Made by a program: the position numbers and the translations under genes. Positions 1 through 64,000 of a stretch of 64,000 bases of DNA are shown in pieces. The notes beneath the pieces are model-generated. The model did no database searches. It was not told the DNA's origin and saw nothing but the letters and a program-made list of their open reading frames with translations. Position 1 is the stretch's first letter; each line of letters starts with the position of its first letter. The stretch is from Polyangiaceae bacterium (lineage in GTDB: Bacteria > Myxococcota_A > Polyangia > Polyangiales > Polyangiaceae), in the NCBI GenBank assembly GCA_025353725.1, contig JANXOF010000082.1:1-64000 (forward strand), written 5' to 3'.

Positions 1-1
1 C

Positions 2-241
2 GCGCAAGCGGCGGCCAACCTCTTTTCTCTCCTCGCGTCGTGCATGCTGCACGACCTCGACCCCGAGTCTTACCTCGAGGCGATGATTCGTGTCGTGCCG
101 TATTGGCCGCGCGACCGGTATCTCGAGCTCGCGCCGAAGTACGGGTTGCGAACGCGGGCTCGCCTCGACGCGCAGCAGCTCGCGATGCCGCTCGGCCCCA
201 TCACGGTGCCGCCCGCGGAACAACAGCTTGCGCCGAGCTAA
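2..241 (+). CDS. IS66-family transposase, C-terminal end (partial at left edge)
   Basis: The reading frame is open from base 2 to the TAA at 239-241 and gives the last ~79 residues of a DDE transposase. The segment AANLFSLLASCMLHDLDP followed by YLEAMIRV and WPRDRYLELAPKY is the typical tail of IS66 transposases, in which a helix with 'LLATC.L.GVDP..YL' precedes a 'WP.DRY.EL.P' motif and a Pro-rich end. The rest of the gene lies outside the window, so whether the element is intact is unknown. No terminal inverted repeat could be defined at the right side. The stop overlaps the end of a desaturase remnant on the other strand, suggesting insertion or rearrangement here. I am fairly sure of the family and unsure of activity. 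Confidence 0.72.
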   Translation, partial: AQAAANLFSLLASCMLHDLDPESYLEAMIRVVPYWPRDRYLELAPKYGLRTRARLDAQQLAMPLGPITVPPAEQQLAPS

Positions 242-651
242 GCCAACTTCCACGCTCGCGAGTCTCGGCCATCACGGGCTCCAAGTCGAGAACGTGTCTC
301 GGTGCAGGGGATACGAGGAACAAGCGGGCCAAGCACGTAAGACTTCAAGACGAACCCCGCGATGCTGGGCTGGTTTAGATCGGGATGAATCATTCCGGCG
401 AGAGCTGCGTGATGTTTTGGCAGCGTGCTCCAGTGCGCGCCAGGCTTTTCGTGGTGAGCGGTGTGGTAGCCGCTGCTAAAAACGAGCCAGTTCGCAACAG
501 GCCCCACGAAATTCCGAGACTGATTGTAGTCCGACCATGGGTCGCCGTGAACGTGCTGGAGGTAGTTGATAAACATCATTCCCCAGAGGCCCATGGCTGC
601 GGTCGCGCCGAAGCTGCACGCGTACGCTAAACGCTTTATTGGGTTTTCCAC
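238..651 (-). pseudogene. fatty acid desaturase remnant (C-terminal half only)
   Basis: The translated frame contains NYLQHVHGDPWSDYNQSRNF, then GPVANWL and GYHTAHHEKPGAHW, which is the third histidine box (HxxHH) region of membrane fatty acid desaturases with its flanking sequence. Family members are about 300 residues with two more His boxes upstream. Here the frame opens at a GTG at 651 (or slightly upstream; an in-frame stop lies at 718-720), so the first two boxes and the first membrane segments are missing and the enzyme could not be active. I found no matching N-terminal half in any frame of bases 652-939, so this looks like a 5' deletion rather than a single frameshift. The 3' end overlaps the IS66 transposase end by 4 bases. 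Confidence 0.7.
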
Positions 652-939
652 ACCTCGGAGTTTCGTCGCTGCCCGGCGCTCCGTCCATTCGCTTTTCCAC
701 GCGCTCGGCGGACTTCTTCAAAACGCGTATTTGTTTCGAAAAGTGACCAATTTCGCTTACTTGCGGAGGCGCGTTGTGCTCGTCGACCGGCAAACCCCTT
801 CAGGTTCCGGTGCGCGCCATGCCCAAAATGCGACTTCGCGGCGACGCTCGACGTTCGGTGCGGGTGGCGTATCGCGAGAGGCGTTGCTACGACCTGCAGC
901 ACTTCGATGCTGAACCCCGCAAGAGTGTGTTGTTTGTGG

Positions 940-1617
940 ATGCCGATGGCGCTTGGATGCCTTGCGATATCCGCCGGAGGTTGTAGTGACGCGCCGACCG
1001 ATACGCAGGCAACACACGCTCTTTTTGCGTCGGCGACTTCATGCTCGTTTCTTAATGAACCGGGCCTGAGCTACGGTCTCGCGTCGGCATTTCCGGGCGA
1101 CGATCTCGAGCTCCCTGGCGCACCGAACCGTGGCCTTCCACAACGGGCGCGCAACGCGGCGCTGCAGCTTGCGCGCACCGTTGCCGAGGCGTGCAGGCCT
1201 TCCGGCTACACGACGTGTGCCGAGCTCCGCGCCGACTTCTTCCGCGACGGTGGAGACTACCGCGCAACCCTTGCAGCGCGATTTCGCGTTGTGAAAACGT
1301 GGAATCCACGTAATGCTTCGGTGCGAGGCCCCATGCAAGAGGAGCTCATGGACGTCTATCGCTACCTGACGGAGGGCGAAATGTGGTGGCAGGACAAGGT
1401 TCCCGCGTACCACCTATTTCGCGACGCGTTTCGACCCAGGGTGCCGGCGACCAATCCAGGGTTTGCCCCGCACGTCCAGGTCCGCGTTGCATGGTCCCTC
1501 GCCCCGCTCACCGTGGGAGAGTGCCCGAGCGACGTTCCCCTGGAGATCGTTGCCAGTGTCAGTCCGGGCGCTCGGGCGTCCACCCCTGCGATGCAGCGCA
1601 TCTGGCCCGCGCCGTAA
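940..1617 (+). CDS. putative lipoprotein, function unknown
   Basis: An open frame of about 225 residues begins with MPMALGCLAISAGGCSDAP, a short signal peptide ending in a lipobox-like LAISAGGC, so export and lipidation are likely. The body has no motif that I recognise; it contains several Cys and Trp residues (CAEL, EMWWQDK, GECPSD). I chose the ATG at 940 because it places the hydrophobic stretch at the N terminus; an upstream ATG at 907 and one at 946 are also possible. No strong ribosome site decides between them. The gene sits in a degraded region next to IS and pseudogene remnants, so it could itself be decayed: the frame ends abruptly and coding-like text in another frame (ending near 1769) follows. 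Confidence 0.5.
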   Translation: MPMALGCLAISAGGCSDAPTDTQATHALFASATSCSFLNEPGLSYGLASAFPGDDLELPGAPNRGLPQRARNAALQLARTVAEACRPSGYTTCAELRADFFRDGGDYRATLAARFRVVKTWNPRNASVRGPMQEELMDVYRYLTEGEMWWQDKVPAYHLFRDAFRPRVPATNPGFAPHVQVRVAWSLAPLTVGECPSDVPLEIVASVSPGARASTPAMQRIWPAP

Positions 1618-2108
1618 ATCGGGTTCCCGAGTTGCTGGGCGAAATTGGAAGACGTGCGCCAGGGGGGGCGCTCATTACAAGGTACAGAGCTTACAGCGCT
1701 GTGCAGGCGGCGACGGAACGAAACGGTCGCCCTTCCACACGTAGTGTCCGCGTGCCTTGCAACTCTTGATAGCGAACGCGCGAAGGGTACGGAACTCCGC
1801 CGCGTAAAATCGCGCGGCATGGTCTGCTTGACGAGGTCGTCGATCTTAGCGAGCGCTTCCGTACACCCCCGGAGCTCAATGCGTTCGGCGCCCATCAGTG
1901 AGAGCGGCGTCGTCGGTGTCAGATGGCCAAATCAGACCTTCTGCGTTCGGTCCGCCTGCCGAGGGCATACATCCTCGAGCGGTGAGCTCTCTCGATCGGC
2001 CTTCTCACAAGCGAGGTAGAGCGCGAAGTGCTCGCGGCATTGCCGTGGTGACCTCACGAGGACTTTGCACGGTCGTGGAGGTCAGCCTCGAGTCCACCGG
2101 GAGAGAAC
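1618..2108. other. no credible gene seen
   Basis: About 490 bases between two uncharacterised plus-strand ORFs. Short ORFs exist in several frames, but none has a recognisable motif, a signal peptide or a clear ribosome site. The stretch may hold decayed coding sequence belonging to the preceding lipoprotein ORF or to an old mobile-element insertion. I saw no RNA gene or clear terminator. Confidence 0.4.
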
Positions 2109-2510
2109 GTGAGCTGCAAGTCGAATCGAAGTTACACGCGGTTCGGAGACACCATCCCTGTCATGCCGGGCAAGGCCATCCGATTTACAAATAACGCGGC
2201 ATTCGAGATAAAGGTCGACGTCACCGTCATGCATCAGGGCGGCGGCCAAGAGCCGCCGTGCGATGTGCCGACGACGTTCGACCGGCGACCGACGGTGACG
2301 CTTGCCCCGGGAGCGACGCTTGATGCGGTCGTCCCGTCGCAGCTTGGGGATATCGTCGAAGTCGTCATCCCGAGGAGTCAGCGGAGCGATACGGGATCAG
2401 GAGTCCTCGTGCACGATAACGCGTTTGACTACGTCGCGTCGAAAAGCGAAACGGCGCTTACGCGAATGGGAACGTGTCACGGGGGGCCGCCCGGGGGCGC
2501 CTCACTATAA
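2109..2510 (+). CDS. small hypothetical protein
   Basis: A frame of 133 residues starts at GTG 2109, preceded at good spacing by the purine-rich GGGAGAG, which is the main reason for choosing this start; an ATG at 2163 is an alternative. The text is protein-like in composition (PGKAIRFTNN, VTVMHQGGG, TVTLAPGATLDAVV) and suggests alternating beta strands, perhaps a small beta-sandwich. There is no signal peptide in this frame, no catalytic motif and no family that I recognise. It stands alone between a gene-free stretch and the 3' end of xth on the opposite strand. It may be a real orphan or the surviving part of a larger gene. Confidence 0.4.
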   Translation: MSCKSNRSYTRFGDTIPVMPGKAIRFTNNAAFEIKVDVTVMHQGGGQEPPCDVPTTFDRRPTVTLAPGATLDAVVPSQLGDIVEVVIPRSQRSDTGSGVLVHDNAFDYVASKSETALTRMGTCHGGPPGGASL

Positions 2511-2743
2511 CGGAGGCTCTCGCGAAGGGTCGCCGAAGCGGGCGGCACATACCCGTAAAAACGTACGGCTGATGTTTGCCAACCACGACCGGAGATGGTG
2601 ACGTGAGCGCCCAGGACTGGCAGAAACGTAGTGGGCTTACACGTGCGTTTCGGGGTAGTAAGGCGACCTGTTGGGCCTGCACCCCAGTCAGACGGAGCCC
2701 AATCGCGTTAATTCAACCGGGTACGAACTTCACGCGTTCGGTG

Positions 2744-3526
2744 CTAGTCGAAATCCGCGACGACGGGGGCGTGGTCCGACGGAATGGATCCTGACTTTCC
2801 TTTTTTCCGGAAGTCGCGATCCACGTAAACGTCGCGCAGGCGCGTTGCCAGTTCGTTGGAGGCGAAGAGGAGGTCGATGCGCATTCCTGCGTTCTTGTGA
2901 AACGAGCCTGCACGGTAGTCCCACCATGAGAACCCTGGAGTCTCGGGGTACTTCGAGCGGTATAGGTCGACAAGCCCTGCCGCACGCAATCGGTCGAGGA
3001 GTGAGCGCTCTTCGGGGGTTTGGAAGATGTGACCGTCGAAGCGCGCCCCGCCGTAGGAATCGAGGTCCGTCGAGCACACGTTGAAGTCACCGCCTACGAA
3101 AAGCGGAATGTCGACTCCGCGCCGTGCGCGCTCTTCCACGTGAAGCGCGAGGCTCTCTAGCCAGTCGAGCTTAACTTTGTAGTCTGCATGTAAAAGAGTC
3201 TTCCCGTTCGGAATGTAAACGCTCGCGACTTCGATACCTTGGACGTTCGCGACCACGAAGCGAGCGCCTGCCGTCGAGGCTCCGGGTAGCTCGCGCATCA
3301 CCAACTCCGGACGCTCTTTTGAGAGTACGGCGACGCCGTTCCAGCTCGGCTGTCCTACGAGTACCACGTGATATCCTGCCGCTCGAAGCTCGAGATGAGG
3401 AAACTCGGCCTCCGCTACCTTCAGCTCTTGTAAGCAAACGATGTCCGGCTGGCGCTCGGCTAACCATTCGTTGAGGCGCACGGCCCGCGCGCGTATCCCG
3501 TTCACGTTCCATGTCGCTATCCGCAC
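2744..3526 (-). CDS. xth: exodeoxyribonuclease III (AP endonuclease family)
   Basis: A 260-residue protein of the exonuclease/endonuclease/phosphatase fold, acting in base excision repair by cutting at abasic sites and trimming 3' ends in the cytoplasm. The N terminus RIATWNVNGIRAR, the metal-binding Glu in CLQELK (residue 34), the GGDFNVC motif, and the C-terminal PSDHAPVVADF with its catalytic Asp-His pair are all present. Length matches ExoIII. I chose the GTG at 3526 because it puts the conserved 'RIATWNVNG' at residue 2; the open frame continues upstream to 3718 but that part overlaps the antiporter gene and is not conserved-looking. It is the last gene of a minus-strand set (icd, antiporter, xth) with a 32-base gap before it. 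Confidence 0.93.
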   Translation of the reverse strand: MRIATWNVNGIRARAVRLNEWLAERQPDIVCLQELKVAEAEFPHLELRAAGYHVVLVGQPSWNGVAVLSKERPELVMRELPGASTAGARFVVANVQGIEVASVYIPNGKTLLHADYKVKLDWLESLALHVEERARRGVDIPLFVGGDFNVCSTDLDSYGGARFDGHIFQTPEERSLLDRLRAAGLVDLYRSKYPETPGFSWWDYRAGSFHKNAGMRIDLLFASNELATRLRDVYVDRDFRKKGKSGSIPSDHAPVVADFD

Positions 3527-3558
3527 GGACTCGTTCGTAGCGCGATCGCTTCCGCGTG

Positions 3559-5331
3559 TCACATGTCGGTGAAGCCCGCGATGCGCGAGCCTGCGGCTTG
3601 TGTCTCGCGGTCGATCCGCTGCGCGTGCTCGTGCAGGCAACGCAACGCTTCGTCGGAGGTCGTCGTTGCCAAGAGTGCGTCTCGAGCCGCCTCGTCGAAC
3701 ACGGAGCGCGCAAGGCACGCCAGGACGCGCACTTCACGCTCAAACGCTTTGGGAGGCAGGAGCAGCAGGAAGATGATGTGAGACGCTCGTCCGTCAGGGG
3801 CGTCGAAGTCGATGCCTTCCTTGGATAGGCCAAGCGCCACGATAGGACGTGAAAGTCCTTCGATGGGCGCGTGCGGAATAGCGACCTCATCGCCGAGGCC
3901 CGTCGGCGCGACAAGCTCGCGTTCCAGCACGGCAATCAGGGCTGGCTCGACGAGGTCTCCGAGCGAGCCACGCAGCGCGTGGCCGAGTTCCTCGATGGCA
4001 CGCGCGGATGTACGAGCGAGCAGGTGCGGCACGAAGGCGCCGTTACGCACGAGATCGGCGGCAGTATCCTGCGCATCGCGTCGCTTCAGAGAGCGCGCAC
4101 TGGCCGACGGCCCATAGAGAAGCTTCTTCATCATCGGCCCCGCGAGAAGCGACGTGCCGATGGCCATCGTGACGAGCGCGACAAAGATACGATCGTCGAT
4201 AAGCCCCGCCTCGCGCGCCAAGAGCGCCAAAATGATTTCCATCGCCCCCCGCGCGTTCAACCCAAACCCGACCGCGAGGGCTTCGCGCCATGACAAGCCC
4301 GTCCAGCGCGCGCCCATCGTGCAGCCCAAGAGTTTTGCGAGCGTGGCCACGAGAAACACGGTTCCACAAAGCCAAGGAACGAAGTTCGCTGCGAAATCGA
4401 CGCGGAGCGCCGCGGAGGCGAAAAACACCGGCGCAAAAATGTTCGTTACGAACTGCTGCATCGTTTGCCGGGTTCGTTCGCGGAGGCGCGGCGAATCCCC
4501 CACGGTCGCGCCGACGATGAAGCCCCCTAACGCGGCGTGGATGCCAATCGCTTGCATCGACGCCGCGCCCAAGATGGCAAGCACGATGAGGAGCGAGAGA
4601 ATCCTCCCTGGAGCGACCTCCGCCTTCTTCTCTAGTTTGGCGAGAGCGCGATCGGCGAGGGGCCGTCCGAGAAGCAGCGCACCCGCGACGAAAAGCGTAG
4701 CGAGCATCAGCGTGCGCGCGAGAAGTACAAAGTCGACGGTGCCACCGTGCATCGGGCCAATCAACACGCTGAAGGCGACCCAGCCGATAAGGTCGTCGAG
4801 CATCGCCGCGGACATCACGAGCAGCCCGATGTCGGTCTTGAAAAGACCTAGGTCGAGGAGCGTTTTGGCGATGACAGGCATCGCGGAAATCGAGAGTGCG
4901 ACACCGAGAAAGACCGCAAAGAGGTCGCGCCGTTCGGGATGCAGAATGAACGATTCTGGCACCACGTAGCCGACAATGACCCCACCCACGAGAGGCACGA
5001 CGATGCCCAGGAGCGAGACAATAATCGCCGTGCGGCCTCGTTTCTTGACGATATTTAGGTCGACCTCCAAGCCTGCTACGACGAGCAGCAACACGACGGC
5101 GAAGGTCGTGTAGGCCGACAACATCGTGCGTGGCGCACCACCGGGAAAGAGAAAGCCCTGCGCGGCCGGTGCCACACGCCCGAGCACGGTCTTACCAAGT
5201 AGCAGACCGGCCGTTAGCTCGCCGACCACGGCGGGCAACCCAAGTGTCCGCGCGAGCTCACCCAGCAGCCGAGCGGTTCCCAGCAGTGCCGCGATCGAAA
5301 GAAGAAAAACTACGGCGTCGTGCTCGTTCAC
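3559..5331 (-). CDS. CPA2-type cation/proton antiporter fused to a PTS EIIA domain
   Basis: A 590-residue two-part protein. Residues ~1-400 are a polytopic Kef/Nap-type monovalent cation/H+ antiporter, with repeated GELTAGLLLG-like helices, a paired Asp179-Asp180 in AAMLDDLIGW in the likely ion-binding helix, and a late GLNARGAMEI motif. Residues ~440-580 resemble the nitrogen/fructose-type EIIA domain; His487 in DEVAIPHAPI matches the phosphorylatable histidine. The expected job is cation or pH homeostasis at the inner membrane, possibly tuned by phosphotransfer or by ligand binding to the EIIA-like domain. The GTG start lies 3 bases after the icd stop, so the two are translationally coupled. 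Ion specificity (K+ or Na+) cannot be told from sequence. Confidence 0.88.
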   Translation of the reverse strand: MNEHDAVVFLLSIAALLGTARLLGELARTLGLPAVVGELTAGLLLGKTVLGRVAPAAQGFLFPGGAPRTMLSAYTTFAVVLLLVVAGLEVDLNIVKKRGRTAIIVSLLGIVVPLVGGVIVGYVVPESFILHPERRDLFAVFLGVALSISAMPVIAKTLLDLGLFKTDIGLLVMSAAMLDDLIGWVAFSVLIGPMHGGTVDFVLLARTLMLATLFVAGALLLGRPLADRALAKLEKKAEVAPGRILSLLIVLAILGAASMQAIGIHAALGGFIVGATVGDSPRLRERTRQTMQQFVTNIFAPVFFASAALRVDFAANFVPWLCGTVFLVATLAKLLGCTMGARWTGLSWREALAVGFGLNARGAMEIILALLAREAGLIDDRIFVALVTMAIGTSLLAGPMMKKLLYGPSASARSLKRRDAQDTAADLVRNGAFVPHLLARTSARAIEELGHALRGSLGDLVEPALIAVLERELVAPTGLGDEVAIPHAPIEGLSRPIVALGLSKEGIDFDAPDGRASHIIFLLLLPPKAFEREVRVLACLARSVFDEAARDALLATTTSDEALRCLHEHAQRIDRETQAAGSRIAGFTDM

Positions 5332-5334
5332 GAG

Positions 5335-6339
5335 CTAGGCGCGGCCAAGAGCCTCGCAGACCGCGCGAGTGAACTCCTCAGTTCCCACGGCGCCACCGAG
5401 GTCGACCGTGCGCATTCCACCCTCGAACGTCGCGAGCAGCGCTTTCTCAATCCTGTTGGCGGCGGTGTGTTCGCCCAGGTGATGGAGCATCATGACGCCG
5501 CTTTGAATGAGGGCGGTCGGGTTCGCAATTCCTTGGCCAGCAATGTCGGGAGCGCTGCCGTGCACCGCCTCGAACACGGCACACTCGAGGCCAATGTTCG
5601 CTCCTGGAACAATCCCGAGACCACCTACGAGGCCGGCGCCGAGATCGCTCAGGATGTCGCCGTAGAGATTCTCGGTCACGATGACGTCGAGCTTGTTGGC
5701 GTTCCGCACCATGTTCATGGCGCATGCGTCGACGATGATTTCGTACGGCTCGATCCGCGGATACCGCAGCGCCACCTTTCGAAAGCACTCCAGAAGGAGT
5801 CCGTCCGAAAGCTTCATGATGTTCGCTTTGTGAACGACAGAGACGCGCTTCCGCTGCATCCTCACCGCATATTCGAATGCATATTCGCATATTCGAGTGC
5901 AGGCTTTCTCAGTGATGAGCTTGATCGACTGAGCGACGCCCGGCATGATCATGAGCTCAAGGCCGGCGTATAAGTCCTCGGTGTTCTCTCGCACGATGAC
6001 AATATCGGTGCCTTCGAAGCGCGGTTCGATGCCCGGCAGGCTTCGAATCGGCCTCACATTGGCGTAGAGATCGAGCGACTGACGCAGCGTCACATTGACG
6101 GATTTGAAGCCCTTGCCGATGGGCGTTCCGATAGGTCCTTTCAGCGCGACTTTGTTTTTTCGGATCGACGCGAGCACCTCGTCCGGAAGCGTCGTTCCAC
6201 GTTTTTCGGCGATTGCCGCGCCGGCCTCCTGCACCTCCCAGTCGATGCGCACACCGGACGCTTCGAGGACGCGTTGCGTCGCATGGGCGACCTCGGGGCC
6301 GATGCCGTCACCAGGAATAAGCGTGATCGTATGGGCCAT
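5335..6339 (-). CDS. icd: NAD-type isocitrate dehydrogenase (IDH/IMDH family)
   Basis: A 334-residue dehydrogenase of the isocitrate/isopropylmalate family. It begins ITLIPGDGIGPEV, carries the substrate-binding block SVNVTLRQSLDLYANVRP, the NTEDLYAG loop, the Lys/Tyr-containing helices, the ENLYGDILSDLGAG metal-binding motif and the EAVHGSAPDIAG nucleotide-binding loop. The 'S-x-N-x-x-L-R' and 'NTEDLYAG' text fits NAD-dependent isocitrate dehydrogenase rather than LeuB, so it should convert isocitrate to 2-oxoglutarate in the TCA cycle. It heads a minus-strand operon with the antiporter (3-base gap) and xth. Homoisocitrate or tartrate dehydrogenase remain less likely alternatives. ATG start; length is normal. 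Confidence 0.85.
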   Translation of the reverse strand: MAHTITLIPGDGIGPEVAHATQRVLEASGVRIDWEVQEAGAAIAEKRGTTLPDEVLASIRKNKVALKGPIGTPIGKGFKSVNVTLRQSLDLYANVRPIRSLPGIEPRFEGTDIVIVRENTEDLYAGLELMIMPGVAQSIKLITEKACTRICEYAFEYAVRMQRKRVSVVHKANIMKLSDGLLLECFRKVALRYPRIEPYEIIVDACAMNMVRNANKLDVIVTENLYGDILSDLGAGLVGGLGIVPGANIGLECAVFEAVHGSAPDIAGQGIANPTALIQSGVMMLHHLGEHTAANRIEKALLATFEGGMRTVDLGGAVGTEEFTRAVCEALGRA

Positions 6340-6438
6340 AGATGCGCGCTAGGCTAGCCTCGTCGTTGCCCAGGTTCTACCCCTTCGCGCTTCGCGACTC
6401 CGTTCTTAGAGCCGTTTAATAGATTTGGCTGCAAAAGC

Positions 6439-7392
6439 ATGATCGCGCCGTCCCAAGATCGTACGTTCCGCTCCCTTCGGGTCTTCGCCAACGAGGTCAC
6501 GCACCACGTGCTCGAGTGGCCGCCGCATCCCTTGACCCAGCCGACGGATCCGCGCGTCCCGGTGCGTACTGTCGTGCTCGTGCACGGCTTCATGGACGCC
6601 GCGGGCACGTGGGACCTCTTGGCGCCGATCCTTGCGGGGGAGGGCTTCCGCGTGCTCGCCCCTGACATGCGCGGGTTTGGCGAGGGCGTACGCGCTGCAC
6701 CGGGTAGCTACTACCACTTCGCGGATTACGTGTTCGACCTCGCAGAAATCGTCGAAGCGTTGTGCCCCGACGAGCCTGTGGCCGTGGTTGGCCACTCGAT
6801 GGGAGGCACCATCGCGACGCTGTTTGCGGGCTCATTCCCTGAACGCGTCGCGCTTCTCGCGCTTGTCGAGGGAGTCGGCCCGCCGGACAGTGAGTGGGAG
6901 GCCGGACCGTCGCGGATGCGCGGGTGGATTGAGCAGGTGCGCGTCTCACGCGCACGGAACCGAAGCGCGCCGACGCTCACGACGGAAGAAGCGTTGCGGC
7001 GCCTCGCAGTGAATCATCCAACGGTACCGTCGGACGTTCTCGCGGGGCGCATGCGGCATCTCTCTACGGACGTCGGCGAGGGGCGAAGGTCTTGGAAATT
7101 CGACGCCCTGCACCGGACGACGTCGCCGACGCCATTTTTCGCGAAGATGTTCGCGGAGTTCGCGAAGCGCGTGACGTGTCCCGTGCTCTTTGTCTCGGGA
7201 GGCCCACTTGGGTATCACCCCGAGGACGAGGCGCAGCGCCTTGCGGCATTCAAGGACTGCACGCGTGTGGAGCTTTCGTCCGCGGGCCACATGGTTCACT
7301 GGACTTTCCCCGATCCGCTCGCGCAAGCGCTGTGCACTCAGATGCTCGCGCTCAAGTACGACGTCGAGGAACCTGGGCGCGCAGCCGTTTAA
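6439..7392 (+). CDS. alpha/beta-fold hydrolase
   Basis: A 317-residue alpha/beta hydrolase. The oxyanion-hole strand VVLVHGFMDAAGTWD, the PDMRGFGEG loop, the nucleophile elbow VGHSMGGTIA, and a C-terminal SSAGHMVHW carrying the catalytic His are visible, with the acid expected in the preceding PVLFVSGG region. No signal peptide, so it is likely cytoplasmic. Substrate cannot be assigned; the family includes esterases, epoxide hydrolases and haloalkane dehalogenases. It is divergent from the icd operon and its 3' end faces the M16 peptidase gene with only one base between the two stops. Confidence 0.85.
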   Translation: MIAPSQDRTFRSLRVFANEVTHHVLEWPPHPLTQPTDPRVPVRTVVLVHGFMDAAGTWDLLAPILAGEGFRVLAPDMRGFGEGVRAAPGSYYHFADYVFDLAEIVEALCPDEPVAVVGHSMGGTIATLFAGSFPERVALLALVEGVGPPDSEWEAGPSRMRGWIEQVRVSRARNRSAPTLTTEEALRRLAVNHPTVPSDVLAGRMRHLSTDVGEGRRSWKFDALHRTTSPTPFFAKMFAEFAKRVTCPVLFVSGGPLGYHPEDEAQRLAAFKDCTRVELSSAGHMVHWTFPDPLAQALCTQMLALKYDVEEPGRAAV

Positions 7393-7393
7393 C

Positions 7394-8686
7394 TTAACGC
7401 GGTCCTTTAAAGCTGTTCACGATCGCCTCGAGGCGTTCGTCTTCGCCGTCTTCGAGCAACCCGACGGCCAAGACATTGAGGCGATCCGGCTGGGCGAGGA
7501 GTTCGGCCATCTCACGCAGGCGTTTCGGTGTCACGGCCGCGTTAGACGCGAGGCGTTCCTCGGGCGTTTCGAAGCGGTCAAAAAGCCAACCGCCCGCGAA
7601 GAAACCTGCCAAATCTTCCGGTGAATCGTACATCGCCCCGACCTCCCACGCATGACGACGGCGCGCCTTCTCGAGCTCTTGCTCGGTGGGCCCATGGGTC
7701 GCGAGATCGCACATCAGGTCGATGAGCTCACGCGCGACGACGGACGTCCGTGCATGTTGTACACCGGCGGTGAAGTCGAGAATCCCGTCGTCTTCGTATC
7801 CGTCGAACGAGGCACTTACGTCGTAGCAAAGCCCTTTTGAGTCGCAGATCCTATGGTAGAGGCGTGTCGACATGCCGTCGTCGAGGATGCGAAGCAGCAT
7901 ATCCATCGTGTGACGATGCTCGCCGCGATCGGGCACAGCGCGGAAGCACACGCGCAGCTCTGTCTGACTAGAAACATTCTCGACGATCTCGAGGCGAGGT
8001 TTCTTTTGCTTATGAACCGGCGCCTCGGTCGCCACGAGCGCGCCGCTCGGCAGTTCCGCAAAGCATCGCTCCGCAAGCCGAAAACAATCGTCCGCGTCTA
8101 CGGCACCCGAGAACGCGAGGATGCAGTTGGCTGCATTGTAGTGGCGAGCGTGATGCTCTCGTAACATCGCCTGATCGAACGAACGCACGCGCGCTTCGTC
8201 GCCCGTGATGGTGTAGCCAAGCGCGTGCACCGGATAGATAAGCTCACGCGATAGGTTATCGGCGTCTATCTGTCGGCCTTCGTCGTCGAGGTCTTCGAGG
8301 ATTTCCTCGCACACGATTCCCTTTTCGATCTCGATATCGTTGAAGCTGGGATGCGTAAGCACATCCCCGAAGAGTCGACTTGTTTCAGAGAGCGACTCGG
8401 TCGGGGCGGTCACGGAAAAGACGCCGAGGTCTGTCTGCGTGGCGGCGTAAAGATAGCCCCCCAAGCTCTCAAACGCGCTGTTTACGGCGTGAGACGTAGG
8501 AAGGTTGGGGGTCCCCCGGTAGAGCATATGCTCGAGGAAATGGCTGAGCCCGTTGGTCTTCGGCGCCTCGAAACGCGAACCCACGCGCACGTAGGCGGCC
8601 ATGTGTGCACGGTGGAGCTGCGGCTGCGGCGCGACGAAGACGCGGAGGCCGTTGGCGAGTGTCGTTTGCCGGATGGGAGCGTTCAA
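7394..8686 (-). CDS. M16-family zinc metallopeptidase (pitrilysin type)
   Basis: A 430-residue single-half insulinase/processing-peptidase-type enzyme. The inverted zinc motif HxxEH is present as HFLEH (His49, Glu52, His53) with the distal ligand Glu about residue 128 in GIVCEEIL. This matches the catalytically active PqqL/MPP-beta type rather than the inactive partner. The start is TTG at 8686, immediately after the TAG of the upstream parvulin gene; GAAGGA lies six bases before the TTG, which supports it, and no ATG exists before the catalytic domain. No signal peptide is evident. The pair is likely co-transcribed and translationally coupled, suggesting envelope protein quality control, although that role is inference. 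Confidence 0.88.
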   Translation of the reverse strand: MNAPIRQTTLANGLRVFVAPQPQLHRAHMAAYVRVGSRFEAPKTNGLSHFLEHMLYRGTPNLPTSHAVNSAFESLGGYLYAATQTDLGVFSVTAPTESLSETSRLFGDVLTHPSFNDIEIEKGIVCEEILEDLDDEGRQIDADNLSRELIYPVHALGYTITGDEARVRSFDQAMLREHHARHYNAANCILAFSGAVDADDCFRLAERCFAELPSGALVATEAPVHKQKKPRLEIVENVSSQTELRVCFRAVPDRGEHRHTMDMLLRILDDGMSTRLYHRICDSKGLCYDVSASFDGYEDDGILDFTAGVQHARTSVVARELIDLMCDLATHGPTEQELEKARRRHAWEVGAMYDSPEDLAGFFAGGWLFDRFETPEERLASNAAVTPKRLREMAELLAQPDRLNVLAVGLLEDGEDERLEAIVNSFKGPR

Positions 8687-10351
8687 CTACTGTCCTTCGT
8701 CTTCCTCGTCACGTGGGGCGCCAGCGTCGGACTTTGCGCCCATCACATTGTTCTCGTCGATCTTGATCTCGGATTTCGCAGCTTCGCGGAGGCGCCGCGT
8801 GTAGTTTCCCAAGGCTTCGGCCCTCTTCGCGAAGAGAAGCTGCTGCGTGAACGCTTCGCGCTCCTTGTCGAACTCGTCGCGTGTCGCGGCCTTCTGCTCT
8901 TTCAGCGACACGACAAGAAAACCGTCGTCGGTCCGCAGCGGCTCGGCAAGAACGTCTCCAGCCGTTTTGGCGCTAAACGCGAAGTTCGTAACCGCCTGCG
9001 AGGCCTCGCTCGAGATCGCCGGGATGGTCTCGCCGCTCCGATTGAACGCGCTCGACTGGTTCCACTGGGGGCGCTCCGGATCCGTGTCTGCCGCGAAGCT
9101 CTGCGCGGCGCCCGGACCCGCGTCGACGCTTCCGTCGCGCACCGAAAGCGGCTTGACGATGCCGAACTGCGCTGTCGCGGACTTCGCGGCATCTTCGCCC
9201 GCTTTTCCAGACTTCACATCCGCGATGACTTTCTGGGCAACCTGCTTCGCGAGGTCGAGCGATCGGGTCTGCTTGTACGCTTTTAGGACATCGTCCCGCG
9301 ACGCCTCATCGCGCTTGATCACGTGATAACCGAACGTTGTCTCGACGAGGTTTGGCACCAATTCGCCCGGTTTGACAGATTCGACGGCCTTCTTAAAAGG
9401 CTCGACGAATTGCTCGACCATCTCCCCGGGGTACATGCCGCCCTTGTCTTTGCTGCCCGGATCGTCCGAGAACTCTTTCGCGAGCTTCCCGAAGTCTTCG
9501 CCCTTTTTAATGCGGTCGAAGATCCCCTGCGCCTTGGCTTTTGCGGCGTCCTTGTCCTCCTGCTTCTCGCTCGGAAACTTCACGAGGACGTGCCGAACGG
9601 GCACCTTGATCTGGCCGAGATTTACCTTGTCCTTGGACCACGTATCGATGTCCTTCGGTTCGGTAGAGATTCCATACTTCTCGAGCCAGCTTCGGCGTAC
9701 GACGGCGTAGCTAACCGTCGACGTCGTGCGATCGGTTTTGAAGCGATCGAGTGCCTCGTCTTCAGCGACGCGAACGGGCGCACGAACGAGGTCGCGCATC
9801 TTTGCCGCAAGAAGCTCACGGCTCTGCCACTCGCGGAACTCCGTCGGCGATCGCCCTGTAATTTGCTTTACGAGGCGCTCGTAGGTCTTCATCTCGAACT
9901 GCTTGGTCTTGGGGTCTTTGAACCCCACGTTTACCCTGCCATCGTCGATGCCGAGGCCGCGCTGCATTTGCGCTTGATCGCTCGGCAGACTCAACAGGAT
10001 GAATCCTTTGAAAATGCCGTCTGTGATTTCGTCTTCGGTGACGCTTAGACCGAGACGCTGGGCTTCGGTCGCGAGGAGCTCGCGTTCGATCAAGCCCTCC
10101 AAGACGATGCGCGACGCCGTTGCCTGCTTCATGCCTCCGGTCCCGCGCGAGAAAGCGAGTCGGTAGGCCGCGCGGTGAGCTTTTGGCTCGATGCACGACC
10201 CGGCGACGCGAGCCGCGCACGCCTCGCTTACGGGTCCGAGCTTCTTTCCTGCGCTCGGCCCGAACCCGAGGACGAAGACCAAGATCATGCCGACGATGAT
10301 CACCCCGTAAATGATCGACGTCAGACCCTTTTGGCGGAAGAAGTTAAGCAT
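8687..10351 (-). CDS. membrane-anchored peptidyl-prolyl isomerase (PpiD/SurA type)
   Basis: A 554-residue protein with the PpiD layout: a short N-terminal cytoplasmic part (MLNFFRQKG), one membrane helix at residues ~11-30, a SurA-N-like helical domain (EGLIERELLATEAQRLG), and one parvulin domain at ~245-355 (PVRHVLVKFP, FGKLAKEFSDDPGSKDKGG, TTFGYHVIK). It probably assists folding of exported proteins at the periplasmic face of the inner membrane. The C-terminal ~190 residues have a second, weaker PpiC-like segment (LRTDDGFLVVSLKEQK). The ATG start is clear. It is followed without a gap by an M16 peptidase, and a further minus-strand gene ends 65 bases upstream. Confidence 0.88.
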   Translation of the reverse strand: MLNFFRQKGLTSIIYGVIIVGMILVFVLGFGPSAGKKLGPVSEACAARVAGSCIEPKAHRAAYRLAFSRGTGGMKQATASRIVLEGLIERELLATEAQRLGLSVTEDEITDGIFKGFILLSLPSDQAQMQRGLGIDDGRVNVGFKDPKTKQFEMKTYERLVKQITGRSPTEFREWQSRELLAAKMRDLVRAPVRVAEDEALDRFKTDRTTSTVSYAVVRRSWLEKYGISTEPKDIDTWSKDKVNLGQIKVPVRHVLVKFPSEKQEDKDAAKAKAQGIFDRIKKGEDFGKLAKEFSDDPGSKDKGGMYPGEMVEQFVEPFKKAVESVKPGELVPNLVETTFGYHVIKRDEASRDDVLKAYKQTRSLDLAKQVAQKVIADVKSGKAGEDAAKSATAQFGIVKPLSVRDGSVDAGPGAAQSFAADTDPERPQWNQSSAFNRSGETIPAISSEASQAVTNFAFSAKTAGDVLAEPLRTDDGFLVVSLKEQKAATRDEFDKEREAFTQQLLFAKRAEALGNYTRRLREAAKSEIKIDENNVMGAKSDAGAPRDEEDEGQ

Positions 10352-10416
10352 AGGCAGGCGCCGGATATACCACGAGACCCGGACGATTTTCGTTCCCGGT
10401 TTTTCGGCCGCGAAGA

Positions 10417-10881
10417 TCAGGTCGCGGGCGTGGATTGCAAAACGTCTTTCTCCAGCAGCAGCGCGAACCTAAGCACCGGAAGCGCGTCTTCGACGGTGGC
10501 CACCTCGCGGGCGAAGGACAGCTCGTAAAACGTATCGAGTGTCCGTTCGGGGTCCGCGGGGTCCTTCACGCAATTCACGTTCGCCGAAACCTCTGCGAAT
10601 CCGTGTGCCACAGCGTCGGCACCTAGCACGCGAACGCGCTCAAACAGCGCAGATTCTTCGTCGGATGGGAAGTCCGAACGCTGGCCACGCAAGACGACGC
10701 GCACGCGGAAGCACCCGTTGCTGAGTTGGCCAATCCGAACGCCTGAGTCCAAGATGAGGTTCTCGCGCACGCGCTCCGCGAGGACCACCTCCTCGGCGAG
10801 TGTTCGGAACACCTCGAACCCGCTCGCGACGAGTACCTTCTTGAGCTGTTGAGGTGCGACTTTGATGGGTAAAACGGTCAC
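10417..10881 (-). CDS. hypothetical protein
   Basis: About 154 residues counted from a GTG at 10881, which begins VTVLPIKVAPQQLKKVLVASGF. The frame stays open up to 11109, but the added part is low-complexity text produced by a 9-bp tandem repeat, so I think translation starts downstream of the repeat; no good ribosome site confirms this. The protein has the alternating strand/helix look of a small globular domain (GQLSNGCFRVRVVLRG, EVSANVNC). I recognise no family. It is upstream of the parvulin and M16 genes on the same strand (65-base gap) and may be the first gene of that transcript. Confidence 0.55.
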   Translation of the reverse strand: MTVLPIKVAPQQLKKVLVASGFEVFRTLAEEVVLAERVRENLILDSGVRIGQLSNGCFRVRVVLRGQRSDFPSDEESALFERVRVLGADAVAHGFAEVSANVNCVKDPADPERTLDTFYELSFAREVATVEDALPVLRFALLLEKDVLQSTPAT

Positions 10882-10940
10882 GGTGGTGTCGCCAGGTGGC
10901 GTCTCTGAAGGCGGAGGCGAGAGTTCGGAGCTACGAAAAA

Positions 10941-10994
10941 AGGCAAAAGAGGCACGAGAGGCAAACGAGGCAAACGAGGCAAACGAGGCACGAG
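10941..10994. repeat. 9-bp tandem repeat, about six units
   Basis: Six consecutive 9-base units read AGGCAAAAG, AGGCACGAG, AGGCAAACG three times, then AGGCACGAG. Because the unit is a multiple of three, the minus-strand frame through it stays open and would encode an Ala-Ser-Phe-rich stretch. It lies just upstream of the most likely start of the minus-strand hypothetical gene, i.e. in its leader or promoter region. Confidence 0.85.
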
Positions 10995-11184
10995 CGGCAT
11001 AATGGGGAGTCCTCAGAGGCCCCCCCATTCTGGCGAAAGTGTCCTGTGCGTCAACACCTCCTTTTGTCGCGGCCCTGCTCTTAGCAGCTGCGCAACAAGG
11101 TTCGCACACGCGCGCCGGAGCGGCTGTTCACCTCGGAGGACTTGCGCCAAGCCAATGTGCCTCTGCTAGCCTTCTCGCAGCTCC

Positions 11185-11661
11185 GTGACGAAGAAGCCCC
11201 TTCCTCCTTCAGAGACCGCATCGATTCCGGATGCGCTCCCGGCATCGGTTGTACCACCATCTTCGGCCGTATCTCCGGCGGCAAGGGCGCCTTCGCCCCC
11301 ACCAACCTCACCACCTTCACCGTCGCGCGGACCGAAAGCCCCGAGCGGGGCGCATGCCATGAGACGCGGCGGCGCGCGACGGGAGGTGACAGAACGCGTC
11401 GCCCTGCGAGCCGCCGATGGCGAAGTGTTGGAGGGGTGGGCGCTAAATGTGAGTCGAGGTGGGTTGCGGGCTATCCTCGAAACGAGGGTGATTCTTGGTC
11501 AAAAGTTCGACGTCTCGATCGGTTCAGACGACCTTACGCTACGCCCCAGCCGCGTCGTGTGGGTCCAAGAGGAACCCGACGGGGTGATCGTCGGTCTCGA
11601 GTTCACAAGTGTTTCAGGCTTGTTCAAGTCGGTTCCACCACCGCCCGCGACGGACACTTAG
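11185..11661 (+). CDS. PilZ-domain protein (probable c-di-GMP binder)
   Basis: 158 residues from a GTG at 11185. The N-terminal ~58 residues are Pro/Ser/Ala-rich and probably disordered. From residue ~59 a PilZ domain follows: RRGGARREVTERV supplies the arginine-rich RxxxR-type motif and NVSRGGLRA matches the (D/N)xSxxG motif that together grip cyclic di-GMP, followed by beta strands to PDGVIVGLEF. Single-domain PilZ proteins are adaptor-type receptors. An ATG at 11359 would give a minimal ~100-residue PilZ protein and is a real alternative start. The gene is near a pilC-pilS locus, which is suggestive but not proof of a link to type IV pili. Confidence 0.8.
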   Translation: MTKKPLPPSETASIPDALPASVVPPSSAVSPAARAPSPPPTSPPSPSRGPKAPSGAHAMRRGGARREVTERVALRAADGEVLEGWALNVSRGGLRAILETRVILGQKFDVSIGSDDLTLRPSRVVWVQEEPDGVIVGLEFTSVSGLFKSVPPPPATDT

Positions 11662-11740
11662 GTCCGGTTCGCTCGAGCCGTGGGGGACCTCACCCGCGAA
11701 CGTTTGGGTCGACCCTGCGCAGTGCCGCGCAGTGCCGCCG

Positions 11741-12397
11741 TCAGGAGGCCGGCTTGTCTTTCGCGACGATCTTGTCCTGGAGCTTTTTGACCAGATACGG
11801 GTAGCCCTGACCGGCGGTCGTGAGCATGCGGTGGAACTGGTCGTAGTAGTTTTTGGTCATGCTCGACCCCTCGGTGACGATGTCGATTACGCGGTACCGG
11901 TCGCCGGTGCCGAGGATCACGTAGTCGACCTGGACGGCTGGATCACGGGGCTTAATCTTACTTTTAGCCTCGGTTTTGATCTTCGAGACGTTCTCGCCTT
12001 GGTCTTTCGCGCCGCGGTAAGCGATCTCGTAGTCGCGCGTTTTGGTAAGGTTGTGATGGTAGTTTTTCTCGACGAGCTTTCGCAAAAGGCTCGTAACCTC
12101 CGTGCGCTGCTCCGCCGTGAGCTCATCCCAATGGTTGCTGCATGAGGGCACAGTGGGGGGGCACGGCTTACCCAGGGTCCGCATGGCAAGCTGGTCATAG
12201 TCGACCATGCCGTCGATCGCCTTTCGCACGTCACCCTCGGGGGCGTTCGCTTCGACGAGCTTTTGGATTTGCGTGTGTTCCTTCTCGACGAACGACTTTG
12301 CGGCGTCGACGTCGCCGAACGCCGCACTTGCCACGAGCGTGCACGAAAGCGCCAGTGCTACGCCCGGAAAGGCAGAGAGAAAGTTGTGAAAACGCAT
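11741..12397 (-). CDS. mlaC: MlaC/Ttg2D-type phospholipid-binding protein
   Basis: 218 residues with an N-terminal signal peptide (MRFHNFLSAFPGVALALS...ASAAFG). The mature part follows the MlaC pattern: helical start, DYDQLAMRTLG, ELTAEQRTEVTSLLRKLVEKNY, and a C-terminal sheet with YRVIDIVTEG and YDQFHRML. MlaC shuttles phospholipids through the periplasm between the MlaFEDB transporter and the outer membrane. The ATG at 12397 was chosen because it starts the signal peptide; the longer frame upstream overlaps the histidine kinase gene. The usual mlaFED partners are not adjacent; instead the gene follows pilC and a PilS-like kinase by 59 bases. Confidence 0.85.
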   Translation of the reverse strand: MRFHNFLSAFPGVALALSCTLVASAAFGDVDAAKSFVEKEHTQIQKLVEANAPEGDVRKAIDGMVDYDQLAMRTLGKPCPPTVPSCSNHWDELTAEQRTEVTSLLRKLVEKNYHHNLTKTRDYEIAYRGAKDQGENVSKIKTEAKSKIKPRDPAVQVDYVILGTGDRYRVIDIVTEGSSMTKNYYDQFHRMLTTAGQGYPYLVKKLQDKIVAKDKPAS

Positions 12398-12456
12398 CGG
12401 AATTCGGCCTTTTGGTTGCTTCACGTGGGTTTGGACGCAAGGAAGCCTTGCTCGAT

Positions 12457-13977
12457 TCATGCCGGACGTCGGTCGACCGTGATCCCAGCCACTCGCGACA
12501 CAGGCGCTGAAGGTGCAAGGCCATCGTCGGGGACGGAGTGAGCCGGCGGTCGCGCGACGGCAAGCCCGATAACGAAAGCAGCTCCGCATCCTCGGTCGCT
12601 GTCTCCCGTCGCGGGCTCGCGACCGCGGCGGACTTCGACGGTCGCCCCGACATGCTGATGGTCTGCAATGATTCGGCGTACGACCGCGAGCCCAATTCCA
12701 GCTCCGCCTGCGCGCGTCGTGTAAGAGGCGTCGAAGATTTTTTCGGCGGCCTCGGGCGGAATTCCTGGCCCCTCGTCGGTCACGGTCATTTCGACGCGCG
12801 AGCCCATCGCCTGAACCGAGACGGTGACGCACGTTCCTGCGCCGGAGGCCTGTACCCCATTCCTGACGAGGTTCCACAGTACCTGGCGCATCTGACCGGC
12901 ATCGCAGACGGCAAACATCGCCACCGGCGGGCCACTGTAGCAAACGGTTACATCACCCGACCCGCTCCGCTCCGACTTCGACGCCAGTTCCACGACGTCT
13001 CGCGCGAGTGCCGCAACGTCGACCGACGTGGGCTCGGGCCTCTTGGGTCCTGCGAGGTCCATCATGTCCGAAACGAGTCTGTTCAAACGGGCGGCCTCAC
13101 GATGGATGATGTCGCACAAGCGCCTATCGTCGTCGGTCAGGCCAGGGGCCTCTCTCAGCATCTCGATCGACCCGGAAATCGAGCCCAGCGGGTTGCGAAT
13201 TTCGTGAGCTAAGCCAGCCGCGATTCGACCGAGGAGGGCGAGACGTTCAGCCGCCCGCGCCCGCTCGTTGGCGACTTTGAGCGCCCCGTCCGAGTGATGA
13301 AGGCGGTCTGCGAGATAGCCCGCGAGTAAGGCGACGACGACGATGCCGAGCGCGTTGATAGCGAACGGATACACCACGCCTTGCCACGTGACGACGTAGT
13401 TGGCCGCGGCTTGGTCCGGCGGCGGGAGGATGGCTTGCGAAGCGAACCCTGCACAAACGAGGGCAAACGTGGTGATGCCAGTCACGGCAGCCATGGCGGC
13501 GCCCCGCAACCCGATGAGGATCGCTCCGACGAGGCAGGTGAGCCCATAAAACGAGGTGGCCCCACTGGTGGGACCGCCGGAAACGTAGACGATGACGGTC
13601 CACGTGAGTTGGTCGAGAACGATCTGTGCCTCCGCGAGTCGCTTTAGGTGTTTTCCGCTTCGCAGCACGGCGGCGTTCGCGGCGGCGAGTGCGTACGCGC
13701 CGCCAATGGTTGCGACCACGATCGTTTGGCTGACGGGGTAGCTTCCGAGAGCGCCGCGAAGGTAGAAAAAGACCGTCGCGACAAGTAGGAGGGTAAGAAG
13801 CGCGAGCCGAAAGCCCGTGATCCATCCGAGGCGCTTCGCGAGCCTCGCGTTTGAATCGTACCCGTCGTGGTCAGGCGAATGAAGCATGGGGGCCGTCGGG
13901 GCCGCGGTCGCGCGGTCCCCTGCGGCAAGGTGCCCTGCGGAGGCGTTGTTGGGGGTATCCACCGACGCGGCGCTCAA
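12457..13977 (-). CDS. pilS: PilS-like sensor histidine kinase
   Basis: 506 residues. After a ~40-residue N-terminal tail come about six membrane helices (residues ~50-225), a coiled linker, then HisKA with the phospho-acceptor His in LAAGLAHEIRNPLGSISG-type text, the N box QVLWNLVRNGVQAS, G1 DEGPGIP and G2 GAGIGLAVV of the HATPase domain. Six helices plus a NtrB-type kinase core is the PilS architecture, which controls pilA transcription through PilR. The start is TTG at 13977, supported by GAGGAGG about ten bases upstream. It lies 21 bases after pilC, as in Myxococcus, but no pilR follows; an mlaC-like gene does. The partner regulator is therefore unknown. Confidence 0.82.
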   Translation of the reverse strand: MSAASVDTPNNASAGHLAAGDRATAAPTAPMLHSPDHDGYDSNARLAKRLGWITGFRLALLTLLLVATVFFYLRGALGSYPVSQTIVVATIGGAYALAAANAAVLRSGKHLKRLAEAQIVLDQLTWTVIVYVSGGPTSGATSFYGLTCLVGAILIGLRGAAMAAVTGITTFALVCAGFASQAILPPPDQAAANYVVTWQGVVYPFAINALGIVVVALLAGYLADRLHHSDGALKVANERARAAERLALLGRIAAGLAHEIRNPLGSISGSIEMLREAPGLTDDDRRLCDIIHREAARLNRLVSDMMDLAGPKRPEPTSVDVAALARDVVELASKSERSGSGDVTVCYSGPPVAMFAVCDAGQMRQVLWNLVRNGVQASGAGTCVTVSVQAMGSRVEMTVTDEGPGIPPEAAEKIFDASYTTRAGGAGIGLAVVRRIIADHQHVGATVEVRRGREPATGDSDRGCGAAFVIGLAVARPPAHSVPDDGLAPSAPVSRVAGITVDRRPA

Positions 13978-13998
13978 GAAAGTGTTTCCTCCTCTGCG

Positions 13999-15210
13999 TC
14001 AGTCTGCCTTGATTTTACCTGCAATACTGAAAATCGGCAGGTACATTGCGATGAGAACGACGCCGACGGTTCCGCCGATTCCGACCATCATGATGGGTTC
14101 GATGAGGCTCGTCAGCGCGCCAACGGCGACGTCGACCTCCTCTTCGTAGAAATCTGCAATTTTGCCGAGCATCGCGTCGAGTGCGCCGGTCTGTTCGCCT
14201 ACGCCGACCATCTGGACAACCATCGGAGGAAAGACGTTCGACTCCATGAGCGGACCCGCCATGTTCTTTCCTTCGGAAATTTTGCCGCGCGCGTACATGA
14301 TCGCCTCCTCGACGACCATGTTCCCTGAGGTTCTGGCGACGATCTCGAGCGCATCGAGGATCGGAACGCCAGACGCGAGTAGCGTGCCGAGCGTTCGCGT
14401 GAATCGCGCCACGGCTACCTTTCGAAGGACGTTGCCGACCACCGGACTCTTCAGGAAAATCCGATGGAAAAAGCGTTTCCCCGCGGGGCGCTTGTAGATC
14501 GCGCGGAGGGCGATCGCGACGCCGGTAAAGAAGAGAACGATAAGCGGGAGGTATCCGATGAACGCCTCGGAGACCATGATCACGAGCTGGGTCAGGTACG
14601 GAAGGTCGTCTTCTGAACCCAGGTCTTTGAAGATCGTCTTGAACGACGGGATAACCCAGCCGAGCAAAATGCTGAGAACACCCGTAAAAATAATGAGAAC
14701 AGAACTCGGATACACCATGGCGCCGCGGACCTGGCGGCGTAGCTTGATGGCCTTTTCGTTGTAGATTGCAAGCCGGTTCAAGATCGTATCGAGAATGCCG
14801 CCGACCTCGCCCGCTTGAACGAGGTTCACGTACAGCTGGTCGAAAATTTTGGGATGACGGCGAAGCGAATCACTGAACGTCGCGCCCTGCTCAACGCTCG
14901 CTTTCACGTCGCGTATCACCACGGCGAAAAGCTTGTTGTCCGTTTGGCTGCCGAGGATCTCGAGGCACTGGACGATCGGAAGCCCGGCGTCGATCATCGT
15001 TGCGAAGAGGCGCGTGAACGTCACGACCTCTTTCAGGTCGACGCCCGTTCCGAACTGAAACTTGAACGATTTGCCTTTCTTCTTGATTTTCGTCGGCACG
15101 AGTTGCTGAGACCTGAGACGTGCCTGCACGGCGGGCTCGTCGTCGGCGTCCATCACGCCTTTGCGCAGCTCGCCGGAACGTGCGCGTGCTTCCCAGACGA
15201 ATTCACTCAT
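13999..15210 (-). CDS. pilC: type IV pilus inner-membrane platform protein PilC
   Basis: 403 residues with two repeats of the type II secretion F domain: FTRLFATMIDAGLPIVQCLEIL then MVYPSSVLI, and later FTRTLGTLLASGVPILDALEIV then SLIEPIMMVGIGG. Three membrane helices are evident near 170-190, 220-240 and 375-395. The N-terminal ~60 residues (FVWEARARSGELRKGVMDA) match PilC/PulF. It forms the cytoplasmic-membrane platform on which PilB and PilT act. It is followed by a PilS-like gene, but no pilB or pilT is present upstream; a serine-hydrolase gene begins on the opposite strand so that the two ATG start codons share bases 15209-15210. Confidence 0.93.
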   Translation of the reverse strand: MSEFVWEARARSGELRKGVMDADDEPAVQARLRSQQLVPTKIKKKGKSFKFQFGTGVDLKEVVTFTRLFATMIDAGLPIVQCLEILGSQTDNKLFAVVIRDVKASVEQGATFSDSLRRHPKIFDQLYVNLVQAGEVGGILDTILNRLAIYNEKAIKLRRQVRGAMVYPSSVLIIFTGVLSILLGWVIPSFKTIFKDLGSEDDLPYLTQLVIMVSEAFIGYLPLIVLFFTGVAIALRAIYKRPAGKRFFHRIFLKSPVVGNVLRKVAVARFTRTLGTLLASGVPILDALEIVARTSGNMVVEEAIMYARGKISEGKNMAGPLMESNVFPPMVVQMVGVGEQTGALDAMLGKIADFYEEEVDVAVGALTSLIEPIMMVGIGGTVGVVLIAMYLPIFSIAGKIKAD

Positions 15211-16378
15211 GGCCCGTCAAAGGTTACCGATCCGCGCGGCCATCGGTAAAGTATCGACGGTGCTCGACGCGCGAAGTCCTTTTGACGTTGCTTCCCGAAT
15301 CAAAGAAGGAGGCGTCGCGACCCACGCGGCGACGGGGTGGGCGGTGCGCCGATCCGGTGGGTCGTGGGACCTTTCGGTAGGAGGGGATACAGAGGCGTTC
15401 TTCGATCTCGCGAGCCTCACGAAGCCCATGACCGCGATGGCGGTCGCGCGATCTGGCGTGCTCCGAGGGGCCCGCGTCGGGGAGCTCCTCAAGGTGGCGC
15501 GGTTGACGCCTGTGGAGCACACGACGCTCGAAATTTTGCTGGCGCACCGCAGTGGGCTTGAAGCAAACCTTCCCCTCTTTCAACCGCTCGTTGGGGGACA
15601 ATCGGTGGCGCTCGAAGGCGCGGTCCGCGAAGCCTGCAGCGCGATACGCGCGGACGCCGTGGGAGCCGTTCCGCAGGATGGGTTTGCCCCTCTCTACAGC
15701 GATCTGGGTTACATGCTCGCGGGCGAGGCGATGGTTGCGGCGCTCGGTGCCGCCGACATGGGGGAAGTCGTCCGTCAGCTCGTGGCTTCGCCTCTCGGAA
15801 GGCTTGAAGAGCTTGGGTCGGCACGCGATCTCGAGGCGTATGGTGAACGCGTTGGATTTAGCCGGCGCGTCGTCCCCACCGAGTGGGTTTCATGGCGAGG
15901 CGGCGACGTTCGCGGCCGTGTCCACGATGAAAACGCCTTCGCACTTCGAGGAGAGGGGGCCTGCGGCCATGCCGGTGTCTTTGGTACCGTGAGCGCCGTG
16001 CTGGCGTTTGGTATTGCCGCGTTCGAGGCCATAGCGAGAAAAGAAGGTCCGCTCAGCACGGCCGATGACTTCGGTTGGATGGTCCGCCCGCGACCCGGCG
16101 GAACTCTCCGTGCCGGGTTCGACGGGAAAAGCGAGGGGTCGCAATCTTCCGTGGGGGCACGTGCGGGACCGCGAACGTTCGGGCACCTCGGGTTCACGGG
16201 GACGAGCTTGTGGATCGATCCCGACGCCGAGGCCGTCGTCGTCCTCCTGACCAATCGCGTGTATCCTACACGAAATAACAATCGGATTCGTACGGCACGA
16301 CCGTTGGCGCATGATGCTCTCTTTGGGCTAGCGTTCGCCCACGCATCGAATGTCGACGCGAGTGAGCGTGCGGGATGA
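15209..16378 (+). CDS. serine hydrolase (beta-lactamase/penicillin-binding-protein fold)
   Basis: 389 residues from ATG 15209. The active-site SxxK is SLTK in DLASLTKPMTA, the second motif is YSD in PLYSDLGYML, and HLGFTGTSLW supplies the third (HxG-type) motif, as in class C-like esterases and DD-peptidase relatives. LLAHRSGL is the usual 'HTSGL' signature. No convincing signal peptide, so likely cytoplasmic. The start overlaps the divergent pilC start; a GTG at 15260 would remove that overlap and is possible. The gene ends with an ATGA overlap into the UbiB-type kinase gene, so these two are coupled. Substrate is unknown. Confidence 0.82.
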   Translation: MARQRLPIRAAIGKVSTVLDARSPFDVASRIKEGGVATHAATGWAVRRSGGSWDLSVGGDTEAFFDLASLTKPMTAMAVARSGVLRGARVGELLKVARLTPVEHTTLEILLAHRSGLEANLPLFQPLVGGQSVALEGAVREACSAIRADAVGAVPQDGFAPLYSDLGYMLAGEAMVAALGAADMGEVVRQLVASPLGRLEELGSARDLEAYGERVGFSRRVVPTEWVSWRGGDVRGRVHDENAFALRGEGACGHAGVFGTVSAVLAFGIAAFEAIARKEGPLSTADDFGWMVRPRPGGTLRAGFDGKSEGSQSSVGARAGPRTFGHLGFTGTSLWIDPDAEAVVVLLTNRVYPTRNNNRIRTARPLAHDALFGLAFAHASNVDASERAG

Positions 16379-18087
16379 CGAGGATGCACCGAGGTACAGA
16401 CGAGGCGCTCGTCGTTTTTAGGAAGCGGGGTGCGAACCGTTGGCGTTTCGTTCGTGCGTACTCCACCACGTTTCACGTCATCTTCGGCTACGTCGCACTG
16501 CACTGGGCGGGAAGGCTTTTCGGCCGTGCTTACCGCGACGACCGAATTCAAGCGTTACACAAGTCGAGCGCGAAAAGAGTCTACGACACGATTCTCGACC
16601 TCCAGGGCCTGTTCATCAAGGTCGGGCAGCTCTTGTCGATCATGGCAAACTTCCTCCCCGAGGCGTTTCGGCTCGAGCTCGAAGGGCTTCAGGACCAAGT
16701 GCCGCCGCGGTCGTTTTCAGAAATCGCACGGCGTATCGAACAGGAGCTCGGCCGCAACGTCGATGACGTCTTCGACGCGTTCGGGCGAACCCCGATAGCG
16801 AGTGCGTCGCTTGGTCAAGTTCACGAGGCCCGCACCAAAACGGGACTTCGCGTGGCCGTCAAAGTTCAGCATCACGATATCGACGAAATTGTGCGACTCG
16901 ATCTCAAGACGATTCGCCGGATTCTCACGGTGGTGCAGTGGTTCGTGCCCGTGAAGGGGCTCGATGGGTATCACCACGAGATAAAAGCGCTTCTACAGCA
17001 GGAACTCGACTTCAAGGGAGAAGCCGACAATATCGAAAAAATCGCCGTTAAATTCGATAAAGATCCGCGTGTCAGGTTCCCAGTGCCCGTGCGCGAGCTT
17101 TCGACGAGTCGCGTGCTCACAACTACCTTCGTCGAAGGGAAGAAACTTACCGATCTCGCCGGTCTCGAGGCGATGGGCATCGACAAGAAAGAACTCGCGA
17201 GTCGACTCGTGCGCGTTTATTGCCAGATGATTTTTGTCGACGGCATCTATCACGCGGATCCGCACCCAGGAAATATCCTTGTTCACGAAAGCGGCGACCT
17301 TGTTTTGCTCGACTTCGGAGCCGTCGCGGAGCTTTCACGCGCGATGCGCGAGGGTATTCCTGAGTTCCTCGAGGGCGTCATTCGGCGCGACACCGAGCGA
17401 CTCATTCGTGCGCTGAGAAAGATGGGCTTTCTCTCGCGCACAAGCGATGAGGGCGTAAGCGAAAAGATCATTGAATACTTTCATCAGAAGTTTCAAGAGG
17501 AGGTGAAGCTCGATTCGTTCAATTTGAAAGACATCAAGATTGATCCGCAGCGCGGCTTCGAAAACTTGCTCGACCTCAAGAAAATGAATGTTGGTCTCAA
17601 AGAGCTTTCGGATGCGTTTCACATCCCCCGTGACTGGGTTCTTCTCGAGCGGACCATCTTGCTCGTTTACGGGTCTTGCGCGCTGCTAGACCCTGACTTG
17701 AATCCGATGGGAATTATCCAGCCGTACCTTCAGGATTTCGTGTTTGGTAACCGTGACTGGCAAAAAGTCGCGATGGAGACCGTTCGCGACATGGCGCTTC
17801 GGGCCGTGACGCTGCCCGAAGACCTTCGCAAGTTTCTCCAGCGAGCCACGCGCGGAGAACTTGAGCTGCGCGTGCGCGGCTTGCAGGAGGGAGCGGCTAC
17901 TCTTTACACCGTGGGTCGCCAGCTTATTTACACCTTGCTTGGGATCGCTACGGGCTACGCGGCACTTTGGCTTCACGCGAAGGGCGAGGACGGCGGCGCG
18001 ACCAAGGCGCTCATGGGCGCGGCCTGTTTTTGCGGGCTTTTGCTCACTGTTTCGTCGATCTTCGGACGACCGCGTTCCGTGCGCTAA
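16375..18087 (+). CDS. UbiB/ABC1 (AarF) family atypical kinase
   Basis: 570 residues. Family motifs are complete: the KxGQ motif in FIKVGQLLS, the Ala-rich nucleotide loop ASASLGQVHEA, the VAVKVQ lysine, the catalytic HADPHPGNIL and the metal motif LLDFGAVAEL. The last ~50 residues contain two hydrophobic segments (LLGIATGYAALW and AACFCGLLLTVSS) typical of the membrane anchor of UbiB proteins. The family supports isoprenoid-quinone biosynthesis or distribution, probably as an ATPase. Start ATG 16375 overlaps the stop of the preceding hydrolase. Glycerol kinase follows 59 bases later. Confidence 0.9.
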   Translation: MTRMHRGTDEALVVFRKRGANRWRFVRAYSTTFHVIFGYVALHWAGRLFGRAYRDDRIQALHKSSAKRVYDTILDLQGLFIKVGQLLSIMANFLPEAFRLELEGLQDQVPPRSFSEIARRIEQELGRNVDDVFDAFGRTPIASASLGQVHEARTKTGLRVAVKVQHHDIDEIVRLDLKTIRRILTVVQWFVPVKGLDGYHHEIKALLQQELDFKGEADNIEKIAVKFDKDPRVRFPVPVRELSTSRVLTTTFVEGKKLTDLAGLEAMGIDKKELASRLVRVYCQMIFVDGIYHADPHPGNILVHESGDLVLLDFGAVAELSRAMREGIPEFLEGVIRRDTERLIRALRKMGFLSRTSDEGVSEKIIEYFHQKFQEEVKLDSFNLKDIKIDPQRGFENLLDLKKMNVGLKELSDAFHIPRDWVLLERTILLVYGSCALLDPDLNPMGIIQPYLQDFVFGNRDWQKVAMETVRDMALRAVTLPEDLRKFLQRATRGELELRVRGLQEGAATLYTVGRQLIYTLLGIATGYAALWLHAKGEDGGATKALMGAACFCGLLLTVSSIFGRPRSVR

Positions 18088-18146
18088 CGAGGTCGCACGC
18101 GTTTCACTCAAATCGCCCGCTAGTCTTCGGTATCCTCGGGTACCAA

Positions 18147-19637
18147 ATGGCAAAGCATCTGCTTGCGATCGATCAGGGAACGACCGGGACGACGGCGCTC
18201 GTCGTGACACTCGACGGCGATGTCATCGGAAAACGAAGCGTCGAATTTGCACAACATTTCCCGAAGGCTGGTTGGGTCGAGCACGATCCGGAAGCCCTTT
18301 GGTCAAGCGTAGCGGCTTCGGTTACCGGCGCGATTACGGAGGCCGGGATCGACGCACGTGACCTTGCGGCCATCGGAATCACGAACCAGCGCGAGACTAC
18401 GTTGGTATGGGACAGAGTTACGGGAGAGCCTATTTTTAACGCGATTGTTTGGCAAGATCGGCGCACGGCGGCGGAATGTGACCGGCTCAAAGCGGAAGGG
18501 GCGGAGGCGCTCGTGCGCGAGCGTACGGGCCTTGTCGTTGACGCTTACTTCTCGGCTACGAAGGTCGCTTGGATCCTCGATCATGTCGACGGCGCTCGCG
18601 CGCGGGCGGAGCGTGGACAGCTCGCGTTCGGCACAGTGGACTCGTTCGTTGTTCACCGACTCACTAAGGGCGCGGTGCACGTGACGGACGTAACCAATGC
18701 GTCACGCACGCTTCTCATGGGTCTCGTCACGTTGGCGTGGGACGACGAGATGCTTGCGCTCTTCCGCGTACCGCGAGGCGTCCTCCCAAGGATTGTTCCG
18801 AGCGCCGGCGCCGTGGCTACCACGAAGGGAGCAGGATTCTTGCCCGATGGCTTGCCCATTACCGCCATCGCGGGGGACCAGCAGGCCGCACTTTTCGGAC
18901 AGGAGTGCTTTGCCGAAGGCGATGTAAAGTGCACCTACGGAACGGGAGCCTTCGCGTTGATGAACGTCGGGGCTGTTCCGACGCGAAGCAAGCACGGGCT
19001 CGTCACGACGGTGGCCTGGCAGATCGACGGCCGTACGACGTATGCGCTTGAGGGCAGCGCGTTTATCGCCGGTGCGGCCGTGCAGTGGCTACGCGACGGC
19101 CTTGGTCTCATCAAAACTGCGGCCGACATTGAGGCGCTCGCGCGAACCGTCACGTCGACCGAGGGTGTCGCGTTCGTTCCAGCCCTTGCCGGTCTTGGCG
19201 CTCCTTATTGGGACCAGGACGCGCGCGGAACGATCACGGGAATCACCCGCGGAACGACCGCGGCTCACCTGGCGCGCGCCACACTCGAGGGGATCGCCTT
19301 TGAGGTGTGGGACCTCGTTTCGGCGATGACAGCGGACGCGGGCCGCCCGCTCACCGTGATAAAAATCGATGGCGGAGCCTCAAAAAGCGACCTCCTCGCT
19401 CAGTTTCAGGCGGACTTGTCCAACGTTTCAGTGGTGCGACCGACGGATGTCGAGTCCACCGGCCGAGGTGCGGCGATGCTCGCGGGCGTCGGCGCTGGGC
19501 TAACCGATGGGCGCGCCTCCGCTCGAATGCTGAAGGCCGAGCGGACGTTTCTTCCGGCAATTTCAGTCGCCGAGCGCGCATCTCACCTGGACCGGTGGGA
19601 GCGAGCCGTGCGACGAACACGCAGCTCGGCTGGGTAG
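18147..19637 (+). CDS. glpK: glycerol kinase
   Basis: 496 residues, normal for the FGGY family. The N terminus LLAIDQGTTGTTALVV is the phosphate-binding loop; GITNQRETTLVWDR, AIVWQDRRTA, IAGDQQAALFGQ, KCTYGTGAFALMN, and the C-terminal KIDGGASKSDLLAQFQAD are all diagnostic of GlpK. It phosphorylates glycerol to sn-glycerol-3-phosphate, feeding lipid synthesis and glycolysis. The ATG at 18147 begins the conserved N terminus; the frame is open further upstream but that part overlaps the UbiB gene. No glpF or glpD is adjacent, so the gene is solitary apart from the UbiB neighbour. Confidence 0.96.
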   Translation: MAKHLLAIDQGTTGTTALVVTLDGDVIGKRSVEFAQHFPKAGWVEHDPEALWSSVAASVTGAITEAGIDARDLAAIGITNQRETTLVWDRVTGEPIFNAIVWQDRRTAAECDRLKAEGAEALVRERTGLVVDAYFSATKVAWILDHVDGARARAERGQLAFGTVDSFVVHRLTKGAVHVTDVTNASRTLLMGLVTLAWDDEMLALFRVPRGVLPRIVPSAGAVATTKGAGFLPDGLPITAIAGDQQAALFGQECFAEGDVKCTYGTGAFALMNVGAVPTRSKHGLVTTVAWQIDGRTTYALEGSAFIAGAAVQWLRDGLGLIKTAADIEALARTVTSTEGVAFVPALAGLGAPYWDQDARGTITGITRGTTAAHLARATLEGIAFEVWDLVSAMTADAGRPLTVIKIDGGASKSDLLAQFQADLSNVSVVRPTDVESTGRGAAMLAGVGAGLTDGRASARMLKAERTFLPAISVAERASHLDRWERAVRRTRSSAG

Positions 19638-19787
19638 GACGACCACCGACATTCGGAGGCCGCGGGCACGCGACTCAAATTGAAGGAAGCTGAGCTTCCG
19701 TGAACGGTCGCATCGTGCGACGCTTCTCCCTCGGGTCCGAAGCCCGGCGTGCGCTCTTACGCTATTTTTTCTGGAGGGAGAAACACC

Positions 19788-20630
19788 ATGTCTGAGGACC
19801 GTCAGCCGACGGCGCCCGTCCGCGATGTCCCCGTGGATTGGGAAGCGCTCGAAGACGCCTTTGAGAACAATGCGCCAGAGGTGCATAGCTACCTTCACTT
19901 AGCCACCGGGGAGGTGCTCCGCGTCGTCGACGGCGTCGCCGATCCGCAGATGCACTCGCGGATAAGCGTCGACTCGAATTACCTTCGGATAGACCCTGTC
20001 TCGTCGCGGGAGCAATACCGCTGGATGGAGCGGTTCATCCCGATGGTCGACGAGGGGGAGCTGAAAACGAAGCTCCTCCAGGCGATCGACGGCAAAGGAG
20101 CGTTTCGGCGTTTCAAGGACGTGCTTATGTCCTTTGCGGAGGACCGCGAGCGTTGGTTCACGTTTCGTAGCGAGCGTCTGCGTACGTTTATGGAAGCCTG
20201 GCTCGGCGCGCACGCCATTCAAGCTATCGCGCGTCCGACGTGGGCGGACGGCTCGCTCCTGGACGAAGACATGCCGCCCGAAAGCTTGGTTCCACTCAGC
20301 CAGCCCGCCCTCACGGCCGAGGGCGAAGCGCCAAAGTCGCAAAGCGGTCGTCGCCAACGAAACGCGGAGATGTTGCGCGCCGCGCTCCGAGACTTGGGCG
20401 ACACGTTGGGTCCACGCGAGCTCGACTTGCTGGTCGGTTTCGCCGAATTCCTCAAAGCGCGCCGCGCGGCTCGCGGGTTCGCGCATCACCACGAGCACAT
20501 GCTTCAGGAGCGCGAGGCGCTGCTGCACGCTCATCGTGAGGCGCATGTCAGTGAAACCAGCGTAACCATCGAACATGCGCCGGTACCTGCAGAAGAGATC
20601 GCCTTGGCGTCGGCGCCCTCGGGCAACTAA
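19788..20630 (+). CDS. UPF0158-type protein
   Basis: 280 residues from ATG 19788, preceded by a strong GGAGGGAG ribosome site. The first ~150 residues fit the UPF0158 family: DWEALEDAFENN, YLHLATGEVLRV, YLRIDPVSSREQYRWMERFI, and AIDGKGAFRRFKDVL with F..ERWFTFR. The family is widespread but without a proven activity. The C-terminal ~110 residues are an added helical region ending in a His/Glu-rich segment (FAHHHEHMLQEREALLHAHREAH), a possible coiled coil or metal-binding patch that I infer only from composition. First gene of a compact set with the SurA-like, CDF and BMP genes (7-base gap to the next). Confidence 0.8.
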   Translation: MSEDRQPTAPVRDVPVDWEALEDAFENNAPEVHSYLHLATGEVLRVVDGVADPQMHSRISVDSNYLRIDPVSSREQYRWMERFIPMVDEGELKTKLLQAIDGKGAFRRFKDVLMSFAEDRERWFTFRSERLRTFMEAWLGAHAIQAIARPTWADGSLLDEDMPPESLVPLSQPALTAEGEAPKSQSGRRQRNAEMLRAALRDLGDTLGPRELDLLVGFAEFLKARRAARGFAHHHEHMLQEREALLHAHREAHVSETSVTIEHAPVPAEEIALASAPSGN

Positions 20631-20637
20631 GCCTCGC

Positions 20638-21387
20638 GTGAAGGCGTTCCGTACTTGCCGAAATGGCTCGTTCTTATGTGCCCTTGGCGTTTGCCTGGTC
20701 GCAGGGGTACAGCCTAGCCATGCGCTTGCGGCGGACGCCGTCGTGGTCGACCGCGTGGCGGTGCGCTTCGTCTCACCGGAGACTGGCGGCTCTGCCCGAC
20801 CACGCTTTCTTACGTCCAGAGAACTCGGTTTTTACGCGCGCTGCGAAGCCTCACTCGAAGGCGTTTCGGGGGAGGGTGACGGTATCTATCCGGAACGTTA
20901 CGTTCGCGCGGCGACCGACCGACTTGTCGCCCGACAAATGCTCGCTCAGCTGTTAATTCAGCGCGGCAGTGAGCCTCCTGACCTTCCCAGTCTCGTGCTT
21001 GAAGCTCGCGCGGAGCTTGCGGATCGGCTCGGCGGCGCCTCCGTTCTCGAGGAATCACTGCAGCGCGAAGGCCTTGAGGACCAGGAGCTGCTCGCCCTTC
21101 TGCGAGACCAGGTCCGCGCGGCTTGGTACCTCGACAAGGCGGTGTCGCCGATTCTCGCCGTGAGCGAAGATTCACTTCGCGAGGCATTTCGAGTGATGGC
21201 GCACCCGTTCCGCTCGCTCAAGTTCGAGGACGCGCGGCTTCGTGTCCGGCGATGGCTGGCAACGGAGCGAATGCGCGCCGCCGAGCTCGAGTTCTTGCAA
21301 GCGGCTCGCACGCGTATCAAGGTCGTCGCCGTGATGACACCTCCGCCCATGTCGCTTCAACCCTCACCCTTGCCCGTGGCGCGATGA
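20638..21387 (+). CDS. exported SurA N-domain-like protein
   Basis: 249 residues from GTG 20638, chosen because it is the first start after the upstream stop and opens a signal peptide (CALGVCLVAGVQPSHALA). The mature part begins VVVDRVAVRF and continues LTSRELGFYAR, RLVARQMLAQLLIQRG, LVLEARAELADRLGG, LRDQVRAAWYLDKAV; this order of helices resembles the SurA N-terminal chaperone domain (DRVVAVVND..., REVL..LI...L). No parvulin domain is present, so any role would be as a holdase for outer-membrane proteins rather than an isomerase. The assignment rests on pattern only. It overlaps the CDF gene by ATGA. Confidence 0.6.
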   Translation: MKAFRTCRNGSFLCALGVCLVAGVQPSHALAADAVVVDRVAVRFVSPETGGSARPRFLTSRELGFYARCEASLEGVSGEGDGIYPERYVRAATDRLVARQMLAQLLIQRGSEPPDLPSLVLEARAELADRLGGASVLEESLQREGLEDQELLALLRDQVRAAWYLDKAVSPILAVSEDSLREAFRVMAHPFRSLKFEDARLRVRRWLATERMRAAELEFLQAARTRIKVVAVMTPPPMSLQPSPLPVAR

Positions 21388-22394
21388 GCGGTCCGGATAC
21401 GAAGAAGGTCGTGGTCGCCGCCCTCGCGGGGAACTTGGCGATCGCTCTTTGCAAGTTTGGCGCGGCGTACATGTCGGGTTCTACAGCAACGCTCGCCGAA
21501 GCCGTGCACAGCGTCGCGGATACGGGAAATCAAGGACTACTACTCGTCGGGCTACGCCTTGCCGCGCGGCCCGCCGACGACAGGTTTCCGTTCGGTCGCT
21601 CGGGCGAAAAGTACTTCTGGCCGTTTGTCGTCGCCTTGATGCTGTTTTCCGTCGGAGGCGCATTCGCCATCTACGACGGTCTGGAGCACCTCTTGCGACC
21701 GTCGCACGGCGAGCAAGGCTCGCGCTTTTGGAGCTACGGAGTGTTGGGCGTGTCGCTGACGTTCGAGGCTATGAGCTTTCGCGTCGCGTGGCGGGAGTTC
21801 AAGATTCTTGCGAAGGGGCGTCCGTGGATCGTGGCCGTCCGCGAGGCGCGAGATCCGACGATTCCGCTCGTTCTCGCCGAGGACAGCACGGCGCTCGTGG
21901 GGCTCGTGATAGCGTTCGGCGCCGTCCTCACGAGTCATTTGACGGGTCAAGCCTTTTGGGACCCGCTTGGCAGCGTACTGATTGGGCTGCTCCTCGCGGT
22001 GGTGGCCGTGATGCTTGCGCGCAACACGCATACGCTGCTTGTCGGCTCGAGCGCGGATCCAGAGGAGCAAGGACACGCGCTCGCGCTTACGGAAGCCGTC
22101 GACGGCGTCGAGAAGGTCACCCAAATCCTAACGTTTCATGTCGGTCCCGACGTCGTCATTCTTGCCATGAAACTCGGCTTTCGAAGCGAGATGACGGCGA
22201 CCGCGATCGAAGAATGTATCAACGAAATAGAGCGGCGTGTGCGCGCAGAGCTGCCTCTGATGCGTAAGATTTTCATCGAGGTGGATGCCCATGGCGATGG
22301 GCGCGGGGTGGAAAAAGCAAGGGCGGCCTGGGCCTCGAAATGCGCCACGAACGTGCTCGCGTGCAGACCGAAAGACGCGGAAGTCCCCGCGTGA
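21384..22394 (+). CDS. cation diffusion facilitator transporter (SLC30A9/ZnT9-like)
   Basis: 336 residues with six membrane helices over ~1-215 and a cytoplasmic C-terminal domain. EAVHSVADTGNQ gives the helix II metal site (HxxxD), FPFGRSGEKYFWPF is the conserved loop after it, and VLAEDSTALVG is the helix V motif with Glu-Asp in place of the usual HxxxD, the pattern of the ZnT9-like branch. Expected to export a divalent metal in exchange for protons, but the metal is uncertain. Start ATG 21384 overlaps the preceding stop, and its own stop overlaps the GTG of the BMP gene, so translation is coupled on both sides. Confidence 0.85.
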   Translation: MSGPDTKKVVVAALAGNLAIALCKFGAAYMSGSTATLAEAVHSVADTGNQGLLLVGLRLAARPADDRFPFGRSGEKYFWPFVVALMLFSVGGAFAIYDGLEHLLRPSHGEQGSRFWSYGVLGVSLTFEAMSFRVAWREFKILAKGRPWIVAVREARDPTIPLVLAEDSTALVGLVIAFGAVLTSHLTGQAFWDPLGSVLIGLLLAVVAVMLARNTHTLLVGSSADPEEQGHALALTEAVDGVEKVTQILTFHVGPDVVILAMKLGFRSEMTATAIEECINEIERRVRAELPLMRKIFIEVDAHGDGRGVEKARAAWASKCATNVLACRPKDAEVPA

Positions 22395-23422
22395 CCCCGC
22401 GGCTCTGGGCGGCCGTGTGGGCGGCTTTTGCCGTGCTCGCTACGTTCGTTCCCGCGCGCTCCAGCGAGAGGCGCGCGCGCGGTAGCCTCTTGCCCAAACG
22501 CGGGAGTGCTCGCGTCGGGCTGGTCTTCGACGTGGGCGGGCGAGGAGACAAAAGTTTCAACGACGCAGCCTACCTTGGCGTCGCGCGCGCCGAAGAGGAG
22601 CTCGGTATCGAGGCAAGCTACCTCGAGCCAGGAACGACGGAAGATCGTGAAGCCGCGCTACGCCTCTTCGCGGCCCGCGGGTTTGACCTCGTCATCGGCG
22701 TTGGGTTTATCTTTTCAAGCGACATTGACGCCGTCGCCCGCGCGTATCCGAGAACACACTTCGCGGGGATCGATTACGCACCCGGGCCTGCGGGTATCCC
22801 GCCCAACGTCGCGGCGCTCGCGTTTCGTGAGGAGGAGGGGTCCTTTCTCGTCGGCGCTGTAGCGGGCTTGATGTCGCAAACGCATCACGTCGGCTTTGTG
22901 GGAGGGATGACGGGGCCGCTCGTACGGAAGTTCGAATATGGATATGCCGCGGGGGTGAGAACGGCGTGTCCCGCGTGCGTGGTGCACGCGGCGTACGCCG
23001 GACCGACGCCCGATGCGTTTCGCGACCCCGCGAAAGGCAAGGCGCTCGCGAACGCTCAAATCGCTGCCGGAAGTGACGTAATCTACCACGCTTCAGGAGC
23101 GACCGGTCACGGCGTGTTCGAGGCGGCGGCCGAGGCGCACATTATGGCCATTGGCGTTGACGCGGACCAGCACGATGAAATGCCGGAGGCGGTGATCACG
23201 AGCATGATCAAGCGCGCCGATGTCGCGGTGTTCGACGTCGTAAAGACTACGCTCGCGGGTCGCTTTCAGGGCGGTATGAACGTGTTCGGGTTGAAGGAGG
23301 CGGGAGTCGACTATGTCCACGAGGGGCCGCACGCGTCGCGTCTTCCGATGGACGTAAAGCGCAAGGTGGAGGAGCTGCGCGCGGCGGTGGTCGAACAGAG
23401 GATTTCCGCGTCGGCGCCGTGA
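22391..23422 (+). CDS. BMP-family substrate-binding protein (nucleoside binder type)
   Basis: 343 residues from GTG 22391 (GTGA overlap with the CDF stop). An N-terminal hydrophobic segment (LWAAVWAAFAVLATFV) is a signal peptide or anchor. The mature domain carries VGLVFDVGGRGDKSFNDAAY, then LVIGVGFIFSSDI, VGFVGGMTGPLVRKFE and DVIYHASGATGHGVFEA, all standard for BMP/Med/PnrA lipoproteins that bind purine nucleosides for ABC import. No ABC ATPase or permease is adjacent, so it may work with distant components or as a receptor. No lipobox Cys is evident. Last gene of the coupled set. Confidence 0.88.
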   Translation: MTPRLWAAVWAAFAVLATFVPARSSERRARGSLLPKRGSARVGLVFDVGGRGDKSFNDAAYLGVARAEEELGIEASYLEPGTTEDREAALRLFAARGFDLVIGVGFIFSSDIDAVARAYPRTHFAGIDYAPGPAGIPPNVAALAFREEEGSFLVGAVAGLMSQTHHVGFVGGMTGPLVRKFEYGYAAGVRTACPACVVHAAYAGPTPDAFRDPAKGKALANAQIAAGSDVIYHASGATGHGVFEAAAEAHIMAIGVDADQHDEMPEAVITSMIKRADVAVFDVVKTTLAGRFQGGMNVFGLKEAGVDYVHEGPHASRLPMDVKRKVEELRAAVVEQRISASAP

Positions 23423-23449
23423 GAATGTAGACGCCTGGACCGCGGGACA

Positions 23450-23484
23450 ACATTGCGCCTTTTCTTGGCGTCGCTACATTGCGC
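23450..23484. repeat. 9-base direct repeat ahead of the Bax-inhibitor-1 gene
   Basis: ACATTGCGC occurs at 23450-23458 and again at 23476-23484, centre to centre 26 bases, the second copy ending two bases before the ATG at 23487. This could be a pair of operator half-sites or chance. Between the copies is a weak CGCC/GGCG inverted pair. Confidence 0.4.
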
Positions 23485-23486
23485 GC

Positions 23487-24185
23487 ATGAACTATGCATC
23501 ACGCCCGCGTGCGACAGGCCTCCGCGCGGAGGCCTCGCTCACTGACCCGCTTTGGGTAACTTATCGATGGATGACACTCGGTTTGGCTCTTACGGGCCTC
23601 GTTGCACTCGCGGTTTCGAGTTCCCCGACCGCTCTCGAGCTGCTCCTCGGAAATCGCATCGTGTTTTACGGGCTGCTTTTTGCTCAGCTGGGTCTCGTCT
23701 TCGGGTTTAACGCGGCGGCGCGCCGTGCCAGTACGCCGGTGGTCGCGTTGATGTTTTTTCTCTACGCCGCGCTCACGGGGATAACCTTTTCGACCCTCTT
23801 TCTCGTTTACACGTCGGCGTCGATCGGGGGCGTATTTTTCATAACGGCGGGCGCGTTCGCAGGGCTATCGGCCGTCGGGCTCTTCACAAAGGCCGACTTG
23901 GGAGCCATCGGGCGGTTTGCTATTTTCGCGCTCGTTGGGCTTATCGTCGCGTCGGTGGTCAACGTGTTTCTCCAGAGTTCTGCGCTTCAGTGGCTCGTGA
24001 GCGTCGTCGGCGTGCTCATCTTCGGAGCGCTCACGGCCTACGACACTCAAAAGTTGAAGCAGCTCTTCGCCGCGGGCGACGCGCACGCAAACATGCCGCT
24101 CGTCGGTGCGCTTACGCTCTACCTCGACTTCGTCAACATGTTCCTCTTCATGCTGCAACTCTTCGGCGGGCGCCGTCGCGACTAA
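23487..24185 (+). CDS. Bax inhibitor-1/YccA family membrane protein
   Basis: 232 residues with seven hydrophobic segments beginning at YRWMTLGLALTGLVALAV. Family signs are the N-terminal amphipathic part, FFLYAALTGITFS (the conserved 'YA...G' helix), and the C-terminal AYDTQKLKQLF, where the Asp of 'YDTQ' is part of the proton/Ca2+-sensing pair. In bacteria these proteins are putative pH-sensitive calcium leak channels or modulators of membrane proteolysis (YccA inhibits FtsH); the function here is not settled. ATG start; stands alone. It converges with the catalase gene, 26 bases apart. Confidence 0.88.
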   Translation: MNYASRPRATGLRAEASLTDPLWVTYRWMTLGLALTGLVALAVSSSPTALELLLGNRIVFYGLLFAQLGLVFGFNAAARRASTPVVALMFFLYAALTGITFSTLFLVYTSASIGGVFFITAGAFAGLSAVGLFTKADLGAIGRFAIFALVGLIVASVVNVFLQSSALQWLVSVVGVLIFGALTAYDTQKLKQLFAAGDAHANMPLVGALTLYLDFVNMFLFMLQLFGGRRRD

Positions 24186-24211
24186 CCGTTAGATCTGTAC
24201 GGTGAGATCCG

Positions 24212-26641
24212 TCATGTCACGGGCGGATCCGTAACGCGCTCGAAGTGGCGATGGCGTGCGATAGCCGTGACGAACTCGGGCAGCGCATTTTCTGCCTTGT
24301 CGTGGCGGCCGATGAGCATGCCCGGATCCGGCGCGCCGGACGGCAAGTTCGCGTGAGCTCCCGCCTTCGTCGTGAGATCGACGCCAGCGCCCAGGGCTAG
24401 AATCGGCTTTGCGTGGCGGTACTGGTCCCTAATGAAATCAGCCGCTTGGTCAAGATTCACGAGGATTTCGACCGCCTGCTTGCCGCCGGGAACGGCAACG
24501 GCGTCGAACAGCACGCCCGGCATGATCTCGAGAGTCGCCTCGACCTCGAGCGAGCCGCCTTGCTCGGTCGCGAGGGTTCCGAGTCGAACACCGATGTAAC
24601 GTGGGAACGCCCCTTGGGCCGCGAGCCCCGCGTGAAGTGCCTCCGCGGCATCTCCATCAACGCCATCGGCGACGAGAATCGCGACGCGCCGCGTGCGGAT
24701 ATTGCGGTCGCCCGGTTGCGAGAACACCGAGAGCGCGGCGGAGGCGGTGACTTCGGGAGCTACCGGAGTCTTTAGAGCTTTCGGCATCGCCTTCGGCATA
24801 CGGATTCCGAGTTCGCCTGAAAGCGCCTTTGCGAACGATTCGTCTACATTTGCGAGCGAGGAGACCATCCGCTCGCGAATGGCCGGCGTCTGTACTTTCG
24901 TAAGCTCGAAACGGAACGCGCCAAGAATGTGCTGCTTTTCGATTGCGGTCTGGCTGTTGTAAAAAAGCGTTGCCTGCGTGTAGTGGTCGGCAAATTTCGC
25001 GGGCTTGCCGCGCACCTTGTCGCCGGCAACGGGCTCTCGGTAAGACGTAAACCCTGCGGCGCCGGCTTGGAAGGGACAACCGCCCGCGAGCGAGTTCGGC
25101 TCGTAAGAGACTCGCCCACGATGAATGGCCTGGCGATGGAGTCCGTCTCGTTGGTTGTTGTGTACCTGAGCGACGGGGGAGTTGATTGGGATTTCGTGAA
25201 AGTTTGGCCCGCCGAGGCGCGTAATCTGCGTATCAATGTACGAGTGGATACGCCCGGCAAGGAGCGGATCGTTCGAGAAGTCGATGCCAGGCACCACATG
25301 CGCCGTGCAAAAAGCGACTTGCTCTGTCTCCGCGAAGAAGTTGTCGGGATTTCGATTGAGGACCATCTTTCCGACGGGAGTGAGCGGAACGAGCTCCTCC
25401 GGAATAAGCTTGGTGGCATCGAGTACGTCGAAGGTAAAACTCTCGGCCTGCGCCTCCGAGAACATTTGGAAGCTAAGTTCCCATTCGGGGAAGGCACCGG
25501 CCTCAATGGCCTCCCAAAGGTCACGACGATGCCAATCCGGATCAGCGCCGCAGATCTTTACCGACTCGTCCCAGTCGAGGCAATGAGTGCCCGCCACGGG
25601 GCGCCAGTGGAACTTTACGAACGTCGACTTGCCTTCGGCGTCGACGAGGCGGAACGTGTGGACACCAAACCCCTGCATCATTCGATAACTGCGCGGTAAT
25701 GTACGATCGGACATTGCCCACATCATCATGTGAGTTGATTCCGGCATGAGCGAGATGAAGTCCCAGAACGTATCGTGGGCTGTCGCGGCCTGCGGAATAC
25801 CAAAGTGTGGCTCTGGTTTGGCGGCATGAATGAGGTCGGGAAACTTCATCGCGTCTTGAATAAAGAAGACGGGAATGTTGTTTCCGACAAGGTCCCAGTT
25901 GCCTTCGTCGGTATAGAACTTTACTGCAAAGCCGCGCACGTCGCGTGGGGTGTCGGCCGAGCCTCGCTCGCCGATGACCGTCGAAAAACGGGTGAACACA
26001 GGCGTACGCTTTCCGGCCTTGGCGAAGACCGATGCACGCGTTACGGACTCCATCGAGGCATAGCATTCGAAGTAGCCATGGGCGGCGTTGCCGCGCGCGT
26101 GGACGATGCGCTCGGGAATACGCTCGTGGTCGAAGTGAGTGATCTTCTCCCGGAGAACGAAATCTTCGAGGAGCGCCGGACCGCGAAGGCCCGCTTTAAG
26201 GGAGTGCTGGTTGTCCGCCACCGGGACGCCGTGATTGGTTGTCAGGCGCTGGCCCGACGAATCTGCGCGAACTTGATCGAGAGGCGGGCTTCCAGGACTT
26301 TTCCCGAGCTCGAGCTTGCCAGTACCCGTCTTCGGTGAGGCCACTGTTTCGGTCAGGGTGCTCGCGGTAACACGTGGGTCCTGCGCGTCGACAGTCGCTC
26401 CTTCGAGCGGGACATAGGACGCCTCCCCATACTCGCTCGCCTTATTTTTGTTGTAGGGCATTGCATCGACGAGGGCATCGACGCCTTCCATTTTTTCCAC
26501 GGCGGCATTCGTAGGCGATGGGCGGTCGCTTCGCGAGGGACCGCTAACGGTCGAACGAGCACTTTTCGCCGTCGCTGAAGCGGTGTCAGACTTCGAGGTA
26601 GCGCTTTTCGTTGGTTGAGTCATTGGTGTCATCGATTCCAA
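24212..26641 (-). CDS. katE: large-subunit (clade II) haem catalase with C-terminal DJ-1-like domain
   Basis: 809 residues, longer than E. coli HPII (753). The catalytic His181 is in [12 protein letters not shown], the distal Asn in [11 protein letters not shown] (254/255), and the proximal haem ligand Tyr468 in [15 protein letters not shown]; spacing from His to Tyr equals that in HPII. The C-terminal ~150 residues ([27 protein letters not shown]) form the flavodoxin/PfpI-DJ-1-like domain typical of clade II. It breaks down hydrogen peroxide in the cytoplasm. The extra N-terminal ~50 residues are Ser/Thr/Ala/Lys-rich and look disordered; a later start is possible. Transcribed alone. Confidence 0.96.
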
Positions 26642-26943
26642 GAATGAAGTGGGCTTGAGTGCGCGCTTGGGTTGTGAGAAACGCGCATCCGTGTCAGCAC
26701 AATTCGTTCCGTTGCGGGCGAATGCGAATCGCGCGCTTGTGCCGGGCGCGGTTCCGCAATGCTGCCACGATGTGACGTAAGCGCGCCTCCAGGCGCAGCT
26801 CGGCTGAACGCTCGTCGAGAGCTGAGAATTGCCTTTCGAAGGCCGCCGTGCCTGCGGCTCACTGTCCCTAAATTGCTTGTCGGCGGGGTGGCGCGCGCGG
26901 CCACGAGAACCACGCTTTCGCTCTATGCTACCCTCGTGCGCCC
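26642..26943. other. divergent intergenic region, katE / M15-like gene
   Basis: 302 bases between the starts of katE (minus) and the M15-like peptidase (plus). Both promoters must lie here. I see no clear sigma70 pair, no OxyR- or other recognisable operator that I can defend, and no RNA gene. Confidence 0.4.
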
Positions 26944-27702
26944 ATGGGAAGTGTTGGAGTCTCCGCCGTCGCCCTCCTCGTCACCGCGAGCGCTGCGACA
27001 GCCGCGACAGCCGCGACAGCGTTAGGCGCTGGGCCGTCTCTTTTCGCTTCACCAAAGGCACATACTCGGGCCCCGCGTGTGTTGTTTGCGGAGGGGCGAG
27101 CATTGCTTACGGCCAGTGCGCCCGGCATCGAGGGACCAGCCCTTCCCGCGCTCGGAGCCGAGGGCACGGACTTCGTCACCGTCGTGAATCCCTCGACGAA
27201 CCACGAAGCGAGGCTATGCCTCTACGACGCGGACGGGGCCGTTGACCGCGCCGCTGCGCGCACCTTCATGCGCGTCGCCGGCCGCACGGCGACCACGCCT
27301 GAAGACGCGGGCGACGATGACGAGCGACTTGATCTGCGCTTGGTGCAGCTGGCGATTCGAACGGCGGTTCATTTTGGCGGCGCATCGATTCGCGTAATCA
27401 GTTCTTCGAGGCCTGGCGCACGCGGGAAACACGGAACCGGTGAGGCGCTCGACTTCGCGCTCGAGGGCGTCGCGGCGTCAGTGCTCGCGACTTACTTGCG
27501 GGACACACCGCGCGCAGGTGTTGGACACTACACGCATCCTAAAACGCAGTACGTACATTTGGACGTCCGCGAGCAAAGCTGTCACTGGACCGATGCGTCA
27601 CCACCCGGAATTACCTGGCGCGAAAAACTGCTTCAGGATCCGAAACGCGCGGAGCGCGATGCGTCGTGGTCTCCTGCGCTCGACCTGCCCGAGCGGCGAT
27701 AG
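26944..27702 (+). CDS. exported YcbK/DUF882-type M15-like peptidase
   Basis: 252 residues. The N terminus (GVSAVALLVTASAATAATAATALG) is a signal peptide whose Ala-Thr repeat comes from a 9-base tandem repeat (ACAGCCGCG, ~26998-27022). The C-terminal half matches the D,D/L,D-carboxypeptidase-like zinc fold of YcbK/MepK: SSSRPGARGKHGTGEALDF gives the metal-binding HxxxxALD segment and GVGHYTHPKTQYVHLDVRE supplies the remaining H-x-D ligands. These enzymes cut peptidoglycan cross-links in the periplasm. Position relative to katE is divergent; the stop is two bases from the convergent lipase-like gene's end. Confidence 0.78.
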   Translation: MGSVGVSAVALLVTASAATAATAATALGAGPSLFASPKAHTRAPRVLFAEGRALLTASAPGIEGPALPALGAEGTDFVTVVNPSTNHEARLCLYDADGAVDRAAARTFMRVAGRTATTPEDAGDDDERLDLRLVQLAIRTAVHFGGASIRVISSSRPGARGKHGTGEALDFALEGVAASVLATYLRDTPRAGVGHYTHPKTQYVHLDVREQSCHWTDASPPGITWREKLLQDPKRAERDASWSPALDLPERR

Positions 27703-27704
27703 CG

Positions 27705-28496
27705 CTAAGTCGCCTCGGGCACGCCGACGGCTCGATCGACGCGTGCCGGTTGTCGCTCGCGGATGCACCTTAGAACGGTGGCAATCGAATCGGGGTCGAA
27801 CAGCAACGAGTTGTGACCGCGGCCGGGAAGGACCGTAACTTCACCGCGCGGAAAGATGGCACTTTCGCAGGGCACGATGACCCTATCAGCGTCGGCAACG
27901 ATCGACATGTGTGGCACGGCGTGTTCGTGAGCGCGCGTTCGAAGTCGAGCGAGGAGGGGGCTCGTCCGGCAAAGATCTGCACCCACAAGGAAACGGAAGG
28001 GGCGCGCGCGTTCGGTTCCGCCGAATGGGCTCCCCAAAGAGATGGTTTGTGTGACGCGCTCATGTCCGCCTAGCTCCTGCACGTACCAACGCGCGACGAG
28101 CCCACCAAGACTGTGCCCTACCAGGTGGATCCGGCAGCCCGCGGGGATGCGAGCGACGAGGCGCGCGAGGCTGCGCCCGATTCGCTCGATGCCGGCGCCA
28201 GGTGCGTGGCTAAAGCTCGCGACCTTGGCCTGGGCCTCGCTCACGAGCCGCTCGCGCATCGGGCGAAAAACGCCCGCGCTGGCAAAAAAGCCGTGAACAA
28301 GGACCACTACGTCGTCGTGTGACGCGGCGTGGACAGGAACAATGGGCGCAATGTCCTGTGTCATCAGGGCCACTTCGCGAAGCGTGGCGAGCGTTTCCGT
28401 CAGCCGTGAGCGAACCGACCAGGGGGTACGGGCGAAGTAGCCGGGCGCCGCATGTTCGTCTGCGCCGTAAAGCGGCGGAATGGCATCGTCGAACAT
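27705..28496 (-). CDS. lipase/PGAP1-type alpha/beta hydrolase
   Basis: 263 residues. VVVLVHGFFASAGVF is the oxyanion strand, IHLVGHSLGGLVARWYV the nucleophile elbow, and SLGSPFGGT, the Asp in IVADADRVI and the His in LPGRGHNSLLF complete the triad, in the style of lipase class 2 / palmitoyl-esterase-like hydrolases. No signal peptide. The ATG at 28496 is chosen over a TTG directly before it. Substrate is unknown. It is divergent from the thioesterase gene (65 bases between starts). Confidence 0.82.
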   Translation of the reverse strand: MFDDAIPPLYGADEHAAPGYFARTPWSVRSRLTETLATLREVALMTQDIAPIVPVHAASHDDVVVLVHGFFASAGVFRPMRERLVSEAQAKVASFSHAPGAGIERIGRSLARLVARIPAGCRIHLVGHSLGGLVARWYVQELGGHERVTQTISLGSPFGGTERARPFRFLVGADLCRTSPLLARLRTRAHEHAVPHMSIVADADRVIVPCESAIFPRGEVTVLPGRGHNSLLFDPDSIATVLRCIRERQPARVDRAVGVPEAT

Positions 28497-28561
28497 CAAC
28501 GCTTCCTACACTGCACGAACCGTGCGAGCCGCTCACTGGCTTGCTAGGCTGCGCGGCCCCT

Positions 28562-29080
28562 ATGGAATCCGCATCTAAGGCTGAACTCGCCCGCGCGCGC
28601 TCTACTTTCGTGCTCTCGGTAGAGGTGGATAACCGCGCGATCGATATGCTCGGCCACGCAAGCAATATCCAGTACTTACAGTGGATTCAGGACGTTGCCG
28701 TCGCCCACTCGGCCGCGGTCGGTCTCGACATGGGAGGCTACACCAAGCTTGGCGCTGTCTTCGTCGTCAGGCGGCACGAGGTGGACTACCTGCGTTCGGT
28801 CGTACGCGGTGACCAACTCGAGCTGCGTACATGGATCGACAGTGTCTCAGCCGCGAAGTGTCAGCGCGCCACGGAGGTAGTCCGCCTGGCTTCATCGGTC
28901 ACGGAGCGGATCATCGTCGCCCGCGCGATGACGACATGGGGTTACATCGAGCTCGCCACGGGTAGGCCCACGCGCATCCCCGATTCGGTACGCGTGGCAT
29001 TTGCTCAGCCAACGCTTCGGGAGCTTGCCTGCGCGCGTTCACCGAGTGAGCCAGACGTGGTAGTTCCGGTACGGCCCTGA
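28562..29080 (+). CDS. hot-dog-fold acyl-CoA thioesterase (4HBT/YbgC type)
   Basis: 172 residues. TFVLSVEVDNRAIDMLGHASN followed by YLQWIQDVAVAHSAAVG is the hot-dog motif: the beta strand, the 'D..GH.SN..YL.W' active-site segment and the long hydrophobic helix. GAVFVVRRHEVDYLRSVVRGD and TTWGYIELATGRPTRIP complete the family pattern. Members hydrolyse acyl-CoA or aroyl-CoA thioesters in the cytoplasm. Note that the usual catalytic Asp region reads IDMLGHASN. The 3' end overlaps the 3' end of the convergent membrane-protein gene by 42 bases. Confidence 0.83.
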   Translation: MESASKAELARARSTFVLSVEVDNRAIDMLGHASNIQYLQWIQDVAVAHSAAVGLDMGGYTKLGAVFVVRRHEVDYLRSVVRGDQLELRTWIDSVSAAKCQRATEVVRLASSVTERIIVARAMTTWGYIELATGRPTRIPDSVRVAFAQPTLRELACARSPSEPDVVVPVRP

Positions 29081-31054
29081 GGTCGCCTCGAGTGTCAGGA
29101 CGTCCCCGAGGGCTGGCGCGTTGATGGTGGCCATGACCTCGCGCCACGTGCCGCCTTGTGGTGTCACCATCTCGAATGCGGTCGTTCCTGCCGTCGAGCG
29201 AATGCGGAGCCCACGGGCGTTCGCATCCACGCGCACGATGACGCGCACTCGCTTGGCATTGCCGCTGTTCCTCACGACAAAGGTTTCCGAGGCGCCTTCA
29301 GGAATGATTCGCCCTCCGTCGAAGCGACGCGCGCCACTCGCATCGGCAAGGACCTCGAGGGTCGTCCAACCGCCGCGCGGCACCGGCGACACGTAGCCGT
29401 GCTCCTCTTCGCTTACGATGTCGGCGATATCAAGTTCGTCGATGAGATTTGTTCGCGTTGAAAAAGGCGAGGCCTCGAGCGCACTCCAGTCAGCGCGATA
29501 AATTACTTTCGTCGCGCCTCCGCAAATGAGGTTATCCGTGAGGGTAACTCTCGAGAGCTCGACGCCAAACGTAGATGTGATGAGTCCGAACCAATTCGGA
29601 TAGAGTGCCAAGTAGGTAGGGCGCTCCTCTGCAGTTAGCCGCTCAATGAGTTCGACGGTCGCAGCCTCACCATGCACCGCCGCGCGCGCGAACGGCATCC
29701 TTCGGTAGCCGCCTAGCCCGAGTGCGTCGAGCGCGGGTCGCCCAGAGACGAATGGAATCGCACCCGCGTCGCCTAAAAGCACGCGCGAGCCGGGGGCCGT
29801 GGTCGTCGCGAGGCGCATGGCGATTTCGATCTGTTGATCGCGAATGTTCGCGACTGCCCGTTGAAAATGTTTCATTTGCACGGGTATTCGCGTCGCGCAA
29901 AGACCCGAAGTCGTTAGGCCTATCGCCCCTGCGAGCCACGGTCCGTAGGGCCTCGCGATGGCTCGCGCGATCGTCGCCACGCCGAGACCAACAGCCACGA
30001 ACACGAGCAGCAGCGCGGGCGCGTAGTAACGAAAGTTATGGTACGGCGCGTTGCTGTTCGAGGCGACGAGAAGCACCCACCCGGTCGCGCCGAGAAGGCA
30101 CGCCCCCGCGAGGCTACGTCGTTTCGGGGAGAGAAGCGCGGTGACGGCGAGTGCGGGTATGACGATACTCGACGGCGAGGTGGCGAAGAGCTCGGTACGA
30201 ACTCCCTTTAGCGCGAAAAGAACTAAGTTTTCGGCATAGACTCGAGCGCGGTCGACGTCGCTGAGATAGGGATTCGACGACAATAGTTTGAGCTGAGCGC
30301 CTGCGGATTGCGCCTGGCCGCTAAACACGCGGTTCGTGGCCAAGACAAGCGCGGTGACGGCGACGCCCGGAACCGCCGCGCGAAGGATGGCAGCGACTCC
30401 AGAACGCCGCTGAGCGCCGCGTGCCGCGACCACGGTAAAGATCGCGACGAGCACGCCGGACTCGGGACGCAGGAGCACGAGCACGGCGCCCCACACGCCG
30501 AGTGTCGTTTGTGCGGCTTCACGCGTGCGTCCGCGGCGTTCGTCGATGTGGCTGCGCGTGGCTTCAAGCGCAAGAAGACTTTGACCGAGGGCGGCCGCAA
30601 ATGTCGCCACCTCCATACCGCTGAACAGCGACCAATCGACGATGCCAACGGAAAGCGGAAGCAGGGCGATGCACCAGGAGAGCCACGGCGCACAGGGACG
30701 TACGAGCGTGCGGAGCGACCGAAGGAAGGAGGCGACCGCAAAAACTGCGACAATAGCGGCCCACACGCCCATGAGTCGCCCTCGAAACCCGAGGCAAAAC
30801 CCCGCCGCGAGGACGACCGCGTAGAGCGGTGACGTCTCGCCGGACGAGTAGCCGTTGCCGGGAATCCATTCGAACGGATGCCCGAGCGCGAGGGAGCGCG
30901 CGAAGTCAAAGTGGATGTAGACGTCATCGAGTGGAGCCGGAAAGAACCCGCGCGCGGCTCGGTAGGACGGCAGCCAGAAGAGGGCGCCCGCGGCCGTGGC
31001 GAAGGCAAGCGAGGCCACGAAAGACCGAAGGTTTGATGTCGCTGGCCGCCGCAT
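29039..31054 (-). CDS. large polytopic membrane protein (GT-C glycosyltransferase-like)
   Basis: About 671 residues from ATG 31054. Residues ~10-430 contain some ten hydrophobic segments; the first loop after helix 1 carries APLDDVYIHFDFARSLALGHPF, an acidic pair followed by a 'F.ARSL..GHP..' segment, which recalls GT-C type (dolichyl-phosphate-mannose type) glycosyltransferases. The C-terminal ~240 residues are soluble and include a beta-rich end. Such proteins transfer sugars from lipid-linked donors in the envelope, but the donor and acceptor are not deducible. Its 5' end is divergent from the TPR gene, its 3' end overlaps the thioesterase by 42 bases. Confidence 0.6.
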   Translation of the reverse strand: MRRPATSNLRSFVASLAFATAAGALFWLPSYRAARGFFPAPLDDVYIHFDFARSLALGHPFEWIPGNGYSSGETSPLYAVVLAAGFCLGFRGRLMGVWAAIVAVFAVASFLRSLRTLVRPCAPWLSWCIALLPLSVGIVDWSLFSGMEVATFAAALGQSLLALEATRSHIDERRGRTREAAQTTLGVWGAVLVLLRPESGVLVAIFTVVAARGAQRRSGVAAILRAAVPGVAVTALVLATNRVFSGQAQSAGAQLKLLSSNPYLSDVDRARVYAENLVLFALKGVRTELFATSPSSIVIPALAVTALLSPKRRSLAGACLLGATGWVLLVASNSNAPYHNFRYYAPALLLVFVAVGLGVATIARAIARPYGPWLAGAIGLTTSGLCATRIPVQMKHFQRAVANIRDQQIEIAMRLATTTAPGSRVLLGDAGAIPFVSGRPALDALGLGGYRRMPFARAAVHGEAATVELIERLTAEERPTYLALYPNWFGLITSTFGVELSRVTLTDNLICGGATKVIYRADWSALEASPFSTRTNLIDELDIADIVSEEEHGYVSPVPRGGWTTLEVLADASGARRFDGGRIIPEGASETFVVRNSGNAKRVRVIVRVDANARGLRIRSTAGTTAFEMVTPQGGTWREVMATINAPALGDVLTLEATSGPYRNYHVWLTR

Positions 31055-31092
31055 TTGCTTGGTTGCGCGCGGCCATGCTAGCGGTCTCCGCC

Positions 31093-31566
31093 ATGGATCG
31101 CGATGCAGCACAGTGGGAAGCCGTCGAAGAAGCCGCCGAGCTCATGCACGAGGAGAGGTTTCACGAGGCACTTCGCGTCCTGCGCGCGATCTTGACGGTC
31201 GACCCTCAGAATGGTTACGCGTTTTTCTTTCTCGGTCAGGCTCTCTATGAGGTCGGTGAAATCGAACCCTCGCGCGATGCTTACCGCGCGTGTTTGATGC
31301 GGGCACCGAATCACCTCGGTGCGCGGATCGCGCTCTGCCACGTCGAACGCAAGCTCGGTCGACATCGCGAGGCGATCAAGGAGGGCATGATTGCCGTGGA
31401 CCAGTCACCGCATGACGGCGACGCGATGTACGCCGTGGGAATCGCGTACGCGGCGCGGGGCGATAACCCCGCCGCGCGGCGCTATCTCGAGGCGTTCCTT
31501 AGAGCGAAGCCCGAGCTCGAAACGCGCCTCGAAGTCGAAGCGCTTCTCTCAACGATGATCGATTGA
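31093..31566 (+). CDS. small TPR-repeat protein
   Basis: 157 residues from ATG 31093, made of about four TPR units: AAELMHEERFHEALRVLRAIL, NGYAFFFLGQALYEVGE, LGARIALCHVERKLGRHREA, DAMYAVGIAYAARGDNPAARRYL. It has no signal peptide and should act as a cytoplasmic protein-binding adaptor. Upstream in-frame ATGs at 31036 and 31075 are possible; 31036 has GAAGG close by but would overlap the start of the divergent membrane-protein gene, so I prefer the shorter form. The partner protein is unknown. Confidence 0.72.
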   Translation: MDRDAAQWEAVEEAAELMHEERFHEALRVLRAILTVDPQNGYAFFFLGQALYEVGEIEPSRDAYRACLMRAPNHLGARIALCHVERKLGRHREAIKEGMIAVDQSPHDGDAMYAVGIAYAARGDNPAARRYLEAFLRAKPELETRLEVEALLSTMID

Positions 31567-31627
31567 GCGACTCGTTCGCCCGCGTCGCGGCGATGAACGA
31601 TGACCTACCGCGCGAATCCGCCAGCTC

Positions 31628-31670
31628 GAACTGCGCTCACTGAGCCTCGCTGTCCTATTGAGCGCAGTTC
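31628..31670. repeat. 12-bp perfect inverted repeat between convergent genes
   Basis: GAACTGCGCTCA at 31628-31639 is exactly complemented by TGAGCGCAGTTC at 31659-31670 with a 19-base spacer. It lies after the TPR gene stop and reaches into the last codons of the minus-strand lipoprotein gene. No T-run follows on either side, so it is not a classical intrinsic terminator, but it could protect or end both convergent transcripts. Confidence 0.7.
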
Positions 31671-32329
31671 TCGAATCTGAACTGCGACGAGCTCTTGCAA
31701 ATCTGCTTCGTGTCCTCGTACTCGGCGTTGGCACATTCGACCGTTGCCCAAATGCGCCCCGCGGCAACGCCTTGCCCAGCGTCTGGACTGAACCGCGCCA
31801 CGCACTTCAGATCGGTGAAGGTTTCTCCTCGCTTGCTCAGCGACACCGTGATGTCGTTTTGGTCTCCCGTTGGGCGGAACAAGCCGCTTATCGTCATGGC
31901 GCCGCCGGTTGCACCACTAAGCTGCGCGGAGGCACGGACGTCGAAGCCGTCACCCTTCGGAGTCACCGAACACGCAATCGACACGGTGCCCTGCTGATCG
32001 GCGGCTCCGTCGTCGACGGGCCGAGCGGGTTCGACAAGGCCGCTTTTCGGGTCGTCGGTGACCTTGTAGCCGCTCGCCGGGTTGCCAAAGCTTCCGATAT
32101 CAAACCATGTGCCGATCTTCCCGCAGTCTTTAGGGGAGTGAGTGCCAGGCGAAATCTGGCTCTCAAAGACCACGCGTGGAGTCGCTTGGACGTCATCCGA
32201 GCAACCGCCGAGCACGAGCGCTCCGAAGACGACCGAGGCGGCGACGAAACCAAACCCGCGCGCCGCGCGGGATAGAGGTGACACATTCCCACAGACTTCA
32301 AAGTGTTTGTAATCGTTGCGACGGAACAT
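31655..32329 (-). CDS. putative lipoprotein, function unknown
   Basis: 224 residues from ATG 32329. A positively charged N-terminal tail (MFRRNDYKHF) precedes a hydrophobic segment and the lipobox LVLGGC with the modified Cys at about residue 43, so it is probably outer-membrane anchored. The mature part has several Cys (CGKIG, IACSV, KCVARF, ECANA, ICKSS, ENCAQ), probably disulfide-bonded, and a beta-rich look (VRASAQLSGATGGAMTISGLF). It fits the many myxobacterial lipoproteins of unknown role; I recognise no family. Single gene, convergent with the TPR gene. Confidence 0.7.
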   Translation of the reverse strand: MFRRNDYKHFEVCGNVSPLSRAARGFGFVAASVVFGALVLGGCSDDVQATPRVVFESQISPGTHSPKDCGKIGTWFDIGSFGNPASGYKVTDDPKSGLVEPARPVDDGAADQQGTVSIACSVTPKGDGFDVRASAQLSGATGGAMTISGLFRPTGDQNDITVSLSKRGETFTDLKCVARFSPDAGQGVAAGRIWATVECANAEYEDTKQICKSSSQFRFENCAQ

Positions 32330-32400
32330 CGTTGGTCTCCCATTCGAAGGAAGGCGGACAGCGGAGCGCGGGCCTCTTCACTCTACATGAACAAACAAAG

Positions 32401-33567
32401 TCATCGAGGCGCTGCAGCAGAAAACCCGCGTTCAAGATCGTCTGCAAGGTCGTCTACGTCTTCCAGTCCGACGCTGAGCCGAATGAGACCGTCTCCGATG
32501 CCTAGTGTACGCCGGGTTTCCGCAGGTAGGCTCGCATGGGTCATGATGGCAGGGTGTTCGGCGAGTGACTCGACGCCGCCGAGACTCTCGGCGCAAACGA
32601 AGATCTTGAGCGATTCGAGGAACGCTTTGGCGGCGGGCAATCCACCGACCACCTCGAAGCTTATCATCCCACCCGGCGCCTTCATCTGACGTGAGGCCAC
32701 ATCGTGGCCTTTATGGGTTGTCAGCCCCGGGTAAAAAACGCGCGCTACTTGCTTGTGCTGAACGAGGTGGTCGACGAGCTTCCGCGCGCTCGCCACGTGT
32801 TGCTTCATTCGGACGCCGAGCGTTTTCAGCCCTCGAAGCACCAAGTAGCAGTCGAACGGGGCGGGCACGCCTCCGACGGATTTTTGGAGAAAGTGAAGTT
32901 TCTCAGCCAACGCGTCATCGCTCGTGAGCACGGCGCCTCCGATGACGTCTGAGTGTCCGTTGAGATACTTTGTGGTCGAGTGTACGACGAGGCTCGCCCC
33001 GAGGTCGAGCGGTCGCTGAAGCATCGGCGTTGCGAACGTGTTGTCGACGACGAGCGGTATACCCGCCTTTTTCGCTATTTCTGCGATCGCGGCAATATCG
33101 GTGATCTTCAGCATCGGGTTGGATGGCGTCTCGAGCCAAACAAGACGCGTATTGGGTCTTAAGGCGGCCTTCACCGCCTGAAGGTCGCTCATATCCATAA
33201 ACGTGGCTTCGAGACCCCAGGGCTTCATGACCTTGTCGAAAATGCGAAAGGTTCCGCCGTACACGTCATCTCCGCAGAGCACGTGGTCGCCGCTTTTCAG
33301 ACTTAGGAGCACGGCCGTTGTCGCCGCGCACCCACTTCCGAAGGTGATGCCGTGCTTTGCGCCTTCGAGCGCCGCGAGGCAGCCTTCGAGCGCGGTGCGT
33401 GTCGGATTTCCCGCACGTGAGTAGTCATAGGCGTCGTAGATACCCGGTGATTTCTGAGCGAACGTGCTCGCGAGAACGATCGGCGTCATCACGGCGCCGT
33501 GAATGGGGTCTGGCTCTTGACCGGCGTGAATGCAGAGCGTTTCGAGGCGATGCCCGGTGTCCGTCAT
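32401..33567 (-). CDS. cystathionine gamma-synthase / gamma-lyase (Cys/Met metabolism PLP enzyme)
   Basis: 388 residues of the Cys/Met-metabolism PLP family. YDYSRAGNPTRTALEG, FGSGCAATTAVL, DDVYGGTFRIFDKV, LVVDNTFATP and SLVVHSTTKYLNGHSDVIGG with the PLP lysine at residue 200 are all present. The enzyme either makes cystathionine from a homoserine ester plus cysteine (MetB) or splits cystathionine (transsulfuration); sequence alone does not separate these. The ATG at 33567 has a GGAGGC ribosome site; the longer frame overlaps the kinase gene. It lies 13 bases after a degenerate protein-kinase gene on the same strand, so they likely share a transcript. Confidence 0.9.
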   Translation of the reverse strand: MTDTGHRLETLCIHAGQEPDPIHGAVMTPIVLASTFAQKSPGIYDAYDYSRAGNPTRTALEGCLAALEGAKHGITFGSGCAATTAVLLSLKSGDHVLCGDDVYGGTFRIFDKVMKPWGLEATFMDMSDLQAVKAALRPNTRLVWLETPSNPMLKITDIAAIAEIAKKAGIPLVVDNTFATPMLQRPLDLGASLVVHSTTKYLNGHSDVIGGAVLTSDDALAEKLHFLQKSVGGVPAPFDCYLVLRGLKTLGVRMKQHVASARKLVDHLVQHKQVARVFYPGLTTHKGHDVASRQMKAPGGMISFEVVGGLPAAKAFLESLKIFVCAESLGGVESLAEHPAIMTHASLPAETRRTLGIGDGLIRLSVGLEDVDDLADDLERGFSAAAPR

Positions 33568-33580
33568 GCCTCCGTGCTTA

Positions 33581-34411
33581 TCACACGCGGACTTCTCCGA
33601 GCAGTGCCAGAACCGCGCGCGCTGAGGTGGGTCGCTCGCATGCTCGATGGGCAAGGCAGGCAAACAGCGCGGCGTGAGCTGGGCCGCGCGCGGCCAACGC
33701 GGCGGGCCTGAGGGAAGCTATTGCGTTTTCGAGCGTTTCGAGGACCGGGCGCTCGGCGGCCTCAACGATGCGCGTCGCGAGTGAAGACAGCGCGTCGGCA
33801 GTGCGTGGCGCGATTCCCGTGGTCGCGTGGAGCAACGTCGCCGCTAGCGCGAAGAGATCGCTCTCGACCGTGGCGGGTTCGCAGCGCGCCAACTCAGGCG
33901 CGCAGTAAGCGATGGTTCCACAGAACGCGCCGTCGCGAGGTTTCGCTCCGCGCCAGCGGGCGAGCTCAAGGTCGAGAAAGATGGCACTTGCCGCGTCGTC
34001 GTCGATGGCAACGTTTGCCGGACTGAGGTCGGCGTGCACGATGCTGAGTGCGCCGAGCGCGTCGCACGCTTCGTGGAGGTGGACGAGCGCGGCGAACGCC
34101 GTTCGCACTGCGCGCTCAACCCACTCTGCGTCGAGTGCGCCGGTTGTTGAGAACGCCTGCCGTTCCACGATTCGATGCGCGAGGGTGGGGAAGGAGACCC
34201 GTGCGGTGCGAAGCCATGGTCCCTGCGCGTCGTCACCTGCGCCAAGTAACAGCGGAGTGACACGCCCGCCAAGGCGATCGAGGAGCGTAGCTTCGCTCCG
34301 CAAGCGAGCGACACTCTGGGCGGTCCCGCGTTCCCGTGACGAAAGTCGCTTTTCGAATGCCTGCCGCCATGCGCCATCGGGCCCGCGAAGCGCGATCTCG
34401 TGAACGTTCAT
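33581..34411 (-). CDS. divergent serine/threonine-kinase-like protein
   Basis: 276 residues with a recognisable kinase C-lobe: the catalytic loop VHADLSPANVAI (HxD as HAD, Asp128, Asn133), a metal-loop position FLDLEL where DFG is replaced by DLE (Asp147), and the APE motif as YCAPELAR. The N-lobe is weak: no clear glycine-rich loop; Lys21 and Glu40 could be the ATP-binding pair. It may be an active Hanks-type kinase with unusual motifs or a pseudokinase. Bacterial kinases of this kind often sense through extra domains, but none is present here. ATG 34411; followed by the cystathionine enzyme. Confidence 0.72.
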   Translation of the reverse strand: MNVHEIALRGPDGAWRQAFEKRLSSRERGTAQSVARLRSEATLLDRLGGRVTPLLLGAGDDAQGPWLRTARVSFPTLAHRIVERQAFSTTGALDAEWVERAVRTAFAALVHLHEACDALGALSIVHADLSPANVAIDDDAASAIFLDLELARWRGAKPRDGAFCGTIAYCAPELARCEPATVESDLFALAATLLHATTGIAPRTADALSSLATRIVEAAERPVLETLENAIASLRPAALAARGPAHAALFACLAHRACERPTSARAVLALLGEVRV

Positions 34412-34417
34412 GCTGAA

Positions 34418-35614
34418 ATGAGACTGGCTCGCGCCGACCCTAGCGGTCATCGTAGCGCGGTGGGCAAACCGAGGTTTCTTTTTGCTTTTGCAGCGACTCG
34501 GGCACCTCAGGCACTTTGTGTGGTCGGGGCGGCTCTTGTCTTCCTCTCCGCCTGCGGTTCGCCGGGGTCTAACGCGCCGAGCTTGGCTGGAGGAGGCCCG
34601 GCATGGGAGCCCAGCGGGCCGGCCGATGCCGGTGAAGCTGGCGCCGACAGCGGTGCGCGCCGATCGGCGGACGGCGGCTCGGCTCGGGATGGCGTCGGCA
34701 TTCCCAAAAGCACGCACGTCACTATTCAAATTCAACCCAGTGATTTCGGAGCACAAATCGAAGCGTCAATACGCGCGGCTACGAAGAGCGTTCATATGAC
34801 GATGTACCTGCTCAGCGACGCGTCGATCATCGACGCGCTAGGCGCGCTCAAAGACGCGGGAAAAGACGTAAAAGTCGTTCTTAATCAAACCTTTCCACCC
34901 CGTGGTGGAGACAACGGCCCGGCCTTTTTAAAGCTCAAACAGCGGGGCGTTGACGTTGTCTACGCGCCTTCCGCGTATACGTTTACGCATGCAAAAACGG
35001 TGATTATCGACGGCGCAAAGGTGCTTATCATGACGATGAACCTTACGCAGACGAGCGCGGGAAATAATCGCGAGTACATCGCGACAGACGCGGACCCCGC
35101 GGATGTGGCTGACTGCGAGAGCCTATTCGCCGCCGACTTCGCGGGCACCTCCGTAGCGGTCGGCGGAAATCTTGTCATCTCGCCTTCTGGGGCGACGCCC
35201 GTGGACGCGCGCGACCGCTTGAGGGCGCTTATCGCGAGTGCGACGACGTCGCTCGACATCGAGGTGCAGTCGCTGAGCGACGACGGCCTCACGGAAGCGA
35301 TCCTGCTCTCGCATCGCGCAAAAATCTCCGTTCGCGTCGTCCTTTCGGGCTCAAACGAGCTCACGCCAGCTCAGCAAGAGTCGATCGCAAAGCTCAAGGC
35401 CGCAGGCGTGCCGTTACGACTCGTGATGACGCCGTACATCCACGCAAAGACCGTGGTGGTGGATGGCACCACTGTTTTTGTAGGTTCTCAAAATTTCACG
35501 CCGACAGCGCTCTTCCAAAACCGGGAGGTCGGCGTCGTCACGGATGCTCCCACCGAAGCGAAGAAGGTCCGCGACACGATCGCGAAGGACTTCGCGGCGG
35601 GCGCATCGCCTTAG
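34418..35614 (+). CDS. phospholipase-D-superfamily lipoprotein
   Basis: 398 residues from ATG 34418 (GTG 34460 is also possible). A signal peptide ends at a lipobox LVFLSAC, followed by a low-complexity Gly/Ala/Pro linker. Two PLD half-domains follow: VHMTMYLLSDASIIDAL with THAKTVIIDG and N-rich TMNLTQTSAGNNREY, then LDIEVQSLSDDGLTEAI with IHAKTVVVDG and GSQNFTPTALFQNREVG. Each HxK(x4)D motif is intact, so it is probably active as a phosphodiesterase (phospholipase or nuclease) at the envelope. Its 5' end is divergent from the kinase gene with only six bases between the chosen starts. Confidence 0.86.
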   Translation: MRLARADPSGHRSAVGKPRFLFAFAATRAPQALCVVGAALVFLSACGSPGSNAPSLAGGGPAWEPSGPADAGEAGADSGARRSADGGSARDGVGIPKSTHVTIQIQPSDFGAQIEASIRAATKSVHMTMYLLSDASIIDALGALKDAGKDVKVVLNQTFPPRGGDNGPAFLKLKQRGVDVVYAPSAYTFTHAKTVIIDGAKVLIMTMNLTQTSAGNNREYIATDADPADVADCESLFAADFAGTSVAVGGNLVISPSGATPVDARDRLRALIASATTSLDIEVQSLSDDGLTEAILLSHRAKISVRVVLSGSNELTPAQQESIAKLKAAGVPLRLVMTPYIHAKTVVVDGTTVFVGSQNFTPTALFQNREVGVVTDAPTEAKKVRDTIAKDFAAGASP

Positions 35615-35666
35615 GCTCGATGTCCGCTCGCGTGTCCGGCCACATCCCGCTCGCTTTCGCGCCGCC

Positions 35667-35681
35667 GCAAGAACTTCTTGC
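35667..35681. promoter_or_regulatory. 15-base palindrome upstream of tRNA-His
   Basis: GCAAGAA-C-TTCTTGC is a perfect 7+1+7 palindrome. Its right arm overlaps the candidate -35 hexamer of the tRNA promoter, so it could be an operator; it could also be a hairpin at the end of the phospholipase-like gene, although no T-run follows. Confidence 0.45.
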
Positions 35682-35705
35682 AACTGAGCCCACCGCAGGT
35701 AGACT
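35678..35705 (+). promoter_or_regulatory. candidate sigma70 promoter of tRNA-His
   Basis: TTGCAA at 35678-35683 and TAGACT at 35700-35705 are spaced 16 bases and lie 17 bases upstream of the tRNA 5' end, a sensible distance for a short tRNA leader. Match to consensus is moderate. Confidence 0.45.
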
Positions 35706-35721
35706 GCGCTCGTTCTGTTTC

Positions 35722-35795
35722 GGTGGCCGTAGCTCAGTTGGTAGAGCGCTGGATTGTGGCTCCAGCTGTCGCGGGTTCAAGCCCCGTCGGTCACC
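35722..35795 (+). tRNA. tRNA-His (anticodon GUG)
   Basis: A full cloverleaf can be folded: acceptor arm from G at 35722 pairing with CGGTCACC at 35788-35795, D-arm GCTCAGTTGGTAGAGC, anticodon arm CTGGA-TTGTGGC-TCCAG with GTG at 35756-35758, and T-arm GCGGGTTCAAGCCCC-like. The extra 5' G (position -1) pairing with C73 is the identity feature of tRNA-His and confirms the assignment. CCA is not encoded. No integrase or mobile element adjoins it, so there is no sign that it serves as an attachment site. Confidence 0.96.
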
Positions 35796-35839
35796 CTAGT
35801 ATTCGGTCAGGGGGCGCGAGTCCGCTCCCCTCGACACCC

Positions 35840-35860
35840 CCCCCGCCGGTCGCGCGGGGG
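35840..35860 (+). terminator. possible hairpin terminator after tRNA-His
   Basis: CCCCCGC at 35840-35846 pairs with GCGGGGG at 35854-35860 around a 7-base loop, 45 bases past the tRNA. Only a weak TTGGTGTGG follows rather than a real T-run, so function is uncertain. The rest of 35797-36061 is GC-rich and holds no gene that I can see. Confidence 0.35.
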
Positions 35861-36061
35861 TTGGTGTGGTCGCGGTGCGTTTCTCGCGGACATTTGCCAG
35901 ACACGGGCGAGCCCGGGGTTGCCATTGAGAAACGACGGCCGTGTCCCTGGACGCTCGGACGTGCGAGTAACTCGCTGTAGACGGCCTGCTGTACGCGGTT
36001 CGCTGTCAGTAGCTCGCTTTGGAGCGGTGTTGGCACGGTGTTGGGAAGGTTGGCCAGCGGA

Positions 36062-37084
36062 TTAGCCTACGCTTTTCCAGTGCTCGTGGGCGATACGCGT
36101 AGCTCGCGAGACGTCGTCGTTTGCGTTCGAGGGTTCCTCGGCGATTTCGTCCGCGACGCCTGCGACCAGGCCACGTGTTGCTGCGAGGAGGCCTGCCTGG
36201 AGGGCAACGAGGTCGTAGCCTCCTTCGAGGACCATCGCGATGCGTCCGCCGGCGCTTTTGTCGGCGACTCGGCGCAGCGCGCGCCCCATCCAGCCGAAAG
36301 CCTCCGAAGAAAGTGTCATTTCCGCGAGCGGATCACGCGCTGATGCGTCGAAACCGGCGCTCACGAGGATGAGTTGGGGTTTATAGTCATCGAGGACGGG
36401 GAGAACGACGCGCTCGAACGCGGCACGGTAGACGCCGTCGCCTCCCCCCGCTGCGAGCGGAATGTTGACCGTGTAGCCTTTTCCATCGCCGGCGCCCGTT
36501 TCGCCGACGGCGCCGGTGCCTGGATAAAAAGGAAACTGGTGAGTCGAAAGGTACAGAATGTTGGGGTCGTCGAAAAACGCCTCCTGTGTGCCATTTCCGT
36601 GGTGAACGTCCCAATCGACGATTGCGACCCGCTCGAGTCCGCGTGCGCGCGCGTGCGCCGCCGCGACCGCGACGTTGTTGAGAAGGCAGAAGCCCATCGC
36701 GTGGTCGGGCCTGGCGTGATGACCGGGCGGGCGAACAAGCGCTACTCCTTGCTTTACAGGACCGTCGAGGATCGCGTCGACCATCGCCACGGTGCCGCCT
36801 GCGGCAAGCTCTGCGACCGCCACGCTCGACGGACCCACGTAAGTATCGGCATCGAGGTAGCCGGGATTACCGTTGAGTGTCCGTAACCACTTAACGAAGT
36901 TTGGGTCGTGGACTCGTTCTAACTCTTCGTCCGTCGCAGGCCGAGGTTCAACGCGCGCGAACGAAAGTCCCGATTGTTCTAGCGCCGCATGCGCCGCCTC
37001 GAGCCGCTCCGGCCGCTCTGGATGATAGCCGGGAGCGCGGTGAAGAAAGAACCGCGGGTCGGAGAGTAGAACGGCGCAAGTCAT
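36062..37084 (-). CDS. histone-deacetylase-family (acetoin-utilisation-type) deacetylase
   Basis: 340 residues. The zinc hydrolase signature is complete: GYHPERPERLEA near the N terminus, VRPPGHHARPDHAMGFCLLNN with the catalytic His122-His123, AIVDWDVHHGNGTQ with zinc ligands Asp159 and His161, STHQFPFYPGTG, and LVSAGFDAS with the third ligand. Bacterial class II-like deacetylases remove acetyl groups from polyamines or proteins; substrate is not deducible. The ATG at 37084 gives the normal N terminus (MTCAVLLSDPRFFLH). It is divergent from the MXAN_5187-like gene with about 70 bases between starts. Confidence 0.9.
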   Translation of the reverse strand: MTCAVLLSDPRFFLHRAPGYHPERPERLEAAHAALEQSGLSFARVEPRPATDEELERVHDPNFVKWLRTLNGNPGYLDADTYVGPSSVAVAELAAGGTVAMVDAILDGPVKQGVALVRPPGHHARPDHAMGFCLLNNVAVAAAHARARGLERVAIVDWDVHHGNGTQEAFFDDPNILYLSTHQFPFYPGTGAVGETGAGDGKGYTVNIPLAAGGGDGVYRAAFERVVLPVLDDYKPQLILVSAGFDASARDPLAEMTLSSEAFGWMGRALRRVADKSAGGRIAMVLEGGYDLVALQAGLLAATRGLVAGVADEIAEEPSNANDDVSRATRIAHEHWKSVG

Positions 37085-37153
37085 GAGTTGCCGCAATCGC
37101 AGCGCCGATGATAGCGTCACTCTTCCGATTTACAGAAACGTTCCGAGGGCGGA

Positions 37154-38611
37154 ATGCGAAACAAAATCATCGCAGTCAACGCCGTGATCGTGCTGGTCGT
37201 GGGGCTCCTCGCCTTCGCGATCGTTCGCACGCAGCTCGCGGCAGAGACAAGCAGCACAGATCAGCTCAAAAAAAGCGCTCAACGCGACGTCGCGGGAGCC
37301 GCTGCGCAGCTGCAGCTCGACGCCCTTCGAACAGAGCGTTGGCTAGCCACGAAAGCCAACGAGCCCGCGACACGCGCGGCGCTCGGCAAAGCCACACCAG
37401 ACGCGCGGGGTGATGCGGCGCGTCAGCTCGCGGACCAAATCGCGAGTGCCGCGTCGTCGGCCCTCGGGGCCAAGCCCTCGATCGTTGCCGTGGTAGACAA
37501 CGCCGGGAAGATCGTCGGCCGCAATGGCTCCGACCTCAATCGAGGCGACGACATCGCGTCTCCGTATCCGTCGTTCAAGGAAGCGCTTACAAAAGCGCAC
37601 CCGGGCTCCGAGGTGTGGACGGACAAGGCGCGGGCGGACCAATACATCGCGTCCTACGTTCCTGTTCGCGACGAAAATCGGGCCGCGGGAATGCTCGTCA
37701 TCGGTGTCGCAATCAACGACGCCCTCGCACGGGTCGGCGAGATTACGACCGGCCGAGGCGTCTTACTCGTCAACAACGCCGGCGAGTTGGTCGCGGCGTC
37801 GGGGAACGCCGGCGAGGAGATCAAAAACGCCGTGAAAAGTAGCGTTGGCGACATCAAAAACGCGCTCGCCACGGGCAACGTCATCGCGAGCGCGGCGGGC
37901 GACGTCACCTTTGCATCGGCTCCGCTCGTTGGGTTCGGCGACGGGCACCGAACGGCCGCAGTCGCGGCCGCGGCCGCGTCCCTCCTACCTGGAGCCAGCG
38001 CCATTCCGCTTTCGATTCTCGCGGTCACTGTGCTCGGACTCATCCTCGTGGTTGCCGCGGGCTGGTTCCTGGGCAACTACATTTCCGCGCCCATTGCCGC
38101 ACTCGAGGAGGGCCTTCTCATGATTCTGAACGGGCAAACCGATAAACGGTTCGAGCTCGATCACGCCGACCTCGGAGGTCTTGCATTTCGGATCGACCAA
38201 CTCCTGAATCAGCTCATGGGGGTCGAGGAGGACAATACCGACGACGACGGCCGGGTCTCCAAGGCGCCAACCGCCGAAAACTTTGGTGCGGCCCTGTCTG
38301 TCGACAAGAACAGTCAGCAAGCGCAAGCGGCAATCAACGCGTCTGCGTCCTCGTCTATTGCCGGTGTTGCCGGAATGGACGCTGCAAGACTCGCCGCTGA
38401 GCCAGCTGACGCCTACTACGCGCGTCTTTATCTTGAATATATTGGAGCCAAGAAAACCCTTGGAGAACCGGTCGACCATATCACTGACGCGGCTTTCAAG
38501 AGTCGCATCCAAGGGATGGAGGCCGACGCGGCAACCAAGCACGGCCGTCCCGTCCGCTACCACGTTCAGTCGAACGGACGTGAAGTCGTCCTCCTCGCTG
38601 TCTCGCTTTGA
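37154..38611 (+). CDS. MXAN_5187-like membrane sensor protein
   Basis: 485 residues. One membrane helix at ~6-26, a periplasmic sensor region to ~280 that looks like a double-Cache/PAS-type fold (VAVVDNAGKIVGRNGSDLN, YIASYVPVRDENRAAGMLVIG, GVLLVNNAGELVAAS), a second helix at ~283-305, a HAMP-like segment (YISAPIAALEEGL), then a low-complexity linker and a C-terminal ~70-residue domain (YYARLYLEYIGAKKTLGEPVD, GRPVRYHVQSNGREVVL) like the C-terminal domain of Myxococcus MXAN_5187. No kinase or methyl-accepting domain is present, so output must go through a partner. A HEAT-repeat protein follows 96 bases later, ahead of a terminator. Confidence 0.78.
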   Translation: MRNKIIAVNAVIVLVVGLLAFAIVRTQLAAETSSTDQLKKSAQRDVAGAAAQLQLDALRTERWLATKANEPATRAALGKATPDARGDAARQLADQIASAASSALGAKPSIVAVVDNAGKIVGRNGSDLNRGDDIASPYPSFKEALTKAHPGSEVWTDKARADQYIASYVPVRDENRAAGMLVIGVAINDALARVGEITTGRGVLLVNNAGELVAASGNAGEEIKNAVKSSVGDIKNALATGNVIASAAGDVTFASAPLVGFGDGHRTAAVAAAAASLLPGASAIPLSILAVTVLGLILVVAAGWFLGNYISAPIAALEEGLLMILNGQTDKRFELDHADLGGLAFRIDQLLNQLMGVEEDNTDDDGRVSKAPTAENFGAALSVDKNSQQAQAAINASASSSIAGVAGMDAARLAAEPADAYYARLYLEYIGAKKTLGEPVDHITDAAFKSRIQGMEADAATKHGRPVRYHVQSNGREVVLLAVSL

Positions 38612-38707
38612 GTGGTTCTGTTCGCGTCGCTTTGACGTTGACTCGCAGGGCTTGACCGGAAACATTCGTGGCGCAAGCTGCGAATCGAGCTTAGAAAGGG
38701 AGCCTTA

Positions 38708-39448
38708 ATGGGCCTCTTCGATCTGTTCAAGGGTAAGACCGGTAGCCCGGAAAAAAAGCAAAATGCAGCCGCAAAGTTCGCCGAAGCTGCTGGGAGTAAG
38801 CGTGCTCAAGCCTACGATAGGCAAGACGCGATCTCCGAGCTCTGTCGTCTAAAGTCTGCGGATGCCGTCGAGGCGCTTTTGAAGCGCTTTACATTTCAGA
38901 CAGATCCGTCGATTACCGATCAAGAGGAAAAAGAGGCCGCTTTCGACGGGATCGTTGGCGCGGGTCGAGAGGCTATTGAGCCCGTTCGCGCTTTCGCGGC
39001 TAAGGCAGAGAGCCTCTCCTGGCCGATGCGCGTCCTCAAAGAAGTGCTGCCCGAAGACGAGCTCGTCGAAGAGCTGCTCGTTTGGCTTGAGCGGTGGGAC
39101 ACCGAGTACGCCAAGTTCATAGACCCGAAGCTTCAGATTCTCAAAGGTCTGGAGGAGCATAGTCATCCCGACATTCGCGAGGCCGTCGAACCGTTCCTCG
39201 AGGACGTAAACGAAGAAGCTCGCTTCAATGCGGCATCGACGACGCTCGCGCAAAAAGACACGGCTTCTATCGTCGCGCTCATCAAATTGCTCATGGACGA
39301 GGAGAGCGTTCGCGTCCGCGGCAAAGTCGCTGAAGGGTTCCTAACGCTCGGTTGGGAGATCCCCGATGACCAACGAGATGCCGTGCGCAAAGTGTTGCCG
39401 CACCAGTATTCGGTCGACGCCTCTGGCTTGCTTTCGAAGCGTGGCTAA
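38708..39448 (+). CDS. HEAT-repeat protein
   Basis: 246 residues made of helical HEAT-type repeats: AISELCRLKSADAVEALLKRF, AFDGIVGAGREAIEPVRAFAA, ILKGLEEHSHPDIREAVEPFL, ASTTLAQKDTASIVALIKLLM, VRGKVAEGFLTLGWEIP. The start MGLFDLFKGKTGS is a short basic/hydrophobic lead without a signal peptide, so the protein is cytoplasmic, possibly membrane-associated. GGGAGCC just before the ATG is a fair ribosome site. Likely an adaptor or scaffold; its neighbour upstream is the MXAN_5187-like sensor and the two are probably one transcript, ending at the strong terminator 20 bases after the stop. Confidence 0.82.
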   Translation: MGLFDLFKGKTGSPEKKQNAAAKFAEAAGSKRAQAYDRQDAISELCRLKSADAVEALLKRFTFQTDPSITDQEEKEAAFDGIVGAGREAIEPVRAFAAKAESLSWPMRVLKEVLPEDELVEELLVWLERWDTEYAKFIDPKLQILKGLEEHSHPDIREAVEPFLEDVNEEARFNAASTTLAQKDTASIVALIKLLMDEESVRVRGKVAEGFLTLGWEIPDDQRDAVRKVLPHQYSVDASGLLSKRG

Positions 39449-39468
39449 TTAGGACTGAAATCACACGA

Positions 39469-39504
39469 AAAAGCCCCCACTCCTACTTCGGAGTGGGGGC
39501 TTTT
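39469..39504 (+). terminator. strong intrinsic terminator
   Basis: A 15-bp perfect stem (AAAAGCCCCCACTCC with its complement GGAGTGGGGGCTTTT) around a 6-base loop TACTTC, ending in TTTT, starts 20 bases after the HEAT gene stop. Because of the A-run on the other side it may also work in the reverse direction. Confidence 0.93.
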
Positions 39505-39587
39505 CTTATTGCACTGGAACCTGTCGAACATTTTCCAGGCTAATGCAAACCTCTCGCGGGCGGATGGCTTGCTGGAACGGCAAAACA

Positions 39588-39620
39588 CCACGACGTTAAG
39601 TCCATAGAACTGCGTCGTGG
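39588..39620 (-). terminator. possible intrinsic terminator of the beta-barrel genes
   Basis: Read on the minus strand, CCACGACG pairs with CGTCGTGG around a 17-base loop and is followed by TGTTTTG, 27 bases after the stop of the second outer-membrane gene. The stem is short and the loop long, so it is only a moderate candidate. Confidence 0.5.
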
Positions 39621-39646
39621 CTTTCCGTTTCGTCGTCGATCGTTAG

Positions 39647-40549
39647 CTATTCGCTAAGTTTCGGTGCGCCGGGAAGTGAGAACCCGATAGAAAGTCCAAT
39701 CATCTGATTAAACTTGTTTGTCCGGTCGTCTGAATTGATCTGGCCATCAGGGAAGTCGACGTTGTTCTTGAGGCCGCGTGAGTCGAAACCGCCACGGTTG
39801 GTTTTCATGAACGGAATAGCTCGATATTCGAGATTCACGCTCAAGAGCCCTCGCGTATAGAAGGTGAGGCCAAGCCCGAACGTGGGAGCAATCGCTACCC
39901 GCGTTTCCGACGCGAATGATGAAGGTAGATTGCACGTAATTTCCGTACAATCTTTTCGCTCTTCGACGCCGACAAAAGCCGCACCACCGTGCAAGTAGAG
40001 GTCCGTGTCGACGAACAGCTTTTGAAACAGTGCAAGCTTTCCACGAAACGGACTTATGGTGACTTGCGGGCCTACCATGTATTTCAACTTGGCGGTCTGC
40101 GCATCAAACTTGGGCCCGTTTAGAGGCGGGATGTTCTTCTGCGTGCGCGTGTTACGCGGGGCCGTAGCTTGGATCTTATCGGTGAGATCCGTCGATTGGC
40201 TCCAGGCGCCAAACCCACCAAACACCCCGATCCCGATCCAGTCTGCTAGGTGGTACTGAAGGCGCGCCGTGATGAACAGCGTGCGCTGGTACTCATCGAG
40301 CAACGTCCGCGATGCGCCGAGCGCAAATTCGACTCGACCCTCGCGATAGAGACGCAATTTTCGAACAGGAGGAGCCCCTGCAAGCGGGCCAGTGAGCTGT
40401 ATTTCCTGGGCGTGCGCCGATCGAGCTGGGAGTGTAACGACAAGAGCCGCGAGGGCGCTTGAAACGATGGCGCCACAGCGCCAAGCGGTTCGTACGCGAA
40501 GCGCGCGGTTCGTAAGGTTCGCGTGAGTGCGAGACAGCTTTCGCTTCAT
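39647..40549 (-). CDS. outer-membrane beta-barrel protein (myxobacterial type), second of a pair
   Basis: 300 residues from ATG 40549, which has AAGGA at good distance. A basic N-terminal stretch, a signal peptide (AIVSSALAALVVTLPARSAHA), then about eight to ten amphipathic strands (RLYREGRVEFALGASRTLL, FITARLQYHLADWIGIGVFGG, LFQKLFVDTDLYLHGGAAFVG, TFGLGLTFYTRGLLSVNLEYR) ending in MIGLSIGFSL. The pattern is of the myxobacterial outer-membrane beta-barrel family to which the GltA/GltB gliding proteins are thought to belong, so a link to the gliding locus 8 kb downstream is possible. It follows another barrel protein on the same strand with 20 bases between. Confidence 0.75.
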   Translation of the reverse strand: MKRKLSRTHANLTNRALRVRTAWRCGAIVSSALAALVVTLPARSAHAQEIQLTGPLAGAPPVRKLRLYREGRVEFALGASRTLLDEYQRTLFITARLQYHLADWIGIGVFGGFGAWSQSTDLTDKIQATAPRNTRTQKNIPPLNGPKFDAQTAKLKYMVGPQVTISPFRGKLALFQKLFVDTDLYLHGGAAFVGVEERKDCTEITCNLPSSFASETRVAIAPTFGLGLTFYTRGLLSVNLEYRAIPFMKTNRGGFDSRGLKNNVDFPDGQINSDDRTNKFNQMIGLSIGFSLPGAPKLSE

Positions 40550-40569
40550 GACCGTCCTTGCCGACTGCA

Positions 40570-41571
40570 TCACTTGGGCAACCGATATTCCCAGCTGAAC
40601 GGCAAGAACATGCTGATGCCGATCTGGGCTTGAACGTTGTTGGTAAGGGGCTTCTCGCCGAACCAGGTGTCGCGGTTTTGCTGCTGGGCCTGCGTCGCGG
40701 CAATCTTAGTGCTCTCGAGCTGCTCGACATAGATGTAGTCGCGCACTTCGGCGGTCACCGCGAACCAGCGGTTTAGGAAGATACGGAGGCCGAGACCGAC
40801 CGACATCGCGAGGCGCCAGTCGTAGCTGAAACTGCGATTGTCAGGGTCAATGACTGCGATCGGGCGAGTACGTAGGGCGCCGACGCCGCCTACGATGTAA
40901 CCGTCGTAGTGGAAGATAAACTTATTGAAGCCACTGAACTTTCCGTACATCGGAACATACGTGAAGTTCACGGTTCCAGCCGCCTGGTATTCGTTGAGTG
41001 GCACGGCAACGCGGGTGGCGCGGCGATTTTGGAAGTTGAAGTCCGAATCGCCGTTGAACGGCTGGTAAAGAGTTGCGTTGACACCGATCGCAAGGACATT
41101 GGTGAGATAGTAGTTCACCCCAAGCCCAGGTCCTGGGTGGCTCACGAACTGGTCGTTGAGACTGAAGCTCCAATAGGGCATCAGCTCGACGCGGCCTCGC
41201 CGCAGCGCGTATATCTGCTGAACGGCAGAAATGTCTTTTTGAGGCTCCTTTTCCGCGAGCGCTTGCACGTCGCTCTGCTTTTGACAGGCGGAGGGGTCAA
41301 CCTCGCAAATCCCTCCGCTGCTTGGGGCACCTGGGACGACAATGGCCCCAGTGTCTCCCGGTGCAGCGGGTGGTGTGCCAGTGTCTGATGATTTCGACGG
41401 ATCGTCGATATCACCCATATCACCGCCGGCACCTCCTCCCGCGGAGGATGGGAGGGGCTTTGCGGGCACTGTGGCGGGAGGCTTTCCTCCCGGCTTCTTC
41501 GGCTGCGCATTGGCAACCTGTGGCAACACCAAGGCTGCTGCCAAGGGGAGCCAGAATCGAGCCTGCTTCAT
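40570..41571 (-). CDS. outer-membrane beta-barrel protein (myxobacterial type), first of a pair
   Basis: 333 residues from ATG 41571 (a TTG precedes it). Signal peptide FWLPLAAALVLPQVANA, then a ~90-residue Pro/Gly/Ser-rich stretch with two Cys (CEVDPSACQKQ), then the barrel from about residue 115: QIYALRRGRVELMPYWSFSLND, GLGVNYYLTNVLAIGVNATLY, FHYDGYIVGGVGALR, AMSVGLGLRIFLNRWFAVTAEVRDYIY. The 'R-G-R-V-E-L' entry and the 'E-V-R-D-Y' strand also occur in related myxobacterial barrels. Partner of the next gene; both likely sit in the outer membrane, role unknown. Confidence 0.75.
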   Translation of the reverse strand: MKQARFWLPLAAALVLPQVANAQPKKPGGKPPATVPAKPLPSSAGGGAGGDMGDIDDPSKSSDTGTPPAAPGDTGAIVVPGAPSSGGICEVDPSACQKQSDVQALAEKEPQKDISAVQQIYALRRGRVELMPYWSFSLNDQFVSHPGPGLGVNYYLTNVLAIGVNATLYQPFNGDSDFNFQNRRATRVAVPLNEYQAAGTVNFTYVPMYGKFSGFNKFIFHYDGYIVGGVGALRTRPIAVIDPDNRSFSYDWRLAMSVGLGLRIFLNRWFAVTAEVRDYIYVEQLESTKIAATQAQQQNRDTWFGEKPLTNNVQAQIGISMFLPFSWEYRLPK

Positions 41572-41800
41572 CAAGAGACCCCTTCCGTTTCGGCGTACTC
41601 GCGAGCGTTACTCTCGCTTATCAAGTTGCCTAACACCTGAGAAAAACTAAGGATTCAGGCCGACTACGAAACTACTTGGCAAGTTATCATGATCTTTTTC
41701 TGAGGAGCAATCTCTAATCGGAGTCACCGGCTCCCGCGTCGGTGTCTTCTTTTTCTTCAACGTACGGAAGAATGCACGAAATTCCGAACTCGCGTAGGCC

Positions 41801-42982
41801 TCAGACCGTGCCCGCGTCGTCTGGGTCGCGACCGAAGAGGGCCTCGACGAAGTCGACCGCGACAAACTCGCGGAGGTCCTCCGCACGTTCCCCGAGTCCG
41901 ATGTAGCGGACGGGAACCTTCAGTTCGTCGCAGATGCCGAGCACGATACCCCCCTTGGCGGTCCCGTCGAGTTTCGTGAGAATCAGTCCGGTGAGTTCGA
42001 GCGATTCTTTGAAGAGGGCAGCTTGTGTGAGCGCGTTTTGGCCCGTGGTTGCATCGATCACGAGGAACGTCTCGTGCGGCGCGCCCGCCATCGCCTTCGC
42101 GAGAGTGCGCTTCACCTTCTTGATTTCGTCCATCAAGTTCACTTTTGTGTGAAGCCTGCCGGCGGTGTCCACGAGGAGAACATCTGCGCCGGCCTCTTGC
42201 GCCTTTTTCGTGGCTTCAAAAGCGACCGCGCCCGGGTCGGAGCCATCCTTGCCACGTACGACGTCGGCTCCCACCCGCTTGCCCCAAACTTCCAGCTGCT
42301 GAACGGCCGCCGCACGGAACGTGTCGCCTGCGGCGAGCATGACCGTCTTGCCCTCGGCGCTCCATTTGGTCGCGAGCTTTCCGATACTCGTGGTTTTGCC
42401 AACGCCGTTGACTCCGACCATCAAAACGACCACCGGCTTTGGAGAGGGGTCGCCCGCTGCACGCCGTTCCGTCGACGTCCCCCCATCGTCCAGGATCCGC
42501 GTCGCCTCGCCGCGAAGTGCGGCCCAGACGGCGTCCGAGTCCGTGAGTTCCTTCTTGGCAAGCTTTTCGCGGAGGCGTTCGAGAATCGCGTGCGTGGTCC
42601 TCACGCCGACGTCACTCGAAAGCATCACTTCCTCCAACCTTTCAAGAATGGCCGGATCGATCTCCTTACCGCCCGTGAAGAGGGCTTGGAGCCGCGACAT
42701 GAATCCCCCACGGGTCGCCGCGAGGCCCTTGCGAAGGCCTGCCACGTCTTTGCGCGAGGGCAGGCGCGTTGCGCTGACCTCGCTCGGCGTCGGGGACGAA
42801 AGTGCCTCTGCAACGGCGTCGCCGGCACCCTCTTGGGGAAGGTTATCTTCTTCTGTGTCGCGCGGCGCGGTCTCTTTCGGGAGCGCGTTGGCGCCACTGC
42901 GGAACCGAAGCGCGGCGAGGTAAACGAGTGCCGCGGGCACGATGAGAGCCACCACGGCGATGACGGTCGTGAGGGTATCCAT
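41801..42982 (-). CDS. ftsY: signal recognition particle receptor FtsY
   Basis: 393 residues from ATG 42982. Unlike E. coli FtsY, the N terminus is a true membrane helix (TVIAVVALIVPAALVYLAALRF) followed by an acidic linker. The NG domain has the helical N part (FTGGKEIDPAILERLEEVML), the P-loop VGVNGVGKTTSIGK, DTFRAAAVQQLEVW, DTAGRLHTKVNLMDEIKK, and LTKLDGTAKGGIVLG. It docks ribosome-SRP complexes at the inner membrane for co-translational insertion. The chosen start opens the membrane helix; the frame begins 13 codons further up but that part is not conserved-looking. It is 45 bases after an uncharacterised envelope protein on the same strand. Confidence 0.95.
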   Translation of the reverse strand: MDTLTTVIAVVALIVPAALVYLAALRFRSGANALPKETAPRDTEEDNLPQEGAGDAVAEALSSPTPSEVSATRLPSRKDVAGLRKGLAATRGGFMSRLQALFTGGKEIDPAILERLEEVMLSSDVGVRTTHAILERLREKLAKKELTDSDAVWAALRGEATRILDDGGTSTERRAAGDPSPKPVVVLMVGVNGVGKTTSIGKLATKWSAEGKTVMLAAGDTFRAAAVQQLEVWGKRVGADVVRGKDGSDPGAVAFEATKKAQEAGADVLLVDTAGRLHTKVNLMDEIKKVKRTLAKAMAGAPHETFLVIDATTGQNALTQAALFKESLELTGLILTKLDGTAKGGIVLGICDELKVPVRYIGLGERAEDLREFVAVDFVEALFGRDPDDAGTV

Positions 42983-43027
42983 CGCCGTACCGTTATAGGA
43001 AGGCGGTGCCTGCCCCGTCAACGTTGG

Positions 43028-44926
43028 TTATTCGCTTCTCTCTCGTTGCTTTTTACCGCTTTCCCGTGGCGGTCCCTTTGCATTTGCCCGTTTGGGAGGC
43101 GCGAAGTCGTTCAGCGCGGTTTCGCGATGCGGAGGGTCGGGGGAGAGCTGGTCGATAGTGGTTTCCCGCTGGGCGTCGACGGAACCCGGCCCGAACGCCG
43201 CGTGCTCGAGCGCCTCGGCCCATCGCACCGTTTGCGCGTCCGCACCTTTCGCGCATCGCACTTCTGTCGGGGTGGGCTCGGGTCGTCCTTCGACGGGGGG
43301 TCCGCGGTGACGCGCCCAGCTCACGAGCCGGTCGAGCAACGCGCGCTTTCTTAGCAAAAGCGCGACACGTAACTCACCAGAAGTCGGTAAAGGCTGCAGT
43401 AGCCGCGCGTGAAGCTTCGCTTCAACGCCGATTTGCTCGACGCCGACGAGTCCGGCGAGCTCGGGTATCTGAAAGCGCCCCTTCGCGTCGACAAGGACTT
43501 CATGGAGGATCGTTTTGCCGTCGAAGGTTCCGCGTTCGACCCAAACGTGAGCGTTCTCGATCGGGGTGAGGTCGTGGGCGTCGATGACGCGTCCACGCCA
43601 CCCGTGTTCGTCTTTGCTCGCCTCACGGATCACGTCGAGACGCGCCCGCGGCAGCGCCCTGGAAGACGCGCTCGAGGTCCCCGGTGCGGGAATGGCCTGG
43701 CGGTGGCGGGATGCGATTCGGGTCAAAAGGAACCCTCCAAGCACGAAGACACTGGCGAGTAAGATCGGCACCTTGGCCAAAAAACTCGGCGTTCGGAACG
43801 GGATGGACACCGTGGTGACGCCACCCGGCTCGTACCAAGGCGACGTCGACACGTAGCGAACGTGCATCCATCTGTCCGCCCCGAGTAAGTTGAGGCGGCC
43901 GGAGAGCTTTGCCTTCCCGAGGACGGCGGGAGCGGCCGCGATCACGTGGTCACCGATGCGCCCTTCGACACTTCCCCCCGTCACTGGGCCTCGTACAGAG
44001 GTCACGTCGAGCGTCAGGTCGAAGCTATCGTCTTGCAGACTGTCGTCGAAGACGCCGACTTCCCGCGCGACCGCGGGCCCGCGCACGGCGACGCTCACAC
44101 GGCGCTCGATCTCAGCGGCGTAAACGCTTTGAGAGATTTGCGCGTCGCCGGCGAACGACACGTGGAGCCGACCCTGGCCGGGAGGGCCCATTTTCTTCGT
44201 GTCCACGTCAAAGCGCGCTCGCCCCGAGGCGTCGGTTGTGGTGCGGGCAAGCTCCGATCGCGACTCGTCGGAGAGAACAAGAAGGAGGCCTGGCTTTCGG
44301 AGCGTTCTCCCATCCTCCTCGACCCGCGCATCTATCTCGAAAGCCATGCTCTGCGTATCGAGTGAAAGATTGCTAGGAAGAGGGTCAAATTGAAGGCGAA
44401 GAAGTTGGCGTGCGGCATCGAACGCGACCTCCGCTTCGACGCCGTCGATGAAGCTTGTGCCGCGCCAGGCCAGCCGAGCCTTGAATTGCGCGGTAGCGAG
44501 CTTCACTCGGAAACAGAAGTGGCCACCGTCGTCGGTGGTCGCAACGACGTCGTGAACGCCAACCTGTCCGGATGCGTGCTCACCCGCGCGTGCGACTCCA
44601 CCAGCCGCTCGCGGGTCGCACGATCGAACCCCTTGAAGGTTTTCACGCACCTCGGTACCCGTAGGCTCACTTTGCCGCGCGAGCAGGATCGTCAGACCTT
44701 CGCGTGCGAGTGCTTGCCCCGCGTCGTCGACGAGGGATCCCGAGAACACGATCTCGCCTCGGTCCCGAGATACGTGGGCCTCAAGGACGGCTCTCCCTCG
44801 AATCCGAAGGGCTTCAGCCCCTGACGCGTCGCTGGAGCAGGGGAGGAGTAGTATAGAGAGAGCCAGGGCCGCGAATGCGCACGAATTCGCGCATAAACGC
44901 GTTGCGCGTGCGACGCGGTAGTTCAC
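43028..44926 (-). CDS. large envelope protein with Ig-like/carboxypeptidase-regulatory-like domains
   Basis: 632 residues from GTG 44926, which follows GAGGG at 5 bases. Signal peptide CAFAALALSILLLPCSSDA, then a ~340-residue periplasmic part of beta-sandwich segments (GSLVDDAGQALAREGLTILL, RTTTDASGRARFDVD), one membrane helix near ~388-405 (LLASVFVLGGFLLTRIA), and a cytoplasmic-side part holding another carboxypeptidase-regulatory-like domain (GRVIDAHDLTPIENAHVWVE, VDAKGRFQIP) and a charged tail. If the orientation is right, a 'regulatory' beta-sandwich lies inside the cell, which is unusual; alternatively the helix is a stop of a different topology. Function unknown. Precedes ftsY. Confidence 0.68.
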   Translation of the reverse strand: MNYRVARATRLCANSCAFAALALSILLLPCSSDASGAEALRIRGRAVLEAHVSRDRGEIVFSGSLVDDAGQALAREGLTILLARQSEPTGTEVRENLQGVRSCDPRAAGGVARAGEHASGQVGVHDVVATTDDGGHFCFRVKLATAQFKARLAWRGTSFIDGVEAEVAFDAARQLLRLQFDPLPSNLSLDTQSMAFEIDARVEEDGRTLRKPGLLLVLSDESRSELARTTTDASGRARFDVDTKKMGPPGQGRLHVSFAGDAQISQSVYAAEIERRVSVAVRGPAVAREVGVFDDSLQDDSFDLTLDVTSVRGPVTGGSVEGRIGDHVIAAAPAVLGKAKLSGRLNLLGADRWMHVRYVSTSPWYEPGGVTTVSIPFRTPSFLAKVPILLASVFVLGGFLLTRIASRHRQAIPAPGTSSASSRALPRARLDVIREASKDEHGWRGRVIDAHDLTPIENAHVWVERGTFDGKTILHEVLVDAKGRFQIPELAGLVGVEQIGVEAKLHARLLQPLPTSGELRVALLLRKRALLDRLVSWARHRGPPVEGRPEPTPTEVRCAKGADAQTVRWAEALEHAAFGPGSVDAQRETTIDQLSPDPPHRETALNDFAPPKRANAKGPPRESGKKQRERSE

Positions 44927-45136
44927 GTTACCCTCGCAGAAGAAGTGAAGGAACTCACGTGGGTCTCCGTCGATCTCACTGCCCGCTACCTGCCTCGTGC
45001 GCGTCTGTCAACGAGCCGAGCCTAGCGAAAACGGAGTGCGAGAGCCCCGACAATGCGTGATATCTTTTGGATGTTGATGCGCGTGCGAGTCGGCTCGGCA
45101 AGATTGCCTAAGTCAACTGAGTCAGACGGGTCAGCG

Positions 45137-46045
45137 ATGGCCGGCGGCTCGGCCGATCCTGTTTTCTATTCTTCTACTTCAACGCGCGCCATTCGCGGAA
45201 TCCGCGGTTCCGGGCGCCTGGCCGCGATGCTTGTGCCTGTATGGCTCGGCTTGTGTTCTCCGCTCGGCGTTGGGGTCGCACACGCCGATGTCGATCGGGT
45301 AAAATTTCTCGCGGAACGGTTGCAGTCGGATGACCCGCGCGTCCGAACGAGCGCGACTCTAGCCCTTGGTTCCAGCAACGAAGAGGCCGCTGTCGAACCG
45401 CTCTGTCGCGCGCTTAGAGACCCGGCCGAAGTCGTTCGACAGGCCTCGGCTGTCGCGATGAAGCGCCTCGGCCGACCGGGCGCACTGCCGTGCCTGCGCG
45501 AGCGGCTGGCCGCGGAAGTCCGCGACGGCGTGAAGGTGGCAATGGAGCGTGCGATTGAGTCGATCTCGGCGACCGCGCGCTCCGACGGCAGCGACGCCGA
45601 TGACAGGGTGAAAGAAAACCCGAACGCGAAGTACTACATCGCTCTCTCGACGATCGCGAACTCGACGGGGCGCACGCAGTCCGAGGTCGAAAGTGTCGTG
45701 GTGAGGGCCATTCGGTCCAAGCTGGAGGCGTCAGGGACCGCGCAACTCGCACCCTCTAAGGAATCTGCCGACAGCGCGCGGGAGTCCATCAAGAAACGGA
45801 AGCTGAGTGGGTTCTATCTCGCGATTGCCGTCGACAAATTCGACTACTCGGGCGGTAATCTAAGGGTGAAGGTGAAGATCGGAGTCTTCACCTACCCAGG
45901 TAAGTCACTCCTCGGCAACGTCGACAAGACGTTGACGAAGGAGGGCGTTTCGAGCGGCGACAAAACCTCCGAGGACCAAATGCTGGACCTCGCGGCAGGA
46001 CTCGCGAGCGAACAGTTCGCACAAAGCGCTAGTGCATTCCTCTGA
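45137..46045 (+). CDS. exported HEAT-repeat protein
   Basis: About 302 residues from ATG 45137; the frame is open from 45053 and the start is uncertain. A signal peptide AAMLVPVWLGLCSPLGVGVAHA is followed by a short HEAT array (FLAERLQSDDPRVRTSATLAL, AVEPLCRALRDPAEVVRQASA, MKRLGRPGALPCLRERLA). The second half (KYYIALSTIANSTGRTQSEVE, SGFYLAIAVDKFDYSGGNLRVKVKIGVF in part, KSLLGNVDKTLTKEG) resembles a domain of unknown role with strands near the end. It precedes the HAMP-containing gene by 30 bases on the same strand and may share its transcript. Confidence 0.72.
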   Translation: MAGGSADPVFYSSTSTRAIRGIRGSGRLAAMLVPVWLGLCSPLGVGVAHADVDRVKFLAERLQSDDPRVRTSATLALGSSNEEAAVEPLCRALRDPAEVVRQASAVAMKRLGRPGALPCLRERLAAEVRDGVKVAMERAIESISATARSDGSDADDRVKENPNAKYYIALSTIANSTGRTQSEVESVVVRAIRSKLEASGTAQLAPSKESADSARESIKKRKLSGFYLAIAVDKFDYSGGNLRVKVKIGVFTYPGKSLLGNVDKTLTKEGVSSGDKTSEDQMLDLAAGLASEQFAQSASAFL

Positions 46046-46075
46046 TGGTTCCGATGGTGATGAGGGTTTAGACCG

Positions 46076-46822
46076 ATGACGACCTCTGCTCAGCCGACAA
46101 CCCACACTCGCCCGAAGTACAAGCGCAGCTTTAAGAACTACCTGCTCGACCCGCGTTTCCAACTAAAGTGGACGGGCATGATCATCGGTGTGGCGTTCGT
46201 CATCAGCGCCATCATGGGAATCTTCCTGTACCGGACGAGCAGCGAGGTCACGGCTCAAAGCCAGAAAGTGATCGGCCAAGGGCAGGAGCTTATCAAGGAG
46301 AGCCTCAAAAACTCCGACCTCGTCAAGATGCAGATTAAAAAGGAGTACGGTGACGCCCCCGAACTTGCGGAGACGTTCAACAAGAGCGCGCAGGAGCTCG
46401 ACGGTCAGCTCGACATCAAGCACAAGCTGTTACTTTCTCAGCAGCAAGCGACGATCTCGCAGCAGAACACGATGCTCGCGTCGCTTGTGGCCGGTCTCGC
46501 CCTTCTCGTGGTTCTCATCGGTGTGCTGGGCATCTACTTTACGCACAAGGTCGTAGGCCCGATCTACAAGATGAAAATGCTCCTTCGTCAAGTGGGTGAC
46601 GGCAAACTTAACTTCCACGGCAAGCTACGCAAAGGCGATGAACTTCAAGACTTTTTCGAGGTCTTTGCGGCGATGGTCGAGAAGCTAAAAGACCGACAAC
46701 GTCGGGAGGTTACCGAGCTCGAGCAGGCGATGGAGGCCGCTACGGCTTCAGGAGCAAGCGATGACGCCATCGAAAAAATTCGACACGTGCGTGATGAGAT
46801 GCGCGCCGCTCTCGACGTTTAG
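46076..46822 (+). CDS. HAMP-domain membrane signalling protein without output domain
   Basis: 248 residues. Cytoplasmic N-terminal tail (RPKYKRSFKNYLLDPRFQLKW), membrane helix 1 at ~33-52, a short periplasmic helical part of about 80 residues, helix 2 at ~133-153 (LVAGLALLVVLIGVLGIYF), then a HAMP linker (THKVVGPIYKMKMLLRQVGDG) and a C-terminal coiled coil (EVFAAMVEKLKDRQRREVTELEQAME). The FKNYLLDPRFQLK lead is typical of a group of delta-proteobacterial/myxobacterial HAMP proteins. There is no kinase, cyclase or methyl-accepting domain, so it must signal through a partner or act structurally. Confidence 0.8.
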   Translation: MTTSAQPTTHTRPKYKRSFKNYLLDPRFQLKWTGMIIGVAFVISAIMGIFLYRTSSEVTAQSQKVIGQGQELIKESLKNSDLVKMQIKKEYGDAPELAETFNKSAQELDGQLDIKHKLLLSQQQATISQQNTMLASLVAGLALLVVLIGVLGIYFTHKVVGPIYKMKMLLRQVGDGKLNFHGKLRKGDELQDFFEVFAAMVEKLKDRQRREVTELEQAMEAATASGASDDAIEKIRHVRDEMRAALDV

Positions 46823-46864
46823 CTCGCACGCCTGCTCAATTCGTAGGTCTGGCGGAGACAGCCC

Positions 46865-47281
46865 CTAGCCGTCGTCTTCCGTGAAAGCACCTGCGATCCA
46901 TTCGATGGTGAGCGCGCCGGAGACGTCACGCGTGACAGCGGCAACGTCGATGCGAACGCGCTTCACGTCGGTACGCGTGGCGAGCCGACCGCGCCAAAGT
47001 GCGCGGACGCCCCTTAATACGGTTCGGCGCTTTGTGAGAGAAATACTCGCGAGCGGCTTATCGAAAGACCGCGGACCGCGCGCGCGCACTTCCACGACGA
47101 CAACGAGTCCTTCTTTAAAGGCCACGATGTCGAGCTCCAAAGAGCCTATACGAAGGTTACGCCAGAGGATCTGGAAGCCATTTGCAAGAAGGCGGTCTGC
47201 TGCAGCATCTTCGGCATCCCGACCGAGCTGATGACGGCGCGGGAGAGGCTGAGACGCCAAGCGCACCCGTTTGCTAGTCAC
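46865..47281 (-). CDS. yraN: UPF0102/YraN-family nuclease-like protein
   Basis: 138 residues from GTG 47281. HQLGRDAEDAAADRLLANGFQILWRN is followed by LELDIVAFKEGLVVVVEVRAR, which is the E-(x)n-D-(x)n-ExK-like core of the restriction-endonuclease-like fold of YraN; here the ExK position reads VEVRAR, i.e. Lys is replaced by Arg. The family is nearly universal and poorly understood, possibly linked to recombination or DNA uptake. Its start overlaps the stop of the upstream lipoprotein gene by 8 bases. Confidence 0.82.
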   Translation of the reverse strand: MTSKRVRLASQPLPRRHQLGRDAEDAAADRLLANGFQILWRNLRIGSLELDIVAFKEGLVVVVEVRARGPRSFDKPLASISLTKRRTVLRGVRALWRGRLATRTDVKRVRIDVAAVTRDVSGALTIEWIAGAFTEDDG

Positions 47282-47912
47282 ACTTGTTGGTTACAGGATC
47301 GCAAAACGGCGTCTTACAGCTGCTGTTCTTGTCGTACTCTGTTTTGCTCTTTATGCAGTACGAGCCAGTAAGGCCTTCGTTACTACCCGCGCCGATCGAT
47401 GTCACAAGTGGGCTGCACGAAAAACCATCGGGACAATCGCAGAACGTTTGTCCACTCGGCTTCTCACCATTCGCATCGGCGCAACGGCAAGAACAGTACA
47501 CGGCTTTGTCAGCGGTTCGGTCCACACACTGGGCTTTGACAAGAGCCTTCTTCTCGGGATCCCGAAAGCTCGCGGGGTCTGCCGAATTCGTCAGCCCTGT
47601 CACAGCCTTTGTCGAATCGCCGGGATTGAGGCACGCGCTCTTGGCCGCCGCTGGCTTCTGGCCGTCTGCCAGCTGGCCGTAGGGACAACTCACGCGCCCT
47701 TGGAAGTGGTTGACGAGACAAATCCGCGTGCGGCACTGGAAGCTCTTCGACTCGACGTTGACCTCTCGTGCGTCGAAACCGCCAAAGCTTGGGTCGTACT
47801 CTTGTTCAGGCGTGCACGGATCGCCAACACCCTGCTCCGAGCAGCCGGGACTGGCGGAAACGAGAAGGAAGCCGGTCCCAAGCAAAATCGCCGTCGAAAT
47901 GGCTCTCTTCAT
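47274..47912 (-). CDS. Cys-rich lipoprotein, function unknown
   Basis: 212 residues from ATG 47912. The signal peptide AISTAILLGTGFLLVSASPGC ends in a plausible lipobox with the Cys near residue 22. The mature part is rich in Cys (CTPEQ, QCRTRICLVNH, VSCPYG, YCSCRCADANGE, FCDCPDGFSC, FCDPVTNKCD), suggesting disulfide-stabilised surface protein similar to many myxobacterial lipoproteins with a 'CRCA...C.CP.GF.C' block. Role unknown. The ATG was chosen because it starts the signal peptide; the frame is open further upstream to 48185 without protein-like text. Confidence 0.72.
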   Translation of the reverse strand: MKRAISTAILLGTGFLLVSASPGCSEQGVGDPCTPEQEYDPSFGGFDAREVNVESKSFQCRTRICLVNHFQGRVSCPYGQLADGQKPAAAKSACLNPGDSTKAVTGLTNSADPASFRDPEKKALVKAQCVDRTADKAVYCSCRCADANGEKPSGQTFCDCPDGFSCSPLVTSIGAGSNEGLTGSYCIKSKTEYDKNSSCKTPFCDPVTNKCD

Positions 47913-48165
47913 CGTAGCTGAGAACGGTAGACGTTTGGTGCGTGGAGCGTCAAGCATGTAGTCACCCATGGCCGGTTCGCGGGAGATCCGTCGGGCCTCT
48001 GCGACCTCGTTTCGCGCGCCGCTTTCCGGGTCATCGTCGTGGCGCTCGGCGCGCGCGAGTCGAGTCTCTCGATTCATCCGCGAGCCACCCACCGGAGCGG
48101 AATTTTCGTGCATCTGGCACTCAGTCAGCGACGGCGTGGACTCCCTCTCCGCTTCCGCAATCGCC

Positions 48166-48195
48166 TTGACAAGCGCGAATTCCACTCCGTACCAT
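48166..48195 (+). promoter_or_regulatory. candidate sigma70 promoter of the gliding-type operon
   Basis: A perfect TTGACA at 48166-48171 and TACCAT at 48190-48195 (4 of 6 matches), spaced 18 bases. Transcription would start near 48202 and leave a leader of about 190 bases, which includes the hairpin at 48265. Confidence 0.4.
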
Positions 48196-48264
48196 CCGTC
48201 AGCTCACATCGATGATCGTCATCAATTCATTCATGTTTTCTGCCCTGTCGCCTGCCCGCGCCCA

Positions 48265-48288
48265 CCTCGTGGCACGAGGCAGTTTTTT
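48265..48288 (+). terminator. hairpin with U-run in the leader of the gliding-type operon (attenuator-like)
   Basis: CCTCGT pairs with ACGAGG around a 3-base GGC loop, followed by CAG and six T. It sits about 100 bases before the first start codon of the plus-strand operon and downstream of the candidate promoter, and no plus-strand gene lies just upstream. It could be a leader attenuator or a stop for transcription entering from upstream. Confidence 0.5.
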
Positions 48289-48390
48289 ATGTGAATCGAG
48301 CGCTGCAAAAGGTTTCTGCTGATGGAACCTTCGCGCCCGCTCTGCCTCACTTCGCTGTCCTCTCACTCCGCAAGGCGAGGAAACCTGGTA

Positions 48391-50187
48391 ATGCGTCACA
48401 CGATCGTTCGAAGCTGTCTGCGAAAACTCCTCGTCGTCATCGGTCCAGGATCGTGCCTCCTGGCGCTCGCGACGATGAGCACCGAAGCCTCTGCGCAGCG
48501 CCTCAAGCCAAAGCCGCCTACCGCCCGGCCCGCGCCAAAGCCTCCCGCAAAGCAAGGAAAACCCGCCGCGGGCGGTGACGCCATTGAACTCGACGACGCC
48601 GCGGTCCCTCCCACAGGTCCGGGCGCGGCCAAGCCGGTGGAGAATGGACCTCCGCCGGTCGCAGGACAGATGACCGAGCAGGCTGCGCAGGCGAAGCGCC
48701 TGTTCGATGGTGAGAAGTGGGGTGATGCGTCGCTTGCCCTGTACCGCGTGTACAAAGGTGAGACAGGCGACGATGAGGGGAACAAGCAGCTAAGCCAGTA
48801 CCACTTAGCGATCTCGCTCTATCGCTTGAAATTCTACCAAGCGGCCTATGGACTCTTTTCTGAAATTGCCGACAAGCCGAACCATCTGAAGTTTAATGAG
48901 ACGTTGCTCTGGCTCGCGAAGCTCGCAACCGACCTTCCCGAGCCTGCCGATATCGTCGAGCGAGTTGGCAAGTACAACGACGCGGCCATCGAGAAGTTTA
49001 ATAACCAGAACCAGCGCGAATTGTACTGGCAGCTGAACTATCTGCTCGGTCGTTACAAGTATCGCAACCGGCAATACGAGGACGCCCTCCGCCTGTTCAC
49101 GAAGGTCGACAGGCAGTCGAAGTACTACGTCAAGGGCCAGTTTTTCTCGGGCATCAGCAACGTTCAGGTTCGCAAGAGCGTTCCGGCGGTGCAGTCGTTT
49201 CAGCGCATTATTGGCGCCATTGACGAGGGGATCGAGGGGCTCGACGACGAAGACCGCATGAGAGACCTTGCGTTTCTTTCGATGGCGCGGACGTACTACT
49301 CGGCCTCGGTTCGCGTCGACGAGAACAACAAGCCTACGATCGACAGTTCAAAGCTCAGCGCGGCGGTAAAATACTGGAACAAGGTCGATGTCGGAAGCGA
49401 GTACTGGCTCGACGCGCTTTTCGAGGAGTCGTGGGCATACTTCATGGCGGGCGACTATGCGCACGCGCTCGGGAACGTCCACACGATTCAGTCGCCTTAC
49501 TTTCCCGACTCGTACTACCCGGAGGGCGATATCCTCAAGGGAGTCATCTACTTCGCGAACTGCCAGTACGACGACGCTGAGATTGTCGTCGCCAAGTTCC
49601 AGTCGAAGTACCAGCCGCTCTACGATGACCTCAATAAGGTCCTCACGCGGTTCAAGGGAGACGAAGCGGACGAACCCTTTTACAAGTTCTTGAAGGACGT
49701 TCGCGACGATAAAGCCGACCTTCCGCCCCGCACGAAGATCGTTGTGCACAACGCGCTCTCGGACCGCCAGCTCCTTCGCCATCTTTCTTACGTTCAAATT
49801 TTGGATGATGAAGGCAAGCGATTCGGTAAAGCTCCGGTCACATTCCGTGAGTCGCCTCTCGGAAACGATGTTAAGGACTCGCTGCAACTGGCTCGCGACA
49901 TCGCCGTCCGGAACGCGGGGCAGCTCGCTCGCGAGCGCTATCAGCGGAACCTTGACGAGCTGAATGAGCATCTCCGCGACAGCGCGAAAATTCGAATCGA
50001 TATCAATGCGGCGAAGCGAAACCAGCTTGATGCGGCGATCGCGGGCTCTCAGCTGACGTCGCAAGAGTCGGAGCGGAACATCGTTAGGCCTGACGAAGAA
50101 CACGTGGTTTGGCCGTTCGACGGCGAATACTGGCGTGACGAGCTTGGGTTCTATCGACAGACCATCACCTCGAAGTGTGGGAGATAG
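48391..50187 (+). CDS. GltC-like exported TPR protein (gliding-motility type)
   Basis: 598 residues from ATG 48391; the GAGGAAA upstream fits as ribosome site. Signal peptide LVVIGPGSCLLALATMSTEASA, then a Pro/Lys/Ala-rich low-complexity stretch to about residue 95, then TPR-like helical repeats (QYHLAISLYRLKFYQAAYGLFSE in part, ELYWQLNYLLGRYKYRNRQYED in part, YAHALGNVHTIQSPYFPDSYY), ending with a charged helical region. Size, export and place directly before the AgmU-like gene match GltC of the Myxococcus gliding machine, a periplasmic TPR protein. The name is inference from size and order; the repeat content is what I can see. Seven bases to the next start. Confidence 0.68.
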   Translation: MRHTIVRSCLRKLLVVIGPGSCLLALATMSTEASAQRLKPKPPTARPAPKPPAKQGKPAAGGDAIELDDAAVPPTGPGAAKPVENGPPPVAGQMTEQAAQAKRLFDGEKWGDASLALYRVYKGETGDDEGNKQLSQYHLAISLYRLKFYQAAYGLFSEIADKPNHLKFNETLLWLAKLATDLPEPADIVERVGKYNDAAIEKFNNQNQRELYWQLNYLLGRYKYRNRQYEDALRLFTKVDRQSKYYVKGQFFSGISNVQVRKSVPAVQSFQRIIGAIDEGIEGLDDEDRMRDLAFLSMARTYYSASVRVDENNKPTIDSSKLSAAVKYWNKVDVGSEYWLDALFEESWAYFMAGDYAHALGNVHTIQSPYFPDSYYPEGDILKGVIYFANCQYDDAEIVVAKFQSKYQPLYDDLNKVLTRFKGDEADEPFYKFLKDVRDDKADLPPRTKIVVHNALSDRQLLRHLSYVQILDDEGKRFGKAPVTFRESPLGNDVKDSLQLARDIAVRNAGQLARERYQRNLDELNEHLRDSAKIRIDINAAKRNQLDAAIAGSQLTSQESERNIVRPDEEHVVWPFDGEYWRDELGFYRQTITSKCGR

Positions 50188-50194
50188 GTTTCGT

Positions 50195-53100
50195 ATGAAG
50201 CGTGTTCTTCAAGTTGCGGTTTTCGGTACCTTAGTGGCTGGTGCGGTACCGTCAGCTCGTGCCGCGGACGTGTGTATCGATGAAAAGGCGAAAGCCTCAC
50301 TGAATGCGTGTGGCGGCAACGGCCCTAAAGAGTTCGACGTCGGCAAACACGGCAAGAACCCGCAAGTAAACTTCCACTCGGCCCCGCCTCCCGCGGACCT
50401 AAAGAAGCGGGACCAGCAGACGAAGCCCAGTGCGCCGAGTCTTTTGGACGCTCCGCGCGATGAGCGGAAAAGTCGGCTTCAAGCGCGCCAGCGCGCCCTC
50501 CTTATTACGGAGATCTCTGGTCTCGAAAGTCTTTTCGCGACGACCAGGAAGAACGCCCCCGACCGCCCTCAGCTCGGGAGGCGACTTGCGGAGGCCTACG
50601 TCGAAATGGAGGCCGCAGCGTTCCGCGACAAGACCGAAGCCGAAATCAAGCGCGACGGGTTCAAAAAGTCGAATCCTCAAGCCGCGGGTCAACAGCAGAC
50701 CTACGCGAACGACGCCGAAAAGGTGATGAAGCTCGCTCGCAAAAAGGCGATCGAGAACTACACGCTTATTGTTGCGGATTATCCGACGTACGCATCACTC
50801 GATGAGGTTCTTTATTACCTCGCGTACGAATACGAGCAGGCGAGCGACCTCAAGAACGCGCGTTCTGTCTATTACGACCTCATTAAGAAGCGTCCGGATT
50901 CAAAATACATCCCGAACGCGTATCTAGCATTTGGCGAATTGTTTTTCAACGAGGCGCAGGGCGACCCGTCGAAGTGGGAGAACGCGCTTCAGGCTTACGA
51001 AGAGGTCATCAAGTATCCGCCGCCGAACAATAAGGTGTTCGGATACGCGTGGTATAAGCTGGCGTACGTCTTCTGGAACACGGGGCAACTCGACAAGTCG
51101 CTCAATGCATTCAAAAAGACCATTGATTTTGGGGTTGTTCATACACAGCTTCCGGGAGCAGGCAAGCTCGCTGAAAGCGCTCGCCGTGATGTCATCCCCG
51201 TCTACGCACTCAAAGGCGACCCTGCGCAGGCGTACAACTTCTTGCACAACATTTCGGGCGACCAACAAGGGTCGAACGAGCGGACGTACAAGATGATGGA
51301 CGACCTCGGGAATAACTATCTCGACACCGGGCACTACCCGGAGGCGATTCAGCTCTATCGAGACCTCATCGGCAGAGACAAGTCCGGTCGCCATTGCGTC
51401 TACCAGGCGCACATCACCGAAGCGACAATGGCGCTCAAGTCGGGAAACAAAGACGCTATCGTCAAGGAGGTCGACAGCCAGGTTAAAATCGCCCTGGAGT
51501 TCAAGACGAGCTCGTATTCTCCCGAGCTGAAACAAGAGTGCGCGAATAAGAGCGCCGCGCTCGCCACAGAAACTGCGATGGCGTGGCACCTTGAGGCAGT
51601 GGGCTCCGGAGGCCAGCGAGGTACGGGCGACCTGAAGACGATGAGCGCGGCAGCGACGCTCTACAAGAAGGTCGTCGATACTTTCAATGCCCAGGAATTC
51701 GCGACTTTCTCCTTCCCCCGTGTTGTGAAGGAGGACTGGCCGAATATCTATAAAATCAAGTACGCGATGGCCGACCTTCTGTACTTCCAAAAAGATTGGG
51801 CGAAGTGCGGGCCTGCGTTCGACTCCGTAGTGGCGGAAGGACCGACCGCGCCCGAAGCGCCGGAAGCGGCGTACGCGTCCGTCCTGTGCTACCAAAATAT
51901 CTACGAAGAGACACACAAGGGGGGCGCCGACCGAAAGGGGGCAGGCAATCTGCCCGGGTCAGGGAAGGCTCAGTCGGCTGCCGCGCAGCGTGCAGCGGAA
52001 TCGGAGAAGCTGAGGCCCAAAGATATGACCGACAACCAAAAAGGAATGGTGTCGGCCTTCAATCGTTATATTTGCTACATAAATCCACCGAAGAGCGATA
52101 CGGCCGGTCAAGAGCAATTGGTCGAGGTGAAGTACGCGCGAGCGCGCACCTACTTCGAGTCACAGCATTGGGAAGAAGCCGCGATAGGCTTTCGTGATAT
52201 CGCGCTCAATAATGCAGACAGAGATGTAGGCGTTTACGCGTCGCAACTTTATCTCGAGAGCGTCAACGTGCTCGGCTCTCATTTTTCCAAGACGACGTGT
52301 TTTGATGACATGGAGCAGGACGTACCTAAGTTCGTTGAGCTCTACTGCCAGGGTGAAAAGGCCGCCAAGAACGCCGACGCCTGCACCAGCCTGAATAAGA
52401 TTCAGGTCGACATTCTGAGGCTCAAGGCTCAAAAGTCAGTGGAACGCGCGGACAAAGAAGGAGGACGTGACGCGATTAGCCTGTACGAAAAGGGCGGAAC
52501 CGCGTACTTCGAGATGTTTCGACGCTACTGTCAAGATCCCGTAGGAAACGGCCAGCCTCCGCAAGCCGAAAAGTGCGATGAGATAGCGTACAACGCCGCG
52601 CGCTCGTTCCAGGCCGCACGCCTCGTGGCGAAAGCTATCACTGTGCGCCGTTCGCTCATTGCCTACGATGAGAAGCTAAAGCTCAACTCGCCGCTTGCGA
52701 AAAAGGCCACCTTCGAGATCGCTGGTAACTACCAGGCTATCGCTGTCTACGATCTCGCGGCAGACTGGTTCGAGCGCTACGCGAAGAATGATCCAAAGGC
52801 GCCCGAAGCAGACAAAGCTCTGTCTGACGCCGTCATCCTTCGCCTCGGCCTCGGTCAGGAAGACCAGGCCATTGATGATGCGCGCACGTTCACGAAAAAC
52901 TACGGTGGTGCAAAGCCTGCACAAACGGCTTCGGTAGCGTTTGCGGTGGGGGCTCACTACGCGGAGCAGGGTCAGTGGGACAAGGCCAAGGGCGCGCTTT
53001 CTGGATCGATGGGGATTATCGATAAGGCTGGACCTGACATTCAGGTTCAAGCGCGAGCGACGCTTGGGCGAGTGTACCTCCAAGGCGGCAAGGGGGCAGG

Positions 53101-53989
53101 TGAGGCTCAGGCGCGAGGGGAGTACGCCAAAGTACGTGCGCTATGGTCGGACCCCGTGCGCGCCGAGGCAGCGATTCGTGCCGCCTATCCGAGTGAGGAT
53201 GACGCTTCTAAGGACCGTCGCCTTGCGAAGGCTTTGAATGCCGTGGGCGAGGCCTACTTTTTTGCAGCAGAAGAGCGGCGAAAAGCGGAAGTTGAGACCA
53301 TCAAGTTTCCGGCCTACTCGGGGCCTGGAGACAAGGCGACGGTCACGAATCACATCCGCACGAAGGTCAAGGATTGGTACGAAAAGAAGCGCGCGGCGAT
53401 AGAAAAGGTTGGGCCGGAATACGTCAAAATCCTAGACCTTAAGCCGAAGTCGCCGCCGAAGTGGAAAATCGCGGCCGGATCCCGTGCCGGGATGATGTGG
53501 GGCGATCTTGTAGACGACTTCAGGCGTGCGCCCATTCCTACAGCTTGGAAATCCGACCCGGAGCTTCGCGGCGTCTACTACGATAGTCTCGATGCTGCCT
53601 CTGAGCCGTTCAAAGTGCGTAACGCCAAGCCTGCGTTGAAGGCGTGTCTCGACCTATCTGTGCAGAATCAATACTTCGACGAATATTCGCGGACCTGCGA
53701 GGTGTGGCTCGCGAAGAATTACAAATCTGAATACCATATTGTCGACGAACTGCGCGGTGCGCCTTCGCTCTCGAATAGCGGTCTGGACGAGAAAGCGCCT
53801 CCGGTTTTGACCGATGGTACGTTTTGGCACCCGCCGGCGGCGACGCCGGAAAAAACCACCGTTTCAACGACCGAAGAAGGTGGCGGCGCCGCGGCACCTA
53901 AAGCCGTCGCTGGCGGTGGGTCAAAAGGTTTGGCGAGGCCGACTGGCGCGGTTCGGCCGCTTCCGGGCGCGACCGGCAGGAAGAAGTGA
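50195..53989 (+). CDS. AgmU/GltD-like giant periplasmic TPR protein
   Basis: 1264 residues from ATG 50195. Signal peptide VLQVAVFGTLVAGAVPSARA, then a region with two Cys (DVCIDEK, NACGGNG) and dozens of TPR-like helices through most of the length: VLYYLAYEYEQASDLKNARS, AYKLAYVFWNTGQLDKSLNAF-type text, NYLDTGHYPEAIQLYRDLIG, AGNYQAIAVYDLAADWFERY, and a final low-complexity Ala/Gly/Pro tail. AgmU (GltD) of Myxococcus xanthus is an about 1200-residue periplasmic TPR protein moving with the gliding machine, so size and layout fit. It overlaps the next gene's region closely (stop 53989) and is the core of the operon. Confidence 0.75.
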   Translation: MKRVLQVAVFGTLVAGAVPSARAADVCIDEKAKASLNACGGNGPKEFDVGKHGKNPQVNFHSAPPPADLKKRDQQTKPSAPSLLDAPRDERKSRLQARQRALLITEISGLESLFATTRKNAPDRPQLGRRLAEAYVEMEAAAFRDKTEAEIKRDGFKKSNPQAAGQQQTYANDAEKVMKLARKKAIENYTLIVADYPTYASLDEVLYYLAYEYEQASDLKNARSVYYDLIKKRPDSKYIPNAYLAFGELFFNEAQGDPSKWENALQAYEEVIKYPPPNNKVFGYAWYKLAYVFWNTGQLDKSLNAFKKTIDFGVVHTQLPGAGKLAESARRDVIPVYALKGDPAQAYNFLHNISGDQQGSNERTYKMMDDLGNNYLDTGHYPEAIQLYRDLIGRDKSGRHCVYQAHITEATMALKSGNKDAIVKEVDSQVKIALEFKTSSYSPELKQECANKSAALATETAMAWHLEAVGSGGQRGTGDLKTMSAAATLYKKVVDTFNAQEFATFSFPRVVKEDWPNIYKIKYAMADLLYFQKDWAKCGPAFDSVVAEGPTAPEAPEAAYASVLCYQNIYEETHKGGADRKGAGNLPGSGKAQSAAAQRAAESEKLRPKDMTDNQKGMVSAFNRYICYINPPKSDTAGQEQLVEVKYARARTYFESQHWEEAAIGFRDIALNNADRDVGVYASQLYLESVNVLGSHFSKTTCFDDMEQDVPKFVELYCQGEKAAKNADACTSLNKIQVDILRLKAQKSVERADKEGGRDAISLYEKGGTAYFEMFRRYCQDPVGNGQPPQAEKCDEIAYNAARSFQAARLVAKAITVRRSLIAYDEKLKLNSPLAKKATFEIAGNYQAIAVYDLAADWFERYAKNDPKAPEADKALSDAVILRLGLGQEDQAIDDARTFTKNYGGAKPAQTASVAFAVGAHYAEQGQWDKAKGALSGSMGIIDKAGPDIQVQARATLGRVYLQGGKGAGEAQARGEYAKVRALWSDPVRAEAAIRAAYPSEDDASKDRRLAKALNAVGEAYFFAAEERRKAEVETIKFPAYSGPGDKATVTNHIRTKVKDWYEKKRAAIEKVGPEYVKILDLKPKSPPKWKIAAGSRAGMMWGDLVDDFRRAPIPTAWKSDPELRGVYYDSLDAASEPFKVRNAKPALKACLDLSVQNQYFDEYSRTCEVWLAKNYKSEYHIVDELRGAPSLSNSGLDEKAPPVLTDGTFWHPPAATPEKTTVSTTEEGGGAAAPKAVAGGGSKGLARPTGAVRPLPGATGRKK

Positions 53990-53997
53990 GGCGGACT

Positions 53998-55416
53998 ATG
54001 TCGTTTCTGCGTATCCGTTCGAGAAATCTTGGCGTCGGCATCCTGCTGGGAGCCCTTGTCGGTTGCGGTGGTGGCGGGGGATCTTCAGAAGGTCCGAAGG
54101 CGCCGGGGAAGGGCACCGCCTCTGCACCAGTGCCCGAGGACGTATCCAAAGATGCGCAGGCGAAGTTCAACGCGGCCGTCGATTCGTTCGTCGAGCACGA
54201 CAAGGCTAACGACTGGAGTGACGCCAATTGTGCTGGCGTTGCCAAGCTCTTCGAGGACGCGGCGGCTGAGCAGAAGGGGAGGTTTGCTCAAGCAACCTTT
54301 AATGCCGGGCTTGCCTTTCAGCGCTGCAACGATGACGCTAAGGCGCGGGCAAAGTTCGAGCAAGCGTTGCGAGAGGACCCTAAGTTTCATCATGCGAGAG
54401 CGCAGCTCGCGCTCTACCAATTCAAGGCTGACTCGAACGAAGACGCGGCCATTGGTGCGATGCAGCAGGCCGTGACTGACGCGCAGTTCCAAAATGTTCC
54501 TGCGCTCGTCAACCTGGCGATGTTCCAGATGATGCGCGACAGCGCAGCCGGCCAGCAGGACTGCAAGGACGACATGGAGTGTGCAAAGAAGAACCTTCAG
54601 CGTGCACTCGCGATCGACGACGCTTTCATGTCCGCCTTCAATCAGCTGGCTCTCTACTACTTCCAGCTCGCGAAGAAGCGGGCGGGTGTCGTCAAGTCGA
54701 GTGCAAAGGGTTCCCGTGGGCGTCAGGTCGTTACCCATGCCTCGGTCGGGAAGAAGGCCGACCAGCAGCAGCTCGAGCTCGCAGCGCTCGTCTGTTCCCA
54801 AGCTATCCGCAAGAATGCGAACTACGCGCCGATTCACAACACCGCGGGGCTGATTCAAAACGAGCTAGGTCAGGTCAACGGCGCGGTGGGCGAGTTTGCC
54901 ACTGCCGCGAAGCTCGACCCGAAGTTCTTTGAGGCCCAAATGAATTTCGCGGCCGTCAATCTTGGCTTTCGCGGGTTTGAGCAGGCGCAGGCCGCCTACA
55001 CGAGAGCGCTCGCCATGCGCCCGAACGACTACGACGCACATCTCGGTATGGCACTCGCGCTGAGGGGGCCGATTACGGGTACTGAGCCCGACTACGACCA
55101 ACGCGTCCTCGCTGTTCAAGGCGAGCTCGACGCCGCGAAGAAGCTTGATCCCAATCGGCCGGATGCCTTCTACAATGAGGGTATTTTAACGCAGGAGTTC
55201 AAAGCCAAAGGGTCACTCGACAAGGAGAAGCAGAAGGGGTTGCTTCGGCAGTCGCAGCAGATCTTTCAGCAATTCATCGACAAGGCGAGTGGAAAGCCCG
55301 AATACGATGGAGCTGTAAAACGCTCGCGTGAGCGGATTGAGGACATCGACGGCACCCTAAAGTTTATGGACCTCGGTGCAGATGACCAAAAGTCCGCTGA
55401 GCCTGCCAAGAAGTAA
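53998..55416 (+). CDS. AglT/GltE-like TPR lipoprotein (gliding-motility type)
   Basis: 472 residues from ATG 53998, preceded by GAGGCGG. A GTG at 53986, overlapping the upstream stop, is the alternative. Signal peptide ends at the lipobox ALVGC followed by a Gly-rich run. TPR repeats fill the rest: FAQATFNAGLAFQRCNDDAKA, EDPKFHHARAQLALYQFKAD, FMSAFNQLALYYFQLAKKRA, YAPIHNTAGLIQNELGQVNGA, FFEAQMNFAAVNLGFRGFEQ, RPDAFYNEGILTQEF. AglT/GltE is an outer-membrane TPR lipoprotein of the gliding complex; the assignment follows from lipobox, size and position after the AgmU-like gene. Confidence 0.75.
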   Translation: MSFLRIRSRNLGVGILLGALVGCGGGGGSSEGPKAPGKGTASAPVPEDVSKDAQAKFNAAVDSFVEHDKANDWSDANCAGVAKLFEDAAAEQKGRFAQATFNAGLAFQRCNDDAKARAKFEQALREDPKFHHARAQLALYQFKADSNEDAAIGAMQQAVTDAQFQNVPALVNLAMFQMMRDSAAGQQDCKDDMECAKKNLQRALAIDDAFMSAFNQLALYYFQLAKKRAGVVKSSAKGSRGRQVVTHASVGKKADQQQLELAALVCSQAIRKNANYAPIHNTAGLIQNELGQVNGAVGEFATAAKLDPKFFEAQMNFAAVNLGFRGFEQAQAAYTRALAMRPNDYDAHLGMALALRGPITGTEPDYDQRVLAVQGELDAAKKLDPNRPDAFYNEGILTQEFKAKGSLDKEKQKGLLRQSQQIFQQFIDKASGKPEYDGAVKRSRERIEDIDGTLKFMDLGADDQKSAEPAKK

Positions 55417-55536
55417 AAGTTTTCCGGAACCTTCGCGTTCTGAACGCTGTCGGGATGGTTGAACGGGATGCGGTGCTGCTCGTCGAGGCGGTTCCCTCCA
55501 ACACAGTCGGAAGCATCACGAATGACGGAGAGAGAC

Positions 55537-55845
55537 ATGAAAGCCACTCGAGTTTGCGGAGTAGTTGCGGCCCTGCTTGTTTTCGCCTCGAGCGCGTCCG
55601 CATTTGCTCAGGCCCCGGCAGGAGGAGCGGCGCCCGGCGGTGGTAGTCCGAAGGCCTCGGCGAACGTTAGTGGTGGCAAAGATGACAGTTACGGCTACGA
55701 ATTCTCGGATGACCCTCTCGCGGCCGGTGGGTTCGGCCCAAACGACGCGACGATCCGCGTGCGCCCGGGACCTGTACGGCAAACGCTCATTCGACCGCGC
55801 ACTTCGTTCGTGCCTGAGATGTTGAAATCCGTCGAAAACCTCTGA
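55537..55845 (+). CDS. small exported protein of the gliding-type operon
   Basis: 102 residues from ATG 55537, with a good GGAGAGAG ribosome site. Signal peptide VVAALLVFASSASAFA is followed by a Gly/Ala/Ser-rich stretch, an acidic segment (KDDSYGYEFSDDPLAAGG) and a conserved-looking basic end (RVRPGPVRQTLIRPR, FVPEMLKSVENL). No domain is recognised. The gene is nested between the AglT/GltE-like and the PglI/GltG-like genes with the same direction, so it is very likely part of the same machine. The C-terminal 'RQTLIRPR..FVPEMLKSVE' would be the part to compare across genomes. Confidence 0.72.
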   Translation: MKATRVCGVVAALLVFASSASAFAQAPAGGAAPGGGSPKASANVSGGKDDSYGYEFSDDPLAAGGFGPNDATIRVRPGPVRQTLIRPRTSFVPEMLKSVENL

Positions 55846-55901
55846 GTCGTTCCTGTTTCGTTTCGATTCGCGCTCATTCGCGCTGAAGAAAAGGTCCGAC
55901 G

Positions 55902-58178
55902 ATGGAAGCCAAAGCCAAAGTTCAACTGACGTTCGCCCTCTATCAGGGTGAACAGCTTGTGAGGCGTGAAACTATCGCGCAGGACATCGTCAAGGTCGGT
56001 AAAGACCCGCGAAGTCACCTTCGCGTGGATGACGACCTCGCGTCGCGCATGCACGCAGTTATCGAGGTCGCGGGCCCGACCGACATCACGCTCATCGATC
56101 TCGGCAATGAGCCCGGGACCGTAGTGAACGGGCAGCGTGTCAATAAGTGCAAGATTCGACCCGGCGACCAGATTCAAATTGGTTCGACGATGATTCAGTT
56201 GGAAGCCGCCGACCTGGCGGGTGGAACAGCGTCGGATTTCGCTGCAGCTGGAGCCGCAGGAACGGCTCGAGCCATTCCGACCTCGCAGGCGCCACCAACA
56301 ATCGCGGATACGCCCGTGGATGGCCTTCCGCCACCCGTGCCGACAGCGACGCGCGCAGGGCAGGGAGCAGGCACTGCGCTCGGCGGCTTCGGGCCTGGTC
56401 AGCTTTCGTCTGCTGGTGCTAATCCGTTCGCAGCAGTGGGGCCTGCGAGTCGTCCGCCGCCCGCGCCAACGGCAAATCCTTTTGCCCCTGCGGTTTCGCC
56501 AAGCAAGCCGCCCCCGCCAGCGGCAGGCAATCCATTCGCAAGTGGGTCGCAGTTCGGTAGCGGTGCTTCCGCTGCGCTGAATCACCCGTTCACACCGGCC
56601 AACCCGTTTGCGGCATCGGCCGTGGAGCAGGGATACGGATACGGCATCAACGCGCCGGGGGGGTCAGACTTTGACCCGAGTCAGCCTTTTACCTACGCGA
56701 TGGTTAAGAGTGGGCCTGACGTTCATCCAGATGAGGTGGAAGGTGCGGCTGCGGCTGTTGAGGTGCTGGTTAAGTGGGACCAAAACACTCTTCACGTCTC
56801 GCACGAGAGCCCACCGAAAAGCTTTTATGTGGGCGAGGAGAACGTCGGCTGCGACTACTTCGTTCCTAGCGAGGTGTTGGGCACCACGCGCGCGCCTATT
56901 GTCGTAGCCCGCGGCGTCAGTGCAGCATTTGTCATTCTTCCCCGTTCGTCGGGTAGCGTCGAGGTTCCAGGTCAAGGGACGTTTACATTTGCAGACTTGA
57001 TACAATCCGGGCGCGCGCGTCCTTCGTCAGAGATGAGCGGAGCACACGAGTTTGAGCTGCCTCCGAACGCGAAGGCTCGCATGGAGCTTGACGGCTCGGG
57101 TCTTGTTTTCGAGGTTAGCGCTGTAAACGCTGGGAAAGCGCCCCCCGTAGGTGCCTTTTCTAGTTTCGAGCCTGCTGCTTATCTGTTTATCGGGCTCTCG
57201 TTTTTGCTCCACATAGGCATTGTCGCTTCGATGGCGTTCTTCATGCCGAGCATGAATGGCGATGACTCCGAAGCGATCGACCGAGACCAGCTCCTGCTCA
57301 TGCAGAAGATGTTAAACGCGGCTGCGGAGCGGGAGCTGGAGGAGAAAAAGTCGGAAGAGGTAGCCGACAGTAACGCCGACCAGAAAGAGGGCGGCAGCGG
57401 CACTCGCGCAAAGGGGGAGGAGGGGTCAATGGGTAACCCGAACACGAGCGCGACGAACAAGCGCTACGGCGTCCAAGGGCCGAAAGACAACCCTGACCCT
57501 CATCTTGCGCGCACCGCCGCATTGAAAGAGGCCCAAGAATTCGGCATGATCGGACTTATCAACGTGGGAGCTGGGGGCGATCCAAATGCGCCGACTGCCC
57601 CGTGGGGCCGTGAGGAATCGAGCGGGAATGACCCGCTTTCTGCTCGCGGAAATATGTGGGGAGATGCGATAGGCGACGCGTTCGGTGCTGGTGGTTTAGG
57701 CCTATCCGGCGTCGGTGAAGGTGGCGGCGGTCGCGGTGAAGGCATTGGCCTTGGCAACATTGGCACGCTCGGCCACGGTGCTGGCACCGGTACCGGCCAA
57801 GGGTTCGGAAGCGGACATGGTCGCCTTGGAGGCGCGCACCAAACGAAAACGCCTTCACTTCGTCAAGGTGCCACTCAAGTCAACGGTCGCTTACCGGCCG
57901 AGGTTATCCAGCGTATCGTGCGCCAAAACTTTGGACGCTTTCGCCTTTGTTATGAGAACGGTCTCCGGACGAATCCAAACCTCCAAGGTCGAGTTTCCGT
58001 GAAGTTCGTCATTGATCGCTCCGGCGCCGTCTCGACAGCTTCGGACGCTGGCTCGGACCTTCCCGATCAGGGGGTCGTCGGCTGCGTGGTTCGCGGCTAC
58101 GGCAACCTGTCGTTTCCGCAGCCTGAGGGGGGGATCGTGACGGTTGTTTATCCCATTACGTTCAATCCGGGCGATTGA
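55902..58178 (+). CDS. PglI/GltG-like FHA - membrane - AgmX/PglI C-terminal protein
   Basis: 758 residues. Residues ~20-98 form an FHA domain (VKVGKDPRSHLRVDDDLASR with the Arg/Ser/His phosphothreonine-binding positions, then VNGQRVNKCKIRPGDQI). A Pro/Ala/Gly-rich linker (~110-265) contains four NPFA motifs. A second beta-rich cytoplasmic region with FYVGEEN and a further FHA-like fold follows. One membrane helix lies at ~426-448 (AAYLFIGLSFLLHIGIVASM). After a Gly-rich periplasmic stretch, the TonB-like AgmX/PglI tail ends the protein (IVRQNFGRFRLCYENGLR, VKFVIDRSGAVS, CVVRGYGNLSFPQPEGG). The layout is that of GltG/PglI, which links cytoplasmic parts to the outer envelope. First FHA helix and TM assignments are by eye. 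Confidence 0.83.
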   Translation: MEAKAKVQLTFALYQGEQLVRRETIAQDIVKVGKDPRSHLRVDDDLASRMHAVIEVAGPTDITLIDLGNEPGTVVNGQRVNKCKIRPGDQIQIGSTMIQLEAADLAGGTASDFAAAGAAGTARAIPTSQAPPTIADTPVDGLPPPVPTATRAGQGAGTALGGFGPGQLSSAGANPFAAVGPASRPPPAPTANPFAPAVSPSKPPPPAAGNPFASGSQFGSGASAALNHPFTPANPFAASAVEQGYGYGINAPGGSDFDPSQPFTYAMVKSGPDVHPDEVEGAAAAVEVLVKWDQNTLHVSHESPPKSFYVGEENVGCDYFVPSEVLGTTRAPIVVARGVSAAFVILPRSSGSVEVPGQGTFTFADLIQSGRARPSSEMSGAHEFELPPNAKARMELDGSGLVFEVSAVNAGKAPPVGAFSSFEPAAYLFIGLSFLLHIGIVASMAFFMPSMNGDDSEAIDRDQLLLMQKMLNAAAERELEEKKSEEVADSNADQKEGGSGTRAKGEEGSMGNPNTSATNKRYGVQGPKDNPDPHLARTAALKEAQEFGMIGLINVGAGGDPNAPTAPWGREESSGNDPLSARGNMWGDAIGDAFGAGGLGLSGVGEGGGGRGEGIGLGNIGTLGHGAGTGTGQGFGSGHGRLGGAHQTKTPSLRQGATQVNGRLPAEVIQRIVRQNFGRFRLCYENGLRTNPNLQGRVSVKFVIDRSGAVSTASDAGSDLPDQGVVGCVVRGYGNLSFPQPEGGIVTVVYPITFNPGD

Positions 58179-58243
58179 TTCGACGGCGGGGCTCGCTCGA
58201 AGCCCTCATTGGGATTCCTCGCAAAGGTTTGACGTCGGCTCTG

Positions 58244-58266
58244 GTGAGCGTGATTAAAACGCTCAC
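58244..58266. repeat. inverted repeat after the PglI-like gene
   Basis: GTGAGCG and CGCTCAC, 7-base perfect arms, flank the AT-rich TGATTAAAA (9 bases). It lies 66 bases past the gene stop. It may be an operator for the next gene or a weak terminator; no T-run follows. Confidence 0.5.
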
Positions 58267-58399
58267 TGTAGAGTCTAGGAGGGGGTAGTCCACAGTCTGT
58301 GTGCCGAACTCGTGAGGATATGCGCGAGAAGCGTCTAACTTACATGAGGGGTTTGAGTGCCGACTCGTCGCGAAGTCGGCGACGAAAGTGAACCGTCGA

Positions 58400-58417
58400 T
58401 GGACAATAGTCTGTCCA
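58400..58417. repeat. inverted repeat before the esterase gene
   Basis: TGGACA and TGTCCA separated by ATAGTC, ending 33 bases before the esterase ATG (58450). A related half-match (TCCACAGTCTGTG) lies near 58290. Together they suggest a repressor site, but this is only a pattern. Confidence 0.4.
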
Positions 58418-58449
58418 CCGGGCTGTCGACCTCCTAAAACACCGGCTTG

Positions 58450-59439
58450 ATGTACAAGAGTCGATTAGTGTCTGCTTTAGCGCGCGCGGTCGTGCTGATG
58501 CCTTTCATGTCTCTGACCCAGTCCGCCTGCTCGAGCAACGGTTCGACGGCTGACGAACTTGCTACCCTGCCCGCGCCTGAGATGAATGACTCCCACGTCG
58601 GGCAAGCTGCCAACGGCGCGGGAACCAAGCCATCCGGTGCTTCGACCGACGTAGCCTCCGCGGATGGCGGCCCTGGTGTTGCTCTTGGAGCGGACGGCGG
58701 CACCAAGCCTCCTTCCCCATCGCGCGAGCCGAAGCCCGTCGAGCCAAACGCCGGCGCGGGTCCGAAGCCAGTCGGAACGTGCGCCGTGGTGAAGGACCGC
58801 GCGGGTTTTTTCTCACGCGTTTCAGCCAAAAGCTCTTACGTGGCCTACGTGCCGAAAGGCTACGATGGTAGCTCCCCCGTGCGCTTGATCGTTGGCCTTC
58901 ACGGATGTGGAGATACGGCAGCTAATTTTGCGACATGGGGAATTAACCCGTTTGCGACACGTGCCTCACAGGACCACATTGGAATTTCCATTGGTGGCCA
59001 AGATGGTAACTGCTGGAGTCTTGGCGTTGACGACGACAAGGTTCTTGCCGCCGTTGATGACGTCGCGAGCTGCTTTTGGATCCACCGGAAGAAAATATCG
59101 ATCGCCGGATTTTCGAGCGGCGGAGGACTTGCCTATCGCGTTGGTCTCCAGCACGCGGGCCGCTTCGCATCGATTTTAATCGAGGATTCGGGGTTGTACG
59201 CGTCGGACAACAACCCGGATGCTTTGCTCGCGAATGCGTCATGGAAGGTCCACGTGGCTCACCGGGCTCACACGAGTGACACTGTTTTCCCTCTCGAAAA
59301 AATTAAACGCGACTGGGAAAAAACCGCGGCGGCCGGCTTCCCCATCGTCACGAGCGTGACGGCTGGCGGGCACGATGGAACTAGCGATGATTGGGCGAAT
59401 TGGCTCATTCCGCAGTCCGCGACGTGGATGGCACCGTAG
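58450..59439 (+). CDS. exported esterase/PHB-depolymerase-like lipoprotein
   Basis: 329 residues from ATG 58450. A signal peptide ends at a lipobox-like SLTQSAC, then an ~85-residue Pro/Gly/Ala/Asp-rich linker, then a compact alpha/beta hydrolase: RLIVGLHGCGDTAANF, CFWIHRKKISIAGFSSGGGLAYR with nucleophile Ser in GFSSGGG, the Asp/His ends in HVAHRAHTSDTVFP and TAGGHDGTSDDW. This fits polyhydroxybutyrate depolymerase / feruloyl esterase-type enzymes that act on polymers or plant esters outside the cell. It is inserted between gliding-type genes with its own upstream palindromes and a terminator, so it is probably separately regulated. Confidence 0.78.
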   Translation: MYKSRLVSALARAVVLMPFMSLTQSACSSNGSTADELATLPAPEMNDSHVGQAANGAGTKPSGASTDVASADGGPGVALGADGGTKPPSPSREPKPVEPNAGAGPKPVGTCAVVKDRAGFFSRVSAKSSYVAYVPKGYDGSSPVRLIVGLHGCGDTAANFATWGINPFATRASQDHIGISIGGQDGNCWSLGVDDDKVLAAVDDVASCFWIHRKKISIAGFSSGGGLAYRVGLQHAGRFASILIEDSGLYASDNNPDALLANASWKVHVAHRAHTSDTVFPLEKIKRDWEKTAAAGFPIVTSVTAGGHDGTSDDWANWLIPQSATWMAP

Positions 59440-59445
59440 GGAAAC

Positions 59446-59482
59446 GCCCCTCGCGGGTCCGCTCGCGCCGGCGAGGGGTTTT
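59446..59482 (+). terminator. intrinsic terminator after the esterase gene
   Basis: CCCCTCGC (59447-59454) pairs exactly with GCGAGGGG (59471-59478) around a 16-base GC-rich loop and is followed by TTTT, seven bases after the stop. Confidence 0.8.
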
Positions 59483-59524
59483 CCTCTTTGCCATGATGCT
59501 TCGTTCCCATAGACTCGCCATGCG

Positions 59525-60496
59525 ATGAACAGGATGCTCAAGTCCCTTGTGCTGGTAACTGCCTTGAATAGCGTGGCAGTGGTTGTGACTGCGGGCTGTA
59601 GCCGCAACAACATCGAAGCGGTAAACCTCGCAAACGAAGGCGACAAGGCTAAGGGAACGGACGTAGACAGCGCCATCTCGAAGTACGAACAGGCGACAAA
59701 TCTCGACCCGACGAGCCACCGGATTCTTTGGAAGCTTGGCCTCGCTTACGCGAAGAAGGAACAGTGGGATAAGGTCGCGACGACGATGGCGAAGGCCGAA
59801 AAGCTCGAACCAAATCACGCAAATTTCTCTTACCTTCGCGGGATGGCCCTGGCGAGGCAGGCCGTAAAAGGACCGACTGGATGGGCGGACGCAAAGGCCC
59901 CTCTCGAGGAATCGTTGAGGCTTGACCCGAACGGACCCGACTACCCGACGGGGGCGGGCTGGGATGCGAAAAATGCGGGGTCAACCCATTTCGAGCTCGC
60001 AGAGGTCCTTTACCATCTCGATGACGAAAAGGGGGCGCTCATCGAGTACACGAAGGCCGTGCAAGCGAAGCCGGACGAGCTCTCCTTCTACGGCCCGCTT
60101 GCAGCTCTTTATATCGATTTGACCCTTCTGAACGAAGCGGAAGAGGTCCTGACTCAGGGGGTTATCTTCGGTAAAGATGGCGACAAGTCGCTTTTCAATG
60201 TCCACAGCTTACTTGGGCAGGTTGCAGACATGAAAGGAGACTTGGGGAAAGCGGCTACCGAATACGAGCTTGCCAAGAAAGCATGCGGTCTCTGCAACGA
60301 GGCCGGCCAGCAAATTGCCTTCTTTAACCTTGGCGCAGCTCTCGCAAGTCTCAAGCCCCCGAAGAAGAGCGAGGCGATGGCGCAGCTTCAATCCTTCCAA
60401 AAGATGATCTGCAAGGGCGCGGCGGCGACGCGGTATGCAGACCAGTGTACCACCGCTCAGCAGCTCGCCTCGAAGCTCGGCGGGACGCTTCAGTAG
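59525..60496 (+). CDS. TPR lipoprotein near the gliding-type locus
   Basis: 323 residues from ATG 59525. Signal peptide LVLVTALNSVAVVVTAGC with the lipobox Cys at about residue 25. TPR units follow: AISKYEQATNLDPTSHRILW, LGLAYAKKEQWDKVATTMAK, FELAEVLYHLDDEKGALIEY, YGPLAALYIDLTLLNEAEEV, VADMKGDLGKAATEYELAKK, FNLGAALASLKPPKKSEAMA. The C-terminal part has Cys pairs (CGLCNEAG, ICKGAAATRYADQC) that may form disulfides. It could correspond to a GltK/GltE-like outer-membrane lipoprotein of the machinery, but several TPR lipoproteins exist in these genomes and the match is only by type and position. Confidence 0.72.
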   Translation: MNRMLKSLVLVTALNSVAVVVTAGCSRNNIEAVNLANEGDKAKGTDVDSAISKYEQATNLDPTSHRILWKLGLAYAKKEQWDKVATTMAKAEKLEPNHANFSYLRGMALARQAVKGPTGWADAKAPLEESLRLDPNGPDYPTGAGWDAKNAGSTHFELAEVLYHLDDEKGALIEYTKAVQAKPDELSFYGPLAALYIDLTLLNEAEEVLTQGVIFGKDGDKSLFNVHSLLGQVADMKGDLGKAATEYELAKKACGLCNEAGQQIAFFNLGAALASLKPPKKSEAMAQLQSFQKMICKGAAATRYADQCTTAQQLASKLGGTLQ

Positions 60497-60670
60497 GATG
60501 TTTGCTCGCGGAACGGCTAGAGCCGTTTCGCCTCGATTTATTGAGCCGTTCACCGAAGCGCGCTCGATGTTGGGTTCCGGATCGGAGCATGCTTGCACAA
60601 GCGCCCGCTTGCTCTGTTAGCCTGGCCCTTCGCTGTTGATGTTGCCGGTTTGCGATAACCGAGGGAATCC

Positions 60671-63600
60671 ATGGACCTGCAGGATCGACTGAAGCACCTT
60701 GAAAATGTTCGCGACTGGCAAGGGCTGGTCGAGGAGCTCGAGAAGGGGATTCAATCCCAGGAAGCGCACGGCAACGAAGCCAAAGCGGGCTTCCATCTGC
60801 GCCTCGGGCAGATTCTCGAGCAGAAATTCTTGGCTGGTGTGAAAGCGCTCAAACACTTTCAAGACGCCTATAAGCTCAATCCGGCCCTCGCTTCGAGCCT
60901 CGAAGCTGCGCGCGCGGTGTACTGGGCACTCGGCAAGCTCAACATGGTCCAAAAGCTTCTCGAACTCGAGTTGCGGACTCACAAGGAGGGGCCGCACGCG
61001 ACACTTCTTCTGATTGAGCTCGGCGATGTTCTTTGCGATCTTGGAGACTACGACAAGGCGACGAGTACCTACGCGCGGGCGCTTGCGACGAGTGGGGGCG
61101 CAAGCGCAGAAGCTCGAGCCTGTCTGGAGGACGTGCAAGCGGAGAGTGGCTCGTGGCAGTCCCATGTCGGCCAATTGGTCGAGAACGCCCGTAACGTATC
61201 GGACGACGCCGCAGCGCGAAGTCGTTTTTTACTTCGAGCAGCTCGTATTACACGCCGGTTTGCACCCAATGAACTGCCTGCGATGCTCGAGAAAGCTTAT
61301 GCGGCGGATCCGTCGTCGAAACAAGCGGCGGCCCTCTACGAAGGTTCGATGTCCGAGGCTGGCCAATTTGAGGCGCTCGACCAGGTTCAGTCTCGTATCC
61401 TTCAAAACGAGGTGGATCGAAAGCTGCGCGCTAAGCTAGCGCACATCTTCGGAACGCGTTGGGTGTCGCGCCACCAAAACGTCGATATGGGCACGAAGTT
61501 TCTCGAAGAGTCGATCAAACTCGACCCCGACAATGAAGGGGCTTTCAATTATCTACGTGACACGTACGGTCGCAAAGGAGGCGATTGGGATCGCGTGCTT
61601 ACGATTGCCGAAGAGGCGGTCACGCAATCTTCTGAGGATGCTAACGCGACGTTCATGCTCGCGCAGGCCGGAACGATTGCCTGGCGGCAACTCGGCAACC
61701 TAATACGTGCGAGAACCGTCTTCGCGCGCCTAAGCCAGGTCGCCCCGTCGCACCCGCAGCTACTGGCGTTCGAAGCGCAAATCGGCGAGCAGCTCTCCAA
61801 CATGCCGCCTCCGATTACGGGGCTCCCGCCCTTAACAGGGCTTCCGCCGCTCGGGAGCATCGCACCGGTGGTGATCCTCAAGACGGCTCCACCGCCGCAC
61901 GGCCACGAGACCAGGGATACCGCTCCGCCTCCTGGGGATTTCGACCTCGCACGTCGAGCTTCAGTCGACATCGTGGAGGAGCAAGCAACGACGGCGCCTC
62001 CCGAGTTGTTCGACGGGCCACCTTCTGGCGGCGTGGTTATACTGACTTCCGTGCGCGTGGACGCAGCCGATGCAGGCTCTGAATCGCTCGATCGTGCCAC
62101 GGCTGTCCCTGTTTCTGCGTCAGGTTCTGGCTCTCTGGCACCGTCTGCTGGCGCGTCTCCGGTGGACGGTGGGCTCTCCGATCCCGCGAAGATCGGAGAG
62201 CTGCGGGCGCTTGCCGATAAGCAAGAAGCAAACAAGCGTTACAACGAGTACGTCAAAACGCTTCTTCAGCTTGCAGCCTTGGTTCCCGACCCGGTTGAGA
62301 AAGTTGCGCTCTACACGAAAGCGGCGGAGCTCTATACGGGTAAGTTCGCGAACCAGGCAGAAGCGGTAAAAGCTTACGAAGCCGTAGTCGGGATTGATCC
62401 CGTCAACAGCGGCGCCATCGATTATCTCCGCAGCATGTACGAGAAACGTCGAGACTGGGAGAAGCTCCTGGGACTCGAGCGGCGTGAAGCCGAGCGACTC
62501 GAGGGGGATGCGCGCGCGCGCAAGTTCCTCGACATCGCGAAGCTCGCGACCGAGCGCGTGAAAAAGCCAGACGTTTGCATCGAGCTTTGGCACGAAGTCC
62601 TGAATACCGACCCCGTAAATTCAGAGGCACTCGGTGCGCTCGGAGGCCTCTACGAACGGTCGAAAGACTTCGATAAACTCGTCGAAGTGCTCGAAAAGCA
62701 GGCTGACGTTACGGATGATAGTGCCATTAAGGTTCAGATCCTGACGAAGCTCGGCACGATCTACGGCGATCGTTTGAGTAATGATGAGGGCGCCGTGAAC
62801 GCGTGGCGAGCTCTCCTCGCCATCGATCCGAGCGATCGCAAGGCCCAGGAAGCTCTAAAGAAGAAGTACCTCGCTCTTGGTCGGTGGAACGATCTCGAGG
62901 GGTTCTACGCCGAGACTGGGAAGTGGGACGAGTTCATTCGCGTGCTCGAGCAGCAGGAAACGAAGGAGACCCAGACTGCGGCCAAGATCGGACTGCTCTT
63001 CAAAATTGCCGAGCTTTGGTCTGAAAAGAAGCAGAAAAACGATCGCGCTGCCCGCGCCTACGAAAAGCTGCTGGAGTTGGAGCCGCAAAATCTGCGCGCC
63101 GCCGAAGCGCTTATTCCTATTTACACGGAGGCGGGGAACCAAAAAGCGCTTGCCAACGCGATTGAGGTCAAACTCGCTCACGAGGAGGACGCGTTTGCCA
63201 AGCTCGCGCTCCTCCGTGAGGTTGCGGCGCTCTACGAGGGGAAAGTTCGCGACCCTCAAAAGGCGTTTGCGCGCTACCTATCGGCCTTTGCTCTCTTTCC
63301 GTCGGACGAGCAAGCGACCGCGGACGCCGAGCGCGCCGCGAAGGCCGCCAGCGCGTGGGTACTTATCGAGGAAGCTTATCGCAAGGCGATTGAAGAAGCT
63401 GTGGAGGTTCGTGATGCTTCGCTCGCCATCACGCTCCGCCTCAAGTTAGGACGCGTCCTTGTCGAAGAGGGGCCCTCTGAAGTTCGGGTCGACGAGGCAC
63501 TCTCGGTTTACCGCGCCGTCTACGACGCTGACAGTGAGAATGCCGATGCCCTCGCCGCACTCGAACGGCTTTACCGCGCAACCGCGCGATTTTCGGACCT

Positions 63601-64000
63601 GCTCGGCGTTTACGAAAAGCGAAGGCAGCTTTCGCCTGACCCTGCTGAGCAGCGACAGATTAGCTATGAAATAGCGAATCTTTACGAGACCGAGTTGAGG
63701 GATCTCGACCGGGCCATCGACACCTATAACGGGGTGCTCGAGACGGAGCCCATCGATGTCCGCGCGCTCGCAGCCTTGGATGTGCTCTACAGGCAGTTGG
63801 AGCGTTGGGAGCCGTACGTCGACACGTTGCGTCGCCGTATCGAGCTCGACGCTACGGAGGCGGAGCTTATCGACCTCAAGTTTCGCTTGGGGCAAACGCT
63901 TGAGCATCACACCGGCGATGCTCCCGCAGCCCTCGAAAATTATCGCGAGATTCTTTTCCTCGACGCTTCGCACGCCGGGGCACGGGAGGCTCTTGAAGCG
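60671..64000 (+). CDS. AgmK/GltI-like very large cytoplasmic TPR protein (partial, continues past right edge)
   Basis: The frame opens at ATG 60671 with GAGGGAA six bases before it and has no stop to base 64000, giving at least 1110 residues. There is no signal peptide, so it is cytoplasmic. TPR-type repeats fill it: LKHLENVRDWQGLVEELEK, HLRLGQILEQKFLAGVKALK, LIELGDVLCDLGDYDKATST, FLEESIKLDPDNEGAFNYLR, AYEAVVGIDPVNSGAIDYLR, ELWHEVLNTDPVNSEALGAL. Residues ~377-500 are a Pro/Ala/Ser/Gly-rich break (ITGLPPLTGLPPL) between two TPR blocks; the second block has ~35-residue spacing with a 'Y..V/L..DP.N..A...L...Y' signature. Myxococcus AgmK/GltI is a very long TPR protein of the gliding complex, so the fit is reasonable. 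Full length is unknown. Confidence 0.75.
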   Translation, partial: MDLQDRLKHLENVRDWQGLVEELEKGIQSQEAHGNEAKAGFHLRLGQILEQKFLAGVKALKHFQDAYKLNPALASSLEAARAVYWALGKLNMVQKLLELELRTHKEGPHATLLLIELGDVLCDLGDYDKATSTYARALATSGGASAEARACLEDVQAESGSWQSHVGQLVENARNVSDDAAARSRFLLRAARITRRFAPNELPAMLEKAYAADPSSKQAAALYEGSMSEAGQFEALDQVQSRILQNEVDRKLRAKLAHIFGTRWVSRHQNVDMGTKFLEESIKLDPDNEGAFNYLRDTYGRKGGDWDRVLTIAEEAVTQSSEDANATFMLAQAGTIAWRQLGNLIRARTVFARLSQVAPSHPQLLAFEAQIGEQLSNMPPPITGLPPLTGLPPLGSIAPVVILKTAPPPHGHETRDTAPPPGDFDLARRASVDIVEEQATTAPPELFDGPPSGGVVILTSVRVDAADAGSESLDRATAVPVSASGSGSLAPSAGASPVDGGLSDPAKIGELRALADKQEANKRYNEYVKTLLQLAALVPDPVEKVALYTKAAELYTGKFANQAEAVKAYEAVVGIDPVNSGAIDYLRSMYEKRRDWEKLLGLERREAERLEGDARARKFLDIAKLATERVKKPDVCIELWHEVLNTDPVNSEALGALGGLYERSKDFDKLVEVLEKQADVTDDSAIKVQILTKLGTIYGDRLSNDEGAVNAWRALLAIDPSDRKAQEALKKKYLALGRWNDLEGFYAETGKWDEFIRVLEQQETKETQTAAKIGLLFKIAELWSEKKQKNDRAARAYEKLLELEPQNLRAAEALIPIYTEAGNQKALANAIEVKLAHEEDAFAKLALLREVAALYEGKVRDPQKAFARYLSAFALFPSDEQATADAERAAKAASAWVLIEEAYRKAIEEAVEVRDASLAITLRLKLGRVLVEEGPSEVRVDEALSVYRAVYDADSENADALAALERLYRATARFSDLLGVYEKRRQLSPDPAEQRQISYEIANLYETELRDLDRAIDTYNGVLETEPIDVRALAALDVLYRQLERWEPYVDTLRRRIELDATEAELIDLKFRLGQTLEHHTGDAPAALENYREILFLDASHAGAREALEA

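Follow-up and report, generated by a model that had tools for sequence, protein, structure and literature searches.

Does the run of TPR genes at the end of this stretch from a Polyangiaceae bacterium belong to the Glt machine that serves gliding in Myxococcus, or does it only look like it? In the window, by which we mean the whole stretch of 64 000 nucleotides that was analysed, the first-pass annotation had read five plus-strand genes as parts of the gliding machinery, separated by gaps as short as 7–8 bases. All five are in place, as GltC-, GltD-, GltE- and GltG-like genes and a giant TPR gene. With the starts used here, the first two gaps are 7 bases (50188–50194) and 8 bases (53990–53997), and those after the gltE-like gene are larger. 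The features are as follows.

39647..40573, minus strand: gltA-like outer-membrane β-barrel, from TIGR04565, a match to M. xanthus GltA and a predicted model; start codon uncertain
40570..41574, minus strand: gltB-like outer-membrane β-barrel, from TIGR04565 (96 bits) and a match to M. xanthus GltB
47274..48185, minus strand: Cys-rich lipoprotein, divergent from gltC, with a homologue in genome G102
48391 (ATG)..50187 (stop), plus strand: gltC-like exported TPR protein, NF033756 at 305 bits
50195 (ATG)..53989 (stop), plus strand: gltD-like (AgmU) TPR protein, from BLAST and tree; signal peptide by eye
53998 (ATG)..55416 (stop), plus strand: gltE-like (AglT) TPR lipoprotein with lipobox LVGC, from NF033758 (63 bits) and position
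55537..55845, plus strand: gltF-like (CglF) small exported protein, from NF033764 and a homologue in the same slot of genome G037
55902..58178, plus strand: gltG-like (PglI) protein with FHA domain, hydrophobic segment and AgmX/PglI tail, from NF033760, NF033768 and FHA
58447..59439, plus strand: esterase-like gene, PHA-depolymerase-type match at 51 bits
59525..60496, plus strand: TPR lipoprotein between gltG and gltI, with relatives in the same slot elsewhere
60671..64000 and on to C9:72346, plus strand: gltI-like (AgmK) giant TPR gene, from size, place and C-terminus

The GltF-like gene, the gltB-gltA-like pair, the TPR lipoprotein and the Cys-rich lipoprotein had been missed in the first reading.

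The profile scores of the GltC-, GltE- and GltG-like proteins lie far above chance. The GltC-like protein, which has a hydrophobic segment at its N-terminus, matched NF033756 over residues 54–619 of 621, and all ten aligned GltC sequences share an unchanged GEYW-DELG motif close to the C-terminus. Among the scored genes of this genome, its 305 bits are the highest, against 85 bits for the paralogous GltC on contig C50. Similarly, the GltG-like protein matched NF033760 over almost its full length with 282 bits, as against 75, 109 and 147 bits for the scored GltG genes on C50, C90 and C92. It also gave 82 bits with NF033768 and 52 bits with FHA, and it carries the FHA domain at 30–94 and the AgmX/PglI tail at 666–755, with a single hydrophobic segment near residue 428 between them. 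Both proteins score far higher with the Glt models than with any other, including the generic TPR families that had been raised as a possible better match. All scores with equivalog-type Glt models (GltC, E, F, G, and J) nevertheless fall under their cut-offs, which NCBI sets at 450 bits for GltC, 650 for GltG, and 225 for GltE, and therefore function cannot be transferred by model alone.

The GltD-like protein was identified both by tree and by its match to Anaeromyxobacter GltD (E = 7e-44), and relatives were found in 111 of 140 genomes of the phylum at E 1e-10. The earlier Glt assignment held by profile for GltC and GltG; for GltE taken by itself, the profile does not separate it from other TPR lipoproteins, since the 63 bits are not above the 74 and 76 bits of paralogues in this genome. 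The model was dropped as independent evidence for this gene, and its identity rests on its position between gltD and gltF/gltG. The GltF-like protein is weak by model (NF033764, 16.6 bits, E = 0.006), yet it is clearly supported by the protein in the same slot of G037, which it matches by BLAST at E = 2e-9 and which itself scores 89.5 bits with the CglF/GltF model, where the cut-off is 90.

The two β-barrel genes upstream were scored with TIGR04565, for which M. xanthus GltB and GltA gave 118 and 170 bits as controls. The gltB-like protein exceeds the cut-off of 60 bits, while the gltA-like protein, at 57 bits, is 3 bits below it. When compared with both M. xanthus proteins, each matches its own namesake better (GltB, E = 1.2e-24; GltA, E = 1.7e-8). 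The predicted model of the gltA-like protein (mean pLDDT 73) is an eight-stranded barrel that matches those of OprF/OmpA. TIGR04565 finds only three proteins in this genome: the two in the window and a third that is encoded upstream of the paralogous cluster on C50. If the gltA-like gene starts at a GTG, the pair overlaps by 4 bases, as do gltB (933–1829) and gltA (1826–2596) at the M. xanthus locus L114. The Cys-rich lipoprotein sits at about the place of GltK/CglC, and its true start is probably an ATG about 90 codons into the frame. It has a homologue in G102 (E = 2.5e-48) and similar sequences in G089 and G036. Compared by profile with the lipoprotein of M. xanthus type, it gives only 28 percent directly, and 93 percent on either side through an intermediate group; this is suggestive of kinship to GltK/CglC and no more.

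Could these be unrelated TPR and FHA genes that merely resemble Glt parts? The generic TPR matches given by the GltD- and GltE-like proteins would fit this, but the window's specific matches to the GltC and GltG models and to TIGR04565, the CglF match of the slot homologue, and a gltC-gltD order that is the same across the phylum make it extremely improbable, and we rejected the generic TPR explanation on these grounds.

What of the giant gene and its neighbors? To the right of base 64000, where the first-pass annotation had proposed to look, the gene is completed (contig C9, 60671–72346) and encodes 3891 amino acids. The C-terminal 491 residues are 25 percent identical to M. xanthus GltI over 510 columns (E = 6e-24). 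The same domain occurs in other proteins, with six matches in this genome, and because it is not private to GltI, it slightly lowers our confidence in the Glt reading. Upstream, the slot between gltG and gltI holds the TPR lipoprotein, whereas Myxococcus, Archangium, and Anaeromyxobacter have gltH there. Relatives of this lipoprotein stand in the same slot at 12 other loci, which were picked by eye. It is possible, although we would put it at somewhat less than even odds, that this lipoprotein is an unrecognized working Glt part in most Myxococcota, and that the Myxococcus machine, from which the mechanism was worked out, is derived, with GltH inserted and the genes scattered. A GltH profile that finds the protein in M. 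xanthus and A. oryzae matched nothing at E 0.01 when run on the complete genome. We did not take GltH as defining, because it was described as a recent addition and omitted from the list for potential gliders (Luciano 2011). The esterase-like gene seems to be an insertion and is probably outside the machine; no gene was called at its place in G102.

The first-pass annotation had noted that the motor, AglRQS, and the GltJ partner were not in view. Neither is among the genes identified in the window, and relatives of both lie elsewhere in the genome. AglRQS of the M1 type, with Pfam MotA_ExbB and ExbD domains, is found on C35 adjoining mreBCD, mrdA, and rodA; its AglR shares 53 percent identity with that of M. 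xanthus across 189 amino acids, and the best matches of its AglQ and AglS are the M1 partners. A GltJ-like protein with Zn_ribbon_4, GYF_2, and a tail is encoded on C64, outside the cluster (NF033761, 94 bits; cut-off 450). On C97, a putative MglB (Robl_LC7, 70 bits) lies next to a 198-residue GTPase, which barely passes the Pfam Arf cut-off (22.9 against 22.3 bits) and has no NCBIfam match at E 1e-10. By its sequence, this GTPase is a likely candidate for MglA.

Other gliding components are thus present both next to the five genes and elsewhere in the genome. We suggest, with a probability of about 0.7, that the region of about 33 kb from 39647 to C9:72346, with homologues by sequence of GltA, B, C, D, E, F, G, and I, is the Glt gliding-transducer gene set of this organism, related by descent to G1 and G2 of M. 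xanthus and gathered in one region. By analogy with the M. xanthus work, gliding is the likely outcome. The odds that we give to the other explanations overlap in part with those of this reading. One of them is that the organism does not glide and that its Glt-like complex moves other cargo along the cell, like the basal transport machine that has been proposed. Core complexes have been reported from bacteria not known to glide (Luciano 2011; PMC3858216), and the lack of a GltH match and the equivalog scores under cut-off are in keeping with this. However, the set here exceeds the seven-gene core of GltC, D, E, G, and AglRQS; relatives of GltA, B, and F complete the set that, together with AglRQS and GltC, D, E, and G, marks a potential glider (Luciano 2011), and GltI-, GltJ-, and MglB-like genes are also present. 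We consider transport without gliding to be unlikely, though a real alternative.

In a gliding machine of this kind, to judge from work on M. xanthus, AglRQS in the inner membrane would draw on the proton motive force. GltG, with a predicted layout of a cytosolic FHA domain, one transmembrane segment, and a periplasmic TonB-like tail, would together with GltJ relay force to GltD, E, and F through the periplasm, and the connection with the outer membrane would be made by a GltC-GltA-GltB subcomplex. On the cytoplasmic side, the giant GltI would serve as a scaffold, and MglA would turn the machine on.

The other alternative is an Nfs-type machine, in which the same AglRQS motor would drive the same envelope parts, not for gliding but to move a polysaccharide of the cell surface when a spore coat or capsule is built. 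Like the genes here, nfsA-H lie in a single region, with the glt gene order kept (PMC3858216; L195, a locus that we take for Nfs from its content). In concatenated GltC, D, and G trees, grouping of the window group with Nfs was rejected (AU p = 0.010), and a mixture-model tree placed the window group with Glt, apart from Nfs, with support of 96/97. The first concatenated tree gave the Glt-plus-window branch only 63/93, three long paralogues in the concatenated tree do not come together as a single outgroup, and the single-gene trees for C, D, and G do not settle the deep forks. BLAST scores point the same way as the mixture-model tree: Myxococcia Glt against Nfs gave 196–208 against 112–139 bits for C, 142–165 against 95–124 for D (without M. 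xanthus GltD), and a barely higher 86–92 against 82–84 for G. The GltI-like gene also argues against Nfs, which, according to PMC3858216, lacks GltI. On the other hand, M. xanthus has GltH relatives in its Glt as well as in its Nfs set, so the window may be older than the divergence of the two. A GltH common to both suggests an origin of Nfs from Glt inside their own lineage, in which case the window would be co-orthologous to Glt and Nfs alike. The trees oppose such an origin (p = 0.020 and 0.003), although Nfs has a long branch that may be pulled towards the outside. By trees and best matches, then, the cluster appears to side with Glt over Nfs, with some doubt left by the long branches and the common GltH, and we regard an Nfs-type machine as quite unlikely.

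Is the arrangement in one region unusual? In M. xanthus, as had been pointed out, the parts are spread over more than one cluster: gltC lies with gltB-gltA (L114), and gltG, gltI, and gltJ are on another contig (see also Luciano 2011). The earlier suggestion of an ancestral arrangement was borne out by synteny. In 103 of the 106 phylum genomes for which the best places of both genes were listed, gltC stands immediately before gltD, and therefore the M. xanthus split is the exception. A single region looks to be the usual arrangement in Myxococcota. This is not a new idea, having been known in part since the core complex was described as one region, with G1 and G2 grouped in Anaeromyxobacter (Luciano 2011). 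Among the matches listed in open-licence papers, none beyond the papers cited here gave a more recent survey of Glt gene order or of a link between agl and mre. The fresh detail, relative to the 2011 picture, is the conserved TPR lipoprotein in the GltH slot; the finding alone leaves that picture unchanged. It places a nearly complete gliding gene set in a lineage remote from Myxococcus, makes the usual gene order of the phylum visible, and provides a compact locus that could be deleted or transferred. Components A–G, I, and the motor seem old, and H seems recent.

How, finally, does the locus compare with known systems? With the M. xanthus Agl-Glt system (G1, G2, M1), it shares relatives of GltA, B, C, D, E, F, G, I, and J and AglRQS, the gltB-gltA overlap, and a putative MglB with a likely MglA. 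It differs in that gltC is in one run with gltD-G and gltI, the gltB-gltA pair is about 7 kb upstream on the opposite strand, gltH is missing, the TPR lipoprotein occupies the gltG-gltI slot, and the gltJ-like gene and the cluster lie on different contigs. Nfs has the paralogous A-G parts in a single region, as here, and has NfsH without GltI, J, or K (PMC3858216); the window differs in its GltI-like gene, in the lack of an H relative in the genome, and by the trees. In Anaeromyxobacter (A. oryzae L190–L191), relatives of gltB, gltA, gltC, gltD, gltF, gltG, and gltI likewise form one region, in which gltE was not called by the gene finder; gltH follows gltG and a gltJ-like gene follows gltI, whereas the window has neither at those places. 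In the deltaproteobacterial MAG M_MaxBin.025 (L093, G001), gltA is directly before gltC, with a vWA lipoprotein before gltA, and the N-terminal part of gltJ follows gltI, but the order gltA-gltC-gltD-gltE-gltG-TPR lipoprotein-gltI is the same as in the window.

The five plus-strand Glt-like genes claimed in the first-pass annotation were confirmed by the window sequence and by profile searches. They are listed here with the other genes of the locus, among which the GltF-like gene and the barrel pair are absent from the first-pass annotation.

Glt-like genes and slot genes of the window
About 7 kb upstream of gltC, minus: two overlapping outer-membrane barrel genes, gltB-like and gltA-like (TIGR04565)
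48391-50187, plus: gltC-like gene
50195-53989, plus: gltD-like gene
53998-55416, plus: gltE-like gene
55537-55845, between gltE and gltG: GltF-like small exported protein (CglF model and slot homologue)
55902-58178, plus: gltG-like gene
58447-59439, plus: esterase-like gene
59525-60496, plus: TPR lipoprotein gene
From 60671, plus: giant gltI-like TPR gene

The GltC-like protein scored 305 bits against the GltC model, spanning residues 54-619 of 621, and the GltG-like protein scored 282 bits against the GltG model, spanning residues 7-756 of 758, with an FHA domain at 30-94 and an AgmX/PglI tail at 666-755. The giant TPR gene extends beyond the window as far as position 72346 of its contig, and its product has 3891 residues. 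The Glt model scores of the window proteins lie below the NCBI equivalog cut-offs; by sequence, these proteins are thus related to the Myxococcus parts without being close copies of them.

The product of 55537-55845 gave a weak match to the model for CglF, which we take to be another name for GltF (16.6 bits), but its homology to the protein that occupies this slot in another phylum genome, G037, is clear (E 2e-9); the G037 protein itself scored 89.5 bits against a cut-off of 90. The barrel pair matched TIGR04565 with 96 and 57 bits (cut-off 60; as controls, M. xanthus GltB and GltA gave 118 and 170 bits), and the whole genome holds only one further match, upstream of a paralogous cluster on contig C50. 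Of M. xanthus GltA and GltB, GltB is the better hit for the first barrel gene (E 1e-24) and GltA for the second (E 2e-8). The pair has the gene order of M. xanthus gltB-gltA and, with a GTG start for the second gene, would also share its 4-base overlap. The GltA-like protein is predicted to have eight strands (mean pLDDT 73), with the OprF and OmpA barrels as best PDB matches.

The slot between gltG and gltI, occupied by gltH in the Glt stretches of M. xanthus, Archangium, and Anaeromyxobacter, holds in the window a TPR lipoprotein gene preceded by the esterase-like gene. Twelve other loci with a similar frame in this slot were picked by eye. At E 1e-3, each of the 13 lipoproteins has matches to between 10 and all 12 of the others, and a lax pattern recognizes a lipobox in 12 of them; because presence of the frame was the selection criterion for the loci, these data speak to conservation and not to frequency. 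In the Glt stretches where gltH fills the slot, the lipoprotein profile found only GltE, GltI, GltC, and other TPR frames. The genome G001 (MAG M_MaxBin.025) has the lipoprotein in the slot and a GltH relative elsewhere, so the two are not mutually exclusive within a genome. The gene at 58447-59439 is PHA-depolymerase-like and lies within the glt run. In the same-genus genome G036, the same place holds a similarly sized frame (L060 25-1038); in G102, none was called there.

Relatives of GltD (E 1e-10) occur in 111 of 140 phylum genomes, those of GltC (E 0.001) in 114, and the GltI C-terminal domain, which is also found in other proteins, in 72 (E 1e-5). In a scripted comparison of the best listed places, 106 genomes had both genes placed, and 103 of these have gltC immediately upstream of gltD, 8 of the 114 GltC genomes being left out for want of a GltC place among the matches listed. 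In the remaining three, the best places are on separate contigs; a second listed place closes the gap in G001 (GltD on C25) and G067 (GltC piece on C17), and the gap remains in G068 among the places listed. The GltI domain and GltD share a contig in 37 of the 70 genomes with both places (2 of 72 left out), the domain lying 10-30 kb downstream on the same strand in all 37, and are on different contigs in 33; for one of these, G001, this is because its best GltD belongs to a second cluster.

Is the window cluster Glt or Nfs, the Glt-paralogous machine for spore coats in M. xanthus? Three stretches (L187, L194, and L195) were taken as Nfs by content and order, not by gene tags. By BLAST, the window C and D proteins are closer to Glt than to Nfs, and G is almost equal. 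In concatenated trees, the window groups with its phylum relatives, and AU tests rejected two alternative groupings, one uniting the window group with Nfs (p 0.010) and one uniting Glt and G001 with Nfs (p 0.020). Under a mixture model with one outgroup, the tree set Glt and the window apart from Nfs (support 96/97), and a grouping of the two Glt rows with Nfs was rejected (p 0.003). Speaking against this separation, GltH relatives common to Glt and Nfs were found by tblastn in seven Myxococcia stretches and in neither the window nor 17 other stretches, save a C90 protein matching itself. Among 11 whole genomes, a GltH profile found two places in M. xanthus, one in A. oryzae, one weak match in G001 (51 bits, on a contig other than that of its main cluster), and none in the window genome and seven others. 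The presence of GltH in both machines would fit an origin of Nfs inside the Glt lineage, and the trees may misplace Nfs because of its long branch. The sequence comparisons thus argue firmly for Glt, and we hold only loosely that the cluster would be Glt rather than the common ancestor of Glt and Nfs. In G001, contig C48 (3-765) carries a GltG-type tail fragment at 3-89 followed by the weak GltH relative at 205-765; a further gltG-gltH pair may therefore be present in G001, on a contig that is broken.

The window genome has six MotA/TolQ/ExbB genes. Two of these lie back to back on contig 35, and each is accompanied by a pair of ExbD-type genes. The set on the plus strand matches M. xanthus AglRQS, with 53 percent identity for AglR, and that on the minus strand matches the species' second motor, here named M2. 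The M. xanthus AglR and AglQ reference frames have 245 and 162 residues, in agreement with Table 1 of Luciano 2011 (PMC3169522). The motor genes adjoin mreB, mreC, mreD, mrdA, and rodA, where mreD scored below its cut-off and the scored mreC frame is a fragment cut by the stretch end. In C35:55498-67105 (L203 5498-7000 and L041 1-10105), these five genes are followed by the M2-type motor (minus) and the M1-type AglRQS (plus). In G036 (L198), mreB and mreC are followed by other genes and then by an M1-type set, and the stretch showed no M2 set; the G102 and G022 stretches (L199 and L200) have the divergent motor pair, and no mre genes were noticed in them. The linkage may be meaningful, since MreB is known to work together with this motor (PMC9389320). 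Contig 64 encodes a GltJ-like protein that combines a zinc ribbon, a GYF domain, and the tail. Contig 97 encodes a Roadblock protein and a neighboring small GTPase, by their sequences presumably MglB and MglA; no NCBIfam model supported MglA at E 1e-10.

Related clusters were also seen. The C50 cluster (66001-76207; L047 1-10207), a second Glt-like core cluster, has one TIGR04565 barrel upstream of GltC-, GltD-, GltE-, and GltG-like genes for 679, 1139, 383, and 469 aa. A third cluster, C90:94499-103822 (L049 9499-18822), has GltD-, GltE-, and GltG-like genes with small exported proteins between; in the tree, its GltG-like protein clusters with those of M. xanthus C186 and Anaeromyxobacter L192. 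A GltG paralogue without recognized FHA (C92:71580-73433; L046 8580-10433) groups with the window family's GltG in the tree. The whole genome has 59 FHA-domain matches, a high number. In G001, about 27 kb of C25 (L086 5118-20000 and L087 1-13131) carry in succession a vWA lipoprotein (MIDAS-adhesin-like, 51 bits), gltA, gltC, gltD, gltE, gltG, the TPR lipoprotein, gltI, and the N-terminal part of gltJ.

A sequence scan found an N-terminal hydrophobic segment in GltA, GltC, and GltF of the window, but the first 1109 residues of GltI gave no such segment. GltE has a lipobox, and GltG has one strong hydrophobic segment near residue 428; in GltB and GltD, no segment reached the scan threshold, and their signal-peptide-like starts were judged only by eye. 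For M. xanthus, PMC3169522 describes an interaction of AglR with GltG and an envelope-spanning machine, built from the motor and the Glt proteins, at focal adhesions; passages of PMC4488436 describe interactions among GltA, GltB, and GltC and place the first two in the outer membrane. By analogy, the same AglR-GltG contact, motor-Glt machine, and GltA-GltB-GltC interaction would operate here, and we infer that the organism glides.

In the sections of Luciano 2011 (PMC3169522) drawn on here, a potential glider is marked by AglRQS together with GltD, E, F, G, C, A, and B; non-Deltaproteobacteria and Geobacter have the seven-gene core in a single region, four Anaeromyxobacter have G1 and G2 grouped, and GltH and GltK are perhaps later acquisitions. 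PMC3858216 describes Nfs as a single region and the core machines as possible transport devices. The window gene set is a further case of the kind described in these two papers.
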